From Clostridium pasteurianum (GTDB taxonomy: Bacteria > Bacillota > Clostridia > Clostridiales > Clostridiaceae): a DNA stretch of 64,000 nucleotides. Shown one piece after another: positions 1 through 64,000 of the stretch (the stretch's first letter is position 1; the number at the start of each line of letters is the position of its first letter). The DNA lies in contig NZ_MCGV01000001.1 of NCBI RefSeq assembly GCF_001705235.1, forward strand, positions 2,914,001 to 2,978,000, written 5' to 3'. The position numbers and the translations under genes are program-made. The notes below the pieces were generated by a model. That model was not told the DNA's origin and did no database searches. It saw only the letters and a list, made by a program, of their open reading frames with translations.

Positions 1-583
1 TGTAGTTATTCATCCTCCTGTAAGATGTAATTTGTTCAATATAAGTGATATTGATGAGGACTATTTTTTAATAGTTTCTAGGTTGGTTCCATATAAAAAA
101 ATAGATTTGGCGGTGCAAGCTTTTAATGAATTAGGACTTCCACTAGTTGTAATTGGTGGTGGCAAAGATCTAGAAAGATTAAAAACTATGGCCAAAGATA
201 ATATAAAGTTTTTGGGAAGACAGCCAGATGAAGTTATTAAAGATTATTATTCTAAGTGTAGGGCTTTTATATTTCCAGGAGAAGAGGACTTTGGTATAAC
301 GCCGCTTGAAGCGCAGGCAAGTGGAAGACCAGTTATAGCATATGGAAAAGGCGGAGCACTTGAGACAGTAGTTGATGGAGTTACAGGGGTGTTCTTTGAA
401 GAGCAAAATGTAAATGCATTAAAAGTATCCGTTGAAAAATTTGAAAAAATTAAATTTGATAAGAAAATTATAAGAGTTCATGCAGAGGAATTTAGGGAAG
501 AAGTATTCAAGAAAAGAATAAATGATTTTATTAAGTATAAATTTAACGAATTTAAAAATGATAATCATTGGAAAATGGTATAG
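1..583 (+). CDS. Glycosyltransferase family 4 (group 1), 5' end missing
   Basis: Only the C-terminal part is present: the frame is open from base 2 (VVIHPPV at the edge) to the stop at 581-583, so the true start lies before the window. The sequence shows the GT4 hinge and donor-binding half: the DYFLIVSRLVPYKK strand-turn with its Arg and Lys, and the E-x7-E region GEEDFGITPLEA followed by SGRPVIAYGKGG. In this family these residues bind the phosphates and sugar of a nucleotide-sugar donor. It is the first visible gene of a surface-polysaccharide operon and most likely adds one sugar to the lipid-linked repeat unit on the inner membrane face. Donor and acceptor cannot be told from sequence. 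Confidence 0.85.
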   Translation, partial: VVIHPPVRCNLFNISDIDEDYFLIVSRLVPYKKIDLAVQAFNELGLPLVVIGGGKDLERLKTMAKDNIKFLGRQPDEVIKDYYSKCRAFIFPGEEDFGITPLEAQASGRPVIAYGKGGALETVVDGVTGVFFEEQNVNALKVSVEKFEKIKFDKKIIRVHAEEFREEVFKKRINDFIKYKFNEFKNDNHWKMV

Positions 584-656
584 AAGTTCGTTAATAAGCG
601 TAAAATTATTGTGCAATTGTGTTAAAAGTATATGGATTGGTCAAATAGGTGATGAA

Positions 657-1853
657 ATGAATATAATATTTATATCAATGGAACTGCCATATCCTGCGAA
701 TTCAGGTGGCAGAATATATACATGGGAAAGATTGAAGCAAATACAAAAACATTCAAATAATATATTTTTGTATACTTTAGCAGAGAATAGTGAAAAAGTA
801 GAGCTTGAAAAAATAAAAGAAGTTTGTTCAGAAGTAAATATATATAGAAGAGAAAATAAATATAAGAATGCAATTTTAAATTTATTTAAACCGTATTCTG
901 TCGTATCTAGATATAATAAAAATATGTATTATGATATTGAGAAAATTATTGCAAGTGAAAAGAAAGTAGATTTGATAATTATTGATATTCCAGAGATGAT
1001 TTTAAATTGTCCTGTAAATAATAATATACCTAAAATTATTACACAACATAATATTGAATTTAAAGTGTTTCAAAGTATATACAAAAATTCAAAAAATTAT
1101 ATACATAAGGCAATATTCTATATAGAATATATTAAAATGAAAAGATTTGAGGATAAAATATATAAATCTAATTTAATAAATGGGTTTACGTTCATATCAG
1201 AAAAGGATGCTGAAGTGTTTCAAAATATGTATAATATTAAAAGGTATAATATTACACCACAGGGATATGATGTTGATTTTAATAATGAAAAAAAAATTAC
1301 AATTAATGATGGATGTAAAATTATATTGTTTACAGGTAAAATGAATTATCAACCCAATGTACAAGCAGTTGAGTGGTTTTGTACAAATATATTTCCTCAT
1401 ATCAAGGAAAAAGTTAAGAACTTAAAGTTTTATATTGTTGGGAAAAAACCAACTGATGAAGTTAAAAAATTAGCTAATGATGATATTATTGTAACAGGTG
1501 AAGTGGAAAGTGTAGAACCCTATATTCACAAGGCTGATTTGGTTGTTATACCATTAAAAAGTGGAGGAGGAGTCAAAATAAAATTATTTGAGGCTCTTGG
1601 TAATGGTAAGATTGTTGTTACAACATCTAAAGGAATAGAGGGAACGAAATTTAAAGATAAAATACACGTTATATTGGCTAATGATGAAGAAGGTTTTATA
1701 AATCAATGCTCAAAAATACTAAGTAATCCTGCCGATTATAGCATATTAGTAAAAAATTCTTTAATGTTAATGAAACAAAACTATTCGTGGGATGCAATAG
1801 GCGAAGATTATAATAAGTTTTTGATTAATGTAAAAAATTCTACTGATTTATAA
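657..1853 (+). CDS. Glycosyltransferase family 4
   Basis: A 398-residue GT-B glycosyltransferase. I chose the ATG at 657, preceded by AGGTGATGA, because translation from there begins with the family-typical MNIIFISMELPYPANSGGR (an N-terminal strand and glycine loop); an upstream in-frame start at 522 would overlap the previous gene. The C-terminal half carries LFTGKMNYQPN and KSGGGVKIKLFEALGNGK, where the Lys and the E-x-L-x-x-G region bind the nucleotide sugar. There is a 73-bp gap after the preceding glycosyltransferase and no terminator, so it is co-transcribed. It is predicted to act at the cytoplasmic membrane in repeat-unit assembly. The donor sugar is unknown. Confidence 0.85.
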   Translation: MNIIFISMELPYPANSGGRIYTWERLKQIQKHSNNIFLYTLAENSEKVELEKIKEVCSEVNIYRRENKYKNAILNLFKPYSVVSRYNKNMYYDIEKIIASEKKVDLIIIDIPEMILNCPVNNNIPKIITQHNIEFKVFQSIYKNSKNYIHKAIFYIEYIKMKRFEDKIYKSNLINGFTFISEKDAEVFQNMYNIKRYNITPQGYDVDFNNEKKITINDGCKIILFTGKMNYQPNVQAVEWFCTNIFPHIKEKVKNLKFYIVGKKPTDEVKKLANDDIIVTGEVESVEPYIHKADLVVIPLKSGGGVKIKLFEALGNGKIVVTTSKGIEGTKFKDKIHVILANDEEGFINQCSKILSNPADYSILVKNSLMLMKQNYSWDAIGEDYNKFLINVKNSTDL

Positions 1854-1957
1854 ATATAAAAAATTTAATTAGTATTTGTATGAGCTTGTACATATGTACA
1901 TTTGTATGGAATTTTAGAATAATTAATGTTATATATGATAGTGGGAAGGTTGGTAAG

Positions 1958-2857
1958 ATGTCTTTAGTATTTATAATTATAGTAAACTATAATGCTTATA
2001 AAGATACCATAGAATGTGTAAAAAGTTTAAGGAAAATAAGTTACAAAAATTATAAAGTTATTATAGTAGATAATGCTTCAACAGATGAATCAGTTGCAAG
2101 AATAAATGATAAATTGAAGGATTGTATTTTATTGAGGTCTATGAAAAATTTGGGGTTTGCAGGAGGAAATAATATAGGTATGAGATATGCACTTGAGAAG
2201 GGTGCAGATTATGTACTTTTATTAAATAATGATACTTTAGTAGAAAGAGATTTTTTAAGCAATATGCTTGTACCGTTTTCGAGAAATACATCTATAGGTA
2301 TGGTAGGTTGTAAAATAATGTACTATCCGGAAGTTACAAAGATATGGTTTGGCGGCGGCAAAATAGATTGGTTTAAATTTATCGGAACTCACTTTGGAAT
2401 GCGTGAAATTGATAATGGACAATGTGATGACGAAAAGGAAATAGATTTTATGACAGGATGCTGCATTTTAGTTAAAAGAAAAGTAATTGAAAAAGTAGGT
2501 CCATTATCAGAAGAATACTTCATGTATTTTGAAGATGTAGATTTTTGTGTTAGGGTTAAAGAATGTGGATACATGATTTGGTATGAACCCAAAGCAGTTA
2601 TTTACCATAAAGTGGGTTTGTCAGGCGGGGGCGAAGAATCTGCATTTTCCATAAGATGGTGTACTAGAAATCGAGTACTTTTTATGAATAAAAATAGGAA
2701 AAGGGTAGGATACTTTAAATTTATTTTATCAAAAGCTTTTTTCTACTTTACAAGAATTATTAGGTATATTCAATATTATTTTACGGGAAATAAAGAAAAG
2801 GCTTATGCAATAGTACACGGAATAAGGAATAATATGAATTTAAATAATAAAATATAA
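1958..2857 (+). CDS. Glycosyltransferase family 2, WbbL/rhamnosyltransferase-like
   Basis: A 299-residue GT-A enzyme. The start at ATG 1958 follows a GGGAAGG sequence and gives the classic N-terminus SLVFIIIVNYNAYKDTIECVKSL; the open frame upstream is noncoding. It has the nucleotide-binding strand VIIVDNASTDES, the metal-binding-type LLNNDTLV, and YFMYFEDVDFCVRVKECGY, where Glu-Asp-x-Asp is the catalytic-base region seen in WbbL-type rhamnosyltransferases. It lacks membrane helices apart from a weak hydrophobic patch near the C-terminus. It is followed within 33 bp by the polymerase gene. Rhamnose as donor is only a family-level guess. Confidence 0.82.
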   Translation: MSLVFIIIVNYNAYKDTIECVKSLRKISYKNYKVIIVDNASTDESVARINDKLKDCILLRSMKNLGFAGGNNIGMRYALEKGADYVLLLNNDTLVERDFLSNMLVPFSRNTSIGMVGCKIMYYPEVTKIWFGGGKIDWFKFIGTHFGMREIDNGQCDDEKEIDFMTGCCILVKRKVIEKVGPLSEEYFMYFEDVDFCVRVKECGYMIWYEPKAVIYHKVGLSGGGEESAFSIRWCTRNRVLFMNKNRKRVGYFKFILSKAFFYFTRIIRYIQYYFTGNKEKAYAIVHGIRNNMNLNNKI

Positions 2858-2890
2858 AGTGAAATATTTTTAAAGAAGTGAGGGTATTAT

Positions 2891-4231
2891 ATGACCTTAG
2901 ATTTTTTTTATACTATAATGAGTCAAAATTTTGGAATGTACATTTTAATTTTTGTTATTGTAGCATTTACGTATTTGTTATTGCTTAGGAAACAAATAGA
3001 TAGTATATTTGATCCAATGCTTTTGTTTACTCTATTTTCAATTGGTACTACAGCAACAAATATTTTTTTATATATGTTAAAATATATAAACAAATATTTT
3101 ATTACACAATATATATTGACAGAAATAGCATTTTTAGTTGGCATTATGTGTATTCCGAGAATTAATATAAAAAAAGTAAAAAAAGAAATAGATAATTCTA
3201 AAAGTCAGTATTACTTCAATATTAAGAAAATTATGTTTGTAATGGTTTCTCTTATATATATAGTAATACAATTATACATATATATAAAATTTGGAGTTCC
3301 AATTTTTTATAATCAAATTAAAAAATCATTACTGGATTTGCAAAATGAGGCGGGTATTTTTAATAGAATATTAACTGGTTGCTTGCCAATTATAATATGT
3401 ATTTTTATTGATAATTTAATGGATATGAAAAAATTGAATCTCCCGTATAAATTATATAATTCATTTGTATTTATTTTTATATCTGTAACTTTGATACTTT
3501 CAGGATGGAAGAGTAATTTTGTAATAATAATATTTTTGTGTCAGTATTATCTTGTATTTTCTTACAAATTCAGAGATAATTATAAATTAATTTATAAAAA
3601 AATATTGAATTTTAGTTCTAAAATACTAATTATAGCATGTTTATTTGCAATATTAATAACTGGATTTAGATATACAGGAAATAAATTAGGAGATACCGTT
3701 GAATATATATTTCATAGAATTGCAATATCAGGTGATATTTTTATTTACTCATATGTTGATACTAATTTATTATACAAAATTAGTACTGGAAATTTTATTA
3801 CAAATTTTTTGGGGAATTTAATATTATTTAAGCATTTTATACAAGGCTATGGCAGTGATCTTATTAAAAATAACTTAGGATTACAAGTATTTCAAGCTTT
3901 TTATAATGTAACTTATGTATCAGGGCCAAATCCTAGACATAATTTTTTGGGATACATTTATTTTGGATTTGTTGGTTCTATTATTTTTTCATTTACAATA
4001 GGAATTTTAACGTCTTATGTAAGAAATAAATTATATTATAAATTTTCAAGTAATGTTATAGGTGGAATTTTATATGCAACATGTGCTTATTATATATTAT
4101 ATGCTCATGTAGATCTATTTTCATTGTGTTTGGGATCTTTAGATGTCTTTATGATTATTTTTGTTATTGTTTTGTGTGCTTCTAATATTGTTTATGTGGT
4201 TTGTATAAGAAATAGCCATAAATATATTTAA
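2891..4231 (+). CDS. Oligosaccharide repeat-unit polymerase (Wzy-like) membrane protein
   Basis: A 446-residue, very hydrophobic protein with about 11-12 predicted transmembrane segments and a longer polar stretch around residues 290-350 containing SGPNPRHNFLGYIYFGFVG. That arrangement, a big periplasm-side loop with scattered Arg/His in a polytopic protein, is typical of Wzy or O-antigen polymerases, which are too diverged for motif recognition. Its place among glycosyltransferases, with a flippase gene 3.3 kb downstream, supports the call. The ribosome binding site GAAGTGAGGG precedes the ATG. The protein would polymerise lipid-linked repeat units on the outer membrane face. Confidence 0.65.
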   Translation: MTLDFFYTIMSQNFGMYILIFVIVAFTYLLLLRKQIDSIFDPMLLFTLFSIGTTATNIFLYMLKYINKYFITQYILTEIAFLVGIMCIPRINIKKVKKEIDNSKSQYYFNIKKIMFVMVSLIYIVIQLYIYIKFGVPIFYNQIKKSLLDLQNEAGIFNRILTGCLPIIICIFIDNLMDMKKLNLPYKLYNSFVFIFISVTLILSGWKSNFVIIIFLCQYYLVFSYKFRDNYKLIYKKILNFSSKILIIACLFAILITGFRYTGNKLGDTVEYIFHRIAISGDIFIYSYVDTNLLYKISTGNFITNFLGNLILFKHFIQGYGSDLIKNNLGLQVFQAFYNVTYVSGPNPRHNFLGYIYFGFVGSIIFSFTIGILTSYVRNKLYYKFSSNVIGGILYATCAYYILYAHVDLFSLCLGSLDVFMIIFVIVLCASNIVYVVCIRNSHKYI

Positions 4232-4267
4232 TGATATATTTATTAGATGATAAGGAGAGTTAATTTT

Positions 4268-5176
4268 ATGAATAAAGAAATTGTTTCAATTATTGTACTA
4301 ACGTATAATAATTTGAAATATTTGGACGAATGCTTGAGTTCTATATTTATGCAGAATTACGATAGTATGGAACTAATAATAAGTGATGATTGTTCAAAAC
4401 AATTTAACTATAAATACATAAAAGATTATATTGATAACAAAAAAAGTGTTAATATAGTGAATTACAAAATAATTCATAATACAAAAAATTTAGGTACTGT
4501 AAAAAATTTTAATAATGCTATAAAGAACAGTAATGGAAAGTATATTATACCTTTAGCAATAGATGATTGTTTTTATAATGAAAATGTTATAAAATCTATT
4601 GTTGAATTTTTTACAAATAATGATATTTTAATATTAAGTGGATATAGGATAATGTATAATAAAGCTATTAATGCAAAGGTGAAAATTTTACCTACTAAAA
4701 AACAAATTGAAATGTTGCGTGGTGATAATGATAAATTGTATAGGATTTTATGTAAGCAAAATTTTATATCAGGTTCATCAACAGCATATAGTAGAAAATT
4801 TTTTGATAAATACGGTCTTTTTGATGAAGCATATATACTTTTAGAAGACTATCCCAAGTATATGCAGATATTAAGAAAGGGAGAAAAAATAGGCTTTATT
4901 GATTTGCCAATTATAAAATATAGGGTTGGTGGAATTAGTACTGTGCACAAAACTAATTCGATACTACAAAATGATTTTAATCTTGTAATAAGTAAAGAGA
5001 TATTGCCATATAAGAAAATAATTGGAACAACAATATATAGGTTGAAAAAATTTGAATACATGAAATTAACGAAAGAATGTAATATTTTCTTTTTAGGAAT
5101 CCTTTATCCAGATATAGTTTTTTATAAAATATTAAAAAAGTTAAAACTAATAGATAGAGATATTTATGAATGTTGA
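4268..5176 (+). CDS. Glycosyltransferase family 2
   Basis: A 302-residue GT-A enzyme. The start is placed at ATG 4268 because AAGGAGAG ends seven bases upstream; an ATG at 4247 would lie before that site. The N-terminus VSIIVLTYNNLKYLDECLSSI is the GT2 fold signature, followed by LIISDDCSKQ and the DXD-type PLAIDDCF that coordinates the metal and sugar nucleotide. The acceptor-domain motif appears as LLEDYPKYMQILRKG (the usual ED box). It is spaced 36 bp from the polymerase and 20 bp from the acyltransferase, so it is part of the same transcript. The transferred sugar is not deducible. Confidence 0.84.
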   Translation: MNKEIVSIIVLTYNNLKYLDECLSSIFMQNYDSMELIISDDCSKQFNYKYIKDYIDNKKSVNIVNYKIIHNTKNLGTVKNFNNAIKNSNGKYIIPLAIDDCFYNENVIKSIVEFFTNNDILILSGYRIMYNKAINAKVKILPTKKQIEMLRGDNDKLYRILCKQNFISGSSTAYSRKFFDKYGLFDEAYILLEDYPKYMQILRKGEKIGFIDLPIIKYRVGGISTVHKTNSILQNDFNLVISKEILPYKKIIGTTIYRLKKFEYMKLTKECNIFFLGILYPDIVFYKILKKLKLIDRDIYEC

Positions 5177-5196
5177 TATAAGGAGGAAAGCTTATT

Positions 5197-6015
5197 ATGT
5201 TGCCTTTATCGTGTAAACTAGGTGAAAATGTAACTATAAAAAATGGAGTTGAAATTGGTCAAAATGTTGTTATAGAAGATGATGTGTACATAGATTATGG
5301 ATGTATTATAAGAGATAATGTTCATATAAAAAGGGGGAGTTTTATCGGTGCAAGAAGTATATTAGGAGAATATTTGTATGATTTTTATAAGGATAGAAAG
5401 AATAAAAAACATCCTCTAGTTATAGGTGAAAATTCTCTTATAAGAACAGAAAATGTTATATATGGAGATACAGTTATAGGTGATAATTTTCAAAGTGGTC
5501 ATAAAGTTACTATAAGAGAAAATACTAATATAGGTAATAATACAAGTATAGGCACTTTGTGTGATATTCAACATCATTGTAAAATAGGAGATTATGTACG
5601 AATACACAGTAATGTATTCATATGTGAAGAAAGTATAATTAAAGATTTTGTTTGGATTTTTGCTAATTGTTTGTTTACTAATGATGCAACACCACCATCC
5701 GATGAAATGCTGGGTGTGACAGTTGAATCATTTTCAATTGTATCTGCTGGCAGTATAATTTTGCCTGGAATTCATGTATATACAGATTCACTTATTGGTG
5801 CTGGATCTGTTGTAACGAAAGATGTTTTGAAGGAGACAGTTGTTGTAGGTAATCCAGCTAAAAGGATAGGTTCAATTAAGGATGTTAGGAATAAAGTTAC
5901 AGGAAAATTGGTTTATCCATGGCGCTATACATTTAAAAGAGGTATGCCATGGAATGACTCAGATTACGATACTTGGTTAAGTAGTTTGCAACTAGAAAAA
6001 AATAGTATACAATAG
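5197..6015 (+). CDS. Left-handed beta-helix acyltransferase, probable QdtC/FdtC type
   Basis: A 272-residue hexapeptide-repeat protein: residues 1-200 are a run of [LIV]-G-x4 repeats (LGENVTIKNGVEIGQNVVI, IGDNFQSGHKVTI, LIGAGSVVT), the fold of trimeric acetyl-CoA-dependent acyltransferases. The C-terminal tail with YPWRYTFKRGMPW is outside the helix. Its length is close to that of QdtC-type enzymes, which N-acetylate dTDP-3-amino-3,6-dideoxyhexoses. The two next genes encode exactly the two enzymes that make that substrate, which supports the assignment. AGGAGG sits before the ATG. An alternative role is O-acetylation of the polysaccharide. Confidence 0.7.
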   Translation: MLPLSCKLGENVTIKNGVEIGQNVVIEDDVYIDYGCIIRDNVHIKRGSFIGARSILGEYLYDFYKDRKNKKHPLVIGENSLIRTENVIYGDTVIGDNFQSGHKVTIRENTNIGNNTSIGTLCDIQHHCKIGDYVRIHSNVFICEESIIKDFVWIFANCLFTNDATPPSDEMLGVTVESFSIVSAGSIILPGIHVYTDSLIGAGSVVTKDVLKETVVVGNPAKRIGSIKDVRNKVTGKLVYPWRYTFKRGMPWNDSDYDTWLSSLQLEKNSIQ

Positions 6016-6025
6016 GAGGAAAAAT

Positions 6026-6433
6026 ATGTTTAATACCGCGCTTATAAAGTTAAAAGATATAACAGACAAGTATGGTCATTTAACACCGATAGAATCTAAA
6101 ATTGATATACCATTTGAAATAAAAAGAGTTTATTATATAACTCGTGTAGAAGCTGATATAACTAGAGGATTTCATTCCCATAGAAAATTGCATCAAGTTC
6201 TAATATGTTTAAATGGTTCTGTTAAGATAAGACTAAAAAATCCTAATGGTGAAGAAGTTGTTGAGTTAAATGATCCAGCTACGGGTCTCTACATAGGTCC
6301 TCTTATTTGGAGAGAAATGTTTGATTTTTCTGAAGGCAGTGTGTTACTTGTACTTGCTTCTGAATATTATGATGAAAAAGATTATATACGAAATTATGAT
6401 TTTTATTTAGAAGAGGCTAAAAAAATTTTTTAA
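6026..6433 (+). CDS. dTDP-4-keto-6-deoxyhexose 3,4-ketoisomerase (FdtA/QdtA cupin)
   Basis: A 135-residue single-domain cupin. The metal-free cupin core contains [23 protein letters not shown], whose paired histidines are the catalytic residues of the FdtA/QdtA/WxcM C-terminal family, followed by [11 protein letters not shown] and [16 protein letters not shown], typical of these enzymes. It moves the keto group from C4 to C3 of dTDP-4-keto-6-deoxyglucose. It lies 10 bp after the acyltransferase and 14 bp before the aminotransferase, giving a complete dTDP-Fuc3NAc or dTDP-Qui3NAc route from the keto sugar. Galacto versus gluco stereochemistry cannot be told by eye. No rmlA or rmlB is in the window. 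Confidence 0.8.
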
Positions 6434-6447
6434 GGAGTGTGTTTAGT

Positions 6448-7545
6448 GTGAGAATTCCATTTGTAAGTTTTGAACCAATGCATAAAGAAATTGAAGAAGA
6501 AATTTTAAATAAATTTAAAGAAGTATATGAGAAAAATTGGTTTATACAAGGTAACGAAGTTAAAGAATTTGAAGGTGAATTTGCTAAATTTTGTGGAGCT
6601 AAATGTTGCGTTGGATGTGCCACAGGTTTAGATGCCTTATACTTAATATTAAGAGGATATAATATAGGTCAAGGAGATGAAGTTATAGTTCCATCAAATA
6701 CATATATTGCTACTGCTTTGGCTGTTTCGTATACTGGTGCCACTCCAGTTTTTGTAGAGCCTAATATAGATACATATAATATTAATCCAAAACTTATAGA
6801 AAAATCTATAACAAATAAAACAAAAGCTATTATTGCGGTTCATTTGTATGGGCAAGCAGCTGAAATGGATGAAATTAAGGCTATAGCTAAAAAATATAAT
6901 TTAAAGGTTATAGAAGACTCTGCACAGTCACATGGAACTTTATACAAAGGAAAAAGAACTGGAAATCTTGGAGATGCGGCTGGTTTTAGTTTCTATCCAG
7001 GTAAAAATTTAGGAGCATTAGGTGATGCAGGTGCAGTAGTCACTAGTGATGAAAAATTAGCTGAAAAAATCAGAGCTATTGCTAACTATGGTTCAGACAG
7101 AAAATATCACCATATATATAAAGGAGTAAATTCACGATTAGATGAAGTTCAGGCTTCCTTTTTAAGAATAAAATTAAGAAATTTAGAAAAATGGAATTCA
7201 AATAGACAGATAACAGCTCAAAAATATATGGATGGAATAAATAATTCTAAAGTAATTAAACCAGTTGTAGCCCAAAATACTAATCATGTTTGGCACATTT
7301 TTGCGTTAAGAACTGAAAATAGAGATGATTTTCAAAAATATTTAAAGGAAAATGGGATAGGTACAGTTATACATTATCCAGTTCCTATGCATGAGCAGGA
7401 TGCATATAAGGACTTACCATATAAAAAAGGTGATTTACCCATAGCTGAAAAGATATCAAGCGAGGTTATAAGCTTACCAATGTGGTATGGTATGGGTGAT
7501 GAAGAAATAAATTATGTTATAGATAAAATAAACAAGTGGAAGTAA
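6448..7545 (+). CDS. DegT/DnrJ/EryC1/StrS PLP aminotransferase (FdtB/QdtB-like)
   Basis: A 365-residue sugar aminotransferase. The ribosome binding site AAGGAG ends at 6437, which favours the GTG at 6448 over the GTG at 6439 only one base away. Motifs: [16 protein letters not shown] (phosphate-binding turn), [10 protein letters not shown] (Asp for the PLP ring nitrogen), [16 protein letters not shown] (Lys forming the Schiff base) and a C-terminal [12 protein letters not shown]. It transfers an amino group, usually from glutamate, to C3 of the dTDP-3-keto sugar made by the preceding gene product. Fold, length and position all agree. Confidence 0.87.
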
Positions 7546-7556
7546 AGGAATAACTT

Positions 7557-8972
7557 ATGAATAGGGGAAAATTATTTATAGAAAATTTTTTGGTGTATGG
7601 TTTAGGAAGTGTTATAAGTAAAATAGTACCTCTAATAATGTTGCCAATAATTACAAGGCTTATGCCTAATACATTTTATTATGGATTAAATGATATATCA
7701 AATATTATAATTTCATTTGGCTCTGCAATTGCAATAGTTGGTATGTATGATGCTATGTTTAGAATGTTTTTTGATAAAGATGATATTGAATTTAAAAAGG
7801 AAGTATGCTCAACAGCTTTTTATTTTGTAGTAGTAACTTCAATTGTTGTTTTTGTTGTAATGATACTTTTTAAATCTTATTTTTCAAAAATATTTTTTAG
7901 TTCATATAAATATACTAATTTATTAATGATAAGTGCACTATCTATCTTGATAGGAAGTACAAATTCTATTATATCTGCGCCAACAAGAATGCAGAATAAA
8001 AGAAAGATTTTTTTGATTACTAATACATTAACGCCAATAATATCATATTCTATATCTGTTCCATTGCTTTTAAAGGGTATGTACATAATGGCATTGCCAA
8101 TTGCTGCACTTTTAGCATCTTTATCAATGCTTATAATATTTTATTTGTTGAATTTTAAGTGGTTTAGCATAAGAAAGATAAATTTAAAATTGTTAAAGCA
8201 ATTATTAAAAATAGGTCTTCCACTTACCCCTAATTTTCTTGTATATTGGATATTTAATTCATGTGATAGGATGATGATAGCTAATACGATGGGAAATTCA
8301 TATGTTGGAATATATGGTGTTGGAGCTAGAGTTTCATCTGTAAGTCAATTTATATATACTGCATTTGCAAATGGATGGCAGTATTTTGCATTTGCTACTA
8401 TGAAAAGTGATGATCAAGTTGAAATGACATCAAGAATATTTGAATATTTAGGTATGATTTCTTATGCAGCCACTTTGGCAATAACTGTTATTTCAGGACC
8501 TATATTTAAGATATTTTTTACAGGTGATTATGTAAAAGGAGCAATTATAGTTCCATATATGTTTTTAGCACCATTATTATTAATGCTTTATCAAACTATA
8601 GGTAATCAATTTTTAGTCAAGAAAAAAACAGGACCATCTGCCATTATTCTAAGTATAGGAGCTTGTGTAAATATAGGTGTTAATTATTTTTTAATACCAA
8701 TAATAGGAATAGAAGGCGCTGCTATAGGCACACTTTCAGGGTATGTGATTTCTGTTTTAATTTGTTCTATAGTTTTAACAAAAATGAGGTTAGTAGATAT
8801 ATCTCTTAGATTTAAAATTAATAGTTTATTAATGCTACTATTCTTGGTAGTATGGAGAAATGCTTTTAGGGGTAAATTATTATTAAGTTTATTATTGTGT
8901 ATAGTGCTTGTGTGTATATATATTTATACATATAAAGATGATATTAAATTATTAAAAAACAAGCTTTTATAA
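7557..8972 (+). CDS. Polysaccharide flippase, Wzx/MviN-like (MOP superfamily)
   Basis: A 471-residue polytopic protein with about 14 hydrophobic segments, starting with FLVYGLGSVISKIVPLIMLPIITRLM, the typical first helix of the polysaccharide-transporter branch of the MOP exporter superfamily. Internal features such as LKQLLKIGLPLTPNFLVYWIFNSCDRMMIANTMG and IEGAAIGTLSGYVISVL recur in the family. It is predicted to flip the undecaprenyl-linked repeat unit across the cytoplasmic membrane for the Wzy-like polymerase. It starts 11 bp after the aminotransferase gene. It is followed by a 58-bp gap without a terminator. Confidence 0.85.
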   Translation: MNRGKLFIENFLVYGLGSVISKIVPLIMLPIITRLMPNTFYYGLNDISNIIISFGSAIAIVGMYDAMFRMFFDKDDIEFKKEVCSTAFYFVVVTSIVVFVVMILFKSYFSKIFFSSYKYTNLLMISALSILIGSTNSIISAPTRMQNKRKIFLITNTLTPIISYSISVPLLLKGMYIMALPIAALLASLSMLIIFYLLNFKWFSIRKINLKLLKQLLKIGLPLTPNFLVYWIFNSCDRMMIANTMGNSYVGIYGVGARVSSVSQFIYTAFANGWQYFAFATMKSDDQVEMTSRIFEYLGMISYAATLAITVISGPIFKIFFTGDYVKGAIIVPYMFLAPLLLMLYQTIGNQFLVKKKTGPSAIILSIGACVNIGVNYFLIPIIGIEGAAIGTLSGYVISVLICSIVLTKMRLVDISLRFKINSLLMLLFLVVWRNAFRGKLLLSLLLCIVLVCIYIYTYKDDIKLLKNKLL

Positions 8973-9030
8973 TAATTCATTGTAGTGATAATTGCAATAA
9001 AGGATAATAAAAAAAGGATGAAGGTAAAAA

Positions 9031-9960
9031 ATGAATATTTCAATAACTTCAGTTGGAACAGCAACAGCGATTGGAATAATTAAATGTCTGAGAAAAATTA
9101 ATGAAAAAATAAATATTTTGGGCTTAGATATCAATGATTATGGATATACAGCTGGAAGTGTTTTATGTGATAAGTATCATAAGTCATTAAGTTATAATAA
9201 TCAAAATTATATAGATAATTTAGTTAGTATATTAAGTAATGAAAAAATTGATATTTTGATACCAGTACATGATTTTGAGATAAAAAAAATTGCATTAAAT
9301 ATAGAAAGATTTAAGGGAATACAGGTAATTTTACCTAATATTGATAGCGTTGATTTATTTTCAGATAAATACTTGTCGTGTAAAGCATTAAATGGTATTG
9401 GTATTGATATACCTAAAATTGTTAGTGATGATTATAAAAATAAAAAGATAGCGAGAAAAAGAATTTGTGTTGGTAGCAAGGGAATAAGAATACTACAAAA
9501 TAATCAAAAATGTATTCTAGACGATGATGAATTTTTGCAGGAGTATATTGATGGAGAAGAATACACTGTGGATATATTATCTGATTTAAGTGGTAAGCCT
9601 ATTATTATAATTCCAAGGCAAAGGCTTGAAGTTAAAGCAGGTGTTGCTACAAAAATAAAAATTGTATATGATGAAAAACTTATAAATATATGCAAAAGGA
9701 TATTGAAGAATTTTTTAATTCCTGGTTTGTGTAATATACAATTCATTAAAAAGAATGATATATATTACTTTATAGAGTTAAACCCTAGGTTTGGGGGAGC
9801 TAGTGTATCAAGTATACTAGCAAGTTATAATTATATAGAAAACTTTATAAATTTAAAGAGCATAGTATCTTCAGAAGAATTACTTAACGAAAATTTAAAA
9901 AAAGTAAAGTGGGGTAGTATTATTACGAGATACTATCAAGAGGTTATGTATATTGGATAA
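9031..9960 (+). CDS. ATP-grasp family ligase, CarB/PylC-like
   Basis: A 309-residue protein with an N-terminal Rossmann-like segment (SITSVGTATAIGIIKCL), a linker with IDILIPVHDFE, and an ATP-grasp domain from about residue 110: QEYIDGEEYTVDILSD and the metal/ATP motif YYFIELNPRFGGASVS (Glu and Asn coordinate Mg). ATP-grasp enzymes join a carboxylate, via an acyl phosphate, to an amine or thiol. In a polysaccharide operon the likely job is amidating or aminoacylating a sugar, but the substrate is unknown. It is somewhat shorter than the usual 330-400 residues. Its stop overlaps the next gene by 8 bp, so the two are translationally coupled. Confidence 0.75.
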   Translation: MNISITSVGTATAIGIIKCLRKINEKINILGLDINDYGYTAGSVLCDKYHKSLSYNNQNYIDNLVSILSNEKIDILIPVHDFEIKKIALNIERFKGIQVILPNIDSVDLFSDKYLSCKALNGIGIDIPKIVSDDYKNKKIARKRICVGSKGIRILQNNQKCILDDDEFLQEYIDGEEYTVDILSDLSGKPIIIIPRQRLEVKAGVATKIKIVYDEKLINICKRILKNFLIPGLCNIQFIKKNDIYYFIELNPRFGGASVSSILASYNYIENFINLKSIVSSEELLNENLKKVKWGSIITRYYQEVMYIG

Positions 9961-10594
9961 GAGAAAATGTTTTATTGATTTTGATGGGACTATAGTAAGT
10001 AATAAAATTAGATTGTATAAGTTTTTTATTGACAATATAGATGAAAAATATAAAAATGTCCTTACAATTGACGAATTTTGGAGTTTAAAGCGAATGGGAA
10101 TCAATGAAATAGATTGGCTTAATAAAATGTACGATAGTAGATTAGATAAGAAAAAATGGAATAAATTAAAGAAAAGTAAAATTGAAAGTTTAGATTATCT
10201 GAGATACAATAAAATATTTGAATTTAGCAGAAGTTCCCTTGAAAAGTTAAGCAAGCGATTTGAATTGATTCTTGTTACTAGAAGAAGTAATACAGAGAAT
10301 TTTTTATACGAAATTAAAAGTTTAAAAATAAAAGACATTTTTTATGATATATTAATTTTGGAGCATGGTGATAGAAATAAATCATCAATTATACAAAGTA
10401 AATATAAGGTTAATTCCAACGATATTATAATTGGTGATACGGAAGATGATATTAAAGCAGCAGAAGAATTAAATATAAAAGGTATATTAGTACAAAGTGG
10501 TATAAGAAGTACATGGATATTAAATAAGTATTTCAAAGAATATAGTAAAGTAGCATGTATTAAAAATTTAAATTTTATTTTTGATGAAATTTAA
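9953..10594 (+). CDS. HAD-superfamily hydrolase
   Basis: A 213-residue protein starting with TTG at 9953, eight bases inside the ATP-grasp gene; AAGAGG lies just upstream. HAD motif I is CFIDFDGTIV (nucleophile Asp and acid Asp), motif II is LILVTRRSNTENF and motif IV is IIIGDTEDDIKAAEEL. The region between motif I and II holds a small helical cap. The tight coupling to the ATP-grasp gene suggests both act on one substrate, for example removing a phosphate before or after ligation. No signal peptide, so it is cytoplasmic. The substrate is unknown. Confidence 0.75.
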   Translation: MDKRKCFIDFDGTIVSNKIRLYKFFIDNIDEKYKNVLTIDEFWSLKRMGINEIDWLNKMYDSRLDKKKWNKLKKSKIESLDYLRYNKIFEFSRSSLEKLSKRFELILVTRRSNTENFLYEIKSLKIKDIFYDILILEHGDRNKSSIIQSKYKVNSNDIIIGDTEDDIKAAEELNIKGILVQSGIRSTWILNKYFKEYSKVACIKNLNFIFDEI

Positions 10595-10620
10595 TTAGTT
10601 CATTTGATAAGGAGTACTGT

Positions 10621-11880
10621 ATGATAAAGAATAAAATTATTGGCATTTTTGGTGCAACTGGTTGTAATGATTTTGGTGATTATGCTATGCTTATCAATAA
10701 TCTTAGATACTTTTATAATATTTATTGTGATTACGAATATAAAATATTTTCTTATAACATAGAAAATACAGAAAACAATATAAAAAATAATTTAAAAGAT
10801 ATAGATATAAAATATGATGTGGTTGATGATTTAACTAAACATTTTAGCTTTATTGAAAAAGTAATAAATAAATTAGGTATTATAACTGGTAAGAAAAATT
10901 TTTATAAGGCAAAATATTGGGACAATATGTGGAATAGTACTTTTCAAGGGAATTTATCATCAATTAATGATAGCTTTTTAAAGGAACTTCAAGAATGCGA
11001 TAAGATTATATTTATGGGCGGCGGATACATCCAAAATAGTTGGAAATTAGATAATATTAAATTTATGTGTGAAATCAATTGTGCACATTTTTTAAATAAA
11101 GATATATTCTTTTTAGGTAATACTATTGGTCCAATTGATCAATTTGAGAGTTATGTGGCTAATAGCGTTAAATTTGTTAAAAGTATTATGGTTAGAGATA
11201 GTGATTTATTTTCATACAATAACCTAATAAATATGAATTATAGTAATAAAATATTACAGGGTCCAGATGATTTATTGTTTATTGAAAAGAGTAAAAAGAA
11301 AATAGAAAGTTATAAGAAAGATTATGAATATATTGTTATAGAGGTAATGGCTTGGATTGATAGAGCTAAGAAAGGAAAGAAAGTTATATTAGATAATATT
11401 GCTAAGTTTTGTAATTATATTATTAAGCAAGAAAATAAACATATTGTATTAGTTAATTTCCATAAAGAAGATATTGAAGGATACAATAGTATTAATTATA
11501 TTATAAATAGTATAGAAAATAAAAGTATGGTAGATTCAATAAATAATATAGATAACATATATTTTATTGATGAAGTATATAAAAATTGTAAATTTTCTCT
11601 TTCTTTTAGATATCATCCTTTGGTTCTTGCTCTAGGAAATAAAAAGCCATGTATAGGGGTAATAACAGATACAGATGGATACTATTATTCTAAATTTGCC
11701 GGAGCAATTAAAAATTTAGAACTTAATGTTGAAGATTCAATTATGTATATAGATGATTTTAATTTTAATAATTTATATAGTAAATACAGTAAATTAGTTA
11801 ATAATTTTAAGGTTGATGATATGGTAATGCAGAAATTATATTCTGAAAGGATAAATTATATAGAATATATATTAAACTAG
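10621..11880 (+). CDS. Polysaccharide pyruvyl transferase family protein
   Basis: A 419-residue protein of the CsaB/WcaK family. It begins with IIGIFGATGCNDFGDYAMLINNL (nucleotide-type glycine loop with N-x-GD), has KIIFMGGGYIQNSW in the middle and the C-terminal signature SLSFRYHPLVLALGNKKPCIGV. In this family phosphoenolpyruvate is used to make a ketal pyruvate on a sugar, adding a negative charge. Homologues anchor SLH proteins or decorate capsules. It lies 26 bp after the HAD gene with an AAGGAG site. The acceptor sugar is unknown. Confidence 0.75.
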   Translation: MIKNKIIGIFGATGCNDFGDYAMLINNLRYFYNIYCDYEYKIFSYNIENTENNIKNNLKDIDIKYDVVDDLTKHFSFIEKVINKLGIITGKKNFYKAKYWDNMWNSTFQGNLSSINDSFLKELQECDKIIFMGGGYIQNSWKLDNIKFMCEINCAHFLNKDIFFLGNTIGPIDQFESYVANSVKFVKSIMVRDSDLFSYNNLINMNYSNKILQGPDDLLFIEKSKKKIESYKKDYEYIVIEVMAWIDRAKKGKKVILDNIAKFCNYIIKQENKHIVLVNFHKEDIEGYNSINYIINSIENKSMVDSINNIDNIYFIDEVYKNCKFSLSFRYHPLVLALGNKKPCIGVITDTDGYYYSKFAGAIKNLELNVEDSIMYIDDFNFNNLYSKYSKLVNNFKVDDMVMQKLYSERINYIEYILN

Positions 11881-11914
11881 TAAGTTTACAATAATTAGCA
11901 AATAGGAGGCAAAA

Positions 11915-12934
11915 ATGACAACAAAAAAGAAATTTGGATTTTGGAAAAAGTTTTTTATCACATTTCTTATTCTAATTGTAGCTGTAGGTGTAGTTGCTGG
12001 TGGATATTTTTATTCAAAAATCAGTAAAATGAAAAAAACAACTATATCAAAAAAACCATCTGATTTGGGAATATCACAGAAAACTCAGAATGATTTGGAT
12101 AAGTATAAAGATACTGTAAACATAGCTTTATTTGGTTTGGACAGACGTAAAAAGACAGACATTTCACGTTCAGACACAATTATGATTTTAACTATGGATC
12201 CATATCATAAGAAACTTAAATTATCATCAATAATGAGGGATACATATGTAAATGTAGATGGTCATGGTATGACAAAAATAACACATGCTTACGCTTATGG
12301 TGGTCCGCAGCTTGCTATAAAGACTATAAATGAAAATTTTAATTTAAATGTTAAAGATTATGTTACTGTTGATTTTTATGCCATGGAGAAGATTATAGAT
12401 AAAATTAATGGTGTTGAAATAAATGTTCAGCCTGATGAAATACAGTATCTTAATGCGTATATTGATGAAGTATCTAAGCTTGAAAAAATCACACCAAATC
12501 ATGTTACTTCAGCTGGAAATCAATTATTGGATGGCAGACAAGCTGTTGCTTATTCTAGAATAAGGTATACAGCAGGTGGAGATTTTGAGAGAACAGAGAG
12601 ACAGAGAACTGTACTTACAGCAGTTTTCAATAAGGTGAAAAATCAAGGTAAAGGGGATATGCTTAGTATATTGAATGAGCTTCTTCCGTATACTGAAACA
12701 AATTTAGGAAGTATTGATATTGCCAAAGATGGTGCAAATTTTCTTTCTATGAATATAAAGTCTGTAGATCAGGAGAGATTTCCTATAGATGGTTACTGTA
12801 GTGGCCTTACGGTAGATGGGGTTTGGTATCTTAAAGCAGATTTAAGTGCAACTTCTGATCAAATGAGAAAATATATATTTGAGGATGTAAAACCTACACC
12901 TAAAGCATCACTTGTGAATATACCAGCTAAATAA
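11915..12934 (+). CDS. LytR-CpsA-Psr (LCP) family glycopolymer transferase
   Basis: A 339-residue protein with a basic N-terminus, one membrane anchor at about residues 12-33 (FFITFLILIVAVGVVAGGYF) and an extracellular LCP domain. Family signatures are RSDTIMILTMDP with the downstream SSIMRDTYV, GVEINVQPDEIQYLNAYIDE, and RYTAGGDFERTERQR, whose arginines bind the undecaprenyl pyrophosphate. LCP enzymes transfer the finished polymer from its lipid carrier onto peptidoglycan. It sits between the assembly genes and the CpsBCD module. The start has a full AGGAGG. Confidence 0.9.
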   Translation: MTTKKKFGFWKKFFITFLILIVAVGVVAGGYFYSKISKMKKTTISKKPSDLGISQKTQNDLDKYKDTVNIALFGLDRRKKTDISRSDTIMILTMDPYHKKLKLSSIMRDTYVNVDGHGMTKITHAYAYGGPQLAIKTINENFNLNVKDYVTVDFYAMEKIIDKINGVEINVQPDEIQYLNAYIDEVSKLEKITPNHVTSAGNQLLDGRQAVAYSRIRYTAGGDFERTERQRTVLTAVFNKVKNQGKGDMLSILNELLPYTETNLGSIDIAKDGANFLSMNIKSVDQERFPIDGYCSGLTVDGVWYLKADLSATSDQMRKYIFEDVKPTPKASLVNIPAK

Positions 12935-12964
12935 TTATGATTTTACAAGGAGGAGGGCAATTTT

Positions 12965-13729
12965 ATGGTAGATATTCATTCGCATATAATTCCAGGGATT
13001 GATGATGGTTCAAATTCTCTTGGAACTACATTAAAAATGATGAAAATAGCAGAAGAATCAGGTCTTACTAAAATGATTGCCACTTCGCATTATTTTAGAG
13101 GAAGATTTGAAAATAGCATTAATGACATAGCTAAAAAGGTACAGGAATTAAATAGAACTTTTAAAGAAAAATCTGTAAATATAGAAGTGATACCAGGGCA
13201 GGAAGTGTTTATAGATAATCATACTCTTGAAGCACATAAAAATGGTGTAATTGGATGTATACAAAACACTAACTATATGCTTGTGGAGTTTGATATGGGC
13301 ACGTTACCAGATAATGCTTCCGATATACTTTACGAACTTCAAGTATCTGGAATTAAGCCTATTATAGCTCATCCTGAAAGGTATGGATATATACAGGAAG
13401 ATATATATAAGATAAATGATCTTATTGATGAAGGTATATACTTTCAGGTGAATGCAGGTAGTGTAACAGGTGTTTTTGGTAAGACTGTTCAAAAAACCGC
13501 AGTAAAGCTTATAGAAGATAACATTGTAAGTTTTATTGCTTCTGATGCTCATACAACAGGTAGAAGATGCCCTGGGTATAAGGATGCGCTTAAAGAAATA
13601 TCTAAAATTGATAAGGATATGGCTGAAAATTTTGTAAAAAATGCTGACTATCTTATAGAAAATGCAAATATTAAAAATACTGCTCAGAAATTGAAAAGAA
13701 AAAAAGGATTTTTCTCTTTTTTTAAATAA
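12965..13729 (+). CDS. PHP-family tyrosine-protein phosphatase CpsB/YwqE type
   Basis: A 254-residue metal-dependent phosphatase. The PHP motifs are MVDIHSHIIPGIDDGS (two His and Asp ligands), MIATSHYFRG, PGQEVFID, IAHPERYGYI and FIASDAHTTGRR. This set matches CpsB/CapC/YwqE enzymes, which remove phosphate from the tyrosine cluster of the CpsD-type kinase encoded two genes downstream. It begins 30 bp after the LCP gene behind AGGAGGAGGG. The C-terminal KRKKGFFSFFK is a basic-aromatic tail common in the family. Reaction and context agree well. Confidence 0.88.
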   Translation: MVDIHSHIIPGIDDGSNSLGTTLKMMKIAEESGLTKMIATSHYFRGRFENSINDIAKKVQELNRTFKEKSVNIEVIPGQEVFIDNHTLEAHKNGVIGCIQNTNYMLVEFDMGTLPDNASDILYELQVSGIKPIIAHPERYGYIQEDIYKINDLIDEGIYFQVNAGSVTGVFGKTVQKTAVKLIEDNIVSFIASDAHTTGRRCPGYKDALKEISKIDKDMAENFVKNADYLIENANIKNTAQKLKRKKGFFSFFK

Positions 13730-13830
13730 AAAAGTTTTAACCTATTTATAAATACATGTTTTTAGTTTATAATATAATAGGCTGTAATAAGTTTAATAAT
13801 AAAAATTAGAGATATTTAGGAGGGAAATTG

Positions 13831-14514
13831 ATGGAACAAGAAAATGATATAGATATTGCCGGATTGTTTGAAATTTTGAATAAAGAAAAGGGAATGATAG
13901 CGGTAATAACTATATTTTTTGTGCTATTTTCGGCTCTTTTGAGTTTTTTTATAATAAGACCTACTTATCAAGGGCATGCTACTGTAATAATAGGTAAAAA
14001 TGATTCTAAATCAAGTACAAATGAGCAATACAATGATGTTATGATGTCTCAAAATCTTACTAAAACATATGCTCAAATTGCGCAATCTAAGGCTGTAGCA
14101 TCAAAAACAGTAAGTAAACTTGCAGATGGAACTAGTTCTGATGAGATTTCTAAAGTAGTTAGTGTTACACCTCAAACAGGTACTCAAATAATAGATATAA
14201 CAGCTAATGCAAAGTCACCAGAAAAGGCGGCTGAACTTACAAATGATTTTTCAGACAGTTTTGTTGAGGTTTCAAAATCAGTTTATACAGCAGGGGATGC
14301 GAGAATAATTGACAGGTCATCAGTACCTACTGCACCTATAAAGCCTAAGAAAATTTTAAATATTGTAATAGCTTTTGTGCTAGGATTAGTTGTATCAATT
14401 GGTATAGCATTTATTAAAGAATATATGGATAAAACTATGAAAACTCAAGATGATATAAAGAGATATTTGGATTTACCGGTGCTTGGGGTAATACCAGAAT
14501 ATGAAGAAGAATAA
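13831..14514 (+). CDS. Chain-length regulator / kinase activator, Wzz/CpsC (YveK) type
   Basis: A 227-residue protein with two membrane segments (about residues 24-46 and 170-190) flanking an extracytoplasmic domain, the Wzz topology. The second helix is preceded by the conserved SVPTAPIKPKKILN proline box. The start is ATG 13831 with TAGGAGGG upstream; the TTG just before it is less likely. In Gram-positive bacteria this protein activates the separate CpsD kinase through its cytoplasmic C-terminus (here DDIKRYLDLPVLGVIPEYEEE). It follows a 101-bp gap holding AT-rich TATAAT-like sequences, so an internal promoter is possible but not clear. Confidence 0.87.
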   Translation: MEQENDIDIAGLFEILNKEKGMIAVITIFFVLFSALLSFFIIRPTYQGHATVIIGKNDSKSSTNEQYNDVMMSQNLTKTYAQIAQSKAVASKTVSKLADGTSSDEISKVVSVTPQTGTQIIDITANAKSPEKAAELTNDFSDSFVEVSKSVYTAGDARIIDRSSVPTAPIKPKKILNIVIAFVLGLVVSIGIAFIKEYMDKTMKTQDDIKRYLDLPVLGVIPEYEEE

Positions 14515-14529
14515 CGAGGGGGAGAATTA

Positions 14530-15228
14530 ATGCTAGTAGTTAAGGACAATCCTAAGTCACCTATATCAGAGGCTTATAGGACACTTAGAAGTAACATACA
14601 ATTTTCTAGTTTCGATAAAGAAATGCAGATGATTTTGATAACTAGTTCAGGTCCAGGAGAAGGGAAGTCTACTACTTCCTGTAATTTAGCATTAGCGTTG
14701 GCTGAATCAGGAAATTCAGTTTTACTAATAGACTGTGATCTTAGAAAGCCGAGTGTGCATAAAAAATTTAAAATATCGAATTATACTGGATTATCAAATG
14801 TATTAGCAGGACAGACTAAATTTGAAAGTGCAGGACACTGGTATAATAAAACTTTATGTATACTTACAGCAGGGAAAATACCGCCAAATCCTACAGAAAT
14901 GTTAGCGTCGAAGAGAATGAAGGCGTTTTTAAAAGAGTCTAGAGAAGTTTTTAAATACATAGTACTTGATGCGCCACCCGTAATAGCAGTTACAGATCCG
15001 CAAATTTTATCAACAATGGTTGATGGAGTTATAATGGTTGTAAGTTCAGGAGTTGCAGAAATAGAAGCGGCACAAAGGGCAAAAGAACTTTTAGAGCATG
15101 TAAATGCAAACATAATAGGAACTGTGCTTAACAGGGTAGATGTAGCAAGCAAAAAGGGCTATTATGGTAGTTATTACTATTATTATGGTGATGATGGACA
15201 AAAAGTAAAGAAACATAAAGAAGAATAA
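14530..15228 (+). CDS. Bacterial tyrosine kinase CpsD/CapB (YwqD) type
   Basis: A 232-residue BY-kinase. It has Walker A SSGPGEGKSTTSCNLA, Walker A' LLIDCDLRKPSVHK and Walker B YIVLDAPPV, and ends with a tyrosine cluster (GYYGSYYYYYGDD) that is autophosphorylated. Cycles of phosphorylation by this protein and dephosphorylation by the PHP phosphatase control polymer length and export. It lies 16 bp after its activator gene. Its last codons form the 5' arm of the operon terminator. It is cytoplasmic and docked to the preceding membrane protein. Confidence 0.9.
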   Translation: MLVVKDNPKSPISEAYRTLRSNIQFSSFDKEMQMILITSSGPGEGKSTTSCNLALALAESGNSVLLIDCDLRKPSVHKKFKISNYTGLSNVLAGQTKFESAGHWYNKTLCILTAGKIPPNPTEMLASKRMKAFLKESREVFKYIVLDAPPVIAVTDPQILSTMVDGVIMVVSSGVAEIEAAQRAKELLEHVNANIIGTVLNRVDVASKKGYYGSYYYYYGDDGQKVKKHKEE

Positions 15229-15260
15229 ACTACAAAGTAGTTTATTCTTCTTTACTTTAT
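15217..15260 (+). terminator. Intrinsic terminator of the polysaccharide operon, overlapping the cpsD-type stop
   Basis: Perfect 17-bp inverted repeat: 15217-15233 (AAAGAAGAATAAACTAC) and 15237-15253, with an AAA loop, then ACTTTATTTTT. The 5' arm contains the last three sense codons and the stop of the kinase gene. Confidence 0.8.
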
Positions 15261-15480
15261 TTTTAAATAAGGAAAAGTTTGACCAATAATAATTAATAAT
15301 GATAAATACATAGATTGAAGCAATTACTATTATAAGAACATTAATTTTAACTAGTCGAATTATATACAACAAATCTAAAAATGTAATCAAACAGTTACAA
15401 TCAACGTTATTCTTACACTTTTATTGGTGCTATTATACAGTTGAAAATACTAAAATTAGTCTTTTATAGCTTAATTTTAA

Positions 15481-16143
15481 TTATATTTCCCAAGTTATGT
15501 TTTCTTTGATGATTTTTGCAGGATTGCTACCAATTATTACATTTTTGCTATGGAATTTATTTGCTATGCAGCTATTAGCCGCAACAACTGTATTTTCATT
15601 TATAAAAGTCCCTTTTAATACTGTACATCTGCATCCTATCCATACGTTATTTGATATTTCAATATTTTTGTCATTATTTATAATATCATTTTTGCAATTT
15701 TTAATCTTATGAAAATCTGTATCCATAATAAGATTTTCCCATGATAAAAGGCAATTGTCACCAAATGAAACTTTTTTATTACATATAATAGAAGTTTGGG
15801 CAGAAATGCAAAAATTATCTCCTAGTATTAAACAACCAGCTACACTTAATTTTGATCCATGTCCAATGTATGCAGTACCGTTAAAAATTATATTACCAGT
15901 GTTACTGAAAATTGTTCTTGACTTATGCCTATCAAATATAGCAACATCACCAAATCCTATTTTTACCATAAAAGGCTTTATTTTTGAATTAATTTTAATT
16001 GAACCTTTTACATTTTTCAGATAAGTTTTATGAGATACTATAATTGGTAATTTTATGGCATCTTTAATTTTAAAGTACTTAAAATTTATGTACAAAGTTT
16101 TGGGCATACCTAATAGTAATGAAAATATTTTATATAAGTCCAT
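15481..16143 (-). CDS. Hexapeptide-repeat acyltransferase
   Basis: A 220-residue protein on the - strand, convergent with the polysaccharide operon. Residues about 85-210 are left-handed beta-helix repeats (YIGHGSKLSVAGCLILGDNFCI, VWIGCRCTVLKGTFI) with the late catalytic-region DTDFHKI and the C-terminal IIGSNPAKIIKENI box of maltose/serine O-acetyltransferase-like proteins. GGAGG precedes the ATG. It probably acetylates a surface sugar, but it stands alone and its acceptor is unknown. About 230 bp separates its 3' end from the operon terminator region. Confidence 0.8.
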   Translation of the reverse strand: MDLYKIFSLLLGMPKTLYINFKYFKIKDAIKLPIIVSHKTYLKNVKGSIKINSKIKPFMVKIGFGDVAIFDRHKSRTIFSNTGNIIFNGTAYIGHGSKLSVAGCLILGDNFCISAQTSIICNKKVSFGDNCLLSWENLIMDTDFHKIKNCKNDIINNDKNIEISNNVWIGCRCTVLKGTFINENTVVAANSCIANKFHSKNVIIGSNPAKIIKENITWEI

Positions 16144-16268
16144 TAAAATCTATCCTCCAATAGTTGAAAATATATTTATTATTATTAATAATATATATTA
16201 TATATTATTTTGAATTTTGTATCAATTAATTTGTGCCACACATAATAAAATAATAACTAACAATATAT

Positions 16269-16649
16269 ATGTTTAATTCTATTTTATATTATACTGACAA
16301 AATTATAAAAAATGCTATAAAACTTCAAAAATCAACAAAACCATTAATACTACATAGTGACTTAGGATGTCAATATATAAGTTATGCAGTTGAAGAATAT
16401 ATAGATAACACTAAACTTGAAATCAATTCTTTTAGTAGAAAAGGAGGTTTTTCTGGCAATGCTTGTATTGAGTTTTTATGCTTCTTTAAAAGAGGAGGAA
16501 GTTAATTAGCACACTACTTTGATTTTAATGATGTATGAATCCCAACATTCAAGTATATAGAAGGTTGATATTCTAGAGTTAGAATATATGAAAGCATTGG
16601 ATATATAAAACCTTTCAACTATGTGAGGGGGGTTAAAAAAATTGTATAA
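16269..16649 (+). pseudogene. Remnant of IS3-family transposase (OrfB, C-terminal half)
   Basis: The first frame (16269-16505) gives LILHSDLGCQYISY followed by SFSRKGGFSGNACIEF, clearly the rve integrase-core segment of IS3-family OrfB (usual form HSDqGsQYtS ... SMSRKGnc.DNA.iEsF), including the second catalytic Asp. After a frameshift near 16500 the final block returns in another frame at 16575-16649 as YSRVRIYESIGYIKPFNYV, matching the usual YN.kRiH.siGY.tP.eY end. The N-terminal half, OrfA and clear terminal repeats are missing. Dead element. Confidence 0.75.
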
Positions 16650-16854
16650 AAAGTTTGACTTTTTTATTTTAAATATTCACATTGATCCATTAATTTGTAT
16701 ATTTAAGTGGTGATAAATAACATTTTTAACGTCAACGTAAAGTTTAACTTTAGTTTATTAACGAGTGAAGTAAAGTTAATATCATTCACTTCAGTTTTAC
16801 CTAACCAATCATTTTTGTTTAATTAGATGACGCCTCTTTTATTTATAGAAATGT
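16650..16854. other. Noncoding AT-rich spacer
   Basis: It contains a weak inverted repeat (16739-16800, AAAGTTTAACTTTAG ... AGTTTTACC with two TTAACGAGTGAAG/CATTCACTTC blocks) that may terminate the lipoprotein gene on the - strand. No coding signal was seen. Confidence 0.4.
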
Positions 16855-17874
16855 CTATTCTAGCTTCATAACATTACTTCCATTACTTTTCATAACATAA
16901 TTAAACGTCTCTCCATTTTTAGTACCATCAAAGAATACAAAATCATTTACAACATTTATATTTGATATATTTGAAAGTTCATCAGGATTCATAGTGACTT
17001 TACTAAAATTACTGGTACTTATTTTAAAGAAAGAATTTTTCTTATTATTACTTGAATATATATAATTTGCACTTAAATTTAAATAGTGTGATGGACTGCT
17101 GTCTATTTGCTGTCTCATAGTTCCATCTTTTTTGATTTTATATAAAGTGCCATTATTTGAATCATTGGTATAGTATAAATAATCTCCATAATTATTTATA
17201 TAAATTGATGTATCACTGTTTAATTTTGTTTCATTTTTACCATTAATGTTTATTTTGTATAGATAATTTCCCATAGTTTCATTTTGATAGTATACGGTAT
17301 CTCCTACAACTGCAATATAGGAAGAATATGAGCCGTTTAATTTTTGCTTTCCCAGGCCATCTTTTTTTATTTTATAAAGCTTATTCTTATCCAGTTCATT
17401 TTGATAATAAAGATAATCCCCTGAAAGATTTAAGTAAAATACTTTATCATCGCTGAGCTTTGATTCCTTAAAATTACTCTTCTTTATTTTGTATAACTTT
17501 CCATCATCAGATACGTTTCTGTAATATATAAAACTATCATCTGAATTAAGGTAATATGCTTTATCAGAAGTTAATTTGGTTTTGTTAGAACCATCATAAT
17601 TTATTCGATATATACCTGTATTATTACCGTAAGTTACAGAATAGTATATATAATTTTTATCTTCACATGCAGTTCCATAGTTGGCTGTATTCCCAATTGA
17701 GTTTCCATTTCCCACACAATCCTTTTTATATTTATTGTAAAGCACTTCATTTCCCGTTGGCTTTACAGCAGTATGTTTAGAAGCTTTACTTATGTAAGTA
17801 TTGCTTTTACACCCACTAAATAAAATTGTTGCTATAATAATAGAACATAAAACAAATTTCTTCAAAGTTATCAC
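16855..17874 (-). CDS. Lipoprotein with DUF5050-type repeats
   Basis: A 339-residue protein with a lipoprotein signal peptide (ATILFSGC, lipidated Cys about residue 22). The mature part repeats a roughly 45-residue unit of the form NLSGDYLYYQNE....LYKIKKDG about six times, the pattern of the DUF5050 beta-propeller-like family. Such proteins are exposed on the outer face of the membrane; their function is not established. AGAGGAG precedes the ATG at 17874. It is monocistronic, between the IS3 remnant and a large inverted repeat. Confidence 0.75.
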   Translation of the reverse strand: MITLKKFVLCSIIIATILFSGCKSNTYISKASKHTAVKPTGNEVLYNKYKKDCVGNGNSIGNTANYGTACEDKNYIYYSVTYGNNTGIYRINYDGSNKTKLTSDKAYYLNSDDSFIYYRNVSDDGKLYKIKKSNFKESKLSDDKVFYLNLSGDYLYYQNELDKNKLYKIKKDGLGKQKLNGSYSSYIAVVGDTVYYQNETMGNYLYKININGKNETKLNSDTSIYINNYGDYLYYTNDSNNGTLYKIKKDGTMRQQIDSSPSHYLNLSANYIYSSNNKKNSFFKISTSNFSKVTMNPDELSNISNINVVNDFVFFDGTKNGETFNYVMKSNGSNVMKLE

Positions 17875-17934
17875 TCCTCTAAATTATCTAATTGAATTTT
17901 AAAAGTTTAAAAATATTGCGAAATAAGTTGGGGG

Positions 17935-18424
17935 TTTTTCGTCATCTAATGAGGCGAAAAAGGTTATAGTCGGCATAGCCGAGGTGAGGTGTATTAACAT
18001 TGCTTTGCTCGTTAATAGGTACGGGGTTCGCCTGGGGCAAAGGTTATAGATGATTTTCTTCCGCTGACGCTCCCGAAAATCTAAAAATTAAAATTTAAAG
18101 CTTTCTGTAGAGAAGCAGAGAAAAGCTATCATTAACTTTTGGCAACTAAAAACCACAAACTTATTTTGCATTTTTTTAAATTACGAATTGAAGTTGTACA
18201 TAAATAATGTATTTTATTAATAATTCTATCCAATATTGGAATAAATAAAACATAAGTTTTTATTGTTTAATTATTTGAAGGGCAAAGCAAAGTTAAGTGC
18301 CTCAATTCAGGCCTCAGGCTGACATCTCAAATTAACGGGCGAAGCAAAGTCAGCACCCCTCACCTCGGCTTCAGCCTACCACCAACCCTTTTCAACTCGT
18401 TAGATGGCGAAAAACTCCCCACTT
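17935..18424. repeat. Long inverted repeat (family C), arms 17935-18018 and 18331-18424
   Basis: Both arms carry the same blocks in opposite orientation: GGGGTTTTTCGTCATCTAA, GCCGAGGTGAGG and GCTTTGCTCGTTAAT on the left; their complements, slightly diverged, on the right. About 310 bp lies between them, including a tail hairpin at 18051-18083 identical in type to those following family A elements. Single arms recur at about 22010-22040 (the GGGGTTTTTCGTCATCTAACGAG block), 52090-52200 and 52340-52430. No ORF lies inside, so this looks like a small non-autonomous element. Confidence 0.65.
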
Positions 18425-18469
18425 GACATCAATAGCCTCTTGCAATATAATACAAAATAAGCTATAATA

Positions 18470-18718
18470 AACTAGTAAAATGGTGTAGAAAGGGAAAAGT
18501 ACTTAGATAAAAGTTATCAAGAGAGCAGGGATAAGGTGAAAACTCTGCAACTTAATTTAAGGAAGATCGCCCTGGAGCTGGAGACTGAAATTATAGTAAG
18601 TTTTCCCGTAATTCTGCGTTAAAGAATAGGGCATTAATAAGTGCTTGAAATGAAGCCATAGGTGGTATATAAGCGAATTTAACTTCGTCCTACTTTATAG
18701 GATGGAGTTTTTTATTTT
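18470..18718 (+). promoter_or_regulatory. T-box leader upstream of ileS
   Basis: The leader shows the T-box plan: a stem I base pairing AGGGAAAA (about 18490) with TTTTCCC (18601-18607), a GAGAGCAGGG distal arm, a specifier-loop candidate GAAATTATAGTAAG just 5' of the closing strand with an in-register ATT isoleucine codon, and the antiterminator box ATAGGTGGTATATAAGCG (18658-18675) whose TGGT pairs with the tRNA acceptor end. The box departs from the usual GGTGGTACCGCG. It ends in a factor-independent terminator. Uncharged tRNA-Ile should allow read-through into ileS. Confidence 0.85.
18681..18718 (+). terminator. T-box attenuator terminator
   Basis: AACTTCGTCCTA (18681-18692) pairs over 12 positions, including G-U pairs, with TAGGATGGAGTT, followed by TTTTTATTTT. 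The 5' part competes with the antiterminator containing GGTGGTA. Confidence 0.8.
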
Positions 18719-18820
18719 AAGCAATTTTATGAGAAATGTGCTGAATTGTAGGAATTTATGACCTTTGCATTTCTTATGATATGTTGAATAAAAATTCATG
18801 TTATAGAAAGGAGTTTCATA

Positions 18821-21800
18821 ATGTATAAGAAAGTTGATGCTAGCAAATCATTTGTTGACATGGAAAGAGATGTACTGAAATTATGGAAACAAAAACAAAT
18901 AGTTGAAAAAAGTTTTGATTCCAATCAAGATGGAGAATATTTCACATTTTATGATGGACCTCCAACGGCAAACGGAAGACCGCATGTAGGTCATATACTT
19001 ACTAGAGTTATGAAAGATCTTATTCCTAGATATAAGGTAATGAAAGGATATAAGGTTTTAAGAAAAGCTGGATGGGATACTCATGGACTTCCTGTTGAGC
19101 TTGAAATAGAAAAGAAACTTGGAATTTCAGGAAAGCCTCAAATAGAGGAATATGGAATTGAAAAGTTTGTTAAAGAATGTAAAGATAGTGTTTTTTCCTA
19201 TGTAAGTTTATGGAAAGATATGTCAGAAAAGTTAGGCTATTGGGTTGATATGGATCATCCTTATGTAACTTACCATAATGATTATATTGAGTCTGTATGG
19301 TGGGCTTTAAAACAATTATGGGATAAAGGACTTTTATATAAAGGTCACAAAGTAGTTCCTTATTGCCCTAGATGTGGAACTGCACTTTCATCTCACGAAG
19401 TTGCTCAGGGATATAAAGATGTAACGGAATCAAGTGCCTTCGTTAAATTCAAGGTAAAAGGTGAAGAAAATAGATATATACTGGCATGGACAACTACACC
19501 ATGGACACTTCCAAGTAACGTAGCTCTTGCAGTAAATAAAGCTTATGATTATGTAGAAGTTATAAATAATGGTGAGCATTTAATTCTTGCAAAAGCACTT
19601 TTAAATGTACTTGATGGCGAATATGAAGTTGTTGATGAATTTAAAGGCGAAAAACTTTTAGGAATGGAATATGAACAGCTATTTAAATTTGAAGTTACAG
19701 ATAAAAAGGCATTCTATATAGTACACGGTGATTTTGTAACTTTAACAGATGGTACCGGAATAGTACATATAGCACCGGCTTATGGTGAAGATGATAACCT
19801 CTTAGGAAAGAAATACGATTTACCACTTATAAATTTAGTTGATACTCAGGGTAAATTTGTAGATGCTGTTACTCCATGGAAGGGAATCTTCGTAAAGAAA
19901 GCAAGTAATAAAATACTTAAATACATGGAAGAAAATAAAACTTTATATAAATCTGAACAGTTTACTCACTCATACCCTCATTGCTGGAGATGTGATACTC
20001 CATTATTATATTATCCACGTGACAGCTGGTTTGTAAAAATGACTGCTTTAAGAGATCAGCTTGTTGAGAATAACAATAAGATTCATTGGTATCCTGATAA
20101 TATAAGGACAGGAAGATTCGGTAAGTTTGTTGAAAATGTTATAGATTGGGGTATAAGTAGAGATAGATATTGGGGTACTCCTCTTCCAATATGGGAATGC
20201 GAATGTGGTCACAAAGAATGTATTGGAAGTGTAGAAGAACTTAAAGAAAAAGGAATTAATGTTCCTGATGGTATAGAACTTCATAAACCATATATAGATG
20301 AAGTTAAGCTTAAATGTCCAAAGTGCGGAAAGGAAATGACAAGGCAGAAAGAAGTTATAGACTGCTGGTTTGATTCAGGTTCAATGCCTTTTGCACAACT
20401 TCATTATCCGTTTGAAAACAAAGAGTTATTTAATAAGATATATCCTGCGCAGTTTATATCAGAAGCTGTAGACCAGACTAGAGGTTGGTTCTATACATTG
20501 CTTGCACTTTCCACAGCTATATTTGGAAAGAGTTCATTTGAGAACTGTATAGTATTGGGTCACGTTCTTGATAAACGTGGACTTAAAATGTCAAAGCATA
20601 AGGGAAATGTAGTAGATCCTTTTGATGTTTTAGATAATCAGGGAGCAGATGCTTGCAGATGGCATTTCTACACAGCTAGTGCACCATGGCTTCCAACTAG
20701 ATTTTCTCAGGAAGATGTAGCTGAAACTCAAAGAAAGTTCCTAAGTACTTTGTGGAATGTTTATTCTTTTTACGTACTATATGCAGAAATTGATAAATTT
20801 AATCCAAATGATTATAAGGACTTTGTTTCTAAGAATGTCATGGATAAGTGGATTGTTTCTAAATTGAATACACTTATAAAAGATGTTGAAAATCACCTTG
20901 ATAATTATGGAATAACAGGGGCTGCTCTTGAAATACAGGATTTTGTCGATGATCTTTCAAATTGGTATGTAAGAAGAAATAGATCAAGATATTGGGTTCA
21001 AGACATGACTGACGATAAAATAGGAGCATATGTTACTTTATATAATGTTCTTGTTACTTTGTCTAAGGTAGCTGCACCTTTCATTCCATTTATGACAGAG
21101 GAAATTTATCAGAGCCTTGTTTTAAGCATAAATAAGGATGCTGAAGAGAGTGTACATCTTTGCAAATGGCCTAAATATGATGAAAGTGTCATAGATAAAA
21201 GTCTTGAAAATGAAATGGAGCTTGCTATAGATATAGTTAAGCTTGGAAGAAGTGCTAGAAATGGTGCTAATATAAAGAACAGACAACCGCTTTGCGAAAT
21301 GCTTGTAAGTACGGAAGCTCTTCCTAACTATTATGGAGACATAATAAAGGATGAATTGAATGTTAAAAAGGTTGAGTTTGGAGCAGATCTTTCTAAGTAT
21401 GTTGATTTTGAAATAAAACCTAACTTACCAGTGCTTGGAAAAACCTATGGAAAACTTATTCCTAAGATAAGAAAAGAAATTTCATCCATGGATCAGATGG
21501 AACTTGCTCAGACTGTAAAGGGAGGAAATTCTGTAAAGATAACAGTAGATGGAACTGAAATAGAATTAAATAGCTCAAATCTTCTCGTTACAATGCAGGG
21601 ATTAGAAGGCTTTGCTTTTGCAGGACATGGAGAAATAGGAATAGTTCTTGAAACAACTATAACACCTGAGCTTAAAGAAGAAGGATACTTAAGAGAAATA
21701 TTAAGTAAAGTTCAGAATATAAGAAAAGAAAGTAACTTTGAAGTTGCAGATAAAATAAAACTTTATGTTTCAAAGAATGAAAAACTTATGAATGTAGTTA

Positions 21801-21928
21801 AAAAATTTGAGAATACTATAAAGAAGGAAACTTTATCAACAGATATAATATATGAAGAAAATGAAAAAGCTTCTACTTACAACATAAATGGAGAAGAATT
21901 AAATATATTTGTTGAAAAAAGTAAGTAA
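18821..21928 (+). CDS. ileS: Isoleucyl-tRNA synthetase
   Basis: A 1035-residue class I aminoacyl-tRNA synthetase that charges tRNA-Ile. It has [17 protein letters not shown] (HIGH motif), [16 protein letters not shown] in the CP1 editing domain, [11 protein letters not shown]-like [14 protein letters not shown], and [11 protein letters not shown] as KMSKS motif, then the anticodon-binding domain with [15 protein letters not shown]. The length is nearer to the eukaryote-like type 2 enzymes than to the about 920-residue bacterial type 1, and the KMSKH form differs from KMSKS. AGGAG precedes ATG 18821. Expression is governed by the T-box leader immediately upstream. Confidence 0.95.
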
Positions 21929-21956
21929 ATTAAAGGTAGTTTTAAGAAATATTAAG

Positions 21957-21988
21957 CATGGATTAAGGCTTTAAAGGCTTTAATCCAT
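21957..21988 (+). terminator. Probable ileS transcript hairpin
   Basis: ATGGATTAAGGCTTT and GGCTTTAATCCAT form a strong hairpin 28 bp after the stop, but the following sequence (TTGCTGAC) is a poor U tract, so this may be a processing site or a weak terminator. A family C block (GGGGTTTTTCGTCATC) follows at 22008. Confidence 0.5.
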
Positions 21989-22222
21989 TTGCTGACTTAA
22001 GACTTGGGGTTTTTCGTCATCTAACGAGATGGAAGAGGCCTTGTTTTGCCATTAAAGCTACAGTTTAATAAAATCTGAGTAACTAAAATATTGATATTTT
22101 TATTTAATTTATAGAAAGTTTTTGTTTTAGTAGGAAATATAACATAAAAATAGTATAATTATTAGTATGAGTAAAATATATATTAAAATAGTTTAAATAA
22201 TAGGATTATAGGAGTGATTTTT

Positions 22223-23224
22223 ATGGCTGCCTCTATTAAAGATGTTGCTAGAGAAGCAAGAGTATCCATTGCAACGGTTTCTAGAGTTTTAAATAATGTA
22301 GACGTTGTAAATGAAGAGACAAAGAAAAAAGTAATGGAAGCAATTAAAAAATTAGATTACAGGCCTAATATAGTTGCAAGAAGCCTTAAAACGCAAAGAA
22401 CAAGAACAATTGGAATCGTTATACCAGATATATCAAGTCAGTTTTACCCTGAAATAGTAAGGGGTGCGGAAGATGTTGCTAATATATATAACTATAATGT
22501 TATTTTATGCAATACAGATCTTGATGTATCAAAGGAAAAAGATTACATAAGGGTTTTAAAGGAGAAAATGGTTGATGGAGTTATTTACATGAGTAATTCA
22601 TTAGCACCAGAAATACTTAATCTTTTAAATGAACTTAAGATTCCTACTGTCCTCGTTGAAACAAGGGAAAGTGAAGATGAAAACGCTTTTCCAAGTGTAA
22701 CCATTGATAATGTAAAAGCAGCTTATGATGCAGTAAATTATTTAATAAAAAAAGGCGATAAGAAGATTGCCTTCGTTGGTGTAAATCCTAAAATAAAAAA
22801 TGCCAGTGCTGTAAGAATACATGGTTATGAGAAGGCTCTTAAGGACAATAACATACCATATGATAAGGATTTAGTACAGTTTGGTGGCTTAAAAGCAGTA
22901 GATGGTTACGATGGGATAAATGCCATAATCGCCAAAGAAAAAATAGACGCTGTTTTTTGTGCTTCTGATGAAATTGCAATGGGTGTTATAAACGGGCTCA
23001 GAGAGAACAATATAGAAGTTCCAAAGGATGTAGATGTTATGGGATTTGATAACATTTATACAGCTTCAATTTTTTATCCTAAGCTTACAACAGTAGAACA
23101 ACCTACTTATGATATGGGCTCTGTTGGAATGAGAATGCTTATAAAGATAATAAATAAAGTAGAATTAGAACGTACGCATTACGTATTAGAACACAATATA
23201 ATCGAAAGAGACTCGTGTGTGTAA
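22223..23224 (+). CDS. ccpA: LacI-family regulator, probable catabolite control protein CcpA
   Basis: A 333-residue repressor. The start is ATG 22223, eight bases after TAGGAG; a GTG at 22214 overlaps that site. The N-terminus SIKDVAREARVSIATVSRVLNN is the LacI helix-turn-helix with hinge, and RPNIVARSLKTQRTRTIGIVIPD links to the periplasmic-binding-like domain. The sequence of the HTH and hinge and the position next to ileS match what I recall as CcpA of C. acetobutylicum. CcpA, with phosphorylated HPr, binds cre sites for carbon control. A local sugar-specific LacI regulator is less likely because no sugar operon is nearby. Confidence 0.78.
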   Translation: MAASIKDVAREARVSIATVSRVLNNVDVVNEETKKKVMEAIKKLDYRPNIVARSLKTQRTRTIGIVIPDISSQFYPEIVRGAEDVANIYNYNVILCNTDLDVSKEKDYIRVLKEKMVDGVIYMSNSLAPEILNLLNELKIPTVLVETRESEDENAFPSVTIDNVKAAYDAVNYLIKKGDKKIAFVGVNPKIKNASAVRIHGYEKALKDNNIPYDKDLVQFGGLKAVDGYDGINAIIAKEKIDAVFCASDEIAMGVINGLRENNIEVPKDVDVMGFDNIYTASIFYPKLTTVEQPTYDMGSVGMRMLIKIINKVELERTHYVLEHNIIERDSCV

Positions 23225-23321
23225 AGAGAAATCTAGTGAAACTTAAATTAAGCATGTACCAAAATGCCAATCTTCAAGGCATTATGGTGCATGCTTAATT
23301 TTTAGTTGAACAGATTTCTCT
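23225..23321 (+). terminator. Long terminator hairpin after ccpA
   Basis: AGAGAAATCT (23225-23234) pairs with AGATTTCTCT (23312-23321). Inside it AAATTAAGCATG pairs with GCATGCTTAATTT, and AATGCC with GGCATT, closing on the loop AATCTTCAA. It starts directly after the stop codon, and TTTTTAG follows the inner stem. Confidence 0.65.
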
Positions 23322-23472
23322 GAGAAACCAAGCTAAGCAAGTATTAGTATACATATCGAATCCAATCTTCAAGGCATTATGGTGCATGCTTAATTTTTAG
23401 TTGAACAGATTTCTCTGAGAAACCAAGCTAAGCAAGCATTAGTATACATATCGAATCCAATCTTCAAGGCAT
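23267..23472 (+). repeat. 95-bp tandem duplication (2.2 copies)
   Basis: The 14-base block CCAATCTTCAAGGC occurs at 23267, 23362 and 23457, exactly 95 bp apart. Copies one and two differ by single bases; the third is truncated after AAGGCAT. The unit consists of the 3' half of the ccpA terminator plus about 40 bp downstream. Confidence 0.85.
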
Positions 23473-23498
23473 CATTCAACCCAGCATAAAAAATCTCT

Positions 23499-23526
23499 TT
23501 GAATAATTGTAAATATATGGTATAAT
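23499..23526 (+). promoter_or_regulatory. Sigma-A-type promoter for the helicase gene
   Basis: TTGAAT (23499-23504), 16-bp spacer, TATAAT (23521-23526), about 75 bp before the start codon. Confidence 0.55.
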
Positions 23527-23603
23527 ACTTATTAAATGGAAAATATAACCATATATTATAGGTTACAAAGAAAATGAAACTTTATTAATATGGGGGAGTT
23601 TGA

Positions 23604-26600
23604 ATGGATACTAAGACTAAAGTAAAGGAGTTATTTTCTTACTTATTAAGTATAAAAAATATGAATGAAGATGTTATAAGAGATGCCAATAAATATGATA
23701 AATTATATTGGAAACATCAACTTAAAAGTAATAAAAATATTGTTGTTAATCTTGATAATTCAGAGGAGATATGGCTTGAGGTTAAAAAGGAAAATAAAGA
23801 TTTATATGATTCCTTCTTTCAGCTTTATTTGAGGATACAAAAGAACAATGAAAACATTGAAATCGTATGTGGCAACTACCTATTATCGTGGTATAAAGAG
23901 AATAAAAAAATATTTCATCCCATATTCACTACAAAAATGGAGTTGAGTTTTGATGCAGAGAATGGGAGATTTATATTAAAACCTTATGATAATAAAACAA
24001 CGCTTGAACTTGATATGTTTTCGGGAATTAAAATTCCTAACATGGATGAAATAATGAGAGTTAAAGAAGAATTTGAAAATGGATGCATAGATGTTCGTGA
24101 TATAAAAAACGTTAAGGATATTCTGTACAAAATTGTACATTATCTGAGTTCTGAAATAAATCCAAAAGGAGAAATACAAAAAAATGTAGTATCCATAAAC
24201 GGGATAAAGGCCTCCAAATATCCTGTGTTTTATAATGAAGCTGTAATAATTGTGAGGAAAACGGATAATAGACTATGGAATAAAGAACTCCAAAATATAA
24301 TAGATAGTATAGATAGAGATTATCCTATACCTTCTCCAATAAAGGCGCTTGTTGAAACACAGGCTATAGAAGAGGATAAAGATGCGGTAGAAGGATGGAA
24401 AAAAATAAATGATAACTTGTTATTTCCACTTCCATATAATGAGGAGCAGAAGGAAGTTGTAAAAAAGCTTTCCGAAAATTTTGGTGTCGTTGTCCAGGGG
24501 CCTCCTGGTACGGGAAAAAGTCATACTATAGTTAATCTTGTATGTCATCTTCTGGCTAATGGTAAAAGAGTGCTTGTAACAAGCCAAACTGGACGAGCCC
24601 TAAAAGTGTTATCAGATAAAATACCTGAGGAAGTGAGGCCCTTATGCATAAGTCTTTTAGGTGATGATACGAAATCTCTTAGGGATTTAGATGATTCTGT
24701 AAGAAGAATAACTGAAAATTTATCTTTAAATCCAGATGATATAAATAAAGAAATAAAACCATTAGAGAATGAGCTTGCGTTTTGTAGGAAATATCAAGAA
24801 AAAACTTATACTAAAATAAAAGAATTAGAGTGTATTGAAAATAAGAAACTAAATATAGGCGGAAAATCCATGACACTTATGGAAATAGCAAAATGGGTTA
24901 ACAGGAATGAGAATAGTTTAAATTGGTTAGATGATGAAATTCCCGTAGATTCGGTGTGCCCATTTAATAATGGTCAATTTGGACATTTCATATATCTGCT
25001 AAATAATATAAGTAAGGAAGATTTAAAAAAGGTAAATTGTTCAATGAAGGTACTGGATGAGATACCTGATTATGATAATATATGCAGAAACTTTGAGATA
25101 TATACTACAAAAATTCATAGTAAAGATAAGGATAATTTAAAAGGATGGGCAATAAATTATAAAAATGAAACTAATATAGATTATGATAAACTTATACAAA
25201 TTATAGGAAAAGCTGAAAGAAAGATGGAGGAGATAGAGAAAAGCTGGCTTAAGAATGTTATGAGGTGCTACTACTTTAGTGATGTAGAAAGACCAGAAAT
25301 AAAAAATTTATTTGTCAGAAGCAGTGAGTACATACGCCATCTTTCAGATATACAAACTAGAATTGTATCACATAAGATAGCTATTTCTGATGAAATGGAT
25401 TATAAAAAATTGTTCAATGATTTCAAGTATATTTATTCAGAGGTTAAACGTAAGGGAAGGATAAGCAGAATATTTAAAATGAGGCACAGAAATCTTCATT
25501 ATATATTTGAAAAATGTACTGTAGATGGTGATAGCCTCCAATATGGAGATAAAATTGAAATATTAAAGCTTTATCTGGACAAGCTTGATATACAAAATAA
25601 GCTTATGGAATTATGGAATAATAGTGTGAAGAAGTTTAAGGGAGAAGAAATTAAAAAATTTGATGCGGATACTTTTATAAAATTGGAAAAGCAAATAAAA
25701 GATATTGGCGATATAGTAAATTGGAATGCTAATTTTAAAAATAAAGTAGTACTTAATATGGAAAATATAACTTTTTTAAATAAAATGGACTGGTACAAAA
25801 AAGAAACTTATACAAAAATAAAAAAGGGTGTTTTGAGTATTAAAAATATTGCAGAATATGAAAAGGCAAAAACTTTTTTAAGTGGATTAGTTAAGTTATC
25901 TAGAAGTACCTATGGGATAGAATGTATTGCAGATGCTATTGAAAGTAAGGACATAAAGAAGATAAAAAAGGCATATTCTGAGGTACAAAAACTTAAAAGT
26001 ATGGTTGATACGGTTAAAGAGATAAATACTTTTAAAAATAGACTTGAAAAGGCTGCGCCTATATTTACAAGTAAGCTTTTAAATTCTGATGATAGAAGTA
26101 AATATAAAAACTTAAATGCAGCTTGGAAATGGAAGCAGATGAATGATATTTTAGACAAATCTCATAAATTAAAAACGGAAAATCTTGAGGAAATAATAGA
26201 AAATGAGAAGACTAAGGAAAGGGTTCTCATTGGAAAAATTGTATCCAAAAGAGCATGGTTAAATGAAGTTTTAAATACTACTAATGTGCAAAAGAGGTGT
26301 CTTTATGCATGGCTTCAAGCTGTAAAGAAAATAGGAAGAGGAACAGGAAAATTTGTACTTAAGTACAGAAAAATGGCACAGGTTGAAATGGAAAAATGCA
26401 AGGATTGTATACCTGTATGGATAATGCCAATTAATAAGGTTATAGAAAATATAAAATTGAGTTCTAATCTTTTTGATGTAGTAATATTTGATGAAAGTAA
26501 TCAAAGTGATATTTTTGGCATAAGTGCATTGTTTAGGGGAAAGAGAGCTGTAATAGTTGGAGATGATAAGCAGATAAGTCCTCAAGCTGTTGGAATTGAA

Positions 26601-27665
26601 GAGGAAAGTGTGGATGAGCTTATAAATAGATATCTTAAGGAGATACCTCATTCACAGTGGTTTGACTTACAGACAAGCCTTTACAATACCGCTCTCAGAG
26701 TATTTCCAGACAGGCTGCTTTTAAAGGAGCATTTTAGATGTGTTCCAGAAATAATTGGGTTTAGTAATAGTATGAGTTATTCAAACGAAATTGTACCACT
26801 AAGATATCCTAAGCCAAATGAAGCTTTTAGTGAGCCTGTAAAAGCAGTAAAGGTTAAAGATGGTTTTAAGGATAATATGAGACAAACTAATGAAAATGAG
26901 GCAAAAGCGCTTGTAGATGCTATAATAGGTTGCTGTTCTGATTCTAGATATAACGGTATGAGTATGGGAGTTATATCTCTCCTTGGAGATCAGCAGTCAG
27001 AGCTTATTGAAAGTATGCTTAGACATAGACTTGGTGAGCGAGAGATGCTTAAAAGAAAAATTTTATGTGGCGATGCTTTTTCATTCCAGGGTGATGAAAG
27101 GGATATAATGTTTTTGTCACTTGTGGTCTCAAATGGAAGTAAAATTTCATCCTTGACACGTGAATCGGATTTAAGGAGATTTAATGTTGCTGCAAGTAGG
27201 GCAAGAAACCAAATGTGGGTGTTTTATTCAGTAGATGAAGACAAGCTTAGCAGTAATTGTGTTAGAGCAAAATTTTTACGATATTGTCTTGATCCGGCTT
27301 TAAGCAAAAATAAAAATCATAAGAATAAGATGATACTTGCAGATGATTTTGAAAAGGATGTTTTTAATAATATAAGGCAGAGGGGATACAATGTGAAACC
27401 TTTTGACGATCTTAGAAAATATAAAGTGGACTTTATAGTTGAGGATTCTTCGAATAGAATTGCTATAGCATGTGATAGTGGAAGTTATAGTGATATGGAA
27501 AATTGGGAAAAGCAAAGAGAAAGACAAATGGCACTTGAAAGGGTAGGCTGGAAATTCTGTAGATTAAAGGGAAGTGAATTTTACAGAAATCCAAAAATAA
27601 CTATGGATAACTTATGTGTTAAATTGGAGAGCATGGGCATAAAAAGCATACAGACTGTGCAGTAA
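23604..27665 (+). CDS. Superfamily 1 (UPF1/Dna2-like) helicase with C-terminal nuclease-like domain
   Basis: A 1353-residue protein. Helicase motif I is VVVQGPPGTGKSHTIVN (about residue 295); motif Ia follows as RVLVTSQTGRALKVL; motif II is VVIFDESNQSD (about 965), motif III VGDDKQISPQ, and motifs V-VI GDAFSFQGDERD and VAASRARNQMWVF. Roughly 450 residues of charged, helical insertion separate motifs Ia and II. The last 110 residues (NVKPFDDLRKYKVDFIVED, then RERQMALERVGWKFCRL) resemble the Vsr/DUF559-type nuclease fold. It is probably a DNA/RNA translocase-nuclease. No partner genes nearby point to a defence system. Its last codons (Val-Gln-stop) form the outer arm of a family A palindrome. 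Confidence 0.8.
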   Translation: MDTKTKVKELFSYLLSIKNMNEDVIRDANKYDKLYWKHQLKSNKNIVVNLDNSEEIWLEVKKENKDLYDSFFQLYLRIQKNNENIEIVCGNYLLSWYKENKKIFHPIFTTKMELSFDAENGRFILKPYDNKTTLELDMFSGIKIPNMDEIMRVKEEFENGCIDVRDIKNVKDILYKIVHYLSSEINPKGEIQKNVVSINGIKASKYPVFYNEAVIIVRKTDNRLWNKELQNIIDSIDRDYPIPSPIKALVETQAIEEDKDAVEGWKKINDNLLFPLPYNEEQKEVVKKLSENFGVVVQGPPGTGKSHTIVNLVCHLLANGKRVLVTSQTGRALKVLSDKIPEEVRPLCISLLGDDTKSLRDLDDSVRRITENLSLNPDDINKEIKPLENELAFCRKYQEKTYTKIKELECIENKKLNIGGKSMTLMEIAKWVNRNENSLNWLDDEIPVDSVCPFNNGQFGHFIYLLNNISKEDLKKVNCSMKVLDEIPDYDNICRNFEIYTTKIHSKDKDNLKGWAINYKNETNIDYDKLIQIIGKAERKMEEIEKSWLKNVMRCYYFSDVERPEIKNLFVRSSEYIRHLSDIQTRIVSHKIAISDEMDYKKLFNDFKYIYSEVKRKGRISRIFKMRHRNLHYIFEKCTVDGDSLQYGDKIEILKLYLDKLDIQNKLMELWNNSVKKFKGEEIKKFDADTFIKLEKQIKDIGDIVNWNANFKNKVVLNMENITFLNKMDWYKKETYTKIKKGVLSIKNIAEYEKAKTFLSGLVKLSRSTYGIECIADAIESKDIKKIKKAYSEVQKLKSMVDTVKEINTFKNRLEKAAPIFTSKLLNSDDRSKYKNLNAAWKWKQMNDILDKSHKLKTENLEEIIENEKTKERVLIGKIVSKRAWLNEVLNTTNVQKRCLYAWLQAVKKIGRGTGKFVLKYRKMAQVEMEKCKDCIPVWIMPINKVIENIKLSSNLFDVVIFDESNQSDIFGISALFRGKRAVIVGDDKQISPQAVGIEEESVDELINRYLKEIPHSQWFDLQTSLYNTALRVFPDRLLLKEHFRCVPEIIGFSNSMSYSNEIVPLRYPKPNEAFSEPVKAVKVKDGFKDNMRQTNENEAKALVDAIIGCCSDSRYNGMSMGVISLLGDQQSELIESMLRHRLGEREMLKRKILCGDAFSFQGDERDIMFLSLVVSNGSKISSLTRESDLRRFNVAASRARNQMWVFYSVDEDKLSSNCVRAKFLRYCLDPALSKNKNHKNKMILADDFEKDVFNNIRQRGYNVKPFDDLRKYKVDFIVEDSSNRIAIACDSGSYSDMENWEKQRERQMALERVGWKFCRLKGSEFYRNPKITMDNLCVKLESMGIKSIQTVQ

Positions 27666-27851
27666 CAGTAGTTTGGAACATATTAAATAAAGCTCATAAG
27701 ACTAAGCCCCAAATAATGAAAATACTAAGAAATTTTAATAACTCGCTGGGAAGATTACTCAGACAAATTAAAATTACTAAGTATTTTTATTATTTGGCAC
27801 AAAGTCTTATTGAGCTTTATTTAAATTGTTTCCAAACTACTGTTACTGCAC
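27657..27851 (+). repeat. Family A palindrome, copy A1 (after the helicase gene)
   Basis: 195-bp inverted repeat. The outer arms 27657-27677 and 27831-27851 are a perfect 21-bp match and include the helicase codons Val-Gln-stop. Inner arms CCCAAATAATGAAAATAC and GTATTTTTATTATTTGG pair, and the loop holds the conserved ACTCGCTG ... CTCAGACAAATT. Subtype I (CTCATAAGACTAAG / CTTATTGAG arms). Confidence 0.85.
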
Positions 27852-27870
27852 ATATGGGGAAAGGCAAGGA

Positions 27871-27901
27871 AGATTTTCTTCCGCTTGGCTACTGAAAATC
27901 T
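27871..27901 (+). repeat. Family A tail hairpin
   Basis: AGATTTTC pairs with GAAAATCT around a TTCCGCTTGGCTACT loop, 20 bp after A1. The conserved GGCAAGGA precedes it. No U tract follows, so it is not a classical terminator. Confidence 0.7.
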
Positions 27902-27957
27902 GAAATTAAAGCTTGCATAAAACTAAGCTTTAAATTATAAAAATCATAAGTACCAAC

Positions 27958-28120
27958 GGAATTTTGGAACGGTTTAAATAAATTATGATAAATATTAAGG
28001 GCAAATTATCAAAAGACTTAGAGATTTCAACTGTTTGAACGATAGTGAGTTTTGAAATATCTTAGGATTTTAATAATTTGCCCTTTAGATTTATCAAATT
28101 TATTTAATGTTCCAAAATTC
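27958..28120 (+). repeat. Diverged family A palindrome, copy A2
   Basis: Ends GGAATTTTGGAAC and GTTCCAAAATTC pair, and inner GGGCAAATTATCAAAAGAC pairs imperfectly with the region ending TTAATAATTTGCCC. The canonical loop is lost. It lies tandem to A1, 107 bp downstream, and is not attached to a stop codon. Confidence 0.65.
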
Positions 28121-28205
28121 TATTTTAAACTTCAACTTGTGTTATATAACTCTGTAGTATAAAATAATTGTGGTTACACAATATTTTGAATGCGGGTGAT
28201 AAATA

Positions 28206-29039
28206 GTGAAATACAAACTAGTGTGTGTAGATATGGATGGAACACTTTTAAATAGCAGAAGATTTGTAAGTGATGCAACTAAGAATGCAATTAAAAGAGC
28301 TAGTGCTCTTGGAGTAGATGTTACTGTAACCACTGGTAGAATTTATGCAAATGCTAACTATTATTCAAGACTAATTGGTGTGAAATCGCCTGTTATTGCA
28401 TCAAATGGTGCTATTATAAGAGGTAAAGGTAATGAAGTTATCTATGAAAATGTTATCAATATAGATATTTTAAAGAGTGTTCTAACATTATGTAAAAAAT
28501 TTAATATGGGAATAAACTTTCATACATGTGATAGTATTTTATGTGCTGGTAAGCTTATGTATATAATGATGCTTAGTTTCTTTTTTAAGTTTATACTTAA
28601 GTCAAAACCAGAAAAAATTAAAGTTAGATATATTGGAAATTATGATAAGTTTATGGAGAAGCTTAAGAAGAATAATAACATAATAAAGTGTGAAGTAATC
28701 GATCTAAATTCAGGGAAAATAGCTGAACTCAGGAGAGAAATAGAAAAAATAGATGGCATAGAGATAGCAAGTTCAAGCAAAAATAATATAGAAATTACAT
28801 CTAAATCAGTTTCAAAAGGAAATGCTATTAAAATTCTTGCTAATTATTATAATATTAAGAGAGAAGAAATAATTACTATAGGTGATAGTGAAAATGATTT
28901 GTCTATGATAGAGTATGGTGGTTTAGGAGTTGCTATGGGAAATGGAACCGAAAAGGCAAAAAAGGCTGCTGACTACATTACAGAGACTAATGATAATGAT
29001 GGAGTTGCTAAGGTTATAGAGAAATTTATTTTGAAATAG
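28206..29039 (+). CDS. Cof-type HAD-IIB phosphatase
   Basis: A 277-residue cytoplasmic phosphatase starting with GTG 28206. Motif I KLVCVDMDGTLLNS holds both catalytic aspartates, motif II is VTVTTGRIYANA, the Lys of motif III is in SKGNAIKILA, and motif IV is ITIGDSENDLSMIEYGGLGVAMGN. The cap between residues about 85-180 is the C2B type. Family members dephosphorylate sugar phosphates or flavin and nucleotide phosphates; the substrate cannot be assigned. It follows the tandem repeats A1-A2, and its own promoter is not clear. Confidence 0.87.
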   Translation: MKYKLVCVDMDGTLLNSRRFVSDATKNAIKRASALGVDVTVTTGRIYANANYYSRLIGVKSPVIASNGAIIRGKGNEVIYENVINIDILKSVLTLCKKFNMGINFHTCDSILCAGKLMYIMMLSFFFKFILKSKPEKIKVRYIGNYDKFMEKLKKNNNIIKCEVIDLNSGKIAELRREIEKIDGIEIASSSKNNIEITSKSVSKGNAIKILANYYNIKREEIITIGDSENDLSMIEYGGLGVAMGNGTEKAKKAADYITETNDNDGVAKVIEKFILK

Positions 29040-29112
29040 TAGTTGTTACATGTATTTCAAATAATATACATATGTGATATAATTGTAGAAGTGAAAAGAA
29101 AGGAAACTTGTT

Positions 29113-30912
29113 ATGGAGAAAAGTAAAGAATTTATAGATAAAATAGAGCAGCTTAAAATCGAAAAAACGAAATTGAAGCAAAATTACAATATGATGAGCC
29201 TTATGAGGTTTTGTGTTTTTATTGCAGCAGTTTCATTTACATATTTTTTAGTGAAAACTCCATCCATATTTATACTCTTAGGAGCAGTTTTATCTTATGT
29301 TTTATTTGTGTATATTTTAAAAATACATGGAAACATATCGGAGAATCTTTTAATAATAAATAGCTTGATTGATGTAAATGAAAAGTACTTAAAAAGAATA
29401 GATGGAACATGGACATCATTTGATGATTGCGGAGAAGAATTTAAAGAAGAGGGATATCCGTATTTAAGCGATTTAGATATATTCGGGAAGAAATCGCTAT
29501 TTCAACTCATAAACACAACTAAAACTTTTTTAGGAAGAAAAAAATTAGTTAAGGCTTTGAAGAATCCAGAAAAGGATGTTAAGAAAATAAAATTAAGGCA
29601 GAAGGCTGTAAATGAACTTAAAGAAAAATTTGATTTCTGTCAAAGAATAGAAGCACATGGGGGAGAGGACAATTTAAAAAGTAGTCCTGAAGAATTATTT
29701 TCTGATTTAAAAGATACAAGACGTCTTTTTAAAAATCTATGGTTTCAAAATTTTATAAGGGTACTTCCTGTTATATCTATAGTAGTGAGTATAGTTATAA
29801 TATATATGAGAATGAGAAATTACTACTGGGTTATAGGTGCTTTATTTGTATTACATATGTTTATAAATGTTATAGGATATTTAAAAATAGCCCCTGTTTT
29901 GAGCAGAGTATATAAAATAAGGAATGATTTGAAGTCGTATTTTAGAATACTTGATGATATAGAAAAAGAGGAATTTAAAAGTGATTATTTAACTAACTTA
30001 AAAGCTAGTCTATATTTTGACAATAAGCCGGCTTATAAAATATTTAAAAGTTTAACTAGTATAACAGAAAAACTTGAATTTAAAAATAATATTTTTGGCT
30101 ATATTATTTTTGGAATTATAATGCTTTGGGATTATCAGTGTATTTATGAATTTCAAAGTTGGAAAGAAAAATATGGACTTGAAGCTCTTAAGTGGATTGA
30201 TATTATAGGAGAAATTGAAAGTCTTTCAAGTCTTGCAGTGATTGCACAATTAAATAATCATATGGTATTTCCAGAGATTGCAGGAGAGGGACTTGTATTT
30301 GATGGAAAAGAAGTTGGTCATCCACTTATAGCTGAGGACAAGAGGGTAAATAATGATGTGGATATGACTGATAAAATTTTTATAATAACTGGTGCTAATA
30401 TGGCAGGCAAAACCACATTTTTAAGAACTGTTGGAATAAACTTAGTTTTGGCATATGCAGGGGCTCCTGTTTGTGCTTCTAGTCTAAAGTGCTCTGTGGT
30501 AGATATATATACTTCTATGAGGATAACAGACGATTTAAATAACGGTATGTCTACATTTTATGTTGAGCTTATGAGAATAAAGAAAATGATAGAGAATGTA
30601 AAGAAAAAAGCGCCAATGCTTTTTTTAATAGATGAAATATTTCATGGTACCAATGCTAATGATAGGATAGCAGGAGCAAAGAAGGTACTTCAAATTTTAA
30701 ATGAACCGTGGATTTTTGGACTCATCTCTACTCATGATTTTGAACTGTGTGAATTAGAAGATGATAAAAAAAGTAGAATAGTAAATTATCATTTTTCAGA
30801 AACGTATTTAGAAAATAAAATATTATTTGACTATAAAATTAAAACCGGACCATCAGATACTACAAATGCGAAATATTTAATGAAAATGATAGGTATAGAT
30901 GTTGCGAAATAA
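29113..30912 (+). CDS. Membrane-associated MutS-like ATPase
   Basis: A 599-residue protein with hydrophobic segments near residues 34-75 and 215-260 and an isolated MutS domain V at the C-terminus: FIITGANMAGKTTFLRTVGINL (Walker A), YTSMRITDDLNNGMSTFYVELMRI (the MutS ST-box region), MLFLIDEIFHGTNANDR (Walker B) and LISTHDFELCELE. It lacks the mismatch-recognition domains, so it is not MutS1; no Smr domain is present, so it is not MutS2. This arrangement is a known Firmicutes family of unknown function. Its Ala-Lys-stop codons form the arm of a family A palindrome. Confidence 0.82.
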   Translation: MEKSKEFIDKIEQLKIEKTKLKQNYNMMSLMRFCVFIAAVSFTYFLVKTPSIFILLGAVLSYVLFVYILKIHGNISENLLIINSLIDVNEKYLKRIDGTWTSFDDCGEEFKEEGYPYLSDLDIFGKKSLFQLINTTKTFLGRKKLVKALKNPEKDVKKIKLRQKAVNELKEKFDFCQRIEAHGGEDNLKSSPEELFSDLKDTRRLFKNLWFQNFIRVLPVISIVVSIVIIYMRMRNYYWVIGALFVLHMFINVIGYLKIAPVLSRVYKIRNDLKSYFRILDDIEKEEFKSDYLTNLKASLYFDNKPAYKIFKSLTSITEKLEFKNNIFGYIIFGIIMLWDYQCIYEFQSWKEKYGLEALKWIDIIGEIESLSSLAVIAQLNNHMVFPEIAGEGLVFDGKEVGHPLIAEDKRVNNDVDMTDKIFIITGANMAGKTTFLRTVGINLVLAYAGAPVCASSLKCSVVDIYTSMRITDDLNNGMSTFYVELMRIKKMIENVKKKAPMLFLIDEIFHGTNANDRIAGAKKVLQILNEPWIFGLISTHDFELCELEDDKKSRIVNYHFSETYLENKILFDYKIKTGPSDTTNAKYLMKMIGIDVAK

Positions 30913-31094
30913 TAGTATATTGAAACATTAAATAAATCTCATAAGTCTAAGTTTCAAATTATAAAAATACTAAGAAATTTTAATAACTCGCTGAAAAAAA
31001 GCTCAAACAAATTAAAGTTTCTAAGTATTTTTATAATTTGGAACAAGACTTATTGAGGTTTATTTAAATTGTTACCAAAATACTATTATTTCGC
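30904..31094 (+). repeat. Family A palindrome, copy A3 (after the MutS-like gene)
   Basis: The outer arms GCGAAATAATAGTA (30904-30917) and its exact complement (31081-31094) include the last codons Ala-Lys-stop. Subtype I arms; loop ACTCGCTGAAAAAAAGCTCA then ACAAATT. 191 bp long. Confidence 0.85.
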
Positions 31095-31112
31095 TTAGAA
31101 TAAAGCCAAGGA

Positions 31113-31143
31113 AGATTTTTTTCCGCTCCGCTGCGGAAAATCT
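31113..31143 (+). repeat. Family A tail hairpin
   Basis: AGATTTTTTTCCGC ... GCGGAAAATCT, 18 bp after A3, preceded by GCCAAGGA. It is the strongest version of the tail, with extra C-G pairs. Confidence 0.65.
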
Positions 31144-31174
31144 GAATTAAAAGTTTATACAGAGTCAAACTTTT

Positions 31175-31350
31175 AATAACTTGTATATGATAAGAGCGCT
31201 TATATTAGATTAAGAAGGATAACGATCATATACGGGGTTTGGGTCAAAGACCCAGTATCATTCTTAATTATCAATAGGCATTTTCTATATTATTACTAGC
31301 AACTTCATATTAGCATTTTCTAAATAGCCCAAACCTCACGTATGATAATA
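31175..31350. repeat. Family B intergenic repeat
   Basis: It contains ATGATAAGAGCGCTTATATT, AAGAAGGATAACGAT and, further on, the near complement ATCATTCTTAATTAT, CAATAGGCATTTTCTATA, then GCCCAAACCT. The same modules recur at 57045-57285 and 58650-58760. No coding capacity. Confidence 0.6.
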
Positions 31351-31365
31351 TTAATTCGCGATATG

Positions 31366-31439
31366 AAAAACTAGAGAAAATATATATTGAATTCTTCACC
31401 TGTTTTACAACAGAAAATATATATTGTTCTCTAGTTTTT
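31366..31439 (-). terminator. Terminator of the 3D-domain gene
   Basis: AAAAACTAGAGAAAATATA at the left pairs with TATATTGTTCTCTAGTTTTT at the right (about 23 bp). It is symmetrical, so it can also stop transcription arriving from the + strand. Confidence 0.7.
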
Positions 31440-31475
31440 ATGTTCATAAGGTGTTATTAATTGTATATATTACAA

Positions 31476-32510
31476 CTAATTTAGGATGTGTACTGTTACA
31501 CTCTGTACACCCCAATTATTAGCATCTGCTTCTGTTGAGAAAAATAAATCAATTCTATTTCCTATGATAGCTCCACCGGTATCATCAGCTACTGCATATC
31601 CATAACCTTCAATGTAAAGTTTGCTCCCAGATGGTATAACTGTAGGATCTACAGCTACAGTACTGTAACCACCAGGATTTCTAACAGTCTGTGTTCCCCT
31701 TGCGGTAAAACCATCAGTAGAATATCCTGTTGCAACCATAGTAAGTGTTTTAACAGGTTGTCCTTTAAAGGATTGAATGCTTCCACTAGATTGAGTGCTG
31801 CTAGAACTCTTTGAGTTATTTTTATTTGCGGCCGCTGCTGCTGCCGCCGCAGCTGCAGCTTGCTGCTTTTGACGTTCTTCCTCAGCTTGTTTTGCTGCGA
31901 GTAACGTTTGTTCTTTTTTAGTTGTTTTGTCAAGCAAAGTCTTTTGATTGCCCATATCATTGCTTAAACTTGCTAAAATAGTTTCATTACTTTGCTTTAG
32001 AGCCGATATTTTGTTATTTTCATCGGTTAAAGTTTGTTTTTGTTTATTTATAGTTTCTTTTTCCTCTTTTACATTACCAATAACATTATTATCAAATTTT
32101 ATTACAGTGGCAATAGCATTTGCTTTTTCTGCAAAATCACTTAAACTCTTTGAAGAAAAAATTATGTTTATATATGAATCTGTGCCGTTCATATACATTG
32201 ATCTAACTCTTTTTTCAAATAAATCTTGTTGTGAATTTAAATTATTTTTTGCATAATCCAATCTGCTTTCTGTATTTTTCATATCAGCAGCTACTTTATT
32301 CATTTCTTTTTTGTTGCTGTCTATTTGTTTTAATACATCTTGAATTTTACCATTTAAATTCTGAATTTTGCCCTGTATATTTTTTTTGTCTTCTTGAGTT
32401 TGTTTTAATGCATCTGATTCGTTATTGGATGGTTGTGCAGCCATTACATTACTGTTAAGAGTAACGCTTAAAGCCAGCATTGTAATAACAGATAAAACTC
32501 TCTTATTCAA
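31476..32510 (-). CDS. Secreted coiled-coil protein with C-terminal 3D domain
   Basis: A 344-residue exported protein. The signal peptide ends about residue 24 (SNVMAAQ). Residues about 35-215 are Lys/Gln/Asn-rich coiled coil of the PcsB/CwlO N-terminal type, followed by an 11-alanine run encoded with mixed codons (a GC-rich patch at about 31829-31861) and a Ser/Gln linker. The C-terminal 3D domain has MVATGYSTDGFTARG, VAVDPTVIPSGSKLYIEGYG and VADDTGGAIIGNRIDLFF, whose three aspartates give the domain its name. 3D domains are MltA/Rpf-like and are associated with peptidoglycan cleavage. It probably acts in wall remodelling. Confidence 0.85.
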   Translation of the reverse strand: MNKRVLSVITMLALSVTLNSNVMAAQPSNNESDALKQTQEDKKNIQGKIQNLNGKIQDVLKQIDSNKKEMNKVAADMKNTESRLDYAKNNLNSQQDLFEKRVRSMYMNGTDSYINIIFSSKSLSDFAEKANAIATVIKFDNNVIGNVKEEKETINKQKQTLTDENNKISALKQSNETILASLSNDMGNQKTLLDKTTKKEQTLLAAKQAEEERQKQQAAAAAAAAAAANKNNSKSSSSTQSSGSIQSFKGQPVKTLTMVATGYSTDGFTARGTQTVRNPGGYSTVAVDPTVIPSGSKLYIEGYGYAVADDTGGAIIGNRIDLFFSTEADANNWGVQSVTVHILN

Positions 32511-32715
32511 TTGCTTTCCCCCTCAGATTTAATTATAACTTCTTCTATGATAACACATTAGGTGGCATATGTAAAATTTTAGGTGTCAAAATCTTACATA
32601 ACAGTAAATTTGAATTAAAAAAACTGTTATATAATACAGGAGCATTTTATGTTAAAATATATAAGTGGATGCCTTTGAATCCAATTTAATAGTAAATGTT
32701 TAAGGAGTGGTAATA

Positions 32716-33612
32716 GTGTGTGTAAAATTAGAAAATGAAATTTTTAAAGTTGAGGTAGCAGAAAATGGAGCAGAACTTACAAGTCTAAAAAGTAAAAAAA
32801 ATGAAAATGAATATATTTGGACAGCAGATTCTAAGTATTGGGGAAGACATGCACCTATTTTGTTTCCTATAGTTGGAAGACTTAAAAATAATCAATATAG
32901 AATTAATGATAAGGTTTATGATTTACCCCAACATGGCTTTGCTAGAGATATGAAATTTCAAGTTGAAAGTAAAAGTGATGATAAGGTTGTGTTTAAGCTT
33001 TTATGGGATGAAGAAACTATAAAAAAGTACCCATATAAATTTGAATTAAGAGTTACATATGTACTTAATGGAGATACAATTGAAATTTCTTATAATGTAA
33101 AGAACGTAGATGATAAGGATATAGTATTTTCTATAGGTGCTCATACTGGATTTAACTGCCCAGTCATTGGAAAGCAATCTGAAGAGGATGAGTTAAAGTT
33201 CAATAATTATTATTTTGAGTTTGAAAAGCCAGAGACAGTAGGAGTTTCAAGACTTAATGGCGATTCTTTGCTTAGAAGAAATACATCTCCATTTTTGTAT
33301 GCTTCAAATATAATAAATTTAGATGAAAAATTGTTTAAGCAGGGAGTACTGATATTTAAAGATTTAAATTCAAAGAGTATTTCACTTAAGAATAACAAAA
33401 ATAAAAGTACAATAACAGTAAAATTTGATGGATTTCCTTATCTTGGATTATGGTCTAAAGAAAGTGGTGCACCATTTGTATGTATAGAACCATGGTTTGG
33501 TCATGCTGATTTTGAAGATTTTAATGGCGATTTTAGAGAAAAAGAAGATGGAATTAAACTTGAAGCAGGAAAAGAATTTACATGTACATATTCTATTAGT
33601 ATTAATGAATAA
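32716..33612 (+). CDS. Aldose 1-epimerase family protein
   Basis: A 298-residue galactose-mutarotase-like protein. AAGGAG (32702-32707) favours GTG 32716 as start rather than the GTG at 32707 that overlaps it. Motifs are AENGAELTSLKSKK, GRHAPILFPIVGRLKNN with its Arg, LPQHGFARDM (catalytic His), SIGAHTGFNCP (second His) and CIEPWFGHADFE. The catalytic Glu region lies in the C-terminal third. It belongs to the YeaD/LacX-like branch that interconverts sugar anomers, possibly of hexose phosphates. It is monocistronic, divergent from the 3D gene, and followed by a family A palindrome. Confidence 0.85.
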   Translation: MCVKLENEIFKVEVAENGAELTSLKSKKNENEYIWTADSKYWGRHAPILFPIVGRLKNNQYRINDKVYDLPQHGFARDMKFQVESKSDDKVVFKLLWDEETIKKYPYKFELRVTYVLNGDTIEISYNVKNVDDKDIVFSIGAHTGFNCPVIGKQSEEDELKFNNYYFEFEKPETVGVSRLNGDSLLRRNTSPFLYASNIINLDEKLFKQGVLIFKDLNSKSISLKNNKNKSTITVKFDGFPYLGLWSKESGAPFVCIEPWFGHADFEDFNGDFREKEDGIKLEAGKEFTCTYSISINE

Positions 33613-33618
33613 GCGGCT

Positions 33619-33810
33619 GGGCAGTAACAGTATTTTAGAACATTAAATAAAACTCATAAGACTAAGCTTCAAATTATAAAAATCCTAAGAAGTTTCAATA
33701 ACTCGCTAAAAAGAAGCTCAGACAAATTGAAACATCTAAGTCTTTTTATAATTTGAAGCAAAGTCTTATTGAGTTTTATTTAAATTGTTCTTAAAATACT
33801 GTTACTGCCC
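33619..33810 (+). repeat. Family A palindrome, copy A4 (after the epimerase gene)
   Basis: The outer arms GGGCAGTAACAGTATTTTA (33619-33637) and its exact complement (33792-33810) start seven bases after the stop. Inner arms CTTCAAATTATAAAAA and TTTTTATAATTTGAAG are perfect complements. The loop is ACTCGCTAAAAAGAAGCTCA then GACAAATT. Subtype I. Confidence 0.88.
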
Positions 33811-33830
33811 ATAAAGGGTAAAGGCAAGGA

Positions 33831-33862
33831 AGATTTTCTTCCGCTAGAGCTACCGAAAATCT
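33831..33862 (+). repeat. Family A tail hairpin
   Basis: AGATTTTCTTCCGCT ... CCGAAAATCT, 20 bp after A4, preceded by GGCAAGGA as in A1. Confidence 0.65.
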
Positions 33863-34015
33863 GAATTAAAAGCTTTCTGTAGTGAAATGAAGGAAAGGTG
33901 TAATTGATTTACTACTTTTACGATTTACCACTTTAACGTGATAAAATTTTATGATATTATATAAATATACAATTTTATTTATACATACAAAAATTTTAGT
34001 TTAGAGGGTGAAGCT

Positions 34016-35086
34016 ATGAGTAAGTTTTGGAATGAGCGTGTAAAAAAGTTAAAACCATATGTTCCAGGTGAACAGCCTAAAGATCAGAAATATATAAAAT
34101 TAAATACAAATGAAAATCCATATCCACCGTCGCCTAAGGTAATAGAGGCTATAAATAAGGTTGCAGATTATAGACTTAAATTGTACCCAGATGCCAATTG
34201 TGATTCACTTAAGAAAACTATTGCTGAATATTACAACTTATCTCAAGATGAAATTTTTATAGGCAATGGTTCAGATGAAGTTTTGGCATTTTCTTTTATG
34301 ACTTTTTTTAGTCCTAAGAAAACTGTATTTTTTGCAGATATAACATACAGTTTCTATAAGGTTTATGCCAATTTATTAGATTTGAATTGCAAATTAATTC
34401 CTTTAAAAGATGACTTTAGTATTGATGTAGATGAGTTTTGTAAAGATAATGGAGGAGTAATAATTCCAAATCCTAATGCGCCTACTGCAAAATATATTGG
34501 ACTTGAAGCAATAAAGAAAATATTGGATTCAAATCCTGACTCTGTTGTTATAATAGACGAGGCCTATATAGATTTTGGTGGCGAATCAGCAGTTAAATTT
34601 ATAAATGATTATCCGAACCTTTTAATAATTCAAACATTTTCTAAATCAAGAGCTTTAGCTGGTCTTAGAGTTGGTTTTGCAATGGGAAATCATGAGCTTA
34701 TAGAAGGACTTGAGAGAATAAAAAATTCTATAAATTCTTATACTTTGGATACAATTGCACTTGCAGGAGCTGAAGCTGCTTTTAAGGATAAAGAATATTT
34801 TGAAGATACAAGAAAAAAAATCATAAAAACTAGAGATAGAGTAAGTGAAGAATTAAGAAAAATAGGATTTAAAGTTATTGATTCAAAAGCTAACTTTATA
34901 TTTATAAGTCATCCTAAGGTTTACGCAGAGGATATATTTAAAGAATTAAGAAGAAGAGGAATATTAGTGAGATACTTTAATGATTCAAGAATTGATAATT
35001 ATTTGCGAGTCAGCATAGGGAATGATGAAGAGATGGATAGGTTTGTGAAAGAAATTAAAGAAATTAGCAGCATTTTGGAACGTTAA
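34016..35086 (+). CDS. hisC: Histidinol-phosphate aminotransferase
   Basis: A 356-residue PLP enzyme of fold type I, subgroup beta. Motifs: KLNTNENPYPPSP, YPDANCDSLKKTIAEYY, FIGNGSDEVLAF, IPNPNAPTA, VIIDEAYIDFGG, and FSKSRALAGLRVGFAMG with the PLP-binding Lys in TFSKS. It transaminates histidinol phosphate in histidine synthesis; it stands apart from other his genes, so a broader aromatic or phosphonate aminotransferase role is possible. The last nine codons (KEISSILER) lie inside the outer arm of a family A palindrome, so its C-terminus is partly defined by that repeat. Confidence 0.85.
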   Translation: MSKFWNERVKKLKPYVPGEQPKDQKYIKLNTNENPYPPSPKVIEAINKVADYRLKLYPDANCDSLKKTIAEYYNLSQDEIFIGNGSDEVLAFSFMTFFSPKKTVFFADITYSFYKVYANLLDLNCKLIPLKDDFSIDVDEFCKDNGGVIIPNPNAPTAKYIGLEAIKKILDSNPDSVVIIDEAYIDFGGESAVKFINDYPNLLIIQTFSKSRALAGLRVGFAMGNHELIEGLERIKNSINSYTLDTIALAGAEAAFKDKEYFEDTRKKIIKTRDRVSEELRKIGFKVIDSKANFIFISHPKVYAEDIFKELRRRGILVRYFNDSRIDNYLRVSIGNDEEMDRFVKEIKEISSILER

Positions 35087-35247
35087 ACAAATTCTATAAA
35101 TCTAAGATCAAAAAATAATGAAATACTAAGAGTTTTTAATAACTCCCTATCGGTCAGACAAATTAAAAACTCTAAGTATTTCATTATTTTTTGACCAAGA
35201 TTTATTAGAATTTTTTTAAATCGTTCCAAAATGCTGCTAATTTCTTT
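35057..35247 (+). repeat. Family A palindrome, copy A5 (overlapping the hisC 3' end)
   Basis: Perfect 26-bp outer arms at 35057-35082 and 35222-35247; the left one is coding (last nine hisC codons). Inner arms GATCAAAAAATAATGAAATAC and GTATTTCATTATTTTTTGACC pair. The apex is changed to AACTCCCTATCGGTCAGACA, the most divergent loop of the complete copies. Subtype II (ATAAATCTAAG / AAGATTTATTAG). Confidence 0.88.
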
Positions 35248-35264
35248 TTGGGGTAAAACAAGGA

Positions 35265-35292
35265 AAAAATTCCTCCGTGCCTACGGAATTTT
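35265..35292 (+). repeat. Family A tail hairpin, second type
   Basis: AAAAATTCC pairs with GGAATTTT around TCCGTGCCTAC. It has the same position and TCCG start as the AGATTTTC type, but a different paired stem. Confidence 0.65.
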
Positions 35293-35440
35293 GGGCTTAG
35301 ACTATGTTTGAGGTAAATGTTAAGACAGCATGTATTTTATACAGTAAGTAGATTAAAAAGTTATTACTAATCAGTAAATTAAGTTATAAGCTTTTCGTAG
35401 TGGAACGGAGAAAAGGTATCATTGTTTCACTTATAAAGCG

Positions 35441-35530
35441 AAGCAATAGTATTTTGGGAACGATTTAAATAAAATTCAATAAGCCTTGCCCAAAATTATA
35501 AAAAGACTTAGAAATTTTATTGTTATAATC
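35441..35530 (-). repeat. Half family A element, copy A6, inverted
   Basis: Read on the - strand it is the 3' half only: ATTTCTAAGTCTTTTTATAATTTTGGGC, then AAGGCTTATTGAATTTTATTTAAATCGTTCCC and AAAATACTATTGC. The loop and 5' half are missing. It abuts the decayed patatin gene and is sense relative to it. Confidence 0.65.
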
Positions 35531-35975
35531 TAGAGTTATAGTTCTGATGTCATCTTTTTCACGTACAAACATTCCTGAGTCGTAGTTTAAAGGAGTACTT
35601 ACTAAATCTATAAGATATGGGAGTATATTTGTTTTACCTTTAAGAATATTACTTGCGGTTTTGTTTATTTTTATTCCGAATGTTGGCCACTCAGGTATTC
35701 CTTAAACATCGAAGATCCATATTGGAAAGTTGCTCAAGAGACCACCATCAACAATAAAACTGTATGGTGAAGTATTTTTTAGAATGTAGGGAGTAAAATA
35801 AAGTGGTATAGAACAACTCATGCGCACTGCTTTTGCAATACTGAATTCCATGGGATCAATATTGTATTTTCTTAGGTCATCTGGCAAAATCATTATTCTC
35901 CTCAAGTGCCTTGAGTACACCGACGTAGCCTATACCTAAAACACCTTCACCTTGAAACACTATATCAACGTTCAT
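35531..35975 (-). pseudogene. Decayed patatin-like phospholipase
   Basis: From ATG 35975 (behind GAGGTAG) the frame reads MNVDIVFQGEGVLGIGYVGVLKALEE, the patatin oxyanion loop, then stops after about 32 codons. The nucleophile elbow GTSAG is absent, consistent with an internal deletion. Another frame resumes with AKAVRMSCSIPLYFTPY and FIVDGGLLSNFPIWIFDV, containing the catalytic DGG, then a stop, then GIPEWPTFGIKINK in the remaining tail. Two or more lesions plus loss of the serine make it non-functional. Its 3' end is replaced by half a family A element. Confidence 0.75.
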
Positions 35976-36201
35976 TTTGCTACCTCAAAATTTATGCTAT
36001 CATAATATAAGTATTTTTTTGTAATGAAAATGGTACTTAAAAATGCTTATAATAGTCAAAAATTCTCGCAATTAATTATAGTTATAAAAATTTTACATTA
36101 ATTTTATATTGAATTTATTTCCTAAATGTATAATATAAGTGATTTGGATAAAAATAATACTTTAGGATAGAAATACGCTGTGAATTTAAGAGGTGTACAT
36201 T
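35976..36201. other. Noncoding spacer upstream of the pyruvyltransferase-like gene
   Basis: AT-rich with several TATAAT-like sequences (e.g. 36131-36140). It should contain the promoters for two divergent genes; I cannot fix one. Confidence 0.3.
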
Positions 36202-37398
36202 TTGAAAAATAAAATTGGTATAATGTATGATAACATAAGTGGAAATACGGGAGATGCAGCCATTGGTATTAGCCTGAAAAAAATGATGAAAGAACTAAAA
36301 GTGGATTTTGAAGAGGTTTTACTCAATGATATTTCTTCGTTTAAATATAATACTGTAATAATAGGGGGAGGGCACTTAATAAGGGAAAATAGTGACTTTT
36401 TTTATGATAAGTTTAAATTGAGGGGGAGAAATATTTTAAATGCTGTTGGTGTTGTTGGAAATCCTAAAGACTTATATTACTTAAGGGATTATAAATATGT
36501 TACCTTTAGGAGTACGGGTGATATGAAGAAGGCTCAATATACAGGTAAGGAAAGCAGTGTTGTACCGTGTACTACTATGCTTTTAGAGGATTTAAAAGGA
36601 AGTTTTCCTATAGAAATAAAAAAACCAAGCATTGGAATTCATCTTATTCCCAATCTTTTTTCAGGTGAAGAGGAGGAAATATTAATAGAGTGGATATCTA
36701 AACTGCCGTATAATATATATTTTATTCCAATAACGCATTATAATTACGATTATAATTATATGTATAAGCTTAGCAAAAGAATTGCGAATGCTACTATACT
36801 TCCCATAATGAAGCCTCTTGAAGTATTTACGGTTATGGGAAAGTTTAATTATGTTATTACATGTTCACTTCACGGTTCAATATTTTCATATATACATAAT
36901 GTGCCTTTTATATTGATGGATCAGGAAAAAAGCAGATTCTTTCTTGAGGATAGAAATTTACAGGCAAATTTATTTGGAAATTTAGAGGAAATGATTAATT
37001 TATCAGAAGCTATGCTAAATAAACCTTTGGATTATTCTAAACTTATATCAAAAGATAAGAAAATTCTTGATAATCATATGAAAACAATAAAGGAACTTAT
37101 TCCAGGCAATGGGGTTAGCTTAATAAATGAAAACAATAAAAATTGTGAAACAACTCAATTAAACATGCAGAACTCTATTCTTCAAAATAATATGAATAAA
37201 TTAATATGTGAATTGGAGCAGTATAAAATAAACTTGGGAAATGCAAATCATGAATTAAATAAATGTAGAAAAAAAAGTTTATACTATCAAAATTCACTGT
37301 ATAAAATCCATAATTCACGCGGATGGAAATTTTTAAAGAGACTTTATTCCATAGAAGATTTTGTAATGAAAAAAGTTAAAACTATATTTTGGTGTTGA
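36202..37398 (+). CDS. Polysaccharide pyruvyl transferase family protein with C-terminal coiled coil
   Basis: A 398-residue protein. AAGAGGTG before TTG 36202 favours that start over GTG 36193. The N-terminus IGIMYDNISGNTGDAAIGISLKKMM (N-x-GD-x-A), NTVIIGGGHLI, and the C-terminal YVITCSLHGSIFSYIHNVPFILMD match the CsaB/WcaK-type family. After about residue 305 comes a Gln/Asn-rich helical coiled coil, ending with IHNSRGWKFLKRLYSIEDF, a tail more usual in glycosyltransferases. The gene is alone, far from the polysaccharide operon. The substrate is unknown. Confidence 0.72.
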   Translation: MKNKIGIMYDNISGNTGDAAIGISLKKMMKELKVDFEEVLLNDISSFKYNTVIIGGGHLIRENSDFFYDKFKLRGRNILNAVGVVGNPKDLYYLRDYKYVTFRSTGDMKKAQYTGKESSVVPCTTMLLEDLKGSFPIEIKKPSIGIHLIPNLFSGEEEEILIEWISKLPYNIYFIPITHYNYDYNYMYKLSKRIANATILPIMKPLEVFTVMGKFNYVITCSLHGSIFSYIHNVPFILMDQEKSRFFLEDRNLQANLFGNLEEMINLSEAMLNKPLDYSKLISKDKKILDNHMKTIKELIPGNGVSLINENNKNCETTQLNMQNSILQNNMNKLICELEQYKINLGNANHELNKCRKKSLYYQNSLYKIHNSRGWKFLKRLYSIEDFVMKKVKTIFWC

Positions 37399-37573
37399 GA
37401 ATAAAAAAACATATCCTATTTTCTATTCAATATAAATAAAACTTCTCTTCTAAATCAGTATGTTTTTGGAAATAAATGATATTATGAACCAATCCAAGAT
37501 GAGCTTCGATTAATTATAATTATGTGTAATTTTATGTTAAAATGTATATAAGCTTATTTTGGAGGAAGTATAT

Positions 37574-38758
37574 ATGAATAATAATGCAATACGTATGGTG
37601 ATGGGAATTAATTATGGCATGTTTGTAATAATTATGATTATGGATTGTCTTTATAATTATAATAAATGGATTCCGATTATAACTTTATATTTAATTTTCA
37701 TGACATTATACACAATTAATGCTTTTGCACTACATAATGTTCCAATAAAGGTAAGACGAAATAGGCTTGCATTTTTTTTATTATATTCTATTGAAGTTAG
37801 TTTAATATTTATAATTAATAGGATAGACACTACAATTATATCCAATAGTCTTTATTTCTTTATTATAGCTGATATAGTTATTGATGAGACTTATATTTGG
37901 AGTATTATATGTTCTTTTATTTTGTGTACAATATCATCTATTGCAATTTTAAACAAGCCTTACGATAAAGGTACTATTGTTATATTAATAATGGGTAGTT
38001 TCCTAATTCTTGTTATAGTTTATCTTATATTTTTTCTGATAAATAGACTTTTAAATCAAAACTTACTTATACAAGAATCACTAAAAGATGCAACTATAAA
38101 AAAGATGGAAAAGGATTCTATGTATGATGATTTAAGGGTTGCTTATGAAAAGGTAGAAACAATGACAGCACTTAAGGAAAGAAATAGAATTGCAAGGGAA
38201 ATACATGATACTGTTGGACATACTCTTACTACAGTGTTAGTAGAAATTGAAGCATGCAAAAGACTTATGGCAAAAGATAATATAGAAAAGTCTCTAGAAA
38301 AACTTGACTTAGCTCAGGGGCAGGTAAGGAAGGGTCTTAATAGTATAAGAGAATCTGTACGTATACTTGAAAAGGGAAATGAGATAATGGATTTCTATTC
38401 TGAACTAAAATCCATTGCTGCTGAGACTGAAAAACATTCGGGCGTTATAATAAAATTTCAAGTAGATGAAAGTATAAAATTTAGTGAGGATCAGAAGAAA
38501 GTTATAATATCAACTTTCGTAGAGGGATTAACTAATGGTATAAAACATGGTAATAGTACAGCGTTTCTCCTAAAGATATATAGAGAAAATGAAAGAGCAT
38601 ACTTTTCACTGGAGAACAATGGAAAGGCATCAGATGTAATTGTGCCTGGTTTTGGATTGAGGGCAATGAAAGGTAGAGCAGAAGAAATAGGAGCAGATTT
38701 TAGTGTATTATCTAAAAGTGGAGAGGGTTTTGGAATATATTTATCATTTGAAGTTTAA
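37574..38758 (+). CDS. NarL-type sensor histidine kinase (HisKA_3)
   Basis: A 394-residue kinase starting at ATG 37574 behind GGAGG. About five or six N-terminal transmembrane helices (residues 1-165) form the sensor, with no large extracellular domain. A coiled linker precedes RNRIAREIHDTVGHTLTT (phospho-accepting His about residue 211). The ATPase domain has VEGLTNGIKHGNS (N box) and PGFGLRAMKGRAEEIGA (G box). This intramembrane-sensing layout is common in kinases answering cell-envelope stress. It forms a pair with the response regulator 22 bp downstream. Confidence 0.87.
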   Translation: MNNNAIRMVMGINYGMFVIIMIMDCLYNYNKWIPIITLYLIFMTLYTINAFALHNVPIKVRRNRLAFFLLYSIEVSLIFIINRIDTTIISNSLYFFIIADIVIDETYIWSIICSFILCTISSIAILNKPYDKGTIVILIMGSFLILVIVYLIFFLINRLLNQNLLIQESLKDATIKKMEKDSMYDDLRVAYEKVETMTALKERNRIAREIHDTVGHTLTTVLVEIEACKRLMAKDNIEKSLEKLDLAQGQVRKGLNSIRESVRILEKGNEIMDFYSELKSIAAETEKHSGVIIKFQVDESIKFSEDQKKVIISTFVEGLTNGIKHGNSTAFLLKIYRENERAYFSLENNGKASDVIVPGFGLRAMKGRAEEIGADFSVLSKSGEGFGIYLSFEV

Positions 38759-38780
38759 TAGTTATTATATGAGGTGAAAT

Positions 38781-39446
38781 ATGGATAATATAAAAATACT
38801 TATAGCAGATGATCAAACACTTATGAGAGATGGATTAAAGACAATACTTGAGCTTGAAGAAAATTTTGAAATAGTAGGGACAGTTCAAAATGGAGAAGAG
38901 GTTTTAAAGTTTTGCAAAGAAAATAGGCCGGATTTAGTGCTTATGGATATAAGGATGCCTAAAATGGATGGAGTAAAATGTACTAAAATATTAAAAAGCC
39001 TCTATAAAGATATAAAGATTTTAATACTTACTACTTTTAATGATACAGAATACATAATAGAAGCTTTAAATTATGGGGCAGAGGGATACATATTAAAGGA
39101 CATAGAAGGTGATGAACTTATTAAAGCTGTAAATGATGCTTATAAAGGTTCACTTATGCTGCCATCAAAGGTAGCTAAAAAACTTGCTCAAAGTATTTCA
39201 AAAAGCACTGTTATTGTCGGTACTGAAGCTAAAAAAGTACTAAAAAATTTTTCAAACAGGGAAGAAGAAATTGCCAAAATGATAGTTGGCGGGTTTAATA
39301 ACAAGCAGATAGCATCATCTCTTTTTATTTCTGAGGGTACAGTGAAAAATTATATAAGTAATATTTATGGTAAGATTGAAACTTCAAATAGGCTTGAGGC
39401 GGCTAAAATTTTAAAGTCTATGTTTGAAGATAAGTTTAGTCAATAA
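38781..39446 (+). CDS. LuxR/NarL-type response regulator
   Basis: A 221-residue regulator. The receiver domain has the acidic pocket IADDQTLMRDGL, the phosphorylated Asp in PDLVLMDIRMPKMDG, Thr in ILTTFNDTEY and Lys in YILKDIEGDEL. The C-terminal LuxR helix-turn-helix is FSNREEEIAKMIVGGFNNKQIASSLFISEGTVKNYISNIYGK. Its gene directly precedes an ABC exporter operon whose promoter shares a 27-bp motif with the promoter of a CAAX-protease gene, so it is the obvious candidate activator of both. Confidence 0.87.
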   Translation: MDNIKILIADDQTLMRDGLKTILELEENFEIVGTVQNGEEVLKFCKENRPDLVLMDIRMPKMDGVKCTKILKSLYKDIKILILTTFNDTEYIIEALNYGAEGYILKDIEGDELIKAVNDAYKGSLMLPSKVAKKLAQSISKSTVIVGTEAKKVLKNFSNREEEIAKMIVGGFNNKQIASSLFISEGTVKNYISNIYGKIETSNRLEAAKILKSMFEDKFSQ

Positions 39447-39473
39447 AAATGTTTGGTTTAGTCATTAAATATA

Positions 39474-39515
39474 TGACCATGGTAACTTTTTTATTACTTT
39501 TAATTTTAATATAAT
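39474..39515 (+). promoter_or_regulatory. Candidate activator-dependent promoter of the ABC exporter operon
   Basis: TGACCATGGTAACTTTTTTA then TTACTTT, with TATAAT at 39510-39515, 29 bp after the start of GGTAAC. There is no good -35 hexamer. The same motif at the same distance from a -10 occurs at 44042. Confidence 0.55.
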
Positions 39516-39557
39516 GATTAAGAAATATGATTTTAATAATCTGGAAGGAATATGCTT

Positions 39558-40694
39558 ATGAAACCATTGTCTGCATTTAATTACAATAGAAATAATAAGA
39601 TGAAATTTTTAAGTTCAATTGTTTCAGTAGCTGTTGCAGTTGGTTTTTTGTATATGGTAATCACTTTTGTTAAAAGTACGGATAATTCAATTTATAGAGC
39701 CATTTTGAATTTTAAAGATTATTCTATATGTATTCCGTATTCAAAGTCAAAAGGAATTCCTAAAAATATATTATATAAAATACAAAGTGATAAAAATGTG
39801 GATAAAATAATACCGATGCAAAAGTATGATATAAGATATGTTATTCCATATGAAGATTCATCTACAAAGATTCTAGCCATGAGAAATGATGATATGAATT
39901 ATTTTATAGTTAAAGCTCATGATAATATAATGAGTGGAAGGCTTCCGAAAGATGGCAAAAATGAAATTGCAGTTCACTATGATGAAGCAAAAAATCAGAA
40001 AATTAAAGTTGGAGATATAGTTGGAAAGAAAACAAAACTTCTTAATGATATTGATGGTGATTATAAAGTAGTCGGTATAATAGGTGGGGAAAACTTAATA
40101 TCTTTGATGTCAGCTAATGAAGATTCTATGCCTAATTATGAAAATAATGAAAAGTCAAATACAGATGGATTTATTATTGTGCCTAAAAGTGGACATATAA
40201 ATGAAATGAATAAATTTATTGAAAAGATTTCGGGAAAACAAGTGGAAGTATATACTTTAAATAATTTGAAGGATCAATTTGATAAAGCAGAAAATAATTT
40301 GGGTATGTTTAATATCTTTATTATAGCTTCAATCTTTCTAATGGTAGTTACGGTTGGAAGCTCTAGGTGTATACAATTTTTAAATAGAAAAGAAGAACTT
40401 GGAATACTAAATGCAATAGGTTACAGCAAAAGAAAAATTTTAAAAAGATCTTTAATTGAGGTTTTAGAGACAAATGCATTGTCCTATATTTTAGGATTGA
40501 TTTTTGGAATTGGTATGAGTCTTTTATGGAAAAAATATGTATTTGAGGCATCTGGTGCAGTTGGGATTGTATTTAATTTAGAAGCATTTGTAATAGCACT
40601 TTATATACCGCTGTTTACGGCACTTTTTACTATAGTACCTATAAATGTAATGATAAGCAGGCTTGATCCAATTAATATGATTGAAGAGAATTAG
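39558..40694 (+). CDS. ABC transporter permease, FtsX/MacB-like
   Basis: A 378-residue membrane protein. GGAAGG favours ATG 39558 over ATG 39552, and the paralogous permease two genes on also begins MKPL. One N-terminal helix (about 18-38), an extracytoplasmic domain with GRLPKDGKNEIAVHYDEAKNQKIKVGDIVG, and three C-terminal helices (from about 265) give the FtsX topology. LNRKEELGILNAIGYSKRKI is the coupling-helix region that contacts the ATPase. Together with the next two genes it makes an exporter or mechanotransmitter typical of antimicrobial-peptide resistance or toxin export. The substrate is unknown. Confidence 0.8.
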   Translation: MKPLSAFNYNRNNKMKFLSSIVSVAVAVGFLYMVITFVKSTDNSIYRAILNFKDYSICIPYSKSKGIPKNILYKIQSDKNVDKIIPMQKYDIRYVIPYEDSSTKILAMRNDDMNYFIVKAHDNIMSGRLPKDGKNEIAVHYDEAKNQKIKVGDIVGKKTKLLNDIDGDYKVVGIIGGENLISLMSANEDSMPNYENNEKSNTDGFIIVPKSGHINEMNKFIEKISGKQVEVYTLNNLKDQFDKAENNLGMFNIFIIASIFLMVVTVGSSRCIQFLNRKEELGILNAIGYSKRKILKRSLIEVLETNALSYILGLIFGIGMSLLWKKYVFEASGAVGIVFNLEAFVIALYIPLFTALFTIVPINVMISRLDPINMIEEN

Positions 40695-40704
40695 GGGTGA
40701 AAAA

Positions 40705-41388
40705 ATGAGTTTAAAGATGGAAAATGTGAATCTTGTTTATGATATGGGAAAGGAACTTCAAACTTATGCCCTTAAAAATATAACTATTTCGCTTAAAGGT
40801 AACAGAATGATTGGAATTATGGGACCATCAGGCAGTGGAAAGAGCTCACTTTTATATACTTTGGCTGGATTAAAATGCCCAACTTCTGGAAAAGCTTATT
40901 ACAATGAAATAGATTATAGTAAAATTTCTCCTGATGAAAATGCTGAACTTAGAAAAAAAAATTTTGGATTTATTTTTCAAAAACACTTTTTAATTGATTA
41001 TATGACAGTGCTTCAGAATGTTTTGACACCTATAAATGATGATAGTAATGAAGCAAAAATGAAAGCGATAACTATACTGGATAAGCTTGACATACTGCAT
41101 TTGTCAGGAAAAAAACCTCATCAGCTCTCAGTAGGACAAAAGCAGAAGGTTGCAATTGCAAGAGCATTTATAGGGGAACCTAAAGTTATATTTGCAGACG
41201 AGCCTACAGCGGCTTTAGATCATGAAAATGCACTTAAGGTTATGGATTTTTTTGAGGAATATAGAAATAAAAAGATGATTATAATAGTAACTCATGATAA
41301 ATCTATACTTAAGAATGCAGATAGTATAGTAAATATGTTTGATGGTTCAGTAACTTCTATTGAAACCGGAGAGGGGATAGAAGATTAA
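40705..41388 (+). CDS. ABC transporter ATP-binding protein, LolD/MacB type
   Basis: A 227-residue ATPase. The start is ATG 40705 with AGGGGTG before it; the upstream in-frame TTG lies within the permease gene. Walker A is GIMGPSGSGKSSLLYTLAG, the signature LSVGQKQKVAIARAFIGEP (normally LSGGQ, here LSVGQ), Walker B VIFADEPTAALD, and the H-loop IIIVTHDKSI. It belongs to the branch that works with FtsX-like permeases. It sits between two paralogous permease genes and overlaps the second by one base (ATG sharing the A of TAA), so a heterodimeric transporter is likely. Confidence 0.87.
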   Translation: MSLKMENVNLVYDMGKELQTYALKNITISLKGNRMIGIMGPSGSGKSSLLYTLAGLKCPTSGKAYYNEIDYSKISPDENAELRKKNFGFIFQKHFLIDYMTVLQNVLTPINDDSNEAKMKAITILDKLDILHLSGKKPHQLSVGQKQKVAIARAFIGEPKVIFADEPTAALDHENALKVMDFFEEYRNKKMIIIVTHDKSILKNADSIVNMFDGSVTSIETGEGIED

Positions 41389-42503
41389 TGAAACCTTTAG
41401 GTGCTGCGAACTATTTAAAAAACAATTTAAAAAAAATTTTACCACAGTTTATATGTGTTGTATTAAGCGTGTATTTTATATATTTAATTTCAGTTTTATT
41501 TTACAGCAGTATACACGGTTCTAACTCATGTGGACTGAATTTGGTTGAAAAGGGCATTATGGTAAAAGCGAGAGCTAAAGAATATATTCCTAAAAGTTTA
41601 ATCAGTACTGTTGAAAACGATAAGGATGTAGGCAGAATAATACCAGTAGTAGGTGATATAGGTTACTTTGGGTATACATCTATTTTTATGAGCAATACAG
41701 GAATCACTTTTAATGTTTTTAAGGAAGATGTAAAAAGTACTGTTAGCTTATTTCATATGAAGCTTATAAAGGGAAGAATGCCACGTGGAGACAGCAATGA
41801 AATAATTATTCCACTTAATTTTGCTAAGCAGAATAAGATAGCTGTTGGGGATTATCTTGGAAAAAATACAAACTCAAATATTTATCTTAATGATGATTAT
41901 AAAGTAGTTGGAATAATGGATGGTCCATGTAATATTATAATTACGTCTAACACTGAGAATATAGGGATGAGTAGAAGTGAGGCATTAAAGCATAGTTTTA
42001 TCTGCTCTCTAAATAGTGAAAAACAGAGCAATATAAGTAAAAAACTTAAGAGTATAAATGGAGACGATATAACTTTTTATGACTATGAAAGTTTAAAAAA
42101 ACAGATTTATGGTATGTATAACAGTGTAAATGTTTTAAAAATTATTTTAGATGGACTTATTATTTTTGTATTGTGTATTTCAATTGTACATATAAATTTT
42201 GTTGTATATTCAAATAGGAAAAGAGAGTTCTCTACTTTAAATTTGATTGGATATAAGAAAATTGAAATTTACAAGAAAATATTTAAGGAAAATGCTGTGC
42301 TTAATTTAGTTGCATTTTGCGTGGGAACTTTGGTAGCAGCACTTACAATGGAAATTTTAAATATAATTATATGGGAACCTAAGGGAGAATATGCTATTGT
42401 TTTTAAATTAGAGTACTTTTTTACGGCTTTTTTAGTTCCACTATTTGTTTTGATAGTTAATATGATTATGCCTATAAAGCAAATTAAAAGTTTAAGAAAA
42501 TAA
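41388..42503 (+). CDS. ABC transporter permease, FtsX/MacB-like (second subunit)
   Basis: A 371-residue paralogue of the first permease: MKPLGAANYLKNNLKK at the start, GRMPRGDSNEIIIPLNFAKQNKIAVGDYLG in the external domain, SNRKREFSTLNLIGYKKIEI as coupling region, with one N-terminal and three C-terminal membrane helices. It is translationally coupled to the ATPase gene. It ends 4 bp from the 3' end of the convergent TetR gene with no room for a terminator between them. Confidence 0.8.
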   Translation: MKPLGAANYLKNNLKKILPQFICVVLSVYFIYLISVLFYSSIHGSNSCGLNLVEKGIMVKARAKEYIPKSLISTVENDKDVGRIIPVVGDIGYFGYTSIFMSNTGITFNVFKEDVKSTVSLFHMKLIKGRMPRGDSNEIIIPLNFAKQNKIAVGDYLGKNTNSNIYLNDDYKVVGIMDGPCNIIITSNTENIGMSRSEALKHSFICSLNSEKQSNISKKLKSINGDDITFYDYESLKKQIYGMYNSVNVLKIILDGLIIFVLCISIVHINFVVYSNRKREFSTLNLIGYKKIEIYKKIFKENAVLNLVAFCVGTLVAALTMEILNIIIWEPKGEYAIVFKLEYFFTAFLVPLFVLIVNMIMPIKQIKSLRK

Positions 42504-42507
42504 TATA

Positions 42508-43137
42508 TTATTTGTAAAAGACTTTCTTTAAAATTTCAATGTATTCTTTTAATTCCTGGAATCTATTGTTTAAGCTGCTTAAACCTTTATCTTTGCCCAA
42601 AGAAGGATCATTAATATATTTCTCTCTTGATATAGTATTTATAGCTGAGAGTATTATTTGTATTGATTTATGTATATCTACATCATCTCTAAATTTTGAT
42701 AAATCTAAACCATCAAAGGTCAAAAATAGACCCTTTGAATAAAGTGCATTAAAACGTTCTGTAATTTCAAGTTTTAATTCGTCAGGAGTATTTACATAGG
42801 CGTTTATAAAAAATTTATACACATCAGGATTTTTATAAGATATTTTTATTTTAAGTTCAGTCCAGTCAAGTATTCTTTTAAAAAGGTCAGGACTATTTTC
42901 TCCCATTTCGTCTATTAAGTAATTTACATAATAATTTGTAATATAATCTAAAATGTACAAAAACAAATTTTTTTTATTTCCAAAATAGTTGAATAAAGCT
43001 CCCTTAGATATTCCTGATTTTTTTACTATAGTATTTGTTGAAGCACTGCTGTAGGCATTTTGGCCAAATTCTTTAACACATATATCAATGATTTTTTCTT
43101 TCTTTTCATCTGGTAATTTTTCAAAAGCTTCGTACAA
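42508..43137 (-). CDS. TetR-family transcriptional regulator
   Basis: A 209-residue regulator starting with TTG 43137 behind GGAGTG. The N-terminal domain KKEKIIDICVKEFGQNAYSSASTNTIVKKSGISKGALFNYFGNKKNLF is the TetR helix-turn-helix; the rest is a helical ligand domain of unknown specificity. It lies 35 bp downstream of the hydrolase gene and shares its promoter, where two identical 14-bp palindromes occur. It is therefore predicted to repress its own operon. Confidence 0.87.
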   Translation of the reverse strand: MYEAFEKLPDEKKEKIIDICVKEFGQNAYSSASTNTIVKKSGISKGALFNYFGNKKNLFLYILDYITNYYVNYLIDEMGENSPDLFKRILDWTELKIKISYKNPDVYKFFINAYVNTPDELKLEITERFNALYSKGLFLTFDGLDLSKFRDDVDIHKSIQIILSAINTISREKYINDPSLGKDKGLSSLNNRFQELKEYIEILKKVFYK

Positions 43138-43172
43138 GATTAGATCACTCCTAATTGGTTATTTTCTAAAGG

Positions 43173-43928
43173 TTATTGATTTGTACTCTCAAAGAAATGC
43201 TTTAGCAAATCAATATATTTATCTGTATGAATTAAACTAATTTCTCCATGACCATATTTCTCTAGGATTTTCAAAGAGCTACCTTTTACAGTATTATGCA
43301 GTAGCTTTGCAGACTTTTTCATAATTGATAGTTCCCTTTCGCCAACCAATATTAATGTTTTTGCTTTTGTATTGCATAAGGTTTGAGGCATTGGATAATT
43401 ACCATTACTTTTTGTCATATTGATTAGAGAGTGTTTTGTCATTCGTGAACTGTCCTTATAGTAAGATTCAAATAATTCTTCAGGTACATTTAATGTTTTA
43501 GCTTGCAGCTTTGAATACCATTTTCTTTTGATTAATCCATAACACAGATTGTACATTGGTACAATTAATTTTGTGGAAATTTTCATAGGATAAACTAGAG
43601 CACTTTCTATAACAGCATTTTCGGTAATATCACATTCTTCTGATAGTATTTCTACAACAATTTGAGCGCCTATGGAAAGACCGCAAATTGCAAAAACTTT
43701 TCCGTTACAATTATTTTTTATATAGCAAATAACCTGTTCTGCCGATTTTTTTATACTTATAAAGGTATTATCCCAATCATCACCATGACCATCGATAATT
43801 GGTGTGACAATAAAATAATCTTTTTGCAGTGCTTCAATTTGTGGTTTCAATGACCACCAGGATAGGCCTCCGCCATGAAGAAAGATGATAACTGGATTGT
43901 TTTTATTTCCAAATTCTTTGAATATCAT
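43173..43928 (-). CDS. Alpha/beta-fold hydrolase
   Basis: A 251-residue protein. Translation from ATG 43928, behind GGAGG, gives MIFKEFGNKNNPVIIFLHGGGLSWWSLKPQ, where HGGGLSWW is the oxyanion-hole region. The nucleophile elbow is CGLSIGAQIVVE (Ser), the acid is probably in LILVGERELS (Glu in the usual Asp position), and the catalytic His is in EKYGHGEISLI. No signal peptide. As first gene of a TetR-controlled operon, it may hydrolyse an ester ligand sensed by that regulator, but the substrate is unknown. Confidence 0.82.
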   Translation of the reverse strand: MIFKEFGNKNNPVIIFLHGGGLSWWSLKPQIEALQKDYFIVTPIIDGHGDDWDNTFISIKKSAEQVICYIKNNCNGKVFAICGLSIGAQIVVEILSEECDITENAVIESALVYPMKISTKLIVPMYNLCYGLIKRKWYSKLQAKTLNVPEELFESYYKDSSRMTKHSLINMTKSNGNYPMPQTLCNTKAKTLILVGERELSIMKKSAKLLHNTVKGSSLKILEKYGHGEISLIHTDKYIDLLKHFFESTNQ

Positions 43929-43951
43929 ATGTAGCCTCCATACATTGCTTT

Positions 43952-44006
43952 TGACCATATGGTCATTCGGTAATCACATTATATTATATAATGACCATAT
44001 GGTCAA
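43952..44006 (-). promoter_or_regulatory. TetR-controlled promoter with twin operators
   Basis: The 14-bp palindrome TGACCATATGGTCA occurs twice, at 43952-43965 and 43992-44005, 40 bp apart. On the - strand TTGACC (44006-44001), a 17-bp spacer and TATAAT (43983-43978) make a near-ideal promoter for the hydrolase-tetR operon; the distal operator overlaps the -35 and the other lies at the start of the transcript. Confidence 0.8.
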
Positions 44007-44041
44007 GAAACTATTAAAGTTATTATAAGTCATATAAATTG

Positions 44042-44083
44042 TGACTGTGGTAACTTTTTTATTACTTATGCTTTAGATATTAT
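44042..44083 (+). promoter_or_regulatory. Candidate activator-dependent promoter of the CAAX-protease operon
   Basis: TGACTGTGGTAACTTTTTTA then TTACTTA, with TATTAT 29 bp after the start of GGTAAC, exactly as at 39474-39515. Confidence 0.55.
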
Positions 44084-44163
44084 TATAGGTAGGAAGGAAA
44101 ATTAAAAAGCAAGTGTACTACATAAATAGTACTTACATACAATAAGAATAAGGTGATTTATAA

Positions 44164-45000
44164 ATGAATAAAAATTTTAAAATAGCTTTAATTTCTTTAA
44201 TTGCAGTTATTTTAGGAATAATTTTAGAGCAGACAATAATTAATTTCTTTAGAATTCATGGTTTAAGTATATTAAATAATCCTGCACTTTCAAATGCTAT
44301 TTTAGAAATTGTAGTTATGGTTATTCCTTGTTTGATTGTAAAGAAATTTAGTAATCAAAAGCTCAATTTAAGGCTTATAGGAATAACATTTCATGGTCAA
44401 ATGAAGAATATATTTTTCGGAATGGCCGTTGTTTTTGCAGACATTATGGTTTTATATTTAACCTTTTGGGGAATGAAGTTTATGAGCTTTAAAGGCTTAG
44501 GCTTTGAATTTTACACAGGAAGTGAAGTTATAAAGAGTGTGCTTAGTGTTTTTCTTATAGCAATTTTTGCAGGAATTTGTGAGGAGATTTTTTTTAGAGG
44601 AGTTTTATTAAATTACTTATCTAAAGCTAAAGGGAATTTATTAGCACTCATATTGAGTTCAATTATTTTTACTATATTTCATACAAGTAGGTATCACGAT
44701 TTTTTAATGCTAATCAGTGTTTTTATAATGGCAATTGTTCTAGGGTACAGTTTTATATATACTAATTCTTTGTGCTTGGGAATTGGAATCCACTTTGCAG
44801 TGGACTTTTTTACTAATTTAGTAAGTCTTAATGAACCAAATCTTTTTATAATAAATTTAAGTAATAAATTAAACTCTTATAGCTTTGAAAAAATTTTTAT
44901 TTGTGGAATTGTTATTATAATGATTTTTATTTTTATGCTAATTTTTGGGGTGAAAAAGATAAGGGGGGAGAATGAATATGAGCTTAAGGAAACTAGATAA
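44164..45000 (+). CDS. CPBP-family intramembrane metalloprotease (CAAX protease homologue)
   Basis: A 278-residue protein with about eight transmembrane helices. The ABI/CPBP motifs are complete: GICEEIFFRGVLLNYL (EExxxR), FTIFHTSRYHD (FxxxH) and LGIGIHFAVDFF (HxxxD), giving the glutamate and histidines for the active site. Family members are homologues of Rce1 and in Firmicutes often act in bacteriocin immunity or processing. AAGGTGATTT precedes the ATG. It overlaps the next, paralogous gene by about 23 bp. Confidence 0.85.
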   Translation: MNKNFKIALISLIAVILGIILEQTIINFFRIHGLSILNNPALSNAILEIVVMVIPCLIVKKFSNQKLNLRLIGITFHGQMKNIFFGMAVVFADIMVLYLTFWGMKFMSFKGLGFEFYTGSEVIKSVLSVFLIAIFAGICEEIFFRGVLLNYLSKAKGNLLALILSSIIFTIFHTSRYHDFLMLISVFIMAIVLGYSFIYTNSLCLGIGIHFAVDFFTNLVSLNEPNLFIINLSNKLNSYSFEKIFICGIVIIMIFIFMLIFGVKKIRGENEYELKETR

Positions 45001-45837
45001 AAATTTTAAAATTGCAATTATGGCACTTGCTTTAACCACAATTGCTGCATGCATATTTGGAGGTTTTACTTTACTTATGAGTAAAACGAAACTCGAATTA
45101 TTTAACAATGGAACAGTAAATACTTTAATTCTAGAGATAATAGTTACAATTGTACCATGCTTAGTAGTTAAAAAAAATAGTGGTGGAAAATTTAATTTAG
45201 AACTTATTTCTATGAAATTTGAAGGAAATAGTTTAAGCGATTTATTTAAAGGTATGGGAATTTCAATACTTATGATTACAACTTTGGTAGTAGTTTTAAT
45301 GGTTACTAAAATTATAAGCATCAAGGGTCTGGGTTTTGAATTTGCAGCAGTGAATAAGGTGATTTGGTCTATATTTTTAGTTTCTTTAGTTGCAATTTTT
45401 GCAGGAATTTGTGAGGAAATATTTTGTAGAGGAATTTTGCTTAATTATTTAGCTAAGTGGAAAGGTGAAATTTTTGCTTTAATAGTAAGCTCTATTATAT
45501 TTACAGCATTTCATATTACCCGTTATCAAGATATTAATTCTCTCACTAATGTTTTTCTTATGGGAATTATACTTGGAAGGCTTTTATAGTAACAAAATCA
45601 TTATATATGCCTATTGGACTTCATTTTGCATGGGATTTTTATTTGGATCTTTGGAGTACTGAAAAAGATCCATCGCTATTCATAGTAAATTTAAATAATA
45701 AGTTTGGAATTAATTATATTGATAAGATTAACGGATTGGTACAGATTATTATAAAGATTATTGTAATTATAATTTTGATAGCTATTATATATATTAAAAG
45801 AAAAAAGCTTGGCAAAGGAAGTGGTATAAACGTATAG
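44978..45837 (+). pseudogene. CPBP-family protease, frameshifted
   Basis: A paralogue of the preceding gene, starting MSLRKLDKNFKIAIMAL behind GGGGGAG. EEIFCRGILLNYL and FTAFHITRYQD are intact, but the frame ends at 45589 after GIILGR. A +1 frame continues at once (AFIVTKSLYMPIGLHFAWDFY) to 45837, matching the corresponding part of the neighbour (SFIYTNSLCLGIGIHFAVDFF). One base was gained or lost at about 45578-45583. The first part alone lacks the HxxxD motif and is probably inactive. A sequencing error cannot be ruled out. Confidence 0.75.
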
Positions 45838-45883
45838 CTTAAAAGAGAAGCTAAAAAAGAAACAAATATTATTATTTTTAATT

Positions 45884-46672
45884 ATGACCTTTGTGGGTAC
45901 CTACTTGTGTTGGGGAACTTTATTATTATCTTCTAAAGGAGTTTTAAGTAAAGGTATATATACAAATAATATGTATTATACTTTTTTCCGTGTGTTAGGG
46001 GGAAGTATGCCAAGCATTATGGGTATAGCTACTATAGGATATTTTGGTGGGGTACAAAAAATAAAGCTGCTACTAAAGAAAATTACCAATTGGAGATTTA
46101 ATGCTATTTTTTATATATTTTCATTGCTACCTTTAACTGCGCAAGCATTTTTAAGTTATTTTATATGTAGTATTATTGGATTTAACATAAAAGTTTTTGT
46201 TAATCGTAGTTATGAAGGTTTTAAAACAGATAGTGTTCTAGGTATCCTTGTTCTATTTATAGTAATAATATTATTTGGAGGACCTTTAAATGAGGAATTT
46301 GGCTGGAGGGGATTTTTACTTCCAAGGCTTCAAAAGAAATTTCACCCAGTTTATTCAGCTGTAATTGTAGGAGTAGTATGGTCACTCTGGCACCTACCTA
46401 TGTTTTTTATTTCGGGTACTGGATATGACAATTTTTTAATTTATATGATAGAGACTATAATATTATCTATAGAGATTACTTGGGTTTATAATAAAACTGA
46501 TGGAAGCTTGTTATTCCCAGTTTTGATTCATGGAATTGATAATACATATGGAGCTGTATTAAATTCTTCTGGAAGAGTACCTGTGCTAACTTATATAGTG
46601 GTTATAGTAATTGCTGTTTTTATAGTAATTGATATGTGCAGAAAGACATCAAAAAAGGTGGGAGTGATATGA
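45884..46672 (+). CDS. CPBP-family intramembrane metalloprotease
   Basis: A 262-residue membrane protein of a different CPBP subgroup: GPLNEEFGWRGFLLPRLQ (EExxWRG), VWSLWHLPMFF and VLIHGIDNTYGAV. The assigned ATG lies inside the first hydrophobic stretch; in-frame sequence continues upstream to about 45830 (SLKEKLKKKQILLFLI) without a standard start, so the true N-terminus may be longer with a rare start. It is in line with the previous proteases (47 bp gap) and 1 bp from the phosphoesterase gene. Confidence 0.8.
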   Translation: MTFVGTYLCWGTLLLSSKGVLSKGIYTNNMYYTFFRVLGGSMPSIMGIATIGYFGGVQKIKLLLKKITNWRFNAIFYIFSLLPLTAQAFLSYFICSIIGFNIKVFVNRSYEGFKTDSVLGILVLFIVIILFGGPLNEEFGWRGFLLPRLQKKFHPVYSAVIVGVVWSLWHLPMFFISGTGYDNFLIYMIETIILSIEITWVYNKTDGSLLFPVLIHGIDNTYGAVLNSSGRVPVLTYIVVIVIAVFIVIDMCRKTSKKVGVI

Positions 46673-46673
46673 A

Positions 46674-47843
46674 TTGAAAACAATGTTAATTACAATTGGA
46701 AATATTATTTTAGAGCTATTAATACTATTTTTATATACAATGCTGTGGTATTATGTTGGAAAAAAAGGCAGCAGAATATTATTTACTAAAAGGGGAAAAG
46801 CAAATTCAAAAATCTATTGGACTGTATTTTGGTTTTTGGCATTTTCATTTATTTTAGCTGCTATAGCAAGAAGTACTATATCTATAAATAATAGATTAAC
46901 TGAAACTTTGACAGTAATAGGTGCGGTTTCAATAGCTTTGTTCTTTTATCTTATAATATTATTTCCAATGACAGATATAATGAAGTTTATTCTTAACAAA
47001 CTAGGGTTTAGCGGAAACATGCGAAATTATTTAAGTGTAGTTTATGGTAGAGGAATTTCAATTTTTGCAGTTGTTATAGTTATATTTTGCTTTGGATTCT
47101 GGCATGCAAATCATCAATCAGTAACTAACTACAAATTAAATATAAATAAAAAGGCAGGAAATATAAAAACACTTAATGTTGTAATGGTATCTGATGTACA
47201 TATGGGAATAATGATTAGGGAAAATGGAATTAATAAGATGGTAAATTCCATAAATAAACTTAAGCCAGATATAGTTTTTTTCTGCGGTGATATGGTAGAT
47301 GAAAGTACACCTACAAGTTTAAAGAAATATTATGGAAGAGAATTTAAAAACATAAAATCAAAATATGGTGTTTATTCCATTACTGGAAATCATGAATATT
47401 ATTCTGACAATGTGTCTGAAACTATTAAATATATGAAAAAAGCAAATGTTAGGACTTTGCAGGATGAAGCGGTTAAGGTTGATAATAGCTTTTATGTAGT
47501 AGGGAGAAATGATTCAGCTAGTGGTAAAAAGCCAAAACCTTTAAAGGATATTTTAAAAGGTAGGAACAAAGCACTGCCGATTATAGAGCTTAACCACAAA
47601 CCAGTAGCATTAGATGAAGCAGAGAAAAATGGAGTGGATTTGCAGCTCTCAGGTCATACTCATGATGGGCAAGTATTTCCTTTTAATCTTACAACAAATT
47701 TAGTTTTTAAAGATGCCTATGGATATTTAAATGAAGGAAACTTCAAATTGATAGTTACATCTGGGTATGGAACCTGGGGGCCTCCTATGAGAATAGGGAC
47801 AAAAGGGGAGATCGTTGATATTAAGCTTAAATTTGTGAAGTAA
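46674..47843 (+). CDS. Membrane-anchored metallophosphoesterase
   Basis: A 389-residue protein with TTG start at 46674 behind GGGAGTG, one base after the preceding stop. Four N-terminal transmembrane helices (to about residue 145) carry a calcineurin-like phosphoesterase domain: VVMVSDVHMGIM, IVFFCGDMVDE, YSITGNHEYYSD, IIELNHKP and LQLSGHTHDGQVFPF supply the two-metal site. This matches the YkuE/YpbG-like family, reported to act on lipids or nucleotides. It belongs to the CPBP operon by spacing. Confidence 0.85.
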   Translation: MKTMLITIGNIILELLILFLYTMLWYYVGKKGSRILFTKRGKANSKIYWTVFWFLAFSFILAAIARSTISINNRLTETLTVIGAVSIALFFYLIILFPMTDIMKFILNKLGFSGNMRNYLSVVYGRGISIFAVVIVIFCFGFWHANHQSVTNYKLNINKKAGNIKTLNVVMVSDVHMGIMIRENGINKMVNSINKLKPDIVFFCGDMVDESTPTSLKKYYGREFKNIKSKYGVYSITGNHEYYSDNVSETIKYMKKANVRTLQDEAVKVDNSFYVVGRNDSASGKKPKPLKDILKGRNKALPIIELNHKPVALDEAEKNGVDLQLSGHTHDGQVFPFNLTTNLVFKDAYGYLNEGNFKLIVTSGYGTWGPPMRIGTKGEIVDIKLKFVK

Positions 47844-47927
47844 CAATGCTTCGTCGCGTTAAAAAAATCTTATAAATCGTTCCTTCTAATAGACCTTTGT
47901 TTTATTGTTAAAATAGAAAACTGTTTT

Positions 47928-48386
47928 TTAGGCATTTGAAACAATATGTTTTGAACGGTAGTATACTACCAATCTTTGTGAACATAAAGTTATTCCGTAA
48001 TAAATTAGAAATGTAGCTTGACTAGTATGCCATATGGAATCAATCATTAAATGAAGTATTGATGATGCAATCCATAATACTATAGTCAGTAAGGTTCCTT
48101 GGCGAAATAGAATAGAGCCTTTATACCATAGTTTTACTGTATAGGCTCTCAATGTTCCCATAGCAACTGCTAGGATAAACAAACTTATTAAAATTGATGT
48201 TAGTGACATAAAAGTTAAAGTATGAGTATTAAAATAGTTTTTTAGATTTGATAGACCTAATATTATAAGAATTATTGGAAAAATTAATCTCATATCATTA
48301 CGTACTTGTCTAACTCTAATTTGATTATAAAAGATTATAAATAACACCAATAAACCAATTAGTAGATTACCAATATAATTACTCAT
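47928..48386 (-). CDS. Small integral membrane protein, possibly DUF1453/CcdC-like
   Basis: A 152-residue protein with four or five transmembrane helices and little polar sequence; GLLVLFIIFYNQIRVRQVRNDM and YTVKLWYKGSILFRQGT are the most distinctive parts. GGAGG lies before ATG 48386. I recognise only a loose resemblance to the DUF1453/CcdC family. No function can be stated. It is convergent with the phosphoesterase gene and is followed upstream by an ICMT-like gene on the same strand. Confidence 0.6.
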   Translation of the reverse strand: MSNYIGNLLIGLLVLFIIFYNQIRVRQVRNDMRLIFPIILIILGLSNLKNYFNTHTLTFMSLTSILISLFILAVAMGTLRAYTVKLWYKGSILFRQGTLLTIVLWIASSILHLMIDSIWHTSQATFLIYYGITLCSQRLVVYYRSKHIVSNA

Positions 48387-48488
48387 TTTTGTTTACCTCC
48401 AATGGTATTTTTTAAAGTATTTCTATAGCCATTTGCTATAGAATTTGAAGTTCCAAGTGAAGCACCTTTATTGCAATTTTAAAATGAT

Positions 48489-49103
48489 TTACCATATAAA
48501 TGGGAATAGACAGTAAGTGTGTTTACAGTAGTCTTCAAATTCTTTATTAAACTGTTTTTTTAATGCTTTTTCTTCAACTTTTATTCTAATTCCATAGCAT
48601 ATTATGCAGATAATTAAGACAACTATAGGTGATAATATATTTCGCAGCGAAAATGCTATACCTAAAAGACTAAGAATGCTTCCAGTATAGGCAGGATTTC
48701 TTACGTAATGATAAAATCCTTTTTGTATTAAATGTTGATCAGATGTGGTTTGTACAGATAATGTGAATGCTTTTTTTAGTGTCCAAACAGAGTAAGCACG
48801 AATTATCGTACCTGTTATTATTAAGAAGATTCCTATATAGTAAAAGAAATGTGGGAACATAAGATTTTTTATAAATGCATTTACCGCTGAGCCTGTAAAA
48901 TAATAGCTTATATAAATACTTAGACAGTATCCAAAAATTATTGCCCAAATTGAACCTTTATCAGATTTTTTACTATTTTCTTTGTTTCCAATTGAAGTAA
49001 ATACCCATATTATAAATTCAGATAAAAACATAAATCCAAGGGCATAAAGATATACCTTGTATTCAAACATATTTGTAAATTTTGTGAAATCAGTAAAATC
49101 CAA
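48489..49103 (-). CDS. Isoprenylcysteine carboxyl methyltransferase (ICMT)-like protein
   Basis: A 204-residue membrane protein. GGAGGAG is six bases before TTG 49103, so the in-frame TTG at 49118 that lies within that site is rejected. About five helices; the C-terminal half has the ICMT/PEMT signature GFYHYVRNPAYTGSILSLLGIAF and KVEEKALKKQFNKEFEDYCKHT, with the Arg-Asn-Pro and Glu-Glu residues that bind S-adenosylmethionine. Bacterial members methylate unknown lipids or proteins. Its presence next to three CAAX-protease homologues is noteworthy. Confidence 0.82.
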   Translation of the reverse strand: MDFTDFTKFTNMFEYKVYLYALGFMFLSEFIIWVFTSIGNKENSKKSDKGSIWAIIFGYCLSIYISYYFTGSAVNAFIKNLMFPHFFYYIGIFLIITGTIIRAYSVWTLKKAFTLSVQTTSDQHLIQKGFYHYVRNPAYTGSILSLLGIAFSLRNILSPIVVLIICIICYGIRIKVEEKALKKQFNKEFEDYCKHTYCLFPFIW

Positions 49104-49247
49104 AATTTTCTCCTCCAATTTCTAATAAATTATTTTTTCTATATTTATAATTTATAGCTAAAACAAAGAATATTAAATGTGCAATAAGTAACATTACACG
49201 TAAAAAAATAAGCACATACATTACTTTAGTAACATACGTACTTATAA

Positions 49248-49886
49248 TTAAAGATTATTTTTTAGAAAAAGCGCGGATAATTGAGTTCTTCTTTTCAGAT
49301 TTAATTTTTTTAAAATTTTTGATATATAATTTTTAACTGTGCCTTCCGAAATAAAGAGGATGTCTGATATTTCATTATTGCTCTTTCCATCAATAACAAG
49401 CTTTACAATATCCTTTTCTCTATCTGTTAATAAATCTAAAACTTCAGCTTTATTTGGTTTTGTGTTCCTAGTAGATAAAGCATTTACAAGTTTTGGGGTG
49501 ACACTTGGATCAAACATCATTTTATTATTAAAGGATTCTTTTATGCTTTTTATAATATAGTCAATTTCGCTGTCCTTAAGTAAATATCCACTGATGCCGC
49601 TGTCAATTCCATCAAAAATATAGTCATCCTCATTAAAGGTTGTAAGTATTATTATTTTGACGTTAGGGTAATCTTTTTTTACGAGACTAGAACATTTTAT
49701 TCCGTCCATTTTTGGCATTCTTACATCCATCAGTATTATATCTACAATATGTTTACTTAAATTTTCAAGAACTTCATATCCATTTGAGGCTTGTGATACT
49801 ACTTCTATTTCATTATCTAAACTTAATATTTTTTTTAAGCCTTCACGTATTATTGCCTGGTCATCTGCAATCATTACTCTAATCAT
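49248..49886 (-). CDS. LuxR/NarL-type response regulator
   Basis: A 212-residue regulator behind AGGAGG. The receiver has MIADDQAIIREGL, IILMDVRMPKMDG (phosphorylated Asp), ILTTFNEDDY and YLLKDSEID. The effector domain is LTDREKDIVKLVIDGKSNNEISDILFISEGTVKNYISKILKKL. It pairs with the kinase gene 16 bp upstream on the same strand. It resembles the regulator at 38781 along its whole length, so the two systems are probably paralogous and may cross-talk. Confidence 0.87.
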   Translation of the reverse strand: MIRVMIADDQAIIREGLKKILSLDNEIEVVSQASNGYEVLENLSKHIVDIILMDVRMPKMDGIKCSSLVKKDYPNVKIIILTTFNEDDYIFDGIDSGISGYLLKDSEIDYIIKSIKESFNNKMMFDPSVTPKLVNALSTRNTKPNKAEVLDLLTDREKDIVKLVIDGKSNNEISDILFISEGTVKNYISKILKKLNLKRRTQLSALFLKNNL

Positions 49887-49902
49887 TTTAAGCCTACCTC
49901 CT

Positions 49903-51054
49903 TTAGTTTCCCTTTATTAAAGCCTCTATAATAAAACCCTTGCCATTAGGGCTTTTAAAGGTTACGCTGCCATTAACACTTTCTATTCTTTCTGTAATTC
50001 CATTGAGTCCATGTGATTTAATTATATTTTTACATCCCGTACCATTATTAGTAATAAGTAATTTTATTAATGGTACATTTTTATTCGAAGTTATTGATTC
50101 TACAGAAATATTTATTTCATTAGGGTTACCATGTTTTAAACCATTGGTTATTCCTTCTTTTATGGTGGTAAGTAAAACGTTTTTTATATGTACTGATGTA
50201 TTTTCTATTGATTTATCACAATCGAAATTAATTTTTACTATATCAAGTTCGTTGAATTTGTTTATTATGTTTTTTACTTGCTCATTGAAGCACAAGTTTT
50301 CATCTAGCTTTCTTAAATTGTATACTGTATTTCTAAGAGTATCTATGCTTTCTTTTACTAAATCATCTATATCATCAAGTTCTTTATCCATTTTTTGAGT
50401 GCCCTTTATAGCTTTTAAATATCTTACATTCATAGAAAGAGCCATGAGTGAATGACCTATGGAGTCGTGAAGCTCCTGGGAAATTCTATTTCTTTCGTTT
50501 GAAATTAAAAATTCTTTTTCTTTAAAGGAATATTCTATTAAATTTGAGTTTAGTATTTTAAGTTTATCCCTGTCCCACCTAAGTTTGTGAATTGAAAAAT
50601 AAGTTATTATAATCAATGCGTAAATTAAAAATAAAAAAGCTATATCATTTATGCTGTTAGAAAAACTTTCTTCTGATAGTGATTTAAAGCAAATTATAAA
50701 GGCAAAAATTGAAGCATGAAAAATCAAAAAAATATTTCGACGTTTACTGTTTTTGATATCAAATAAATCGTCGAGTAAAATAAAATAGTATATATTATCG
50801 CAGTGACCAAAAATCCAAATTAAACTATATATACATATAGAGATTATAAAAAAAGAATTACTATATTGTTTATCATGATTTTTATTTAATGTAATAAAAG
50901 TGTAAATTATGAGAAAAGCATCTAATAAAATTAAAATACTTGAACGTGTACTGATTATTTTAGAATTTGTATAAAGTAGGAAAGCAGTATACATTAAAAA
51001 AAGGTATCTTATTTTAGGCTTTACCAAAATCCATAGTGAAATAAGTTTATTCAT
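49903..51054 (-). CDS. NarL-type sensor histidine kinase (HisKA_3)
   Basis: A 383-residue kinase starting at ATG 51054 behind AGGAGG. Five or six transmembrane helices occupy residues 1-155. The phospho-acceptor region is RNRISQELHDSIGHSLMALS; the ATPase domain has KEGITNGLKHGNPNE (N box) and IKSHGLNGITERIES (G box). Same intramembrane-sensor architecture as the kinase at 37574. The operon is only these two genes, divergent from bioY. Confidence 0.85.
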   Translation of the reverse strand: MNKLISLWILVKPKIRYLFLMYTAFLLYTNSKIISTRSSILILLDAFLIIYTFITLNKNHDKQYSNSFFIISICIYSLIWIFGHCDNIYYFILLDDLFDIKNSKRRNIFLIFHASIFAFIICFKSLSEESFSNSINDIAFLFLIYALIIITYFSIHKLRWDRDKLKILNSNLIEYSFKEKEFLISNERNRISQELHDSIGHSLMALSMNVRYLKAIKGTQKMDKELDDIDDLVKESIDTLRNTVYNLRKLDENLCFNEQVKNIINKFNELDIVKINFDCDKSIENTSVHIKNVLLTTIKEGITNGLKHGNPNEINISVESITSNKNVPLIKLLITNNGTGCKNIIKSHGLNGITERIESVNGSVTFKSPNGKGFIIEALIKGN

Positions 51055-51160
51055 TGTTAAAATCCTCCTGATATATTGTGTTGAAATTTAAAGTTTAATC
51101 AGGTTTATTATTTTAAGTATATAATACTAAATCTTATTTTACAATTTGCACGTGTGTTTA

Positions 51161-51227
51161 TTGACATATTTTGTGCAATCAATTATAATTTTATATTGTA
51201 AACTATATAATATACATAGGTTTACAA
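51161..51227 (+). promoter_or_regulatory. bioY promoter and BirA operator
   Basis: TTGACA (51161-51166), 17-bp spacer and TATAAT (51184-51189) are a consensus sigma-A promoter. TTGTAAAC (51196-51203) and GTTTACAA (51220-51227), 16 bp apart, form the classic BirA operator over the transcription start, so biotin-loaded BirA should repress bioY. Confidence 0.88.
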
Positions 51228-51252
51228 TACAGATTATATTAGGGGGCTCTTT

Positions 51253-51825
51253 ATGAAAATAAAAACGAGAGATATGATTTTAGTAGCGCTATTTGCAGCT
51301 TTAACGGTTGTGGGTGGATATATAAGTATACCAGTTGGGAGTGTACCTATATCACTTCAGAGTTTTTTTAGTTTACTTTCTGGATTATTACTTGGACCAT
51401 ATTTAGGGGCATTATCACAATTAATTTATGTAATACTTGGAATTGTAGGTTTGCCAGTGTATGCGGGTGGAACCGGGGGAATTTCATCTGTTTTTCATCC
51501 ATCCTTTGGATATTTGATTGGATTTATTATAGCACCCATTATAGTTGGTATTATTACAAGGAGCAGCAAAGTGGGAATTTTAAGAGTAGCAGTTGCATGC
51601 ATTTTAGGAAGCTTATCAATTTATATAATAGGCTTGCCTTATATGTATATAATACTAAGGTATGTTTCAAATGTTAATATAGGTATACTTAAGACTTTTG
51701 AAACAGGTTTCTTTATATTTATTCCAGGGGATGCTGTTAAGTGTATAATAGCATCAATTATAGGTGTTAAAATACTTCCTGCCATTAGAAAAATAAGGAG
51801 AAGGAACAATGCTTTGGAACATTAA
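51253..51825 (+). CDS. bioY: Biotin transporter substrate-binding subunit BioY
   Basis: A 190-residue ECF-transporter S component with six helices. Typical sequence: LVALFAALTVVGGYISIPVGSVPISLQSFFSLLSGLLLG, LSQLIYVILGIVGLPVYAGGTGG and the Phe-Pro-Gly-Asp end FIFIPGDAVKCIIAS. It binds biotin and uses shared EcfAAT energising subunits encoded elsewhere. No biotin synthesis genes are adjacent. A BirA operator covers its promoter. The last residues (NALEH) are encoded by the start of a family A palindrome. Confidence 0.93.
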   Translation: MKIKTRDMILVALFAALTVVGGYISIPVGSVPISLQSFFSLLSGLLLGPYLGALSQLIYVILGIVGLPVYAGGTGGISSVFHPSFGYLIGFIIAPIIVGIITRSSKVGILRVAVACILGSLSIYIIGLPYMYIILRYVSNVNIGILKTFETGFFIFIPGDAVKCIIASIIGVKILPAIRKIRRRNNALEH

Positions 51826-51990
51826 AAAAATCCTATAAATCTAAGGTGAAAAAATCATAAAATCCTAAGATATTTCAATAACTCGCTGAAAAGAAGCTCA
51901 GACAAATTGAAATATCTAAGTATTTTATGATTTTTTCATCAAGATTTATTAGAATTTTTTTCAATCGTTCCTTCAGCATTGTTCCTTCTC
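51798..51990 (+). repeat. Family A palindrome, copy A7 (overlapping the bioY 3' end)
   Basis: Outer arms GAGAAGGAACAATGCT (51798-51813) and exact complement (51975-51990) include bioY codons RRNNA. Inner arms AAAAAATCATAAAAT and ATTTTATGATTTTTT pair. The loop is ACTCGCTGAAAAGAAGCTCA then GACAAATT. Subtype II, 193 bp. Confidence 0.88.
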
Positions 51991-52007
51991 GTTTGAGGTG
52001 GTATAAG

Positions 52008-52037
52008 GAAAAAATTCCTCCGTGCCTACGGAATTTT
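52008..52037 (+). repeat. Family A tail hairpin, second type
   Basis: AAAAAATTCCTCCGTGCC then TACGGAATTTT, 18 bp after A7. Confidence 0.6.
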
Positions 52038-52089
52038 GGATGGTAAAATTTATTTAATGATTAGAAATATTGTGCCACTAGAATGTTAT

Positions 52090-52435
52090 GGGACGGCTGA
52101 TTATTAGGTGTTGACATTGCTGCGCTTGTCAGCATGGTGAGGGAATCAACTTTGATTCGACAGTTAGTTGGGGTAAAGATTAATGATTTTTTCACCAAGA
52201 TTTATTATTTTTTTTCAGATGCCTTAAATCGTTCCTTCAGCATTGCTCCTTCTCGTTTGAGGCGGTACAAGGAAAAAATTCCTCCGTGCCTATGGAATTC
52301 TGGATGGTAAAATTTATTTAATGATTTGAAACATTGTGGGACTAGAAGATTGAGAGAGGGCTGGTACCGAGGTGCTGACATTGCTTCGCTCGTTAATAGG
52401 TGAGAGATTTAATTGGAGCAAAGGTTAATAGGTTT
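52090..52435. repeat. Family C fragments and partial family A copy A8
   Basis: Family C blocks (GGTGTTGACATTGCTGCGCTT and GAGGTGCTGACATTGCTTCGC) lie at about 52107 and 52370. Between them 52185-52307 is the 3' half of a family A element with tail hairpin, including the bioY-type outer end CAGCATTGCTCCTTCTCG, so it is a partial duplication of A7's 3' side. No gene. Confidence 0.6.
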
Positions 52436-52517
52436 TATGCAAATTGTATATGATAGTATTGATATTATATAAAAAATTAATCATAATAAAGGTATGCTAT
52501 ATGATAGGGGGCTTATT

Positions 52518-53420
52518 ATGGAGAGGGAAGTTTTACTAATTAAAGATGTACATAAAACTATACATGGTAGGGAAATTATAAAGGGAATAAGTTTCTCGAT
52601 AAAAGAAGGAGAGGTTTTAGGTTTTTTAGGACCAAATGGAGCTGGTAAATCTACTACTTTAAGAATGATTGTGGGACTTTCAAGGCCAACTTCAGGTGAA
52701 ATTGAAATTTGCGGATATTCTGTATTGAACGATTATGTTAAAGCTATGGAAAATGTGGGGTGCATAATAGAAGGACCGGATTTATATGAGTACATGAGTG
52801 GAAGAGATAATCTGGAAATGCTTGCGGATATGGATAAGAATGTAACAAAGGAAGATATTGAATATGCAGTTAACTTAGTCAATATGGGGAAAAGCATTAA
52901 GGATAAGGTGAGTACGTATTCTCTTGGGATGAAGCAGAGGATGGGATTGGCTCAGGCACTTATGAAAAGACCTAAACTTCTCATTTTAGACGAACCAACA
53001 AATGGGCTTGATCCTGCTGGAATAAATGACCTCAGGAATCTCATACAAAAGCTTTCAAAGGAAGAAAAAATATCGGTACTCATTTCAAGTCACCTTATAG
53101 CGGAAATTGAACTGATATGTGATAAGGTTTCAATAATAAAGGATGGAAAAGTTCTTAAAAATGCTTTTGTATCAGAAATTCTTAAAACTAAAGAGGTATT
53201 CTGGCAGCTTGATAATAATGAAAAGGGAAGAGAAATATTAGAAAAATATTGGAACGTATCAGCTAGAATTAAAGAAGATAAGCTTGAAGCTTCAGTAGAC
53301 GAAGGAAAATTAATGGAGATAAATAGCTCATTTGTAGATAATGGGCTGAAAATTAAATTTGCCAGCAGCAAGCAGAAAAATCTTGAAGACTTATTTTTAA
53401 GCATTACTGGTGATAAGTAG
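52518..53420 (+). CDS. ABC transporter ATP-binding protein, BcrA-like
   Basis: A 300-residue ATPase. ATG 52518 follows TAGGGGG; the ATG at 52494 has no site. Walker A is GFLGPNGAGKSTTLRMIVGL, signature YSLGMKQRMGLAQALMKRP, Walker B LLILDEPTNGLDPAG, H-loop VLISSHLIAEIE. The GMKQR variant and 300-residue length with a C-terminal domain are typical of BcrA/DrrA drug and lantibiotic exporters. It is 14 bp from its permease gene. Confidence 0.87.
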   Translation: MEREVLLIKDVHKTIHGREIIKGISFSIKEGEVLGFLGPNGAGKSTTLRMIVGLSRPTSGEIEICGYSVLNDYVKAMENVGCIIEGPDLYEYMSGRDNLEMLADMDKNVTKEDIEYAVNLVNMGKSIKDKVSTYSLGMKQRMGLAQALMKRPKLLILDEPTNGLDPAGINDLRNLIQKLSKEEKISVLISSHLIAEIELICDKVSIIKDGKVLKNAFVSEILKTKEVFWQLDNNEKGREILEKYWNVSARIKEDKLEASVDEGKLMEINSSFVDNGLKIKFASSKQKNLEDLFLSITGDK

Positions 53421-53434
53421 AGGGGGTGATAACT

Positions 53435-54436
53435 TTGATAAAACTCATAAAAAATGAGCTTATAAAAATGTTATTTAAGAAAAAAATTATTTTGATTATA
53501 GCAATTATATTATTAGAAAGCTGTTCATTTGCATATGGAGAAAACAATAGGTATGAAAGAACAGTGAGGAGTTATACTAATACGAATAGCACTGCTAATT
53601 ATAACTGGAGGCCTACTATAAATCAGCAGATTCAGGATTTACAAAATAAATTAAAGTACAAAAGTGTTAAAAAATCTGATGAAAAATCTATTAATATTCA
53701 GATTGAGCAGTATAAATATTATCTTAAAAATAATATGAATCCTGTTACACCAACTTCATCAAAGTTCACCTCTGAAATTATGGGGGAGTCAGTGTCACTA
53801 CTTTTGCCACTTTTGATAATAATACTATCGGCAGATATTGTGTCTTCGGAATTTTCATATAGGACTATAAAAGTGCTTTTAACAAGGGCAATTCCAAGAT
53901 GGAAAATACTTTTAAGTAAGTATATAGCACTTATAATAATGTCAGCGCTGGTTGTATTACTAACTGCCCTAATACCATTAGGTGTGTCAGTAATAGCTTT
54001 TCACTATAATGGTTTTTTTGAGCCTGTTATAACTGGTTACAAAATTATTGGAGGAAAAGTTGATTCATCCAGTGTTGTAGGGATATATCAGTGGCAGTAT
54101 TTAATGATTATGTGTGCCTTGAGTTTTTTCATATCTGTAGTTATTGCTTCAATATCATTTATGGTATCAATTTTTGTGAAAAGTACTGCGGCATCAATTG
54201 GCATAATGATGGCGGCTTTAATTGGTGGAAATATTTTGAGTGCCTTTTTAGATGACATAGAAGCGGCAAAGTACTTTTTTGTAGTGAATTTAAATTTACC
54301 TCAATATCTTACGGGAAAAGCTAGAATAGTATCAGGTATGAATTTCAATTTTTCAATGTTGGTTTTGATTGTATGGACAGTTCTTTCAGTAGTGATAAGT
54401 TTCATTGTTTTTAATAAAAAGGATGTACTTGTATAA
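53435..54436 (+). CDS. ABC-2 type permease
   Basis: A 333-residue permease. AGAGGGGG before TTG 53435 favours it over GTG 53426, which overlaps the site. One N-terminal helix (IILIIAIILLES), a roughly 80-residue external polar loop rich in Asn, Gln and Lys, then about five helices including SLLLPLLIIILSADIVSSEFSYRTIKVLLTRAIPRWKILLSKYIALI, the ABC-2 membrane motif. It should form the channel for the preceding ATPase, exporting a peptide or drug. It is followed within 12 bp by the SGNH hydrolase. Confidence 0.83.
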   Translation: MIKLIKNELIKMLFKKKIILIIAIILLESCSFAYGENNRYERTVRSYTNTNSTANYNWRPTINQQIQDLQNKLKYKSVKKSDEKSINIQIEQYKYYLKNNMNPVTPTSSKFTSEIMGESVSLLLPLLIIILSADIVSSEFSYRTIKVLLTRAIPRWKILLSKYIALIIMSALVVLLTALIPLGVSVIAFHYNGFFEPVITGYKIIGGKVDSSSVVGIYQWQYLMIMCALSFFISVVIASISFMVSIFVKSTAASIGIMMAALIGGNILSAFLDDIEAAKYFFVVNLNLPQYLTGKARIVSGMNFNFSMLVLIVWTVLSVVISFIVFNKKDVLV

Positions 54437-54448
54437 GGAGGCGAAGGC

Positions 54449-55243
54449 ATGATTAAAAAAATAATGGCGGCTATAGTAACTATATGTGCTGCAATAATTT
54501 TTGGAATATCAATATTTGGAATTAAAGAGGCATTGAGTTTAACAACGGCTCCAAGGGACAAGTATATAGCTAAAAGTACAACTAAAACTGCAAGTGTCAA
54601 TCCATCTAAATTTTTAAGCAATACTTACAATGTATTGGTGATGGGAGATTCACTGGCCAAAGGAACCGGTGATGAAAATGGAAAGGGCTTTGGTGGATAC
54701 TTTTCTGATTATCTTAAAAGTAAGAAAAATAAAAATGTTAAAACTGACAATATAGCAATTAATGGAGATGTGTCAAATGGTCTTCTTAAAGTAGTGGAGA
54801 ATAAGGATAACAACGATTTAATAAAAAATGCTAATATTATATTCATATCCATTGGTGGAAATGAGATAAAGGGATTTAGAAGTGAAGGCAGTTTAACAAG
54901 TATGGAGGTAAAAAGTGTTGAAAATAATTACTTAAATAATATAAGAAATATATTTAAATTTATAAGAAATAAAAATTCTAAATGTATTGTTATATTTATA
55001 GGGCTATATAATCCTTTTGGAACTGAAATTGCTAATGATAAGGTTCAGCTTCTAAATTCCTGGAATTATGATACTCAAAATATTGTTACTAGTGATTCAA
55101 ATTCTGTTTTTGTTCCCACTTATGATATTTTTCAATATAATACAAAGAAATATCTTACAATAGACAACTTCCATCCTAATAGTTCTGGGTATAAAGCTAT
55201 AGCCGAGAGGATAGAACAGATACTGGAAAATAAAGTAAATTAA
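54449..55243 (+). CDS. Exported SGNH/GDSL-family hydrolase
   Basis: A 264-residue protein with an N-terminal membrane anchor or signal (residues 7-27). Block I VLVMGDSLAKGTGDENGKGFG (Ser), block II around INGDVSNG (Gly), block III IFISIGGNEIKGF (Asn) and block V IDNFHPNSSGYKAIA (Asp and His) complete the SGNH set. Family members deacylate lipids or wall polymers. It is co-transcribed with the BcrAB-like transporter. Its Val-Asn-stop codons are mirrored at the far end of an interrupted family A palindrome. Confidence 0.85.
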   Translation: MIKKIMAAIVTICAAIIFGISIFGIKEALSLTTAPRDKYIAKSTTKTASVNPSKFLSNTYNVLVMGDSLAKGTGDENGKGFGGYFSDYLKSKKNKNVKTDNIAINGDVSNGLLKVVENKDNNDLIKNANIIFISIGGNEIKGFRSEGSLTSMEVKSVENNYLNNIRNIFKFIRNKNSKCIVIFIGLYNPFGTEIANDKVQLLNSWNYDTQNIVTSDSNSVFVPTYDIFQYNTKKYLTIDNFHPNSSGYKAIAERIEQILENKVN

Positions 55244-55336
55244 CAACGCTTTGGAACATTAAAAAAATTCTATAAATCTAGGCAAAAAAATCATAAAATC
55301 CTAAGATATTTCAATAACTCGCTGAAAAAATGCTCA
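55235..55336 (+). repeat. Family A palindrome, copy A9, 5' half
   Basis: The 5' half starts with GTAAATTAACAA, covering Val-Asn-stop of the SGNH gene, runs through AAAAAAATCATAAAATCC and ends at the loop ACTCGCTGAAAAAATGCTCA. The 3' half (56905-56995) lies beyond an IS110 element. The two halves total 193 bp, the same length as A7. Confidence 0.85.
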
Positions 55337-55460
55337 AACCTGCTAAGTAAAGTCAAGTGTTTTTATTAAAAAATTCCAAAGAAATTTTTCAGTAAAATAG
55401 GGCAACTTTAAAAGAACCTTCTTACAGAAGATTTTTTTAAAATGCTCTATTTTTATTTTT

Positions 55461-56663
55461 TTAGTTTTTCAAAATTTCTGAAACTCTAGCATAATATATT
55501 CTCAAAAATTTATTTAATCCTGCTATTTTAGCCTGCTTCTTTGCCTTACCCTCTGATTCTTTTTTTATTATATAGTCATACACTGCTGTATCTTTAGTGG
55601 GGACTCTACATTTTATGCTTTTCATTATCTCATAACCTGTTTTTCTAAGATATCGAGATCCTCGTTTTGATATTTTTCGGTTGTTTCCATTAAAGTTTCC
55701 CGATTGATAAGGTGGTGCATCTATTCCTGAATAAGCCACAAGAGCCTTTGCACTGTAATACTTTCTTACATCACCTATTTCCGCAATAATTCTTGGTGCC
55801 AGTCTTTCTCCTACACCGTTCATATTCAAAACAACATCATATTCTGGTAATAGCTTGGCAAGTTCCTTCATTCGTGATAATATTTTATTTAAGGTTATTC
55901 CAGTCGAATGGATGCCCTTTATAGTTTCTAAGATGATCATTTTTGTACCTGACATCTTAGAAGGCATAGTTGTGATACTATTTTTAGCGAGAATATATAT
56001 TTCATGAGCTTTATTCTCGCTAAATTGGTATCCTTCTTTTTTTGTCCACTTCTTATAGTTTTCAGTAAATTTATTTTGGCTTAATTTAATAATATTGTCA
56101 TAATGCCAGTATTTTTGAACAAAATCTGATAACTTATCTTTTGCAAAGTTAGGTGAATTTGAAGCTAGAAGTCCTGCAATTCCTGGCATTGTTTCATCTA
56201 AAAGGTTTGAAAGAATTACTTTAAGTTTTATTCTTAAGGACATAAACTGAAAATATTCTCTTGAAAGAGCTTTAAGTTCATAATATATATCTTCTTCTAT
56301 TTTATAATTACTTAGTCCATGCCAATTGTCTAAGCCAAATTTCGAGATTGTTTTTGAGTCTAATTTATCTGTTTTACCTTTTCTAATAGATATACTTGCA
56401 TACTTTTTCATAAGCATGGGATTAACAACAGAAACCCAAATTCCTCTTTCCTGTAGATAAGATACTACTGGAATATGATAATGTCCTGTTGCTTCCAAAA
56501 TTACTTTACTTTCTTCGTCAAAACTTATAATCTTATCAGCCAGCTTTTTTAGTTCTTCTAAAGTATGTTTAACTTCAAAAGGTTTCTCTAAAATTTCACC
56601 ATATAATTTGCGAATACAAACTGTACTTTTGTTTTTTGAAACGTCTATGCCAACACTAATCAT
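55461..56663 (-). CDS. IS110-family DEDD transposase/recombinase
   Basis: A 401-residue recombinase; AAAGGAG before ATG 56663 decides the start, giving MISVGIDVSKNKSTVCI. The N-terminal RuvC-like domain has Asp in GIDVSK, Glu in VILEATGHY and the Asp pair in KTDKLDSKTISKFG. The C-terminal Transposase_20 domain has LNMNGVGERLAPRIIAEIGD and YSGIDAPPYQSGNF with the conserved Ser of the QSG motif. The reading frame is intact, so the element may be active. IS110 enzymes recombine donor and target DNA guided by a bridge RNA from the element's noncoding end. Confidence 0.93.
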   Translation of the reverse strand: MISVGIDVSKNKSTVCIRKLYGEILEKPFEVKHTLEELKKLADKIISFDEESKVILEATGHYHIPVVSYLQERGIWVSVVNPMLMKKYASISIRKGKTDKLDSKTISKFGLDNWHGLSNYKIEEDIYYELKALSREYFQFMSLRIKLKVILSNLLDETMPGIAGLLASNSPNFAKDKLSDFVQKYWHYDNIIKLSQNKFTENYKKWTKKEGYQFSENKAHEIYILAKNSITTMPSKMSGTKMIILETIKGIHSTGITLNKILSRMKELAKLLPEYDVVLNMNGVGERLAPRIIAEIGDVRKYYSAKALVAYSGIDAPPYQSGNFNGNNRKISKRGSRYLRKTGYEIMKSIKCRVPTKDTAVYDYIIKKESEGKAKKQAKIAGLNKFLRIYYARVSEILKN

Positions 56664-56904
56664 AATATCGACTCCTTTGCTAAAAATTTTGTCCATCCAC
56701 TTATTACTACTCATTTTTGTTCGTTACACGGAAGCTAATTATAGTTCCAACCTGCTTAATCGAATATACGTAACAAGGAATGGGTGATAGTTTGAGCCAC
56801 GGAAGCAAAATTCCAACAATTGAATCATCAGCCCATTTCTTATTATATTAAAATAAGTGTAGGTACTTAATCAAATGAGATTAAGTGTCTACACTTATAG
56901 TACA
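56664..56904 (-). ncRNA. Candidate IS110 bridge-RNA region
   Basis: The 241-bp segment upstream of the transposase start is unusually long and structured. Read on the - strand it has a stem AGTGTAGACACTTAATC / GATTAAGTACCTACACT near the element end, and then two related modules, TTGGAATTTTGCTTCCGTGG and TTGGAACTATAATTAGCTTCC, each able to fold into a small internal-loop hairpin. A long 5' noncoding end with two loops is the layout of IS621-type bridge RNAs. The loop-to-target match was not worked out base by base. Confidence 0.6.
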
Positions 56905-56995
56905 AGACAAATTGAAATATCTAAGTATTTTATGATTTTTTCACCAAGATTTATTAGAATTTTTTTAAATTGTCCCTTCAGCATTGTTAATTTAC
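56905..56995 (+). repeat. Family A palindrome, copy A9, 3' half
   Basis: Continues with AGACAAATTGAAATATC, ATTTTATGATTTTTTCACC and ends TTGTTAATTTAC (56984-56995), the exact complement of the SGNH gene's last codons at 55235-55246. A type-two tail hairpin follows at about 57013-57043. Confidence 0.85.
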
Positions 56996-57044
56996 TTTTG
57001 GAGTAAAACAAGGAAAAAATTCCTCCGTACCTACAGAATTTTAT

Positions 57045-57285
57045 TTGTGTCATAGACCCATTATCCTTCTTAATTATAAATAGGCATTTTCTATACCATT
57101 ACTAACAACTTTATATTATCATTGTCTAAATTGTCCCAACCCTACATAATATAGAGAGTGCTTGTATTAGGTTGAGAAGGATAATGGGCAAAGCCCAAGC
57201 CTCGTGTAATATAGAGAGCGCTTGTATTAGGTTAAGAAGGATAATGGGCTAAAGCCCAAACCTTGTGTATGATAATACTCACTTG
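57045..57285. repeat. Family B repeat with an internal tandem duplication
   Basis: It contains CCCATTATCCTTCTTAATTA, TAGGCATTTTCTATACCATT, then two direct copies (about 57150 and 57210, roughly 60 bp apart) of TAATATAGAGAG(T/C)GCTTGTA ... GAGAAGGATAATGGGC, complementary to the first block. No ORF. The remaining 57286-57473 is AT-rich upstream sequence for the next gene. Confidence 0.55.
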
Positions 57286-57473
57286 AAGATTGTGGGTTTG
57301 TAAGTAGAAAAGGTTATATGCGAATATAGTGTAGGAGGATTTCTGAGTGAAACTAAAATTGAAGCTAGTCCCAATTAAGTTTCACTACAGAAATCCTTTA
57401 TTGACATCTATTTTTACTAATTGTATAATAGCCACGTAAATGAAGCTAATATATGATGTTAGGTATGGTGATT

Positions 57474-58124
57474 ATGATGAAAACAGTGGTAACACTTATA
57501 AGACACGGAGAAACGGAGTGGAATACTAAGGGCAAGTTTCAGGGATGCCATGATATAGATCTTACTGAAGATGGAATTGGACAAGCTAAGCTAGTTTCTA
57601 AAAGATTAGATGGAAAGTTTGATTGTGTATATACAAGTCCTTTGAAAAGAGCGTTCCATACTGCAAAAATAATTTCGTCTGTTAAAGGAATTGATCCTAT
57701 AATAGAGGATGAATTAAGAGAAATAAATTTTGGAAAGTGGGAAGGCTTAACTGTAAATGATATAAGAAGTAATTTTACTAAAGAGTTTGAAATATGGAGA
57801 AGTGACACTGAAGAAGGACCTATATGCGGTGGAGATTTGAGTACTAAAAATGCTTCACTTAGAGCAAAAGCTTCTATACTTAAGATTGTTGGTGCTAATA
57901 GAGGAAAGCATATTATAATAGTAGCTCATGGTGGAATAATAAAAGCAGGTCTTATAGGGCTTTTTGACTGGAATATGACAATGTACCATAAATTGATATT
58001 AGGGAATACTGCAATTTGTAAGTTAGAATTTGATGATGATAATAATCCAAGGATTATAACAATAAATGATACAAACCATTTAATAGGTGAGTATGAAGTG
58101 AAAGATCCAAATGAAGCTAAGTAA
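57474..58124 (+). CDS. Histidine phosphatase (phosphoglycerate mutase) family protein
   Basis: A 216-residue enzyme of the PhoE/CobC/GpmB type. MKTVVTLIRHGETEWN has the RHG catalytic His, DCVYTSPLKRAFHTA the Arg, LREINFGKWEGLT the Glu-containing box, and HIIIVAHGGIIKAGL the second His. The ATG is uncertain: five ATGs occur between 57453 and 57477, and no strong ribosome site separates them; I chose 57474. It could be a broad phosphatase, alpha-ribazole phosphatase or cofactor-dependent mutase. Its Ala-Lys-stop codons belong to the arm of the following palindrome. Confidence 0.8.
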   Translation: MMKTVVTLIRHGETEWNTKGKFQGCHDIDLTEDGIGQAKLVSKRLDGKFDCVYTSPLKRAFHTAKIISSVKGIDPIIEDELREINFGKWEGLTVNDIRSNFTKEFEIWRSDTEEGPICGGDLSTKNASLRAKASILKIVGANRGKHIIIVAHGGIIKAGLIGLFDWNMTMYHKLILGNTAICKLEFDDDNNPRIITINDTNHLIGEYEVKDPNEAK

Positions 58125-58309
58125 CGGCGCTCTGGAACATTAAAAAAATTTTATAAATCTAAGGTAAAAAAATCGTAAAATCCTAAGATATTTCAATAAC
58201 TCGCTGAAAAAATGCTCAGACAAATTGAAATATCTAAGTATTTTACGATTTTTTCACCAAGATTTATTAGAATTTTTTTAAATGGTTCCAAAGCGCTGTT
58301 ACTTAGCTT
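58114..58309 (+). repeat. Family A palindrome, copy A10 (overlapping the mutase-family gene 3' end)
   Basis: Outer arms AAGCTAAGTAAC (58114-58125) and exact complement (58298-58309) include Ala-Lys-stop. Inner arms AAAAAATCGTAAAAT and ATTTTACGATTTTTT show a C-G pair where A7 has an A-T pair. The loop is ACTCGCTGAAAAAATGCTCA then GACAAATT. Subtype II, 196 bp; type-two tail hairpin at 58325-58352. Confidence 0.88.
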
Positions 58310-58369
58310 AGAGGGTAAAGCAAGGAAGAAATTCCTCCGTGCCTACGGAATTTCAAAAATATTAGAGCC

Positions 58370-58512
58370 TAAATCGTAAAATCTTAAGGTGTTCCAATAA
58401 CTGGCATATGATAATGGCTAGACAGATTGAAATATCTAAGTATTTTGTGATTTTTCTACCAAGATTTATTGGATTCTTTTTAAATCGTTCTCAAAATACT
58501 GTTACTTAGCTT
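58370..58512 (+). repeat. Truncated family A copy A11, tandem to A10
   Basis: The outer 5' arm is missing; it begins within the inner arm (AAATCGTAAAATCTTAAGG), has an altered apex (AACTGGCATATGATAATGGC) and a full 3' arm ending GTTACTTAGCTT, identical to A10's gene-specific end. A tail hairpin follows at 58527-58556. Confidence 0.7.
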
Positions 58513-58559
58513 AGAGGGTAAAGCAAGGAAGAAATTCCTTCGTGTCTAGGGAATTTTAT

Positions 58560-59060
58560 AAATCTTATTGTAACTGGGGATTGAGTTAAGGACTCAGTAT
58601 ACTTCTGCATAAAATACAGGCTATCTTAATATTTAAGGGTAATAATTTTTAGGTTTATTGGTAAAAAATCTAATTAGGAATCGTATAATATTAAGAATGC
58701 TTATATTGGGATAAGGAGGATAAGTATCATTCTTGAGGTTTGGTGTATTGACATTGTTCCACTCGCCAGTGGGTAAAGCCATAATCTATTAATTAGTACA
58801 GCAAAGTTAATGCTAACATCTTGGTGTTAGCATATTACAACATTTTGGTATCTATAGATGATGAGGAACTTCTATTCTTAATTTAACAGTTATATTTAAG
58901 CAGTTATTTTATAATCAATATGCATATTTATAAATAAAGTTGAATATTTATGAATAAAATTATATAATTATATTAAATCATGCGTAATATTTAAGTTATT
59001 TACTAAAGATTGTAGAATGTTTGGGACATTTACGATTTTTTGATTTAAGGAGATGTAGGT
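58560..59060. other. Intergenic mosaic upstream of argJ
   Basis: No gene. It holds a family B fragment (58685-58740, AATGCTTATATTGGGATAAGG), a family C fragment (GGTGTATTGACATTGTTCCAC at 58741) and a short inverted repeat at 58810-58840 (TTAATGCTAACATC/GGTGTTAGCAT). The last 150 bp are AT-rich and may hold the argJ promoter. Confidence 0.5.
58919..58965 (+). promoter_or_regulatory. Possible ArgR (ARG box) region upstream of argJ
   Basis: GTTGAATATTTATGAATAAA resembles half-sites of the Gram-positive ARG box (TGAATAA/TTATTCA type), with another weak half-site at TATTTATAAATAAA. Such AT-rich matches arise easily by chance. Confidence 0.3.
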
Positions 59061-60227
59061 ATGACAGATTATATAATTCCTGAAGGATTTTCATGTTGTG
59101 GGAAGCATGTTGGAATAAAAAAAAGAAAGCTTGATTTAGGGGTGGTATTTTCCCAAAGAATGTGCAATGCAGCTGCTGTTTTTACTAAAAATAAGTTTTG
59201 CGGAGTGCCGATTATTGTGGGAAAGGAAAATATTAAGGATAATAAACTTCAAGCAATTATTGTTACTAGCGGGGTTGCTAATGTTGCTACTGGGGATGAA
59301 GGTTTAAATAACACGCATGTAATACTCAAAAAACTTTCTGAGGAATTAGATATAGATGAAAAAAGTATTTTACCGTCATCTACAGGTATAATAGGGAAGC
59401 AGCTTCCGATAGATAATATTATTAAGGGTATGGATGGAATAAAAGAAATTTTAAGTAAAGATAAATGGGAAGATTTTAATAGGGCTATTATGACTACAGA
59501 TAAGGAACTTAAAATTAAAAGTTGTAAGGTTGGAAATGCATCTATACTTGGCGTTGGAAAGGGCTCTGGGATGATTGAACCCAATATGGCTACTATGCTT
59601 GTTTATTTCTTTACAGATGCATATATACCAGGTGATGAACTTAAGAGTATGTTAAAAAGGGTAACAGATAAGTCATTTAACATGATAAGCATAGATCATG
59701 ATACTAGTACAAGTGATACTGCTGCTATACTTGCTAATGGATATGCTGGAGAGGTTGACTTAAAGTTGTTTGAAGAAGTTCTTACAAATATGTGTATAGA
59801 TATATCTAAGGATATAGTTAAAGATGGCGAAGGTGTTTCAAAGCTTATAGAAGTTACGGTTAAAGGATGTAGAAATTTTAAGCAGGCAAAGGTTATAGGT
59901 AAATCTGTAATAAATTCTCCCTTGGTAAAGATAGCAGTTTATGGAGCTGATGCTAATTGGGGCAGAATCGCAATGGCAGTAGGGAAAACCTTTGATGATG
60001 ATGTTGACCCATTTAAAATACAAATAGCATTTAACTCCATATTAGTATACGATAAAGGTAAAATATGTGAAGAAAATGTCTGTACTATAGAAAATTATTT
60101 AAAAAAAAGTAAAGAATGTAAATTACAAATTGATTTAAATATAGGGGATTCTAGTGCTACGGTTTGGGGAGCGGATTTAACGGAAGAATATGTTAGGATA
60201 AATTCTTATTATACTAAAAGAAAGTAA
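59061..60227 (+). CDS. argJ: Glutamate N-acetyltransferase / amino-acid acetyltransferase ArgJ
   Basis: A 388-residue enzyme of arginine biosynthesis that moves the acetyl group from N-acetylornithine to glutamate. It is made as a proenzyme that cuts itself before the Thr in KGSGMIEPNMATMLVYFFTDA (about residue 180); the Thr becomes the nucleophile. Other family motifs are VTSGVANVATGDEG (ANA box, here ANVATG), IDHDTSTSDTAAILANG and AVYGADANWGRIAMAVG. ATG 59061 follows AAGGAGATG. Whether it also uses acetyl-CoA (bifunctional form) cannot be read off. No other arg genes are in the window. Confidence 0.93.
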   Translation: MTDYIIPEGFSCCGKHVGIKKRKLDLGVVFSQRMCNAAAVFTKNKFCGVPIIVGKENIKDNKLQAIIVTSGVANVATGDEGLNNTHVILKKLSEELDIDEKSILPSSTGIIGKQLPIDNIIKGMDGIKEILSKDKWEDFNRAIMTTDKELKIKSCKVGNASILGVGKGSGMIEPNMATMLVYFFTDAYIPGDELKSMLKRVTDKSFNMISIDHDTSTSDTAAILANGYAGEVDLKLFEEVLTNMCIDISKDIVKDGEGVSKLIEVTVKGCRNFKQAKVIGKSVINSPLVKIAVYGADANWGRIAMAVGKTFDDDVDPFKIQIAFNSILVYDKGKICEENVCTIENYLKKSKECKLQIDLNIGDSSATVWGADLTEEYVRINSYYTKRK

Positions 60228-60373
60228 ATAAATATAATTATTTTATAAATTAAGCAAATTTAATTTAATAGTTGGATTTTTTTTACGATATTAATTATAG
60301 TGGTTTTTTTATCATAGTAATGTTATAAAATTTGTTGTTAATTACAATTTGTATTTTAAGTGATTAATATTGT

Positions 60374-60402
60374 TTGTAGTCAAAACAATATTATGATATA
60401 AT
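60374..60402 (+). promoter_or_regulatory. Sigma-A-type promoter of the GGDEF-EAL gene
   Basis: TTGTAG (60374-60379), 17-bp spacer, TATAAT (60397-60402), 72 bp before the start codon. Confidence 0.6.
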
Positions 60403-60473
60403 CAGGTAATAAAGTAAAAAAACGAAAAAAATGAAATCTATGGTAAAAATACGATAATTAGGGTACGAAAGTA

Positions 60474-61733
60474 GTGAGTTCTATGTGGAAGAGTATAACA
60501 GATTTTACTAAAGAATATAAAAGAAACAATTCACTATTAGGCTATGATAAGTTTGCTGTATATCTTATTGATATATCTAATTTTAGAGTTTACAATTATA
60601 AGTTTGGATATAAAAATGGAGATATACTATTAAGAAAAATTTTGGTTAGTTTGGATGATGAATTAGGAGACAGCTGCCAAGTTATAAAAATGGATGGAGA
60701 CAAGTTTGCTGTTGTATCTCCGTTTTCTCAAAAGGATGATATTATTGCCACAATAAAAAAAATATTTTGGTTCTTTGATTTTTTTACTCATATTTATAAT
60801 ATAAAGTTTAAAACGGATATAAATATGGGAATTTCAATGTATCCTCATGATGGTAGTGATTTTGACGGTATCTTAATTTGCTCAGAAATGGCACTCAAAT
60901 TTGCTAAGATGGAAGAAAAAACTAACTATAAATTTTTTGACCATGATATTTGTGACAAATTATTAAAGAGTGAAAAAATTATTGATGAAATAACCGAAGC
61001 AGTTGAAAATAATGAATTTGAATTGTATTATCAACCTCAGGTTGATATTAATATAAAAAATGTATATGGTGTAGAGGCACTTCTTAGATGGAGGCATCCT
61101 AAAAAGGGAATTATAGGTCCAAATTATTTTATAGATGTCATTGAAAAAAATGGTATGATAACTAGAGTGGGGAAATTTGTTATAAAACAAGCTTTTGAAC
61201 GATTGAAAAAGTTTAATGATATGGGATATAAAAATTTAAGCATGTCCATAAATATAAGTGAAAGTCAGTTGTGTGAAAATTCATTTTTAGAATTTGTGGA
61301 GAAAGCTATATCGAGTACAGAAATAGACCCTCAGTATGTTATATTTGAAATAGTTGAAAGAAGTATTTTGAATGATAAAGTTATTAACATATTAAATGGA
61401 TTAAGGGACATAGGTATAAAAATTTATATTGATGATTTTGGGACAATGTATTCATCTTTAAATTACTTATATAGTATACCATTAGATGGTATAAAATTAG
61501 ACAAGTCTTTTATAGATAAAATATATGAATCCAAACGTGATTTTATAATTACAAAAAATATAATAAACCTTGCTGAAGATTTGAATCTTGATGTTGTGGC
61601 AGAGGGTGTAGAATATAAAGAACAAATTTCATGTTTGAATAATATGAATTGCAATAAAATACAGGGATTTATATTTAGTAAGCCTGTTGACGAAAATAGC
61701 GTTACCGATTTTTTTGTGAAATTTAAAATGTGA
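60474..61733 (+). CDS. Degenerate GGDEF plus EAL domain c-di-GMP phosphodiesterase
   Basis: A 419-residue cytoplasmic protein; the start may be GTG 60474 or ATG 60483. Residues about 20-150 are a GGDEF fold in which the signature is MDGDKF instead of GG(D/E)EF, so cyclase activity is not expected. Residues about 165-415 are an EAL domain with the catalytic set present: VEALLRWRHP, SINISESQL, FEIVERSI, IYIDDFGTMYSSLNYL (usual DDFGTGYSS, here Met for Gly), IKLDKSFI and DVVAEGVE. It most likely hydrolyses c-di-GMP. No sensor domain is present. Confidence 0.87.
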   Translation: MSSMWKSITDFTKEYKRNNSLLGYDKFAVYLIDISNFRVYNYKFGYKNGDILLRKILVSLDDELGDSCQVIKMDGDKFAVVSPFSQKDDIIATIKKIFWFFDFFTHIYNIKFKTDINMGISMYPHDGSDFDGILICSEMALKFAKMEEKTNYKFFDHDICDKLLKSEKIIDEITEAVENNEFELYYQPQVDINIKNVYGVEALLRWRHPKKGIIGPNYFIDVIEKNGMITRVGKFVIKQAFERLKKFNDMGYKNLSMSINISESQLCENSFLEFVEKAISSTEIDPQYVIFEIVERSILNDKVINILNGLRDIGIKIYIDDFGTMYSSLNYLYSIPLDGIKLDKSFIDKIYESKRDFIITKNIINLAEDLNLDVVAEGVEYKEQISCLNNMNCNKIQGFIFSKPVDENSVTDFFVKFKM

Positions 61734-61734
61734 A

Positions 61735-61922
61735 GCGAAGAAACAGTATTTTACAACATTAAAAAAAATTCCATAAATCTAAGATAAAAAAATCATAAAA
61801 TCCTAAGAAATTTCAATAACTCACTGCGTTCAGACAAATTGAAATTTCTAAGGATTTTATGATTTTTTTATCAAGATTTATTAGAATTTTTTTAAATCGT
61901 TCTTAAAATACTGTTTCTTCAC
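61735..61922 (+). repeat. Family A palindrome, copy A12 (after the GGDEF-EAL gene)
   Basis: Begins just after the TGA. GAAGAAACAGTATTTTA pairs with TAAAATACTGTTTCTTC, with one mismatch further out. Inner arms AAAAAAATCATAAAATCC and GGATTTTATGATTTTTTTA pair. The loop is shorter (ACTCACTGCGTTCAGACAA). Subtype II arms followed by a type-one tail hairpin (61943-61973). Confidence 0.85.
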
Positions 61923-62069
61923 TTAGAAGGTAAAAGCAAGGAAGATTTTCTTCCGCTCCGTTACCGAAAATCTCAATTAAAAGTTTATATAGGACTAAAC
62001 TTTTAATAGCCCATATATGATAGTGTTCAGACAGATTTAAATTTCTTAATGAAGCATTTCTATTTTCTC

Positions 62070-62624
62070 TTAAAATGATTTAAAAAGTTCTTTCTTAGTA
62101 TTGCATATAGGACACTTTTCTAAGTTTGCATCAAGAGTTGTAAATCCGCAAACAGGGCATACATACACATTTTTAATATCAATATCTTTATTAGATTTTG
62201 CGGAGTTTTGGGCATCTTGAAAAAGTTTTGCATGTACTTTTTCTGCTTCTAGGGCAAAATGAAAACTTCTCTGAGCTTCTTTCTCATTCTGAAATTTAGC
62301 AGTTTCAAAATATACAGGGTACATTTGATTTATTTCATGAAGTTCACCATTTATTGCACCTTGTAGATTATCTACAATATTAGTACTTCCAAATACAGCA
62401 CCAGAGACTACAGAAGCATCATATAATTTCTCTTTAAGTATATTAAAATGATTTTTAGCATGAATATATTCTGAATAAGCTATTGCCCTAAATAGTTTTC
62501 CTATATTGGGATAGTTATCATTTTGGGCTTCTTCGCCCCAAATTAAGTATCTCATATGGGCCATACTTTCACCGCCGTAGGCAGAACGTAGAAAATCAGC
62601 CGTCATAGCATTATTAACACTCAT
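62070..62624 (-). CDS. Rubrerythrin
   Basis: A 184-residue peroxide-scavenging protein. The four-helix di-iron domain carries FLRSAYGGESMAHMRY (Glu), AYSEYIHAKNHF (ExxH), GELHEINQMYPVYFE and ALEAEKVHAKLF (ExxH). The C-terminal rubredoxin-like domain has YVCPVCGFT and KCPICNTK, the four iron-binding cysteines. The domain order is the ordinary one, not the reversed form of some clostridia. It reduces hydrogen peroxide in the cytoplasm, with electrons from NADH via rubredoxin-type partners. A 14-bp repeat covers its start codon. Confidence 0.92.
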   Translation of the reverse strand: MSVNNAMTADFLRSAYGGESMAHMRYLIWGEEAQNDNYPNIGKLFRAIAYSEYIHAKNHFNILKEKLYDASVVSGAVFGSTNIVDNLQGAINGELHEINQMYPVYFETAKFQNEKEAQRSFHFALEAEKVHAKLFQDAQNSAKSNKDIDIKNVYVCPVCGFTTLDANLEKCPICNTKKELFKSF

Positions 62625-62682
62625 AATATTACTTCCTTTTTCGTTTATATTTGTAATGGGTTTTTACTGTAATATTATGAGT
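62619..62682 (-). promoter_or_regulatory. 14-bp inverted repeat spanning the rubrerythrin start codon
   Basis: ACTCATAATATTAC at 62619-62632 and its exact complement GTAATATTATGAGT at 62669-62682, 36 bp apart. The copy at the gene contains the ATG and is preceded by AAAGGAAG. In mRNA it would pair the start codon with the 5' leader; as DNA it could be a two-site operator. Confidence 0.55.
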
Positions 62683-62769
62683 AAAAAAATTCTTTTTAAT
62701 ACATAGATAAGTTTATAAAGTTTTTATTATTTTATTATAAAGATTTTATTTTGCTATGGTATCATTAAT

Positions 62770-63630
62770 TTAGGAAATTTTATCGAAGGAATATCCTAAA
62801 CTTTTTAAATATTGAATGATTTGTGGTAAAGCTTGTACTGTTGTTGTTTTAGCAGGAGCATCATGCATTAAAACTACTATGGTTTTTTGATCGCCTGTAT
62901 ATCGTTTTATGTTATTCATTAAGCCGTCAACAGAAACTAGAGGATGTTCAGCATCACCATTTTCATCATTCCAATCCACGAATGTATATCCATTATTTTT
63001 CATAGCATCTCTAAATGGTGCTAATCTTTTTCCAAATGAGCCACCAGGAAATCTCACTAATTTAGGAGTGTATTTATCGCCTGCAATTGATTTTAAAACA
63101 GAGTCACATTTATTAACATCAGCTACAAATAAGTCGGGAGATTCATTATAGCGTATATTATGTGAGTAAGTGTGATTACCAATAGATTCACCATTTTGAA
63201 TTTCCAATTTAACTAAATTAGGATTTCTTTCTGCATTTTGACCAATGAGAAAGAAAGTAGCTTTTATTCCATTAGCATTTAGTATGTCCAATATTTTTGT
63301 GGTGTTAATTGATGGACCATCATCGAAAGTTAAGTAGGCTACTTTTTTAGTGTTAGCATTGTCAGCTCTCCATGGCTCCCAATCACCGGGAACAAGTGAT
63401 GCGATTTGATGTTTATACTTGTCCTTTTTTGAATTATGATGTTTATTCTTTTTAGTGTTTACTTGTGCAACAGCTTTTTTCTGTGCTGCATTAGCATTTG
63501 CAATACTTTTTTTGCGATAATGTTTTCCAAAGGCAAAAAAAGCAGACCAACATATTATGGCAGCACAAACTATTAAAATAGTTCGCTCAATTAATAATTT
63601 TTTAACTTTATTTTGATTTTTTTTATTCAA
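62770..63630 (-). CDS. Membrane-anchored polysaccharide (NodB-type) deacetylase
   Basis: A 286-residue protein. AGAAGGTG lies before TTG 63630, preferred over GTG 63639, which overlaps it. One N-terminal helix (about residues 13-32) anchors it outside the membrane, followed by a Lys/Asn/His-rich linker. The NodB domain has AYLTFDDGPSINTT (catalytic Asp and metal Asp), SIGNHTYSHN (metal His pair), VRFPGGSFG (Arg), TFVDWNDENGDAE and IVVLMHDAP (catalytic His). Such enzymes deacetylate peptidoglycan N-acetylglucosamine or a surface glycan. Monocistronic. Confidence 0.9.
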   Translation of the reverse strand: MNKKNQNKVKKLLIERTILIVCAAIICWSAFFAFGKHYRKKSIANANAAQKKAVAQVNTKKNKHHNSKKDKYKHQIASLVPGDWEPWRADNANTKKVAYLTFDDGPSINTTKILDILNANGIKATFFLIGQNAERNPNLVKLEIQNGESIGNHTYSHNIRYNESPDLFVADVNKCDSVLKSIAGDKYTPKLVRFPGGSFGKRLAPFRDAMKNNGYTFVDWNDENGDAEHPLVSVDGLMNNIKRYTGDQKTIVVLMHDAPAKTTTVQALPQIIQYLKSLGYSFDKIS

Positions 63631-63695
63631 GAATTTCACCTTCTAATGTATTTATAAATAATATATTGTTTTATTTTTATTTTCATTCGTATAAT

Positions 63696-64000
63696 TTATT
63701 GTGGATTTTTTGACGGTCTTATTATCGTAAATATACTGCCAGCTAGAATACATGAATAATAAGAAAGTACTCTCCAAATTAATATGGCTGAAAGTATTTT
63801 ACTTTTTGGAAAAAATAGTTTGAAAATTAAATAAAATCCGCCCTCAGCGCCTCCCTCGCCGCCAGGAAGAGGAATGCATGACATAATTATTGTCAAAAAA
63901 ACTTGTGCAGAAATCATTATTAAAATATTTGCTTCATTAAGTCCAAAACTTCTATAAACGAAGTATGGAACAGAGTAGTATATAGTCCATTGAATAAATG
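63696..64000 (-). CDS. Flippase-like membrane protein (LPG synthase TM / UPF0104), 5' end missing
   Basis: The C-terminal about 100 residues are present and the frame stays open to the window edge (PYFVYRSFGLNEANILIMISAQVF). Two or three transmembrane helices surround SCIPLPGGEGGAEGGFYLIF, the glycine-glutamate motif of the lysylphosphatidylglycerol-synthase membrane-domain family. Family members flip lipids or mediate glycolipid export. The gene ends 66 bp upstream of the deacetylase start on the same strand. Function not assignable further. Confidence 0.75.
   Translation of the reverse strand, partial: FIQWTIYYSVPYFVYRSFGLNEANILIMISAQVFLTIIMSCIPLPGGEGGAEGGFYLIFKLFFPKSKILSAILIWRVLSYYSCILAGSIFTIIRPSKNPQ

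What the first reader, a model, noticed from the sequence alone, without database searches (positions are those of the whole stretch)
27657..61922. A family of about 190-bp palindromes sits exactly at gene 3' ends, always in sense orientation
Eight near-complete copies (27657, 30904, 33619, 35057, 51798, 55235 split by an IS, 58114, 61735) plus four partial or diverged ones (27958, 35441, 52185, 58370) were found. Each near-complete copy begins within the last codons or within about seven bases after a stop, and the asymmetric loop and tail show they all read the same way as the upstream gene. The half copy at 35441, on the - strand, is sense to the - strand patatin pseudogene. No copy follows the polysaccharide operon, ileS, ccpA or argJ, which have their own ends. 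Either the element inserts at 3' ends or it works as a 3'-UTR RNA. I do not know a described family with these features.
Basis: partly seen in the sequence, partly recalled or inferred. Interest (0 to 1): 0.88.

Follow-up and report, generated by a model that had tools for sequence, protein, structure and literature searches.

The report
Mobile palindromes at gene 3' ends
Many bacteria carry long DNA palindromes that share one short tip sequence, and in this Clostridium they sit in large numbers right at the ends of unrelated genes, where an element-free relative usually has the normal stop signal for transcription.

Summary
The repeats are real and genome-wide: about 250 full copies estimated (68 in a 1.24-Mb sample). 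Of 70 copies tabulated, 52 start -60..+30 nt from the stop of a sense gene; 10 are antisense to their upstream gene, so "always" is too strong. The mirror test gives 26:0. In element-free congener G003, 8 of 11 orthologous ends carry an intrinsic terminator there. In the window genome terminators are depleted after the element: 2/46 against 134/352 within 150 nt, 12/46 against 167/352 up to 600 nt (p=0.007).

The apex AACTCGC-n-GCTCARACA defines a wider superfamily: 76 of 225 genomes of the order, and other phyla with unrelated stems. The antisense (template) strand folds better (97/108, 55/64, 47/60), against a sense 3'-UTR RNA. An IS110 element targets the apex at 4 of 4 loci. No Rfam match in the sequences scanned; no paper found in the searched library.

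Best reading: REP-like mobile elements that take the terminator's site as 3' borders. The enzyme that moves them and their function are unproven.

The parts
27657..27853 (+). full palindrome at 3' end of AAA/helicase gene 23604-27665 (stop lies inside the element)
   Evidence: G003 orthologue has a terminator there
27946..28131 (-). diverged near-complete palindrome in antisense orientation (exception to the rule)
   Evidence: 87 bits
30904..31096 (+). full palindrome at 3' end of MutS-like gene 29113-30912
31097..31144 (+). tail of the same unit: GCAAGG-like motif plus second hairpin
33619..33812 (+). full palindrome 6 nt after stop of aldose epimerase gene 32707-33612
35059..35247 (+). full palindrome; aminotransferase ORF 34016-35086 ends inside it
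35436..35519 (-). half copy (model 111-195)
51798..51992 (+). full palindrome; BioY ORF 51253-51825 ends inside it
52182..52255 (+). tandem partial unit (right arm) carrying the same locus-specific outer arm
55235..55339 (+). left half of a palindrome at 3' end of GDSL lipase gene 54449-55243, up to the tip
55340..56905 (-). IS110-family element (transposase 55461-56714) inserted in the palindrome tip
   Evidence: 4 of 4 loci of this IS in the genome sit in a tip
56906..56998 (+). right half of the split palindrome
58116..58309 (+). full palindrome at 3' end of histidine phosphatase gene 57453-58124
58318..58512 (+). tandem partial unit with the same outer right arm
61735..61924 (+). full palindrome 1 nt after stop of GGDEF-EAL gene 60474-61733

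Best explanation
A multi-copy, non-autonomous palindromic element family, REP-like in lifestyle, defined by one conserved apex and carried by many bacteria. In this Clostridium a copy takes the site of the gene's intrinsic terminator, directly at the stop codon, and acts as a mobile 3' border. Shown: position, orientation, a terminator at the same site in most tested G003 orthologues, depletion (not absence) of terminators after the element, turnover between species, apex conservation with unrelated stems, and that the antisense/template strand is the better-folding strand. Inferred: the hairpin on that strand (template DNA, or RNA transcribed towards the gene from downstream) halts transcription at the gene border, mainly against antisense or convergent transcription, so the original terminator can be lost. 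Also inferred: an unidentified enzyme recognises the apex and moves the unit.
For: 52 of 70 copies at a sense stop; mirror test 26:0 own genome, 32:4 other Clostridia. Convergent pairs can carry one sense copy for each gene (L073, L105, L109). 8 of 11 G003 orthologous ends have a terminator of -12 kcal/mol or better starting 2-52 nt after the stop. Terminators with equal filters: 2/46 against 134/352 within 150 nt, 12/46 against 167/352 up to 600 nt or the next gene (p=0.007); strongest where the next gene is on the same strand, 3/19 against 115/224. None of 8 best-matching genes in G001 and G002 has a copy. Antisense strand more stable in 97/108, 55/64 and 47/60. All-phyla isolated mismatches, sense strand: A.C 69 to G.U 27, C.T 46 to G.A 11. 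Outside the window genome the antisense apex is a GNA triloop in 81 of 109 triloops, next to tandem G.A.
Against: No transcript data. The element is not itself a canonical terminator by my criterion (0/52). The 150-nt window after the palindrome lies largely in the element's own tail; further down, 12 of 46 have a terminator, perhaps the native one displaced, and with a convergent neighbour the difference is small (9/27 against 52/128). A reversed-sequence control gave 6/46 and 51/352. 10 of 70 copies are antisense to the upstream gene; in genus g21 one composite unit lies between divergent genes. A.C versus G.U is near 1 in the own genome and other Clostridia (77:74, 48:41), and C.T versus G.A is not significant in the latter (26:15). 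The window family's own apical loop is longer and not GNA. With DNA parameters the tip alone differs little between strands (median -4.6 and -4.9). All-phyla orientation bias is weak (23:10). No antisense promoter enrichment.
Confidence: 0.38

Rival explanations
1. Selfish palindromic DNA with no host role. It moves as single-stranded DNA folding on one strand, and an unknown enzyme inserts it at terminator hairpins or at strands opened by terminating polymerase, which fixes orientation and 3'-end position. Native terminators are displaced downstream or decay.
For: Multi-copy, absent from G003, turnover (0 of 8 in G001/G002; 6 of 14 copies differ between G143 and G144); strand-asymmetric folding; sharp 5' border with variable 3' extent; tandem partial units; a terminator further downstream at 12 of 46 copies; no favoured neighbour function in the families shown.
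Against: No transposase found: Y1 absent in G001 and G011, RVT_1 absent in six high-copy genomes; other classes not tested. Terminators depleted overall (12/46 against 167/352), which a purely passive insert need not cause.
Confidence: 0.36
2. A sense-strand 3'-UTR RNA hairpin that stabilises or regulates the mRNA, kept by selection on base pairing.
For: Sense orientation at the stop; covariation.
Against: No G.U excess over A.C in the sense strand, and a significant opposite bias across phyla; sense strand is the less stable one.
Confidence: 0.08
3. An antisense non-coding RNA gene downstream of each host gene, whose hairpin is the functional product.
For: Antisense strand folds better, most at the tip with RNA parameters (103 of 108).
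Against: No promoter enrichment on that strand; between genera I saw sequence conservation only at the apex.
Confidence: 0.12
4. Ordinary MITE of a resident IS, possibly IS110.
For: An IS110 element is associated with the tips.
Against: IS110 copies interrupt finished palindromes at one identical place with constant IS ends (4 of 4 loci): the palindrome is the target, not the derivative. Stems unrelated between genera.
Confidence: 0.06

Closest known systems
REP / BIME / REPIN elements
   Same: Multi-copy extragenic palindromes, single or paired, whose ends often supply the stop codon to flanking ORFs (PMC3733652, passages); targets of IS110 elements such as IS621 and ISPpu9/10 (PMC1525189, passages).
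   Different: Median length 144-239 bp (range 35-280) rather than 20-65 bp; GTAG/CTAC/CGTC/GACG near an end in only 3, 2, 0 and 1 of 60 own copies; tip conserved while the stem is free; no link to Y1/RAYT transposase.
Stem-loop repeat families catalogued in PMC2267715 (section 8 and passages read), e.g. ERIC, NEMIS, RUP
   Same: Mostly intergenic stem-loop repeats, many 60-200 bp.
   Different: The clostridial families listed (Clop-1 93 bp, Clot-1 74, Clot-2 31, Clot-3 90) are shorter; apex and stop-codon placement not mentioned in what I read; sequences not compared.
Intrinsic (Rho-independent) terminators with A/T flanks in low-GC Firmicutes (PMC1590033, passages)
   Same: Place: mostly within about 50 nt after the stop; hairpins that may be bidirectional.
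   Different: Repeated family, about 195 nt, no compact stem plus T-run (0 of 52).
MITEs
   Same: Short non-autonomous repeats with inverted symmetry.
   Different: No parent transposase found, no target duplication shown, oriented to genes.
d(GCGAAGC)-type DNA mini-hairpins (recalled; search listing only)
   Same: GC-GNA-GC apex on the antisense strand of many palindromes outside the window genome.
   Different: Here embedded in tandem G.A and a long stem, in many genomic copies; the window family's loop is longer.

Membership tests
REP / BIME | repeated extragenic palindrome in many copies | tested here: met
   68 full copies in 1.244 Mb
REP / BIME | 20-65 bp hairpin | tested here: not met
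   median 192 bp own genome, 239 other Clostridia, 144 all phyla
REP / BIME | GTAG or CGTC tag at one end | tested here: not met
   GTAG 3, CTAC 2, CGTC 0, GACG 1 of 60 own copies within 25 nt of an end; not tested in other genera
REP / BIME | RAYT (Y1) transposase in the genome | tested here: not met
   PF01797 absent in G001 and G011 (high copy), present in G003 (none); 1 of 30 Y1 loci has the tip motif
MITE | terminal inverted repeats and target-site duplication | tested here: inconclusive
   palindromic ends, but variable 3' extent; no clean empty site between G143 and G144
MITE | parent transposase with the same ends | tested here: inconclusive
   none among the 25 of 175 neighbour families printed; RVT_1 and Y1 not linked; other transposase families not tested
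Rfam RNA families (release 15) | covariance-model match | tested here: not met
   window at gathering scores: only the T-box; 11 other loci at E<=1: only microRNA models, below their gathering scores
intrinsic terminator | compact stable stem followed by T-run | tested here: not met
   0 of 52 elements at dG<=-9
intrinsic terminator | ends transcripts | not testable with these tools
   no RNA data held
retroelement / group II derivative | reverse transcriptase supplied in the genome | tested here: not met
   PF00078 absent in G000, G001, G002, G011, G023, G143
loop-defined superfamily described here | AACTCGC-n-GCTCARACA at the tip of a palindrome | tested here: met
   palindromic at the 99% shuffled threshold: 36/36 own sample, 64/71 distinct in other Clostridia, 113/131 all phyla; with at least 25 pairs 89/131 all phyla; viral contigs only 23/125

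The most novel reading that the evidence does not exclude
An undescribed, pan-bacterial class of mobile element whose only constant part is a mini-hairpin apex folding on the template strand. It is carried by arms that are rewritten freely in each lineage, and it colonises gene ends as a portable transcription border, taking the terminator's site at up to hundreds of places per genome without a Y1 transposase or reverse transcriptase.
Probability: 0.33. Interest if true: 0.93.

Novelty: new variant of a known kind. Interest (0 to 1): 0.76.

Why it matters
If right, one short motif explains many long intergenic palindromes in bacteria that match no Rfam family here. It would show that terminators can be displaced or replaced on a large scale by a mobile element. 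It makes two open questions testable: what reads an apex shared from Clostridia to Marinobacter, and how an element finds the ends of genes in the right orientation. It also gives a defined genomic target for an IS110 element.

Tried and rejected
Sense 3'-UTR RNA as the selected molecule: disfavoured by mismatch types and energies. RAYT/Y1 transposase as mover: no link. Reverse transcriptase: absent in six high-copy genomes. Partner gene next to the palindromes: 105 neighbour proteins, 175 families, none in more than 3 proteins, no transposase among the 25 printed. Phage origin: only 23 of 125 viral matches are palindromic; 11 of these lie near a stop on one side only, 10 of them antisense. 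Replication-fork orientation as the cause: element genes 30/49 leading against 745/949 (p=0.008), a weak bias the other way; the baseline was all genes, not transcription-unit ends. Antisense promoter in the tail: no enrichment. Clean empty site between G143 and G144: one presence/absence with diverged flanks, two remnants, one apparent deletion between short repeats. Plasmid and phage BLAST with window 30900-31150: no match. Host codons copied into the far arm: first suspected, but most outer arms are variants of the family consensus. Near-total loss of terminators: my first count (2/51 within 150 nt) mostly looked into the element's own tail; the wider count shows depletion, not absence.
Full report
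OBSERVATION. The window repeats were re-found by direct search and read. Sixty copies from the same genome, found by two DNA searches that each scored only 40 of about 380 candidates, were aligned. The profile was run on 59 evenly spaced 20-kb stretches plus the window: 115 non-overlapping hits, 68 of them full length, in 1.244 Mb, or roughly 250 full copies in 4.68 Mb. The exact apex pattern alone occurs 164 times. Of 70 copies passing a length and score cut, 60 are sense and 10 antisense to the upstream gene; 52 start -60..+30 nt from the stop of that sense gene. The commonest offset is -9, where the element's own TAA is the stop. A mirror-image control on the exact-apex copies gave 26 sense against 0 antisense, 1 both, 8 neither. 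The copy at 27946-28131 is antisense, so 'always' is wrong. Convergent gene pairs in L073, L105 and L109 carry one sense copy for each gene.

ANATOMY. A copy is a palindrome of about 195 nt whose outer base lies at or overlaps the stop codon. It is followed by a GCAAGG motif with a second hairpin, and in longer units by a third hairpin and TATGATAATA: about 420 nt in all. Zero to three tandem partial units follow, with a period of about 200-265 nt. The 5' border is sharp (59 of 60 loci covered from the start, 1 just before it); the 3' border is not. Stem pairs covary strongly. Pairs of conserved CTAAG motifs leave fixed A.A mismatches.

WHAT THE SITE LOOKED LIKE. The congener G003 has no profile hit in 240 kb, syntenic with a 238-kb G000 region holding 30 hits. 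Of 15 non-tandem sense copies there, 11 had an orthologue in the G003 region and 4 did not. At those 11 ends G003 has a terminator of -12 kcal/mol or better in 8, starting 2-52 nt after the stop (with longer fold windows). Protein C-termini agree to within four residues. First count in G000: a canonical terminator within 150 nt after the element in 2 of 51 copies, against 138 of 369 gene ends without element, 37 of 79 in G003 and 9 of 310 inside genes; the element itself 0 of 52 (Fisher p=1e-7 and 4e-8). On checking, I applied the same gap filter to both groups and looked further: 2/46 against 134/352 within 150 nt, 9/46 against 155/352 within 300, 12/46 against 167/352 up to 600 nt or the next gene (p=0.007). 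Reversed control: 6/46 and 51/352. The effect is strong before a same-strand gene (3/19 against 115/224) and small before a convergent one (9/27 against 52/128). So terminators are depleted, not absent, and some may have been pushed downstream. For this I lowered my best explanation from 0.42 to 0.38 and raised the selfish rival from 0.33 to 0.36.

TURNOVER. For four element-bearing window genes, the best matches in G001 and G002, which are full of the family, carry no exact apex near the stop (0 of 8), nor do those in G003 (0 of 4; diverged copies could be missed). Between G143 and G144, whose larger aligned blocks are 87-96% identical, 8 of 14 G144 copies in aligned spans are shared (6 of 6 in one region, 2 of 8 in the other).

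REACH. A covariance model of the stem found at least 50 copies (capped) in 3 of 4 genus members and hits in 13 of 58 genomes counting all kin; the other genera shared the apex but not the stem. The apex pattern occurs in 76 of 225 genomes of the order; the reversed control is zero except in genus g25, without which it is 59 of 208. It occurs in 38 of 398 genomes of the phylum, with a control hit in 4. 113 of its 131 matches stand at a palindrome tip above a 99% shuffled threshold, and 89 have at least 25 pairs. Stems differ between genera. Orientation bias is 32:4 in other Clostridia after dropping duplicate loci (62 tested, 8 both, 18 neither) and 23:10 across phyla (95 tested, 60 neither), where my ORF caller is weak in GC-rich DNA. 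In viral contigs only 23 of 125 matches are palindromic.

WHICH STRAND. If the sense RNA hairpin were under selection, G.U should exceed A.C. Isolated mismatches gave G.U to A.C 74:77 in the own genome, 41:48 in other Clostridia (not significant) and 27:69 across phyla (p=2e-5). G.A to C.T was 5:55, 15:26 (not significant) and 11:46. The own-genome C.T count may lean on one conserved position. The antisense strand folds more stably in 47 of 60, 55 of 64 and 97 of 108 palindromes with RNA parameters, and in 52, 50 and 92 with DNA parameters; for the tip alone the DNA difference is small. Outside the window genome the antisense apex reads TGTYT-GA-GC-loop-GC-GA-GTT: 81 of 109 triloops are GNA; 19 of 39 tetraloops are GNNA, only 7 of them GNRA. 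The window family has a longer apical loop. GNA mini-hairpins are known as very stable in DNA (recalled; one search saw listings only). I cannot separate template DNA from antisense RNA.

MOVEMENT. Neither Y1 transposase nor reverse transcriptase tracks the family, and the neighbour families shown are ordinary. An IS110-family element (PF01548 and PF02371) has four loci in the genome, one of them broken; all four interrupt a palindrome at the same place in the apex. This mirrors IS621 and other IS110 elements in REPs (PMC1525189, passages).

KNOWN OR NOT. Rfam 15: no match in the window at gathering scores beyond a T-box, and nothing above gathering at 11 other loci. Six literal apex sequences occur in no paper of the PMC library. 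Topic searches listed no description that I recognised. PMC2267715 (section 8 and passages), PMC1590033, PMC3733652 and PMC1525189 (passages) describe stem-loop repeats, 3'-end preference, REP stop codons and IS targets, but not this apex in what I read. Most subscription papers are not covered.

CONCLUSION. It works like a REP family that has settled on the terminator's site, but it fails REP membership on length, tag and RAYT. A transcription-border role is my best inference (0.38); pure selfishness with terminator targeting is nearly as likely (0.36).

Noticed in passing
window 55340-56905; also G000:C1:1364446, 4275416, 754891: An IS110-family element whose four loci in the genome all lie at the same place in a palindrome apex; its bridge RNA target is presumably the apex.
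   Followed up: yes
window 31185-31347, 57044-57252, 58686-58731: A second intergenic repeat family (GGATAATGGGC... with a reverse-complementary partner) next to several palindromes.
   Followed up: no
genomes G023, G143, G144: In another genus some units are composites of about 690-770 bp: two palindromes in opposite orientation around an internal hairpin, REPIN-like; one lies between divergent genes.
   Followed up: partly
loci L401, L429, L468, L496 and others (viral contigs): Shorter (about 71-bp) palindromes with the same apex in some viral contigs lie antisense near a gene end (10 of 11 one-sided cases, probably not independent), the reverse of the bacterial rule.
   Followed up: no
L470 (viral contig): The apex pattern recurs four times at spacings near 3,114 bp.
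   Followed up: no
genus g25 genomes: The reversed control pattern also has hits in most genomes of this genus, so some other repeat may match both; its counts are not usable.
   Followed up: no
   Followed up: no
window 40008-40087 and 41844-41923; 38495-38553 and 50126-50184: Repeated segments within the ORF-rich 37-51 kb region (pairs of similar genes).
   Followed up: no
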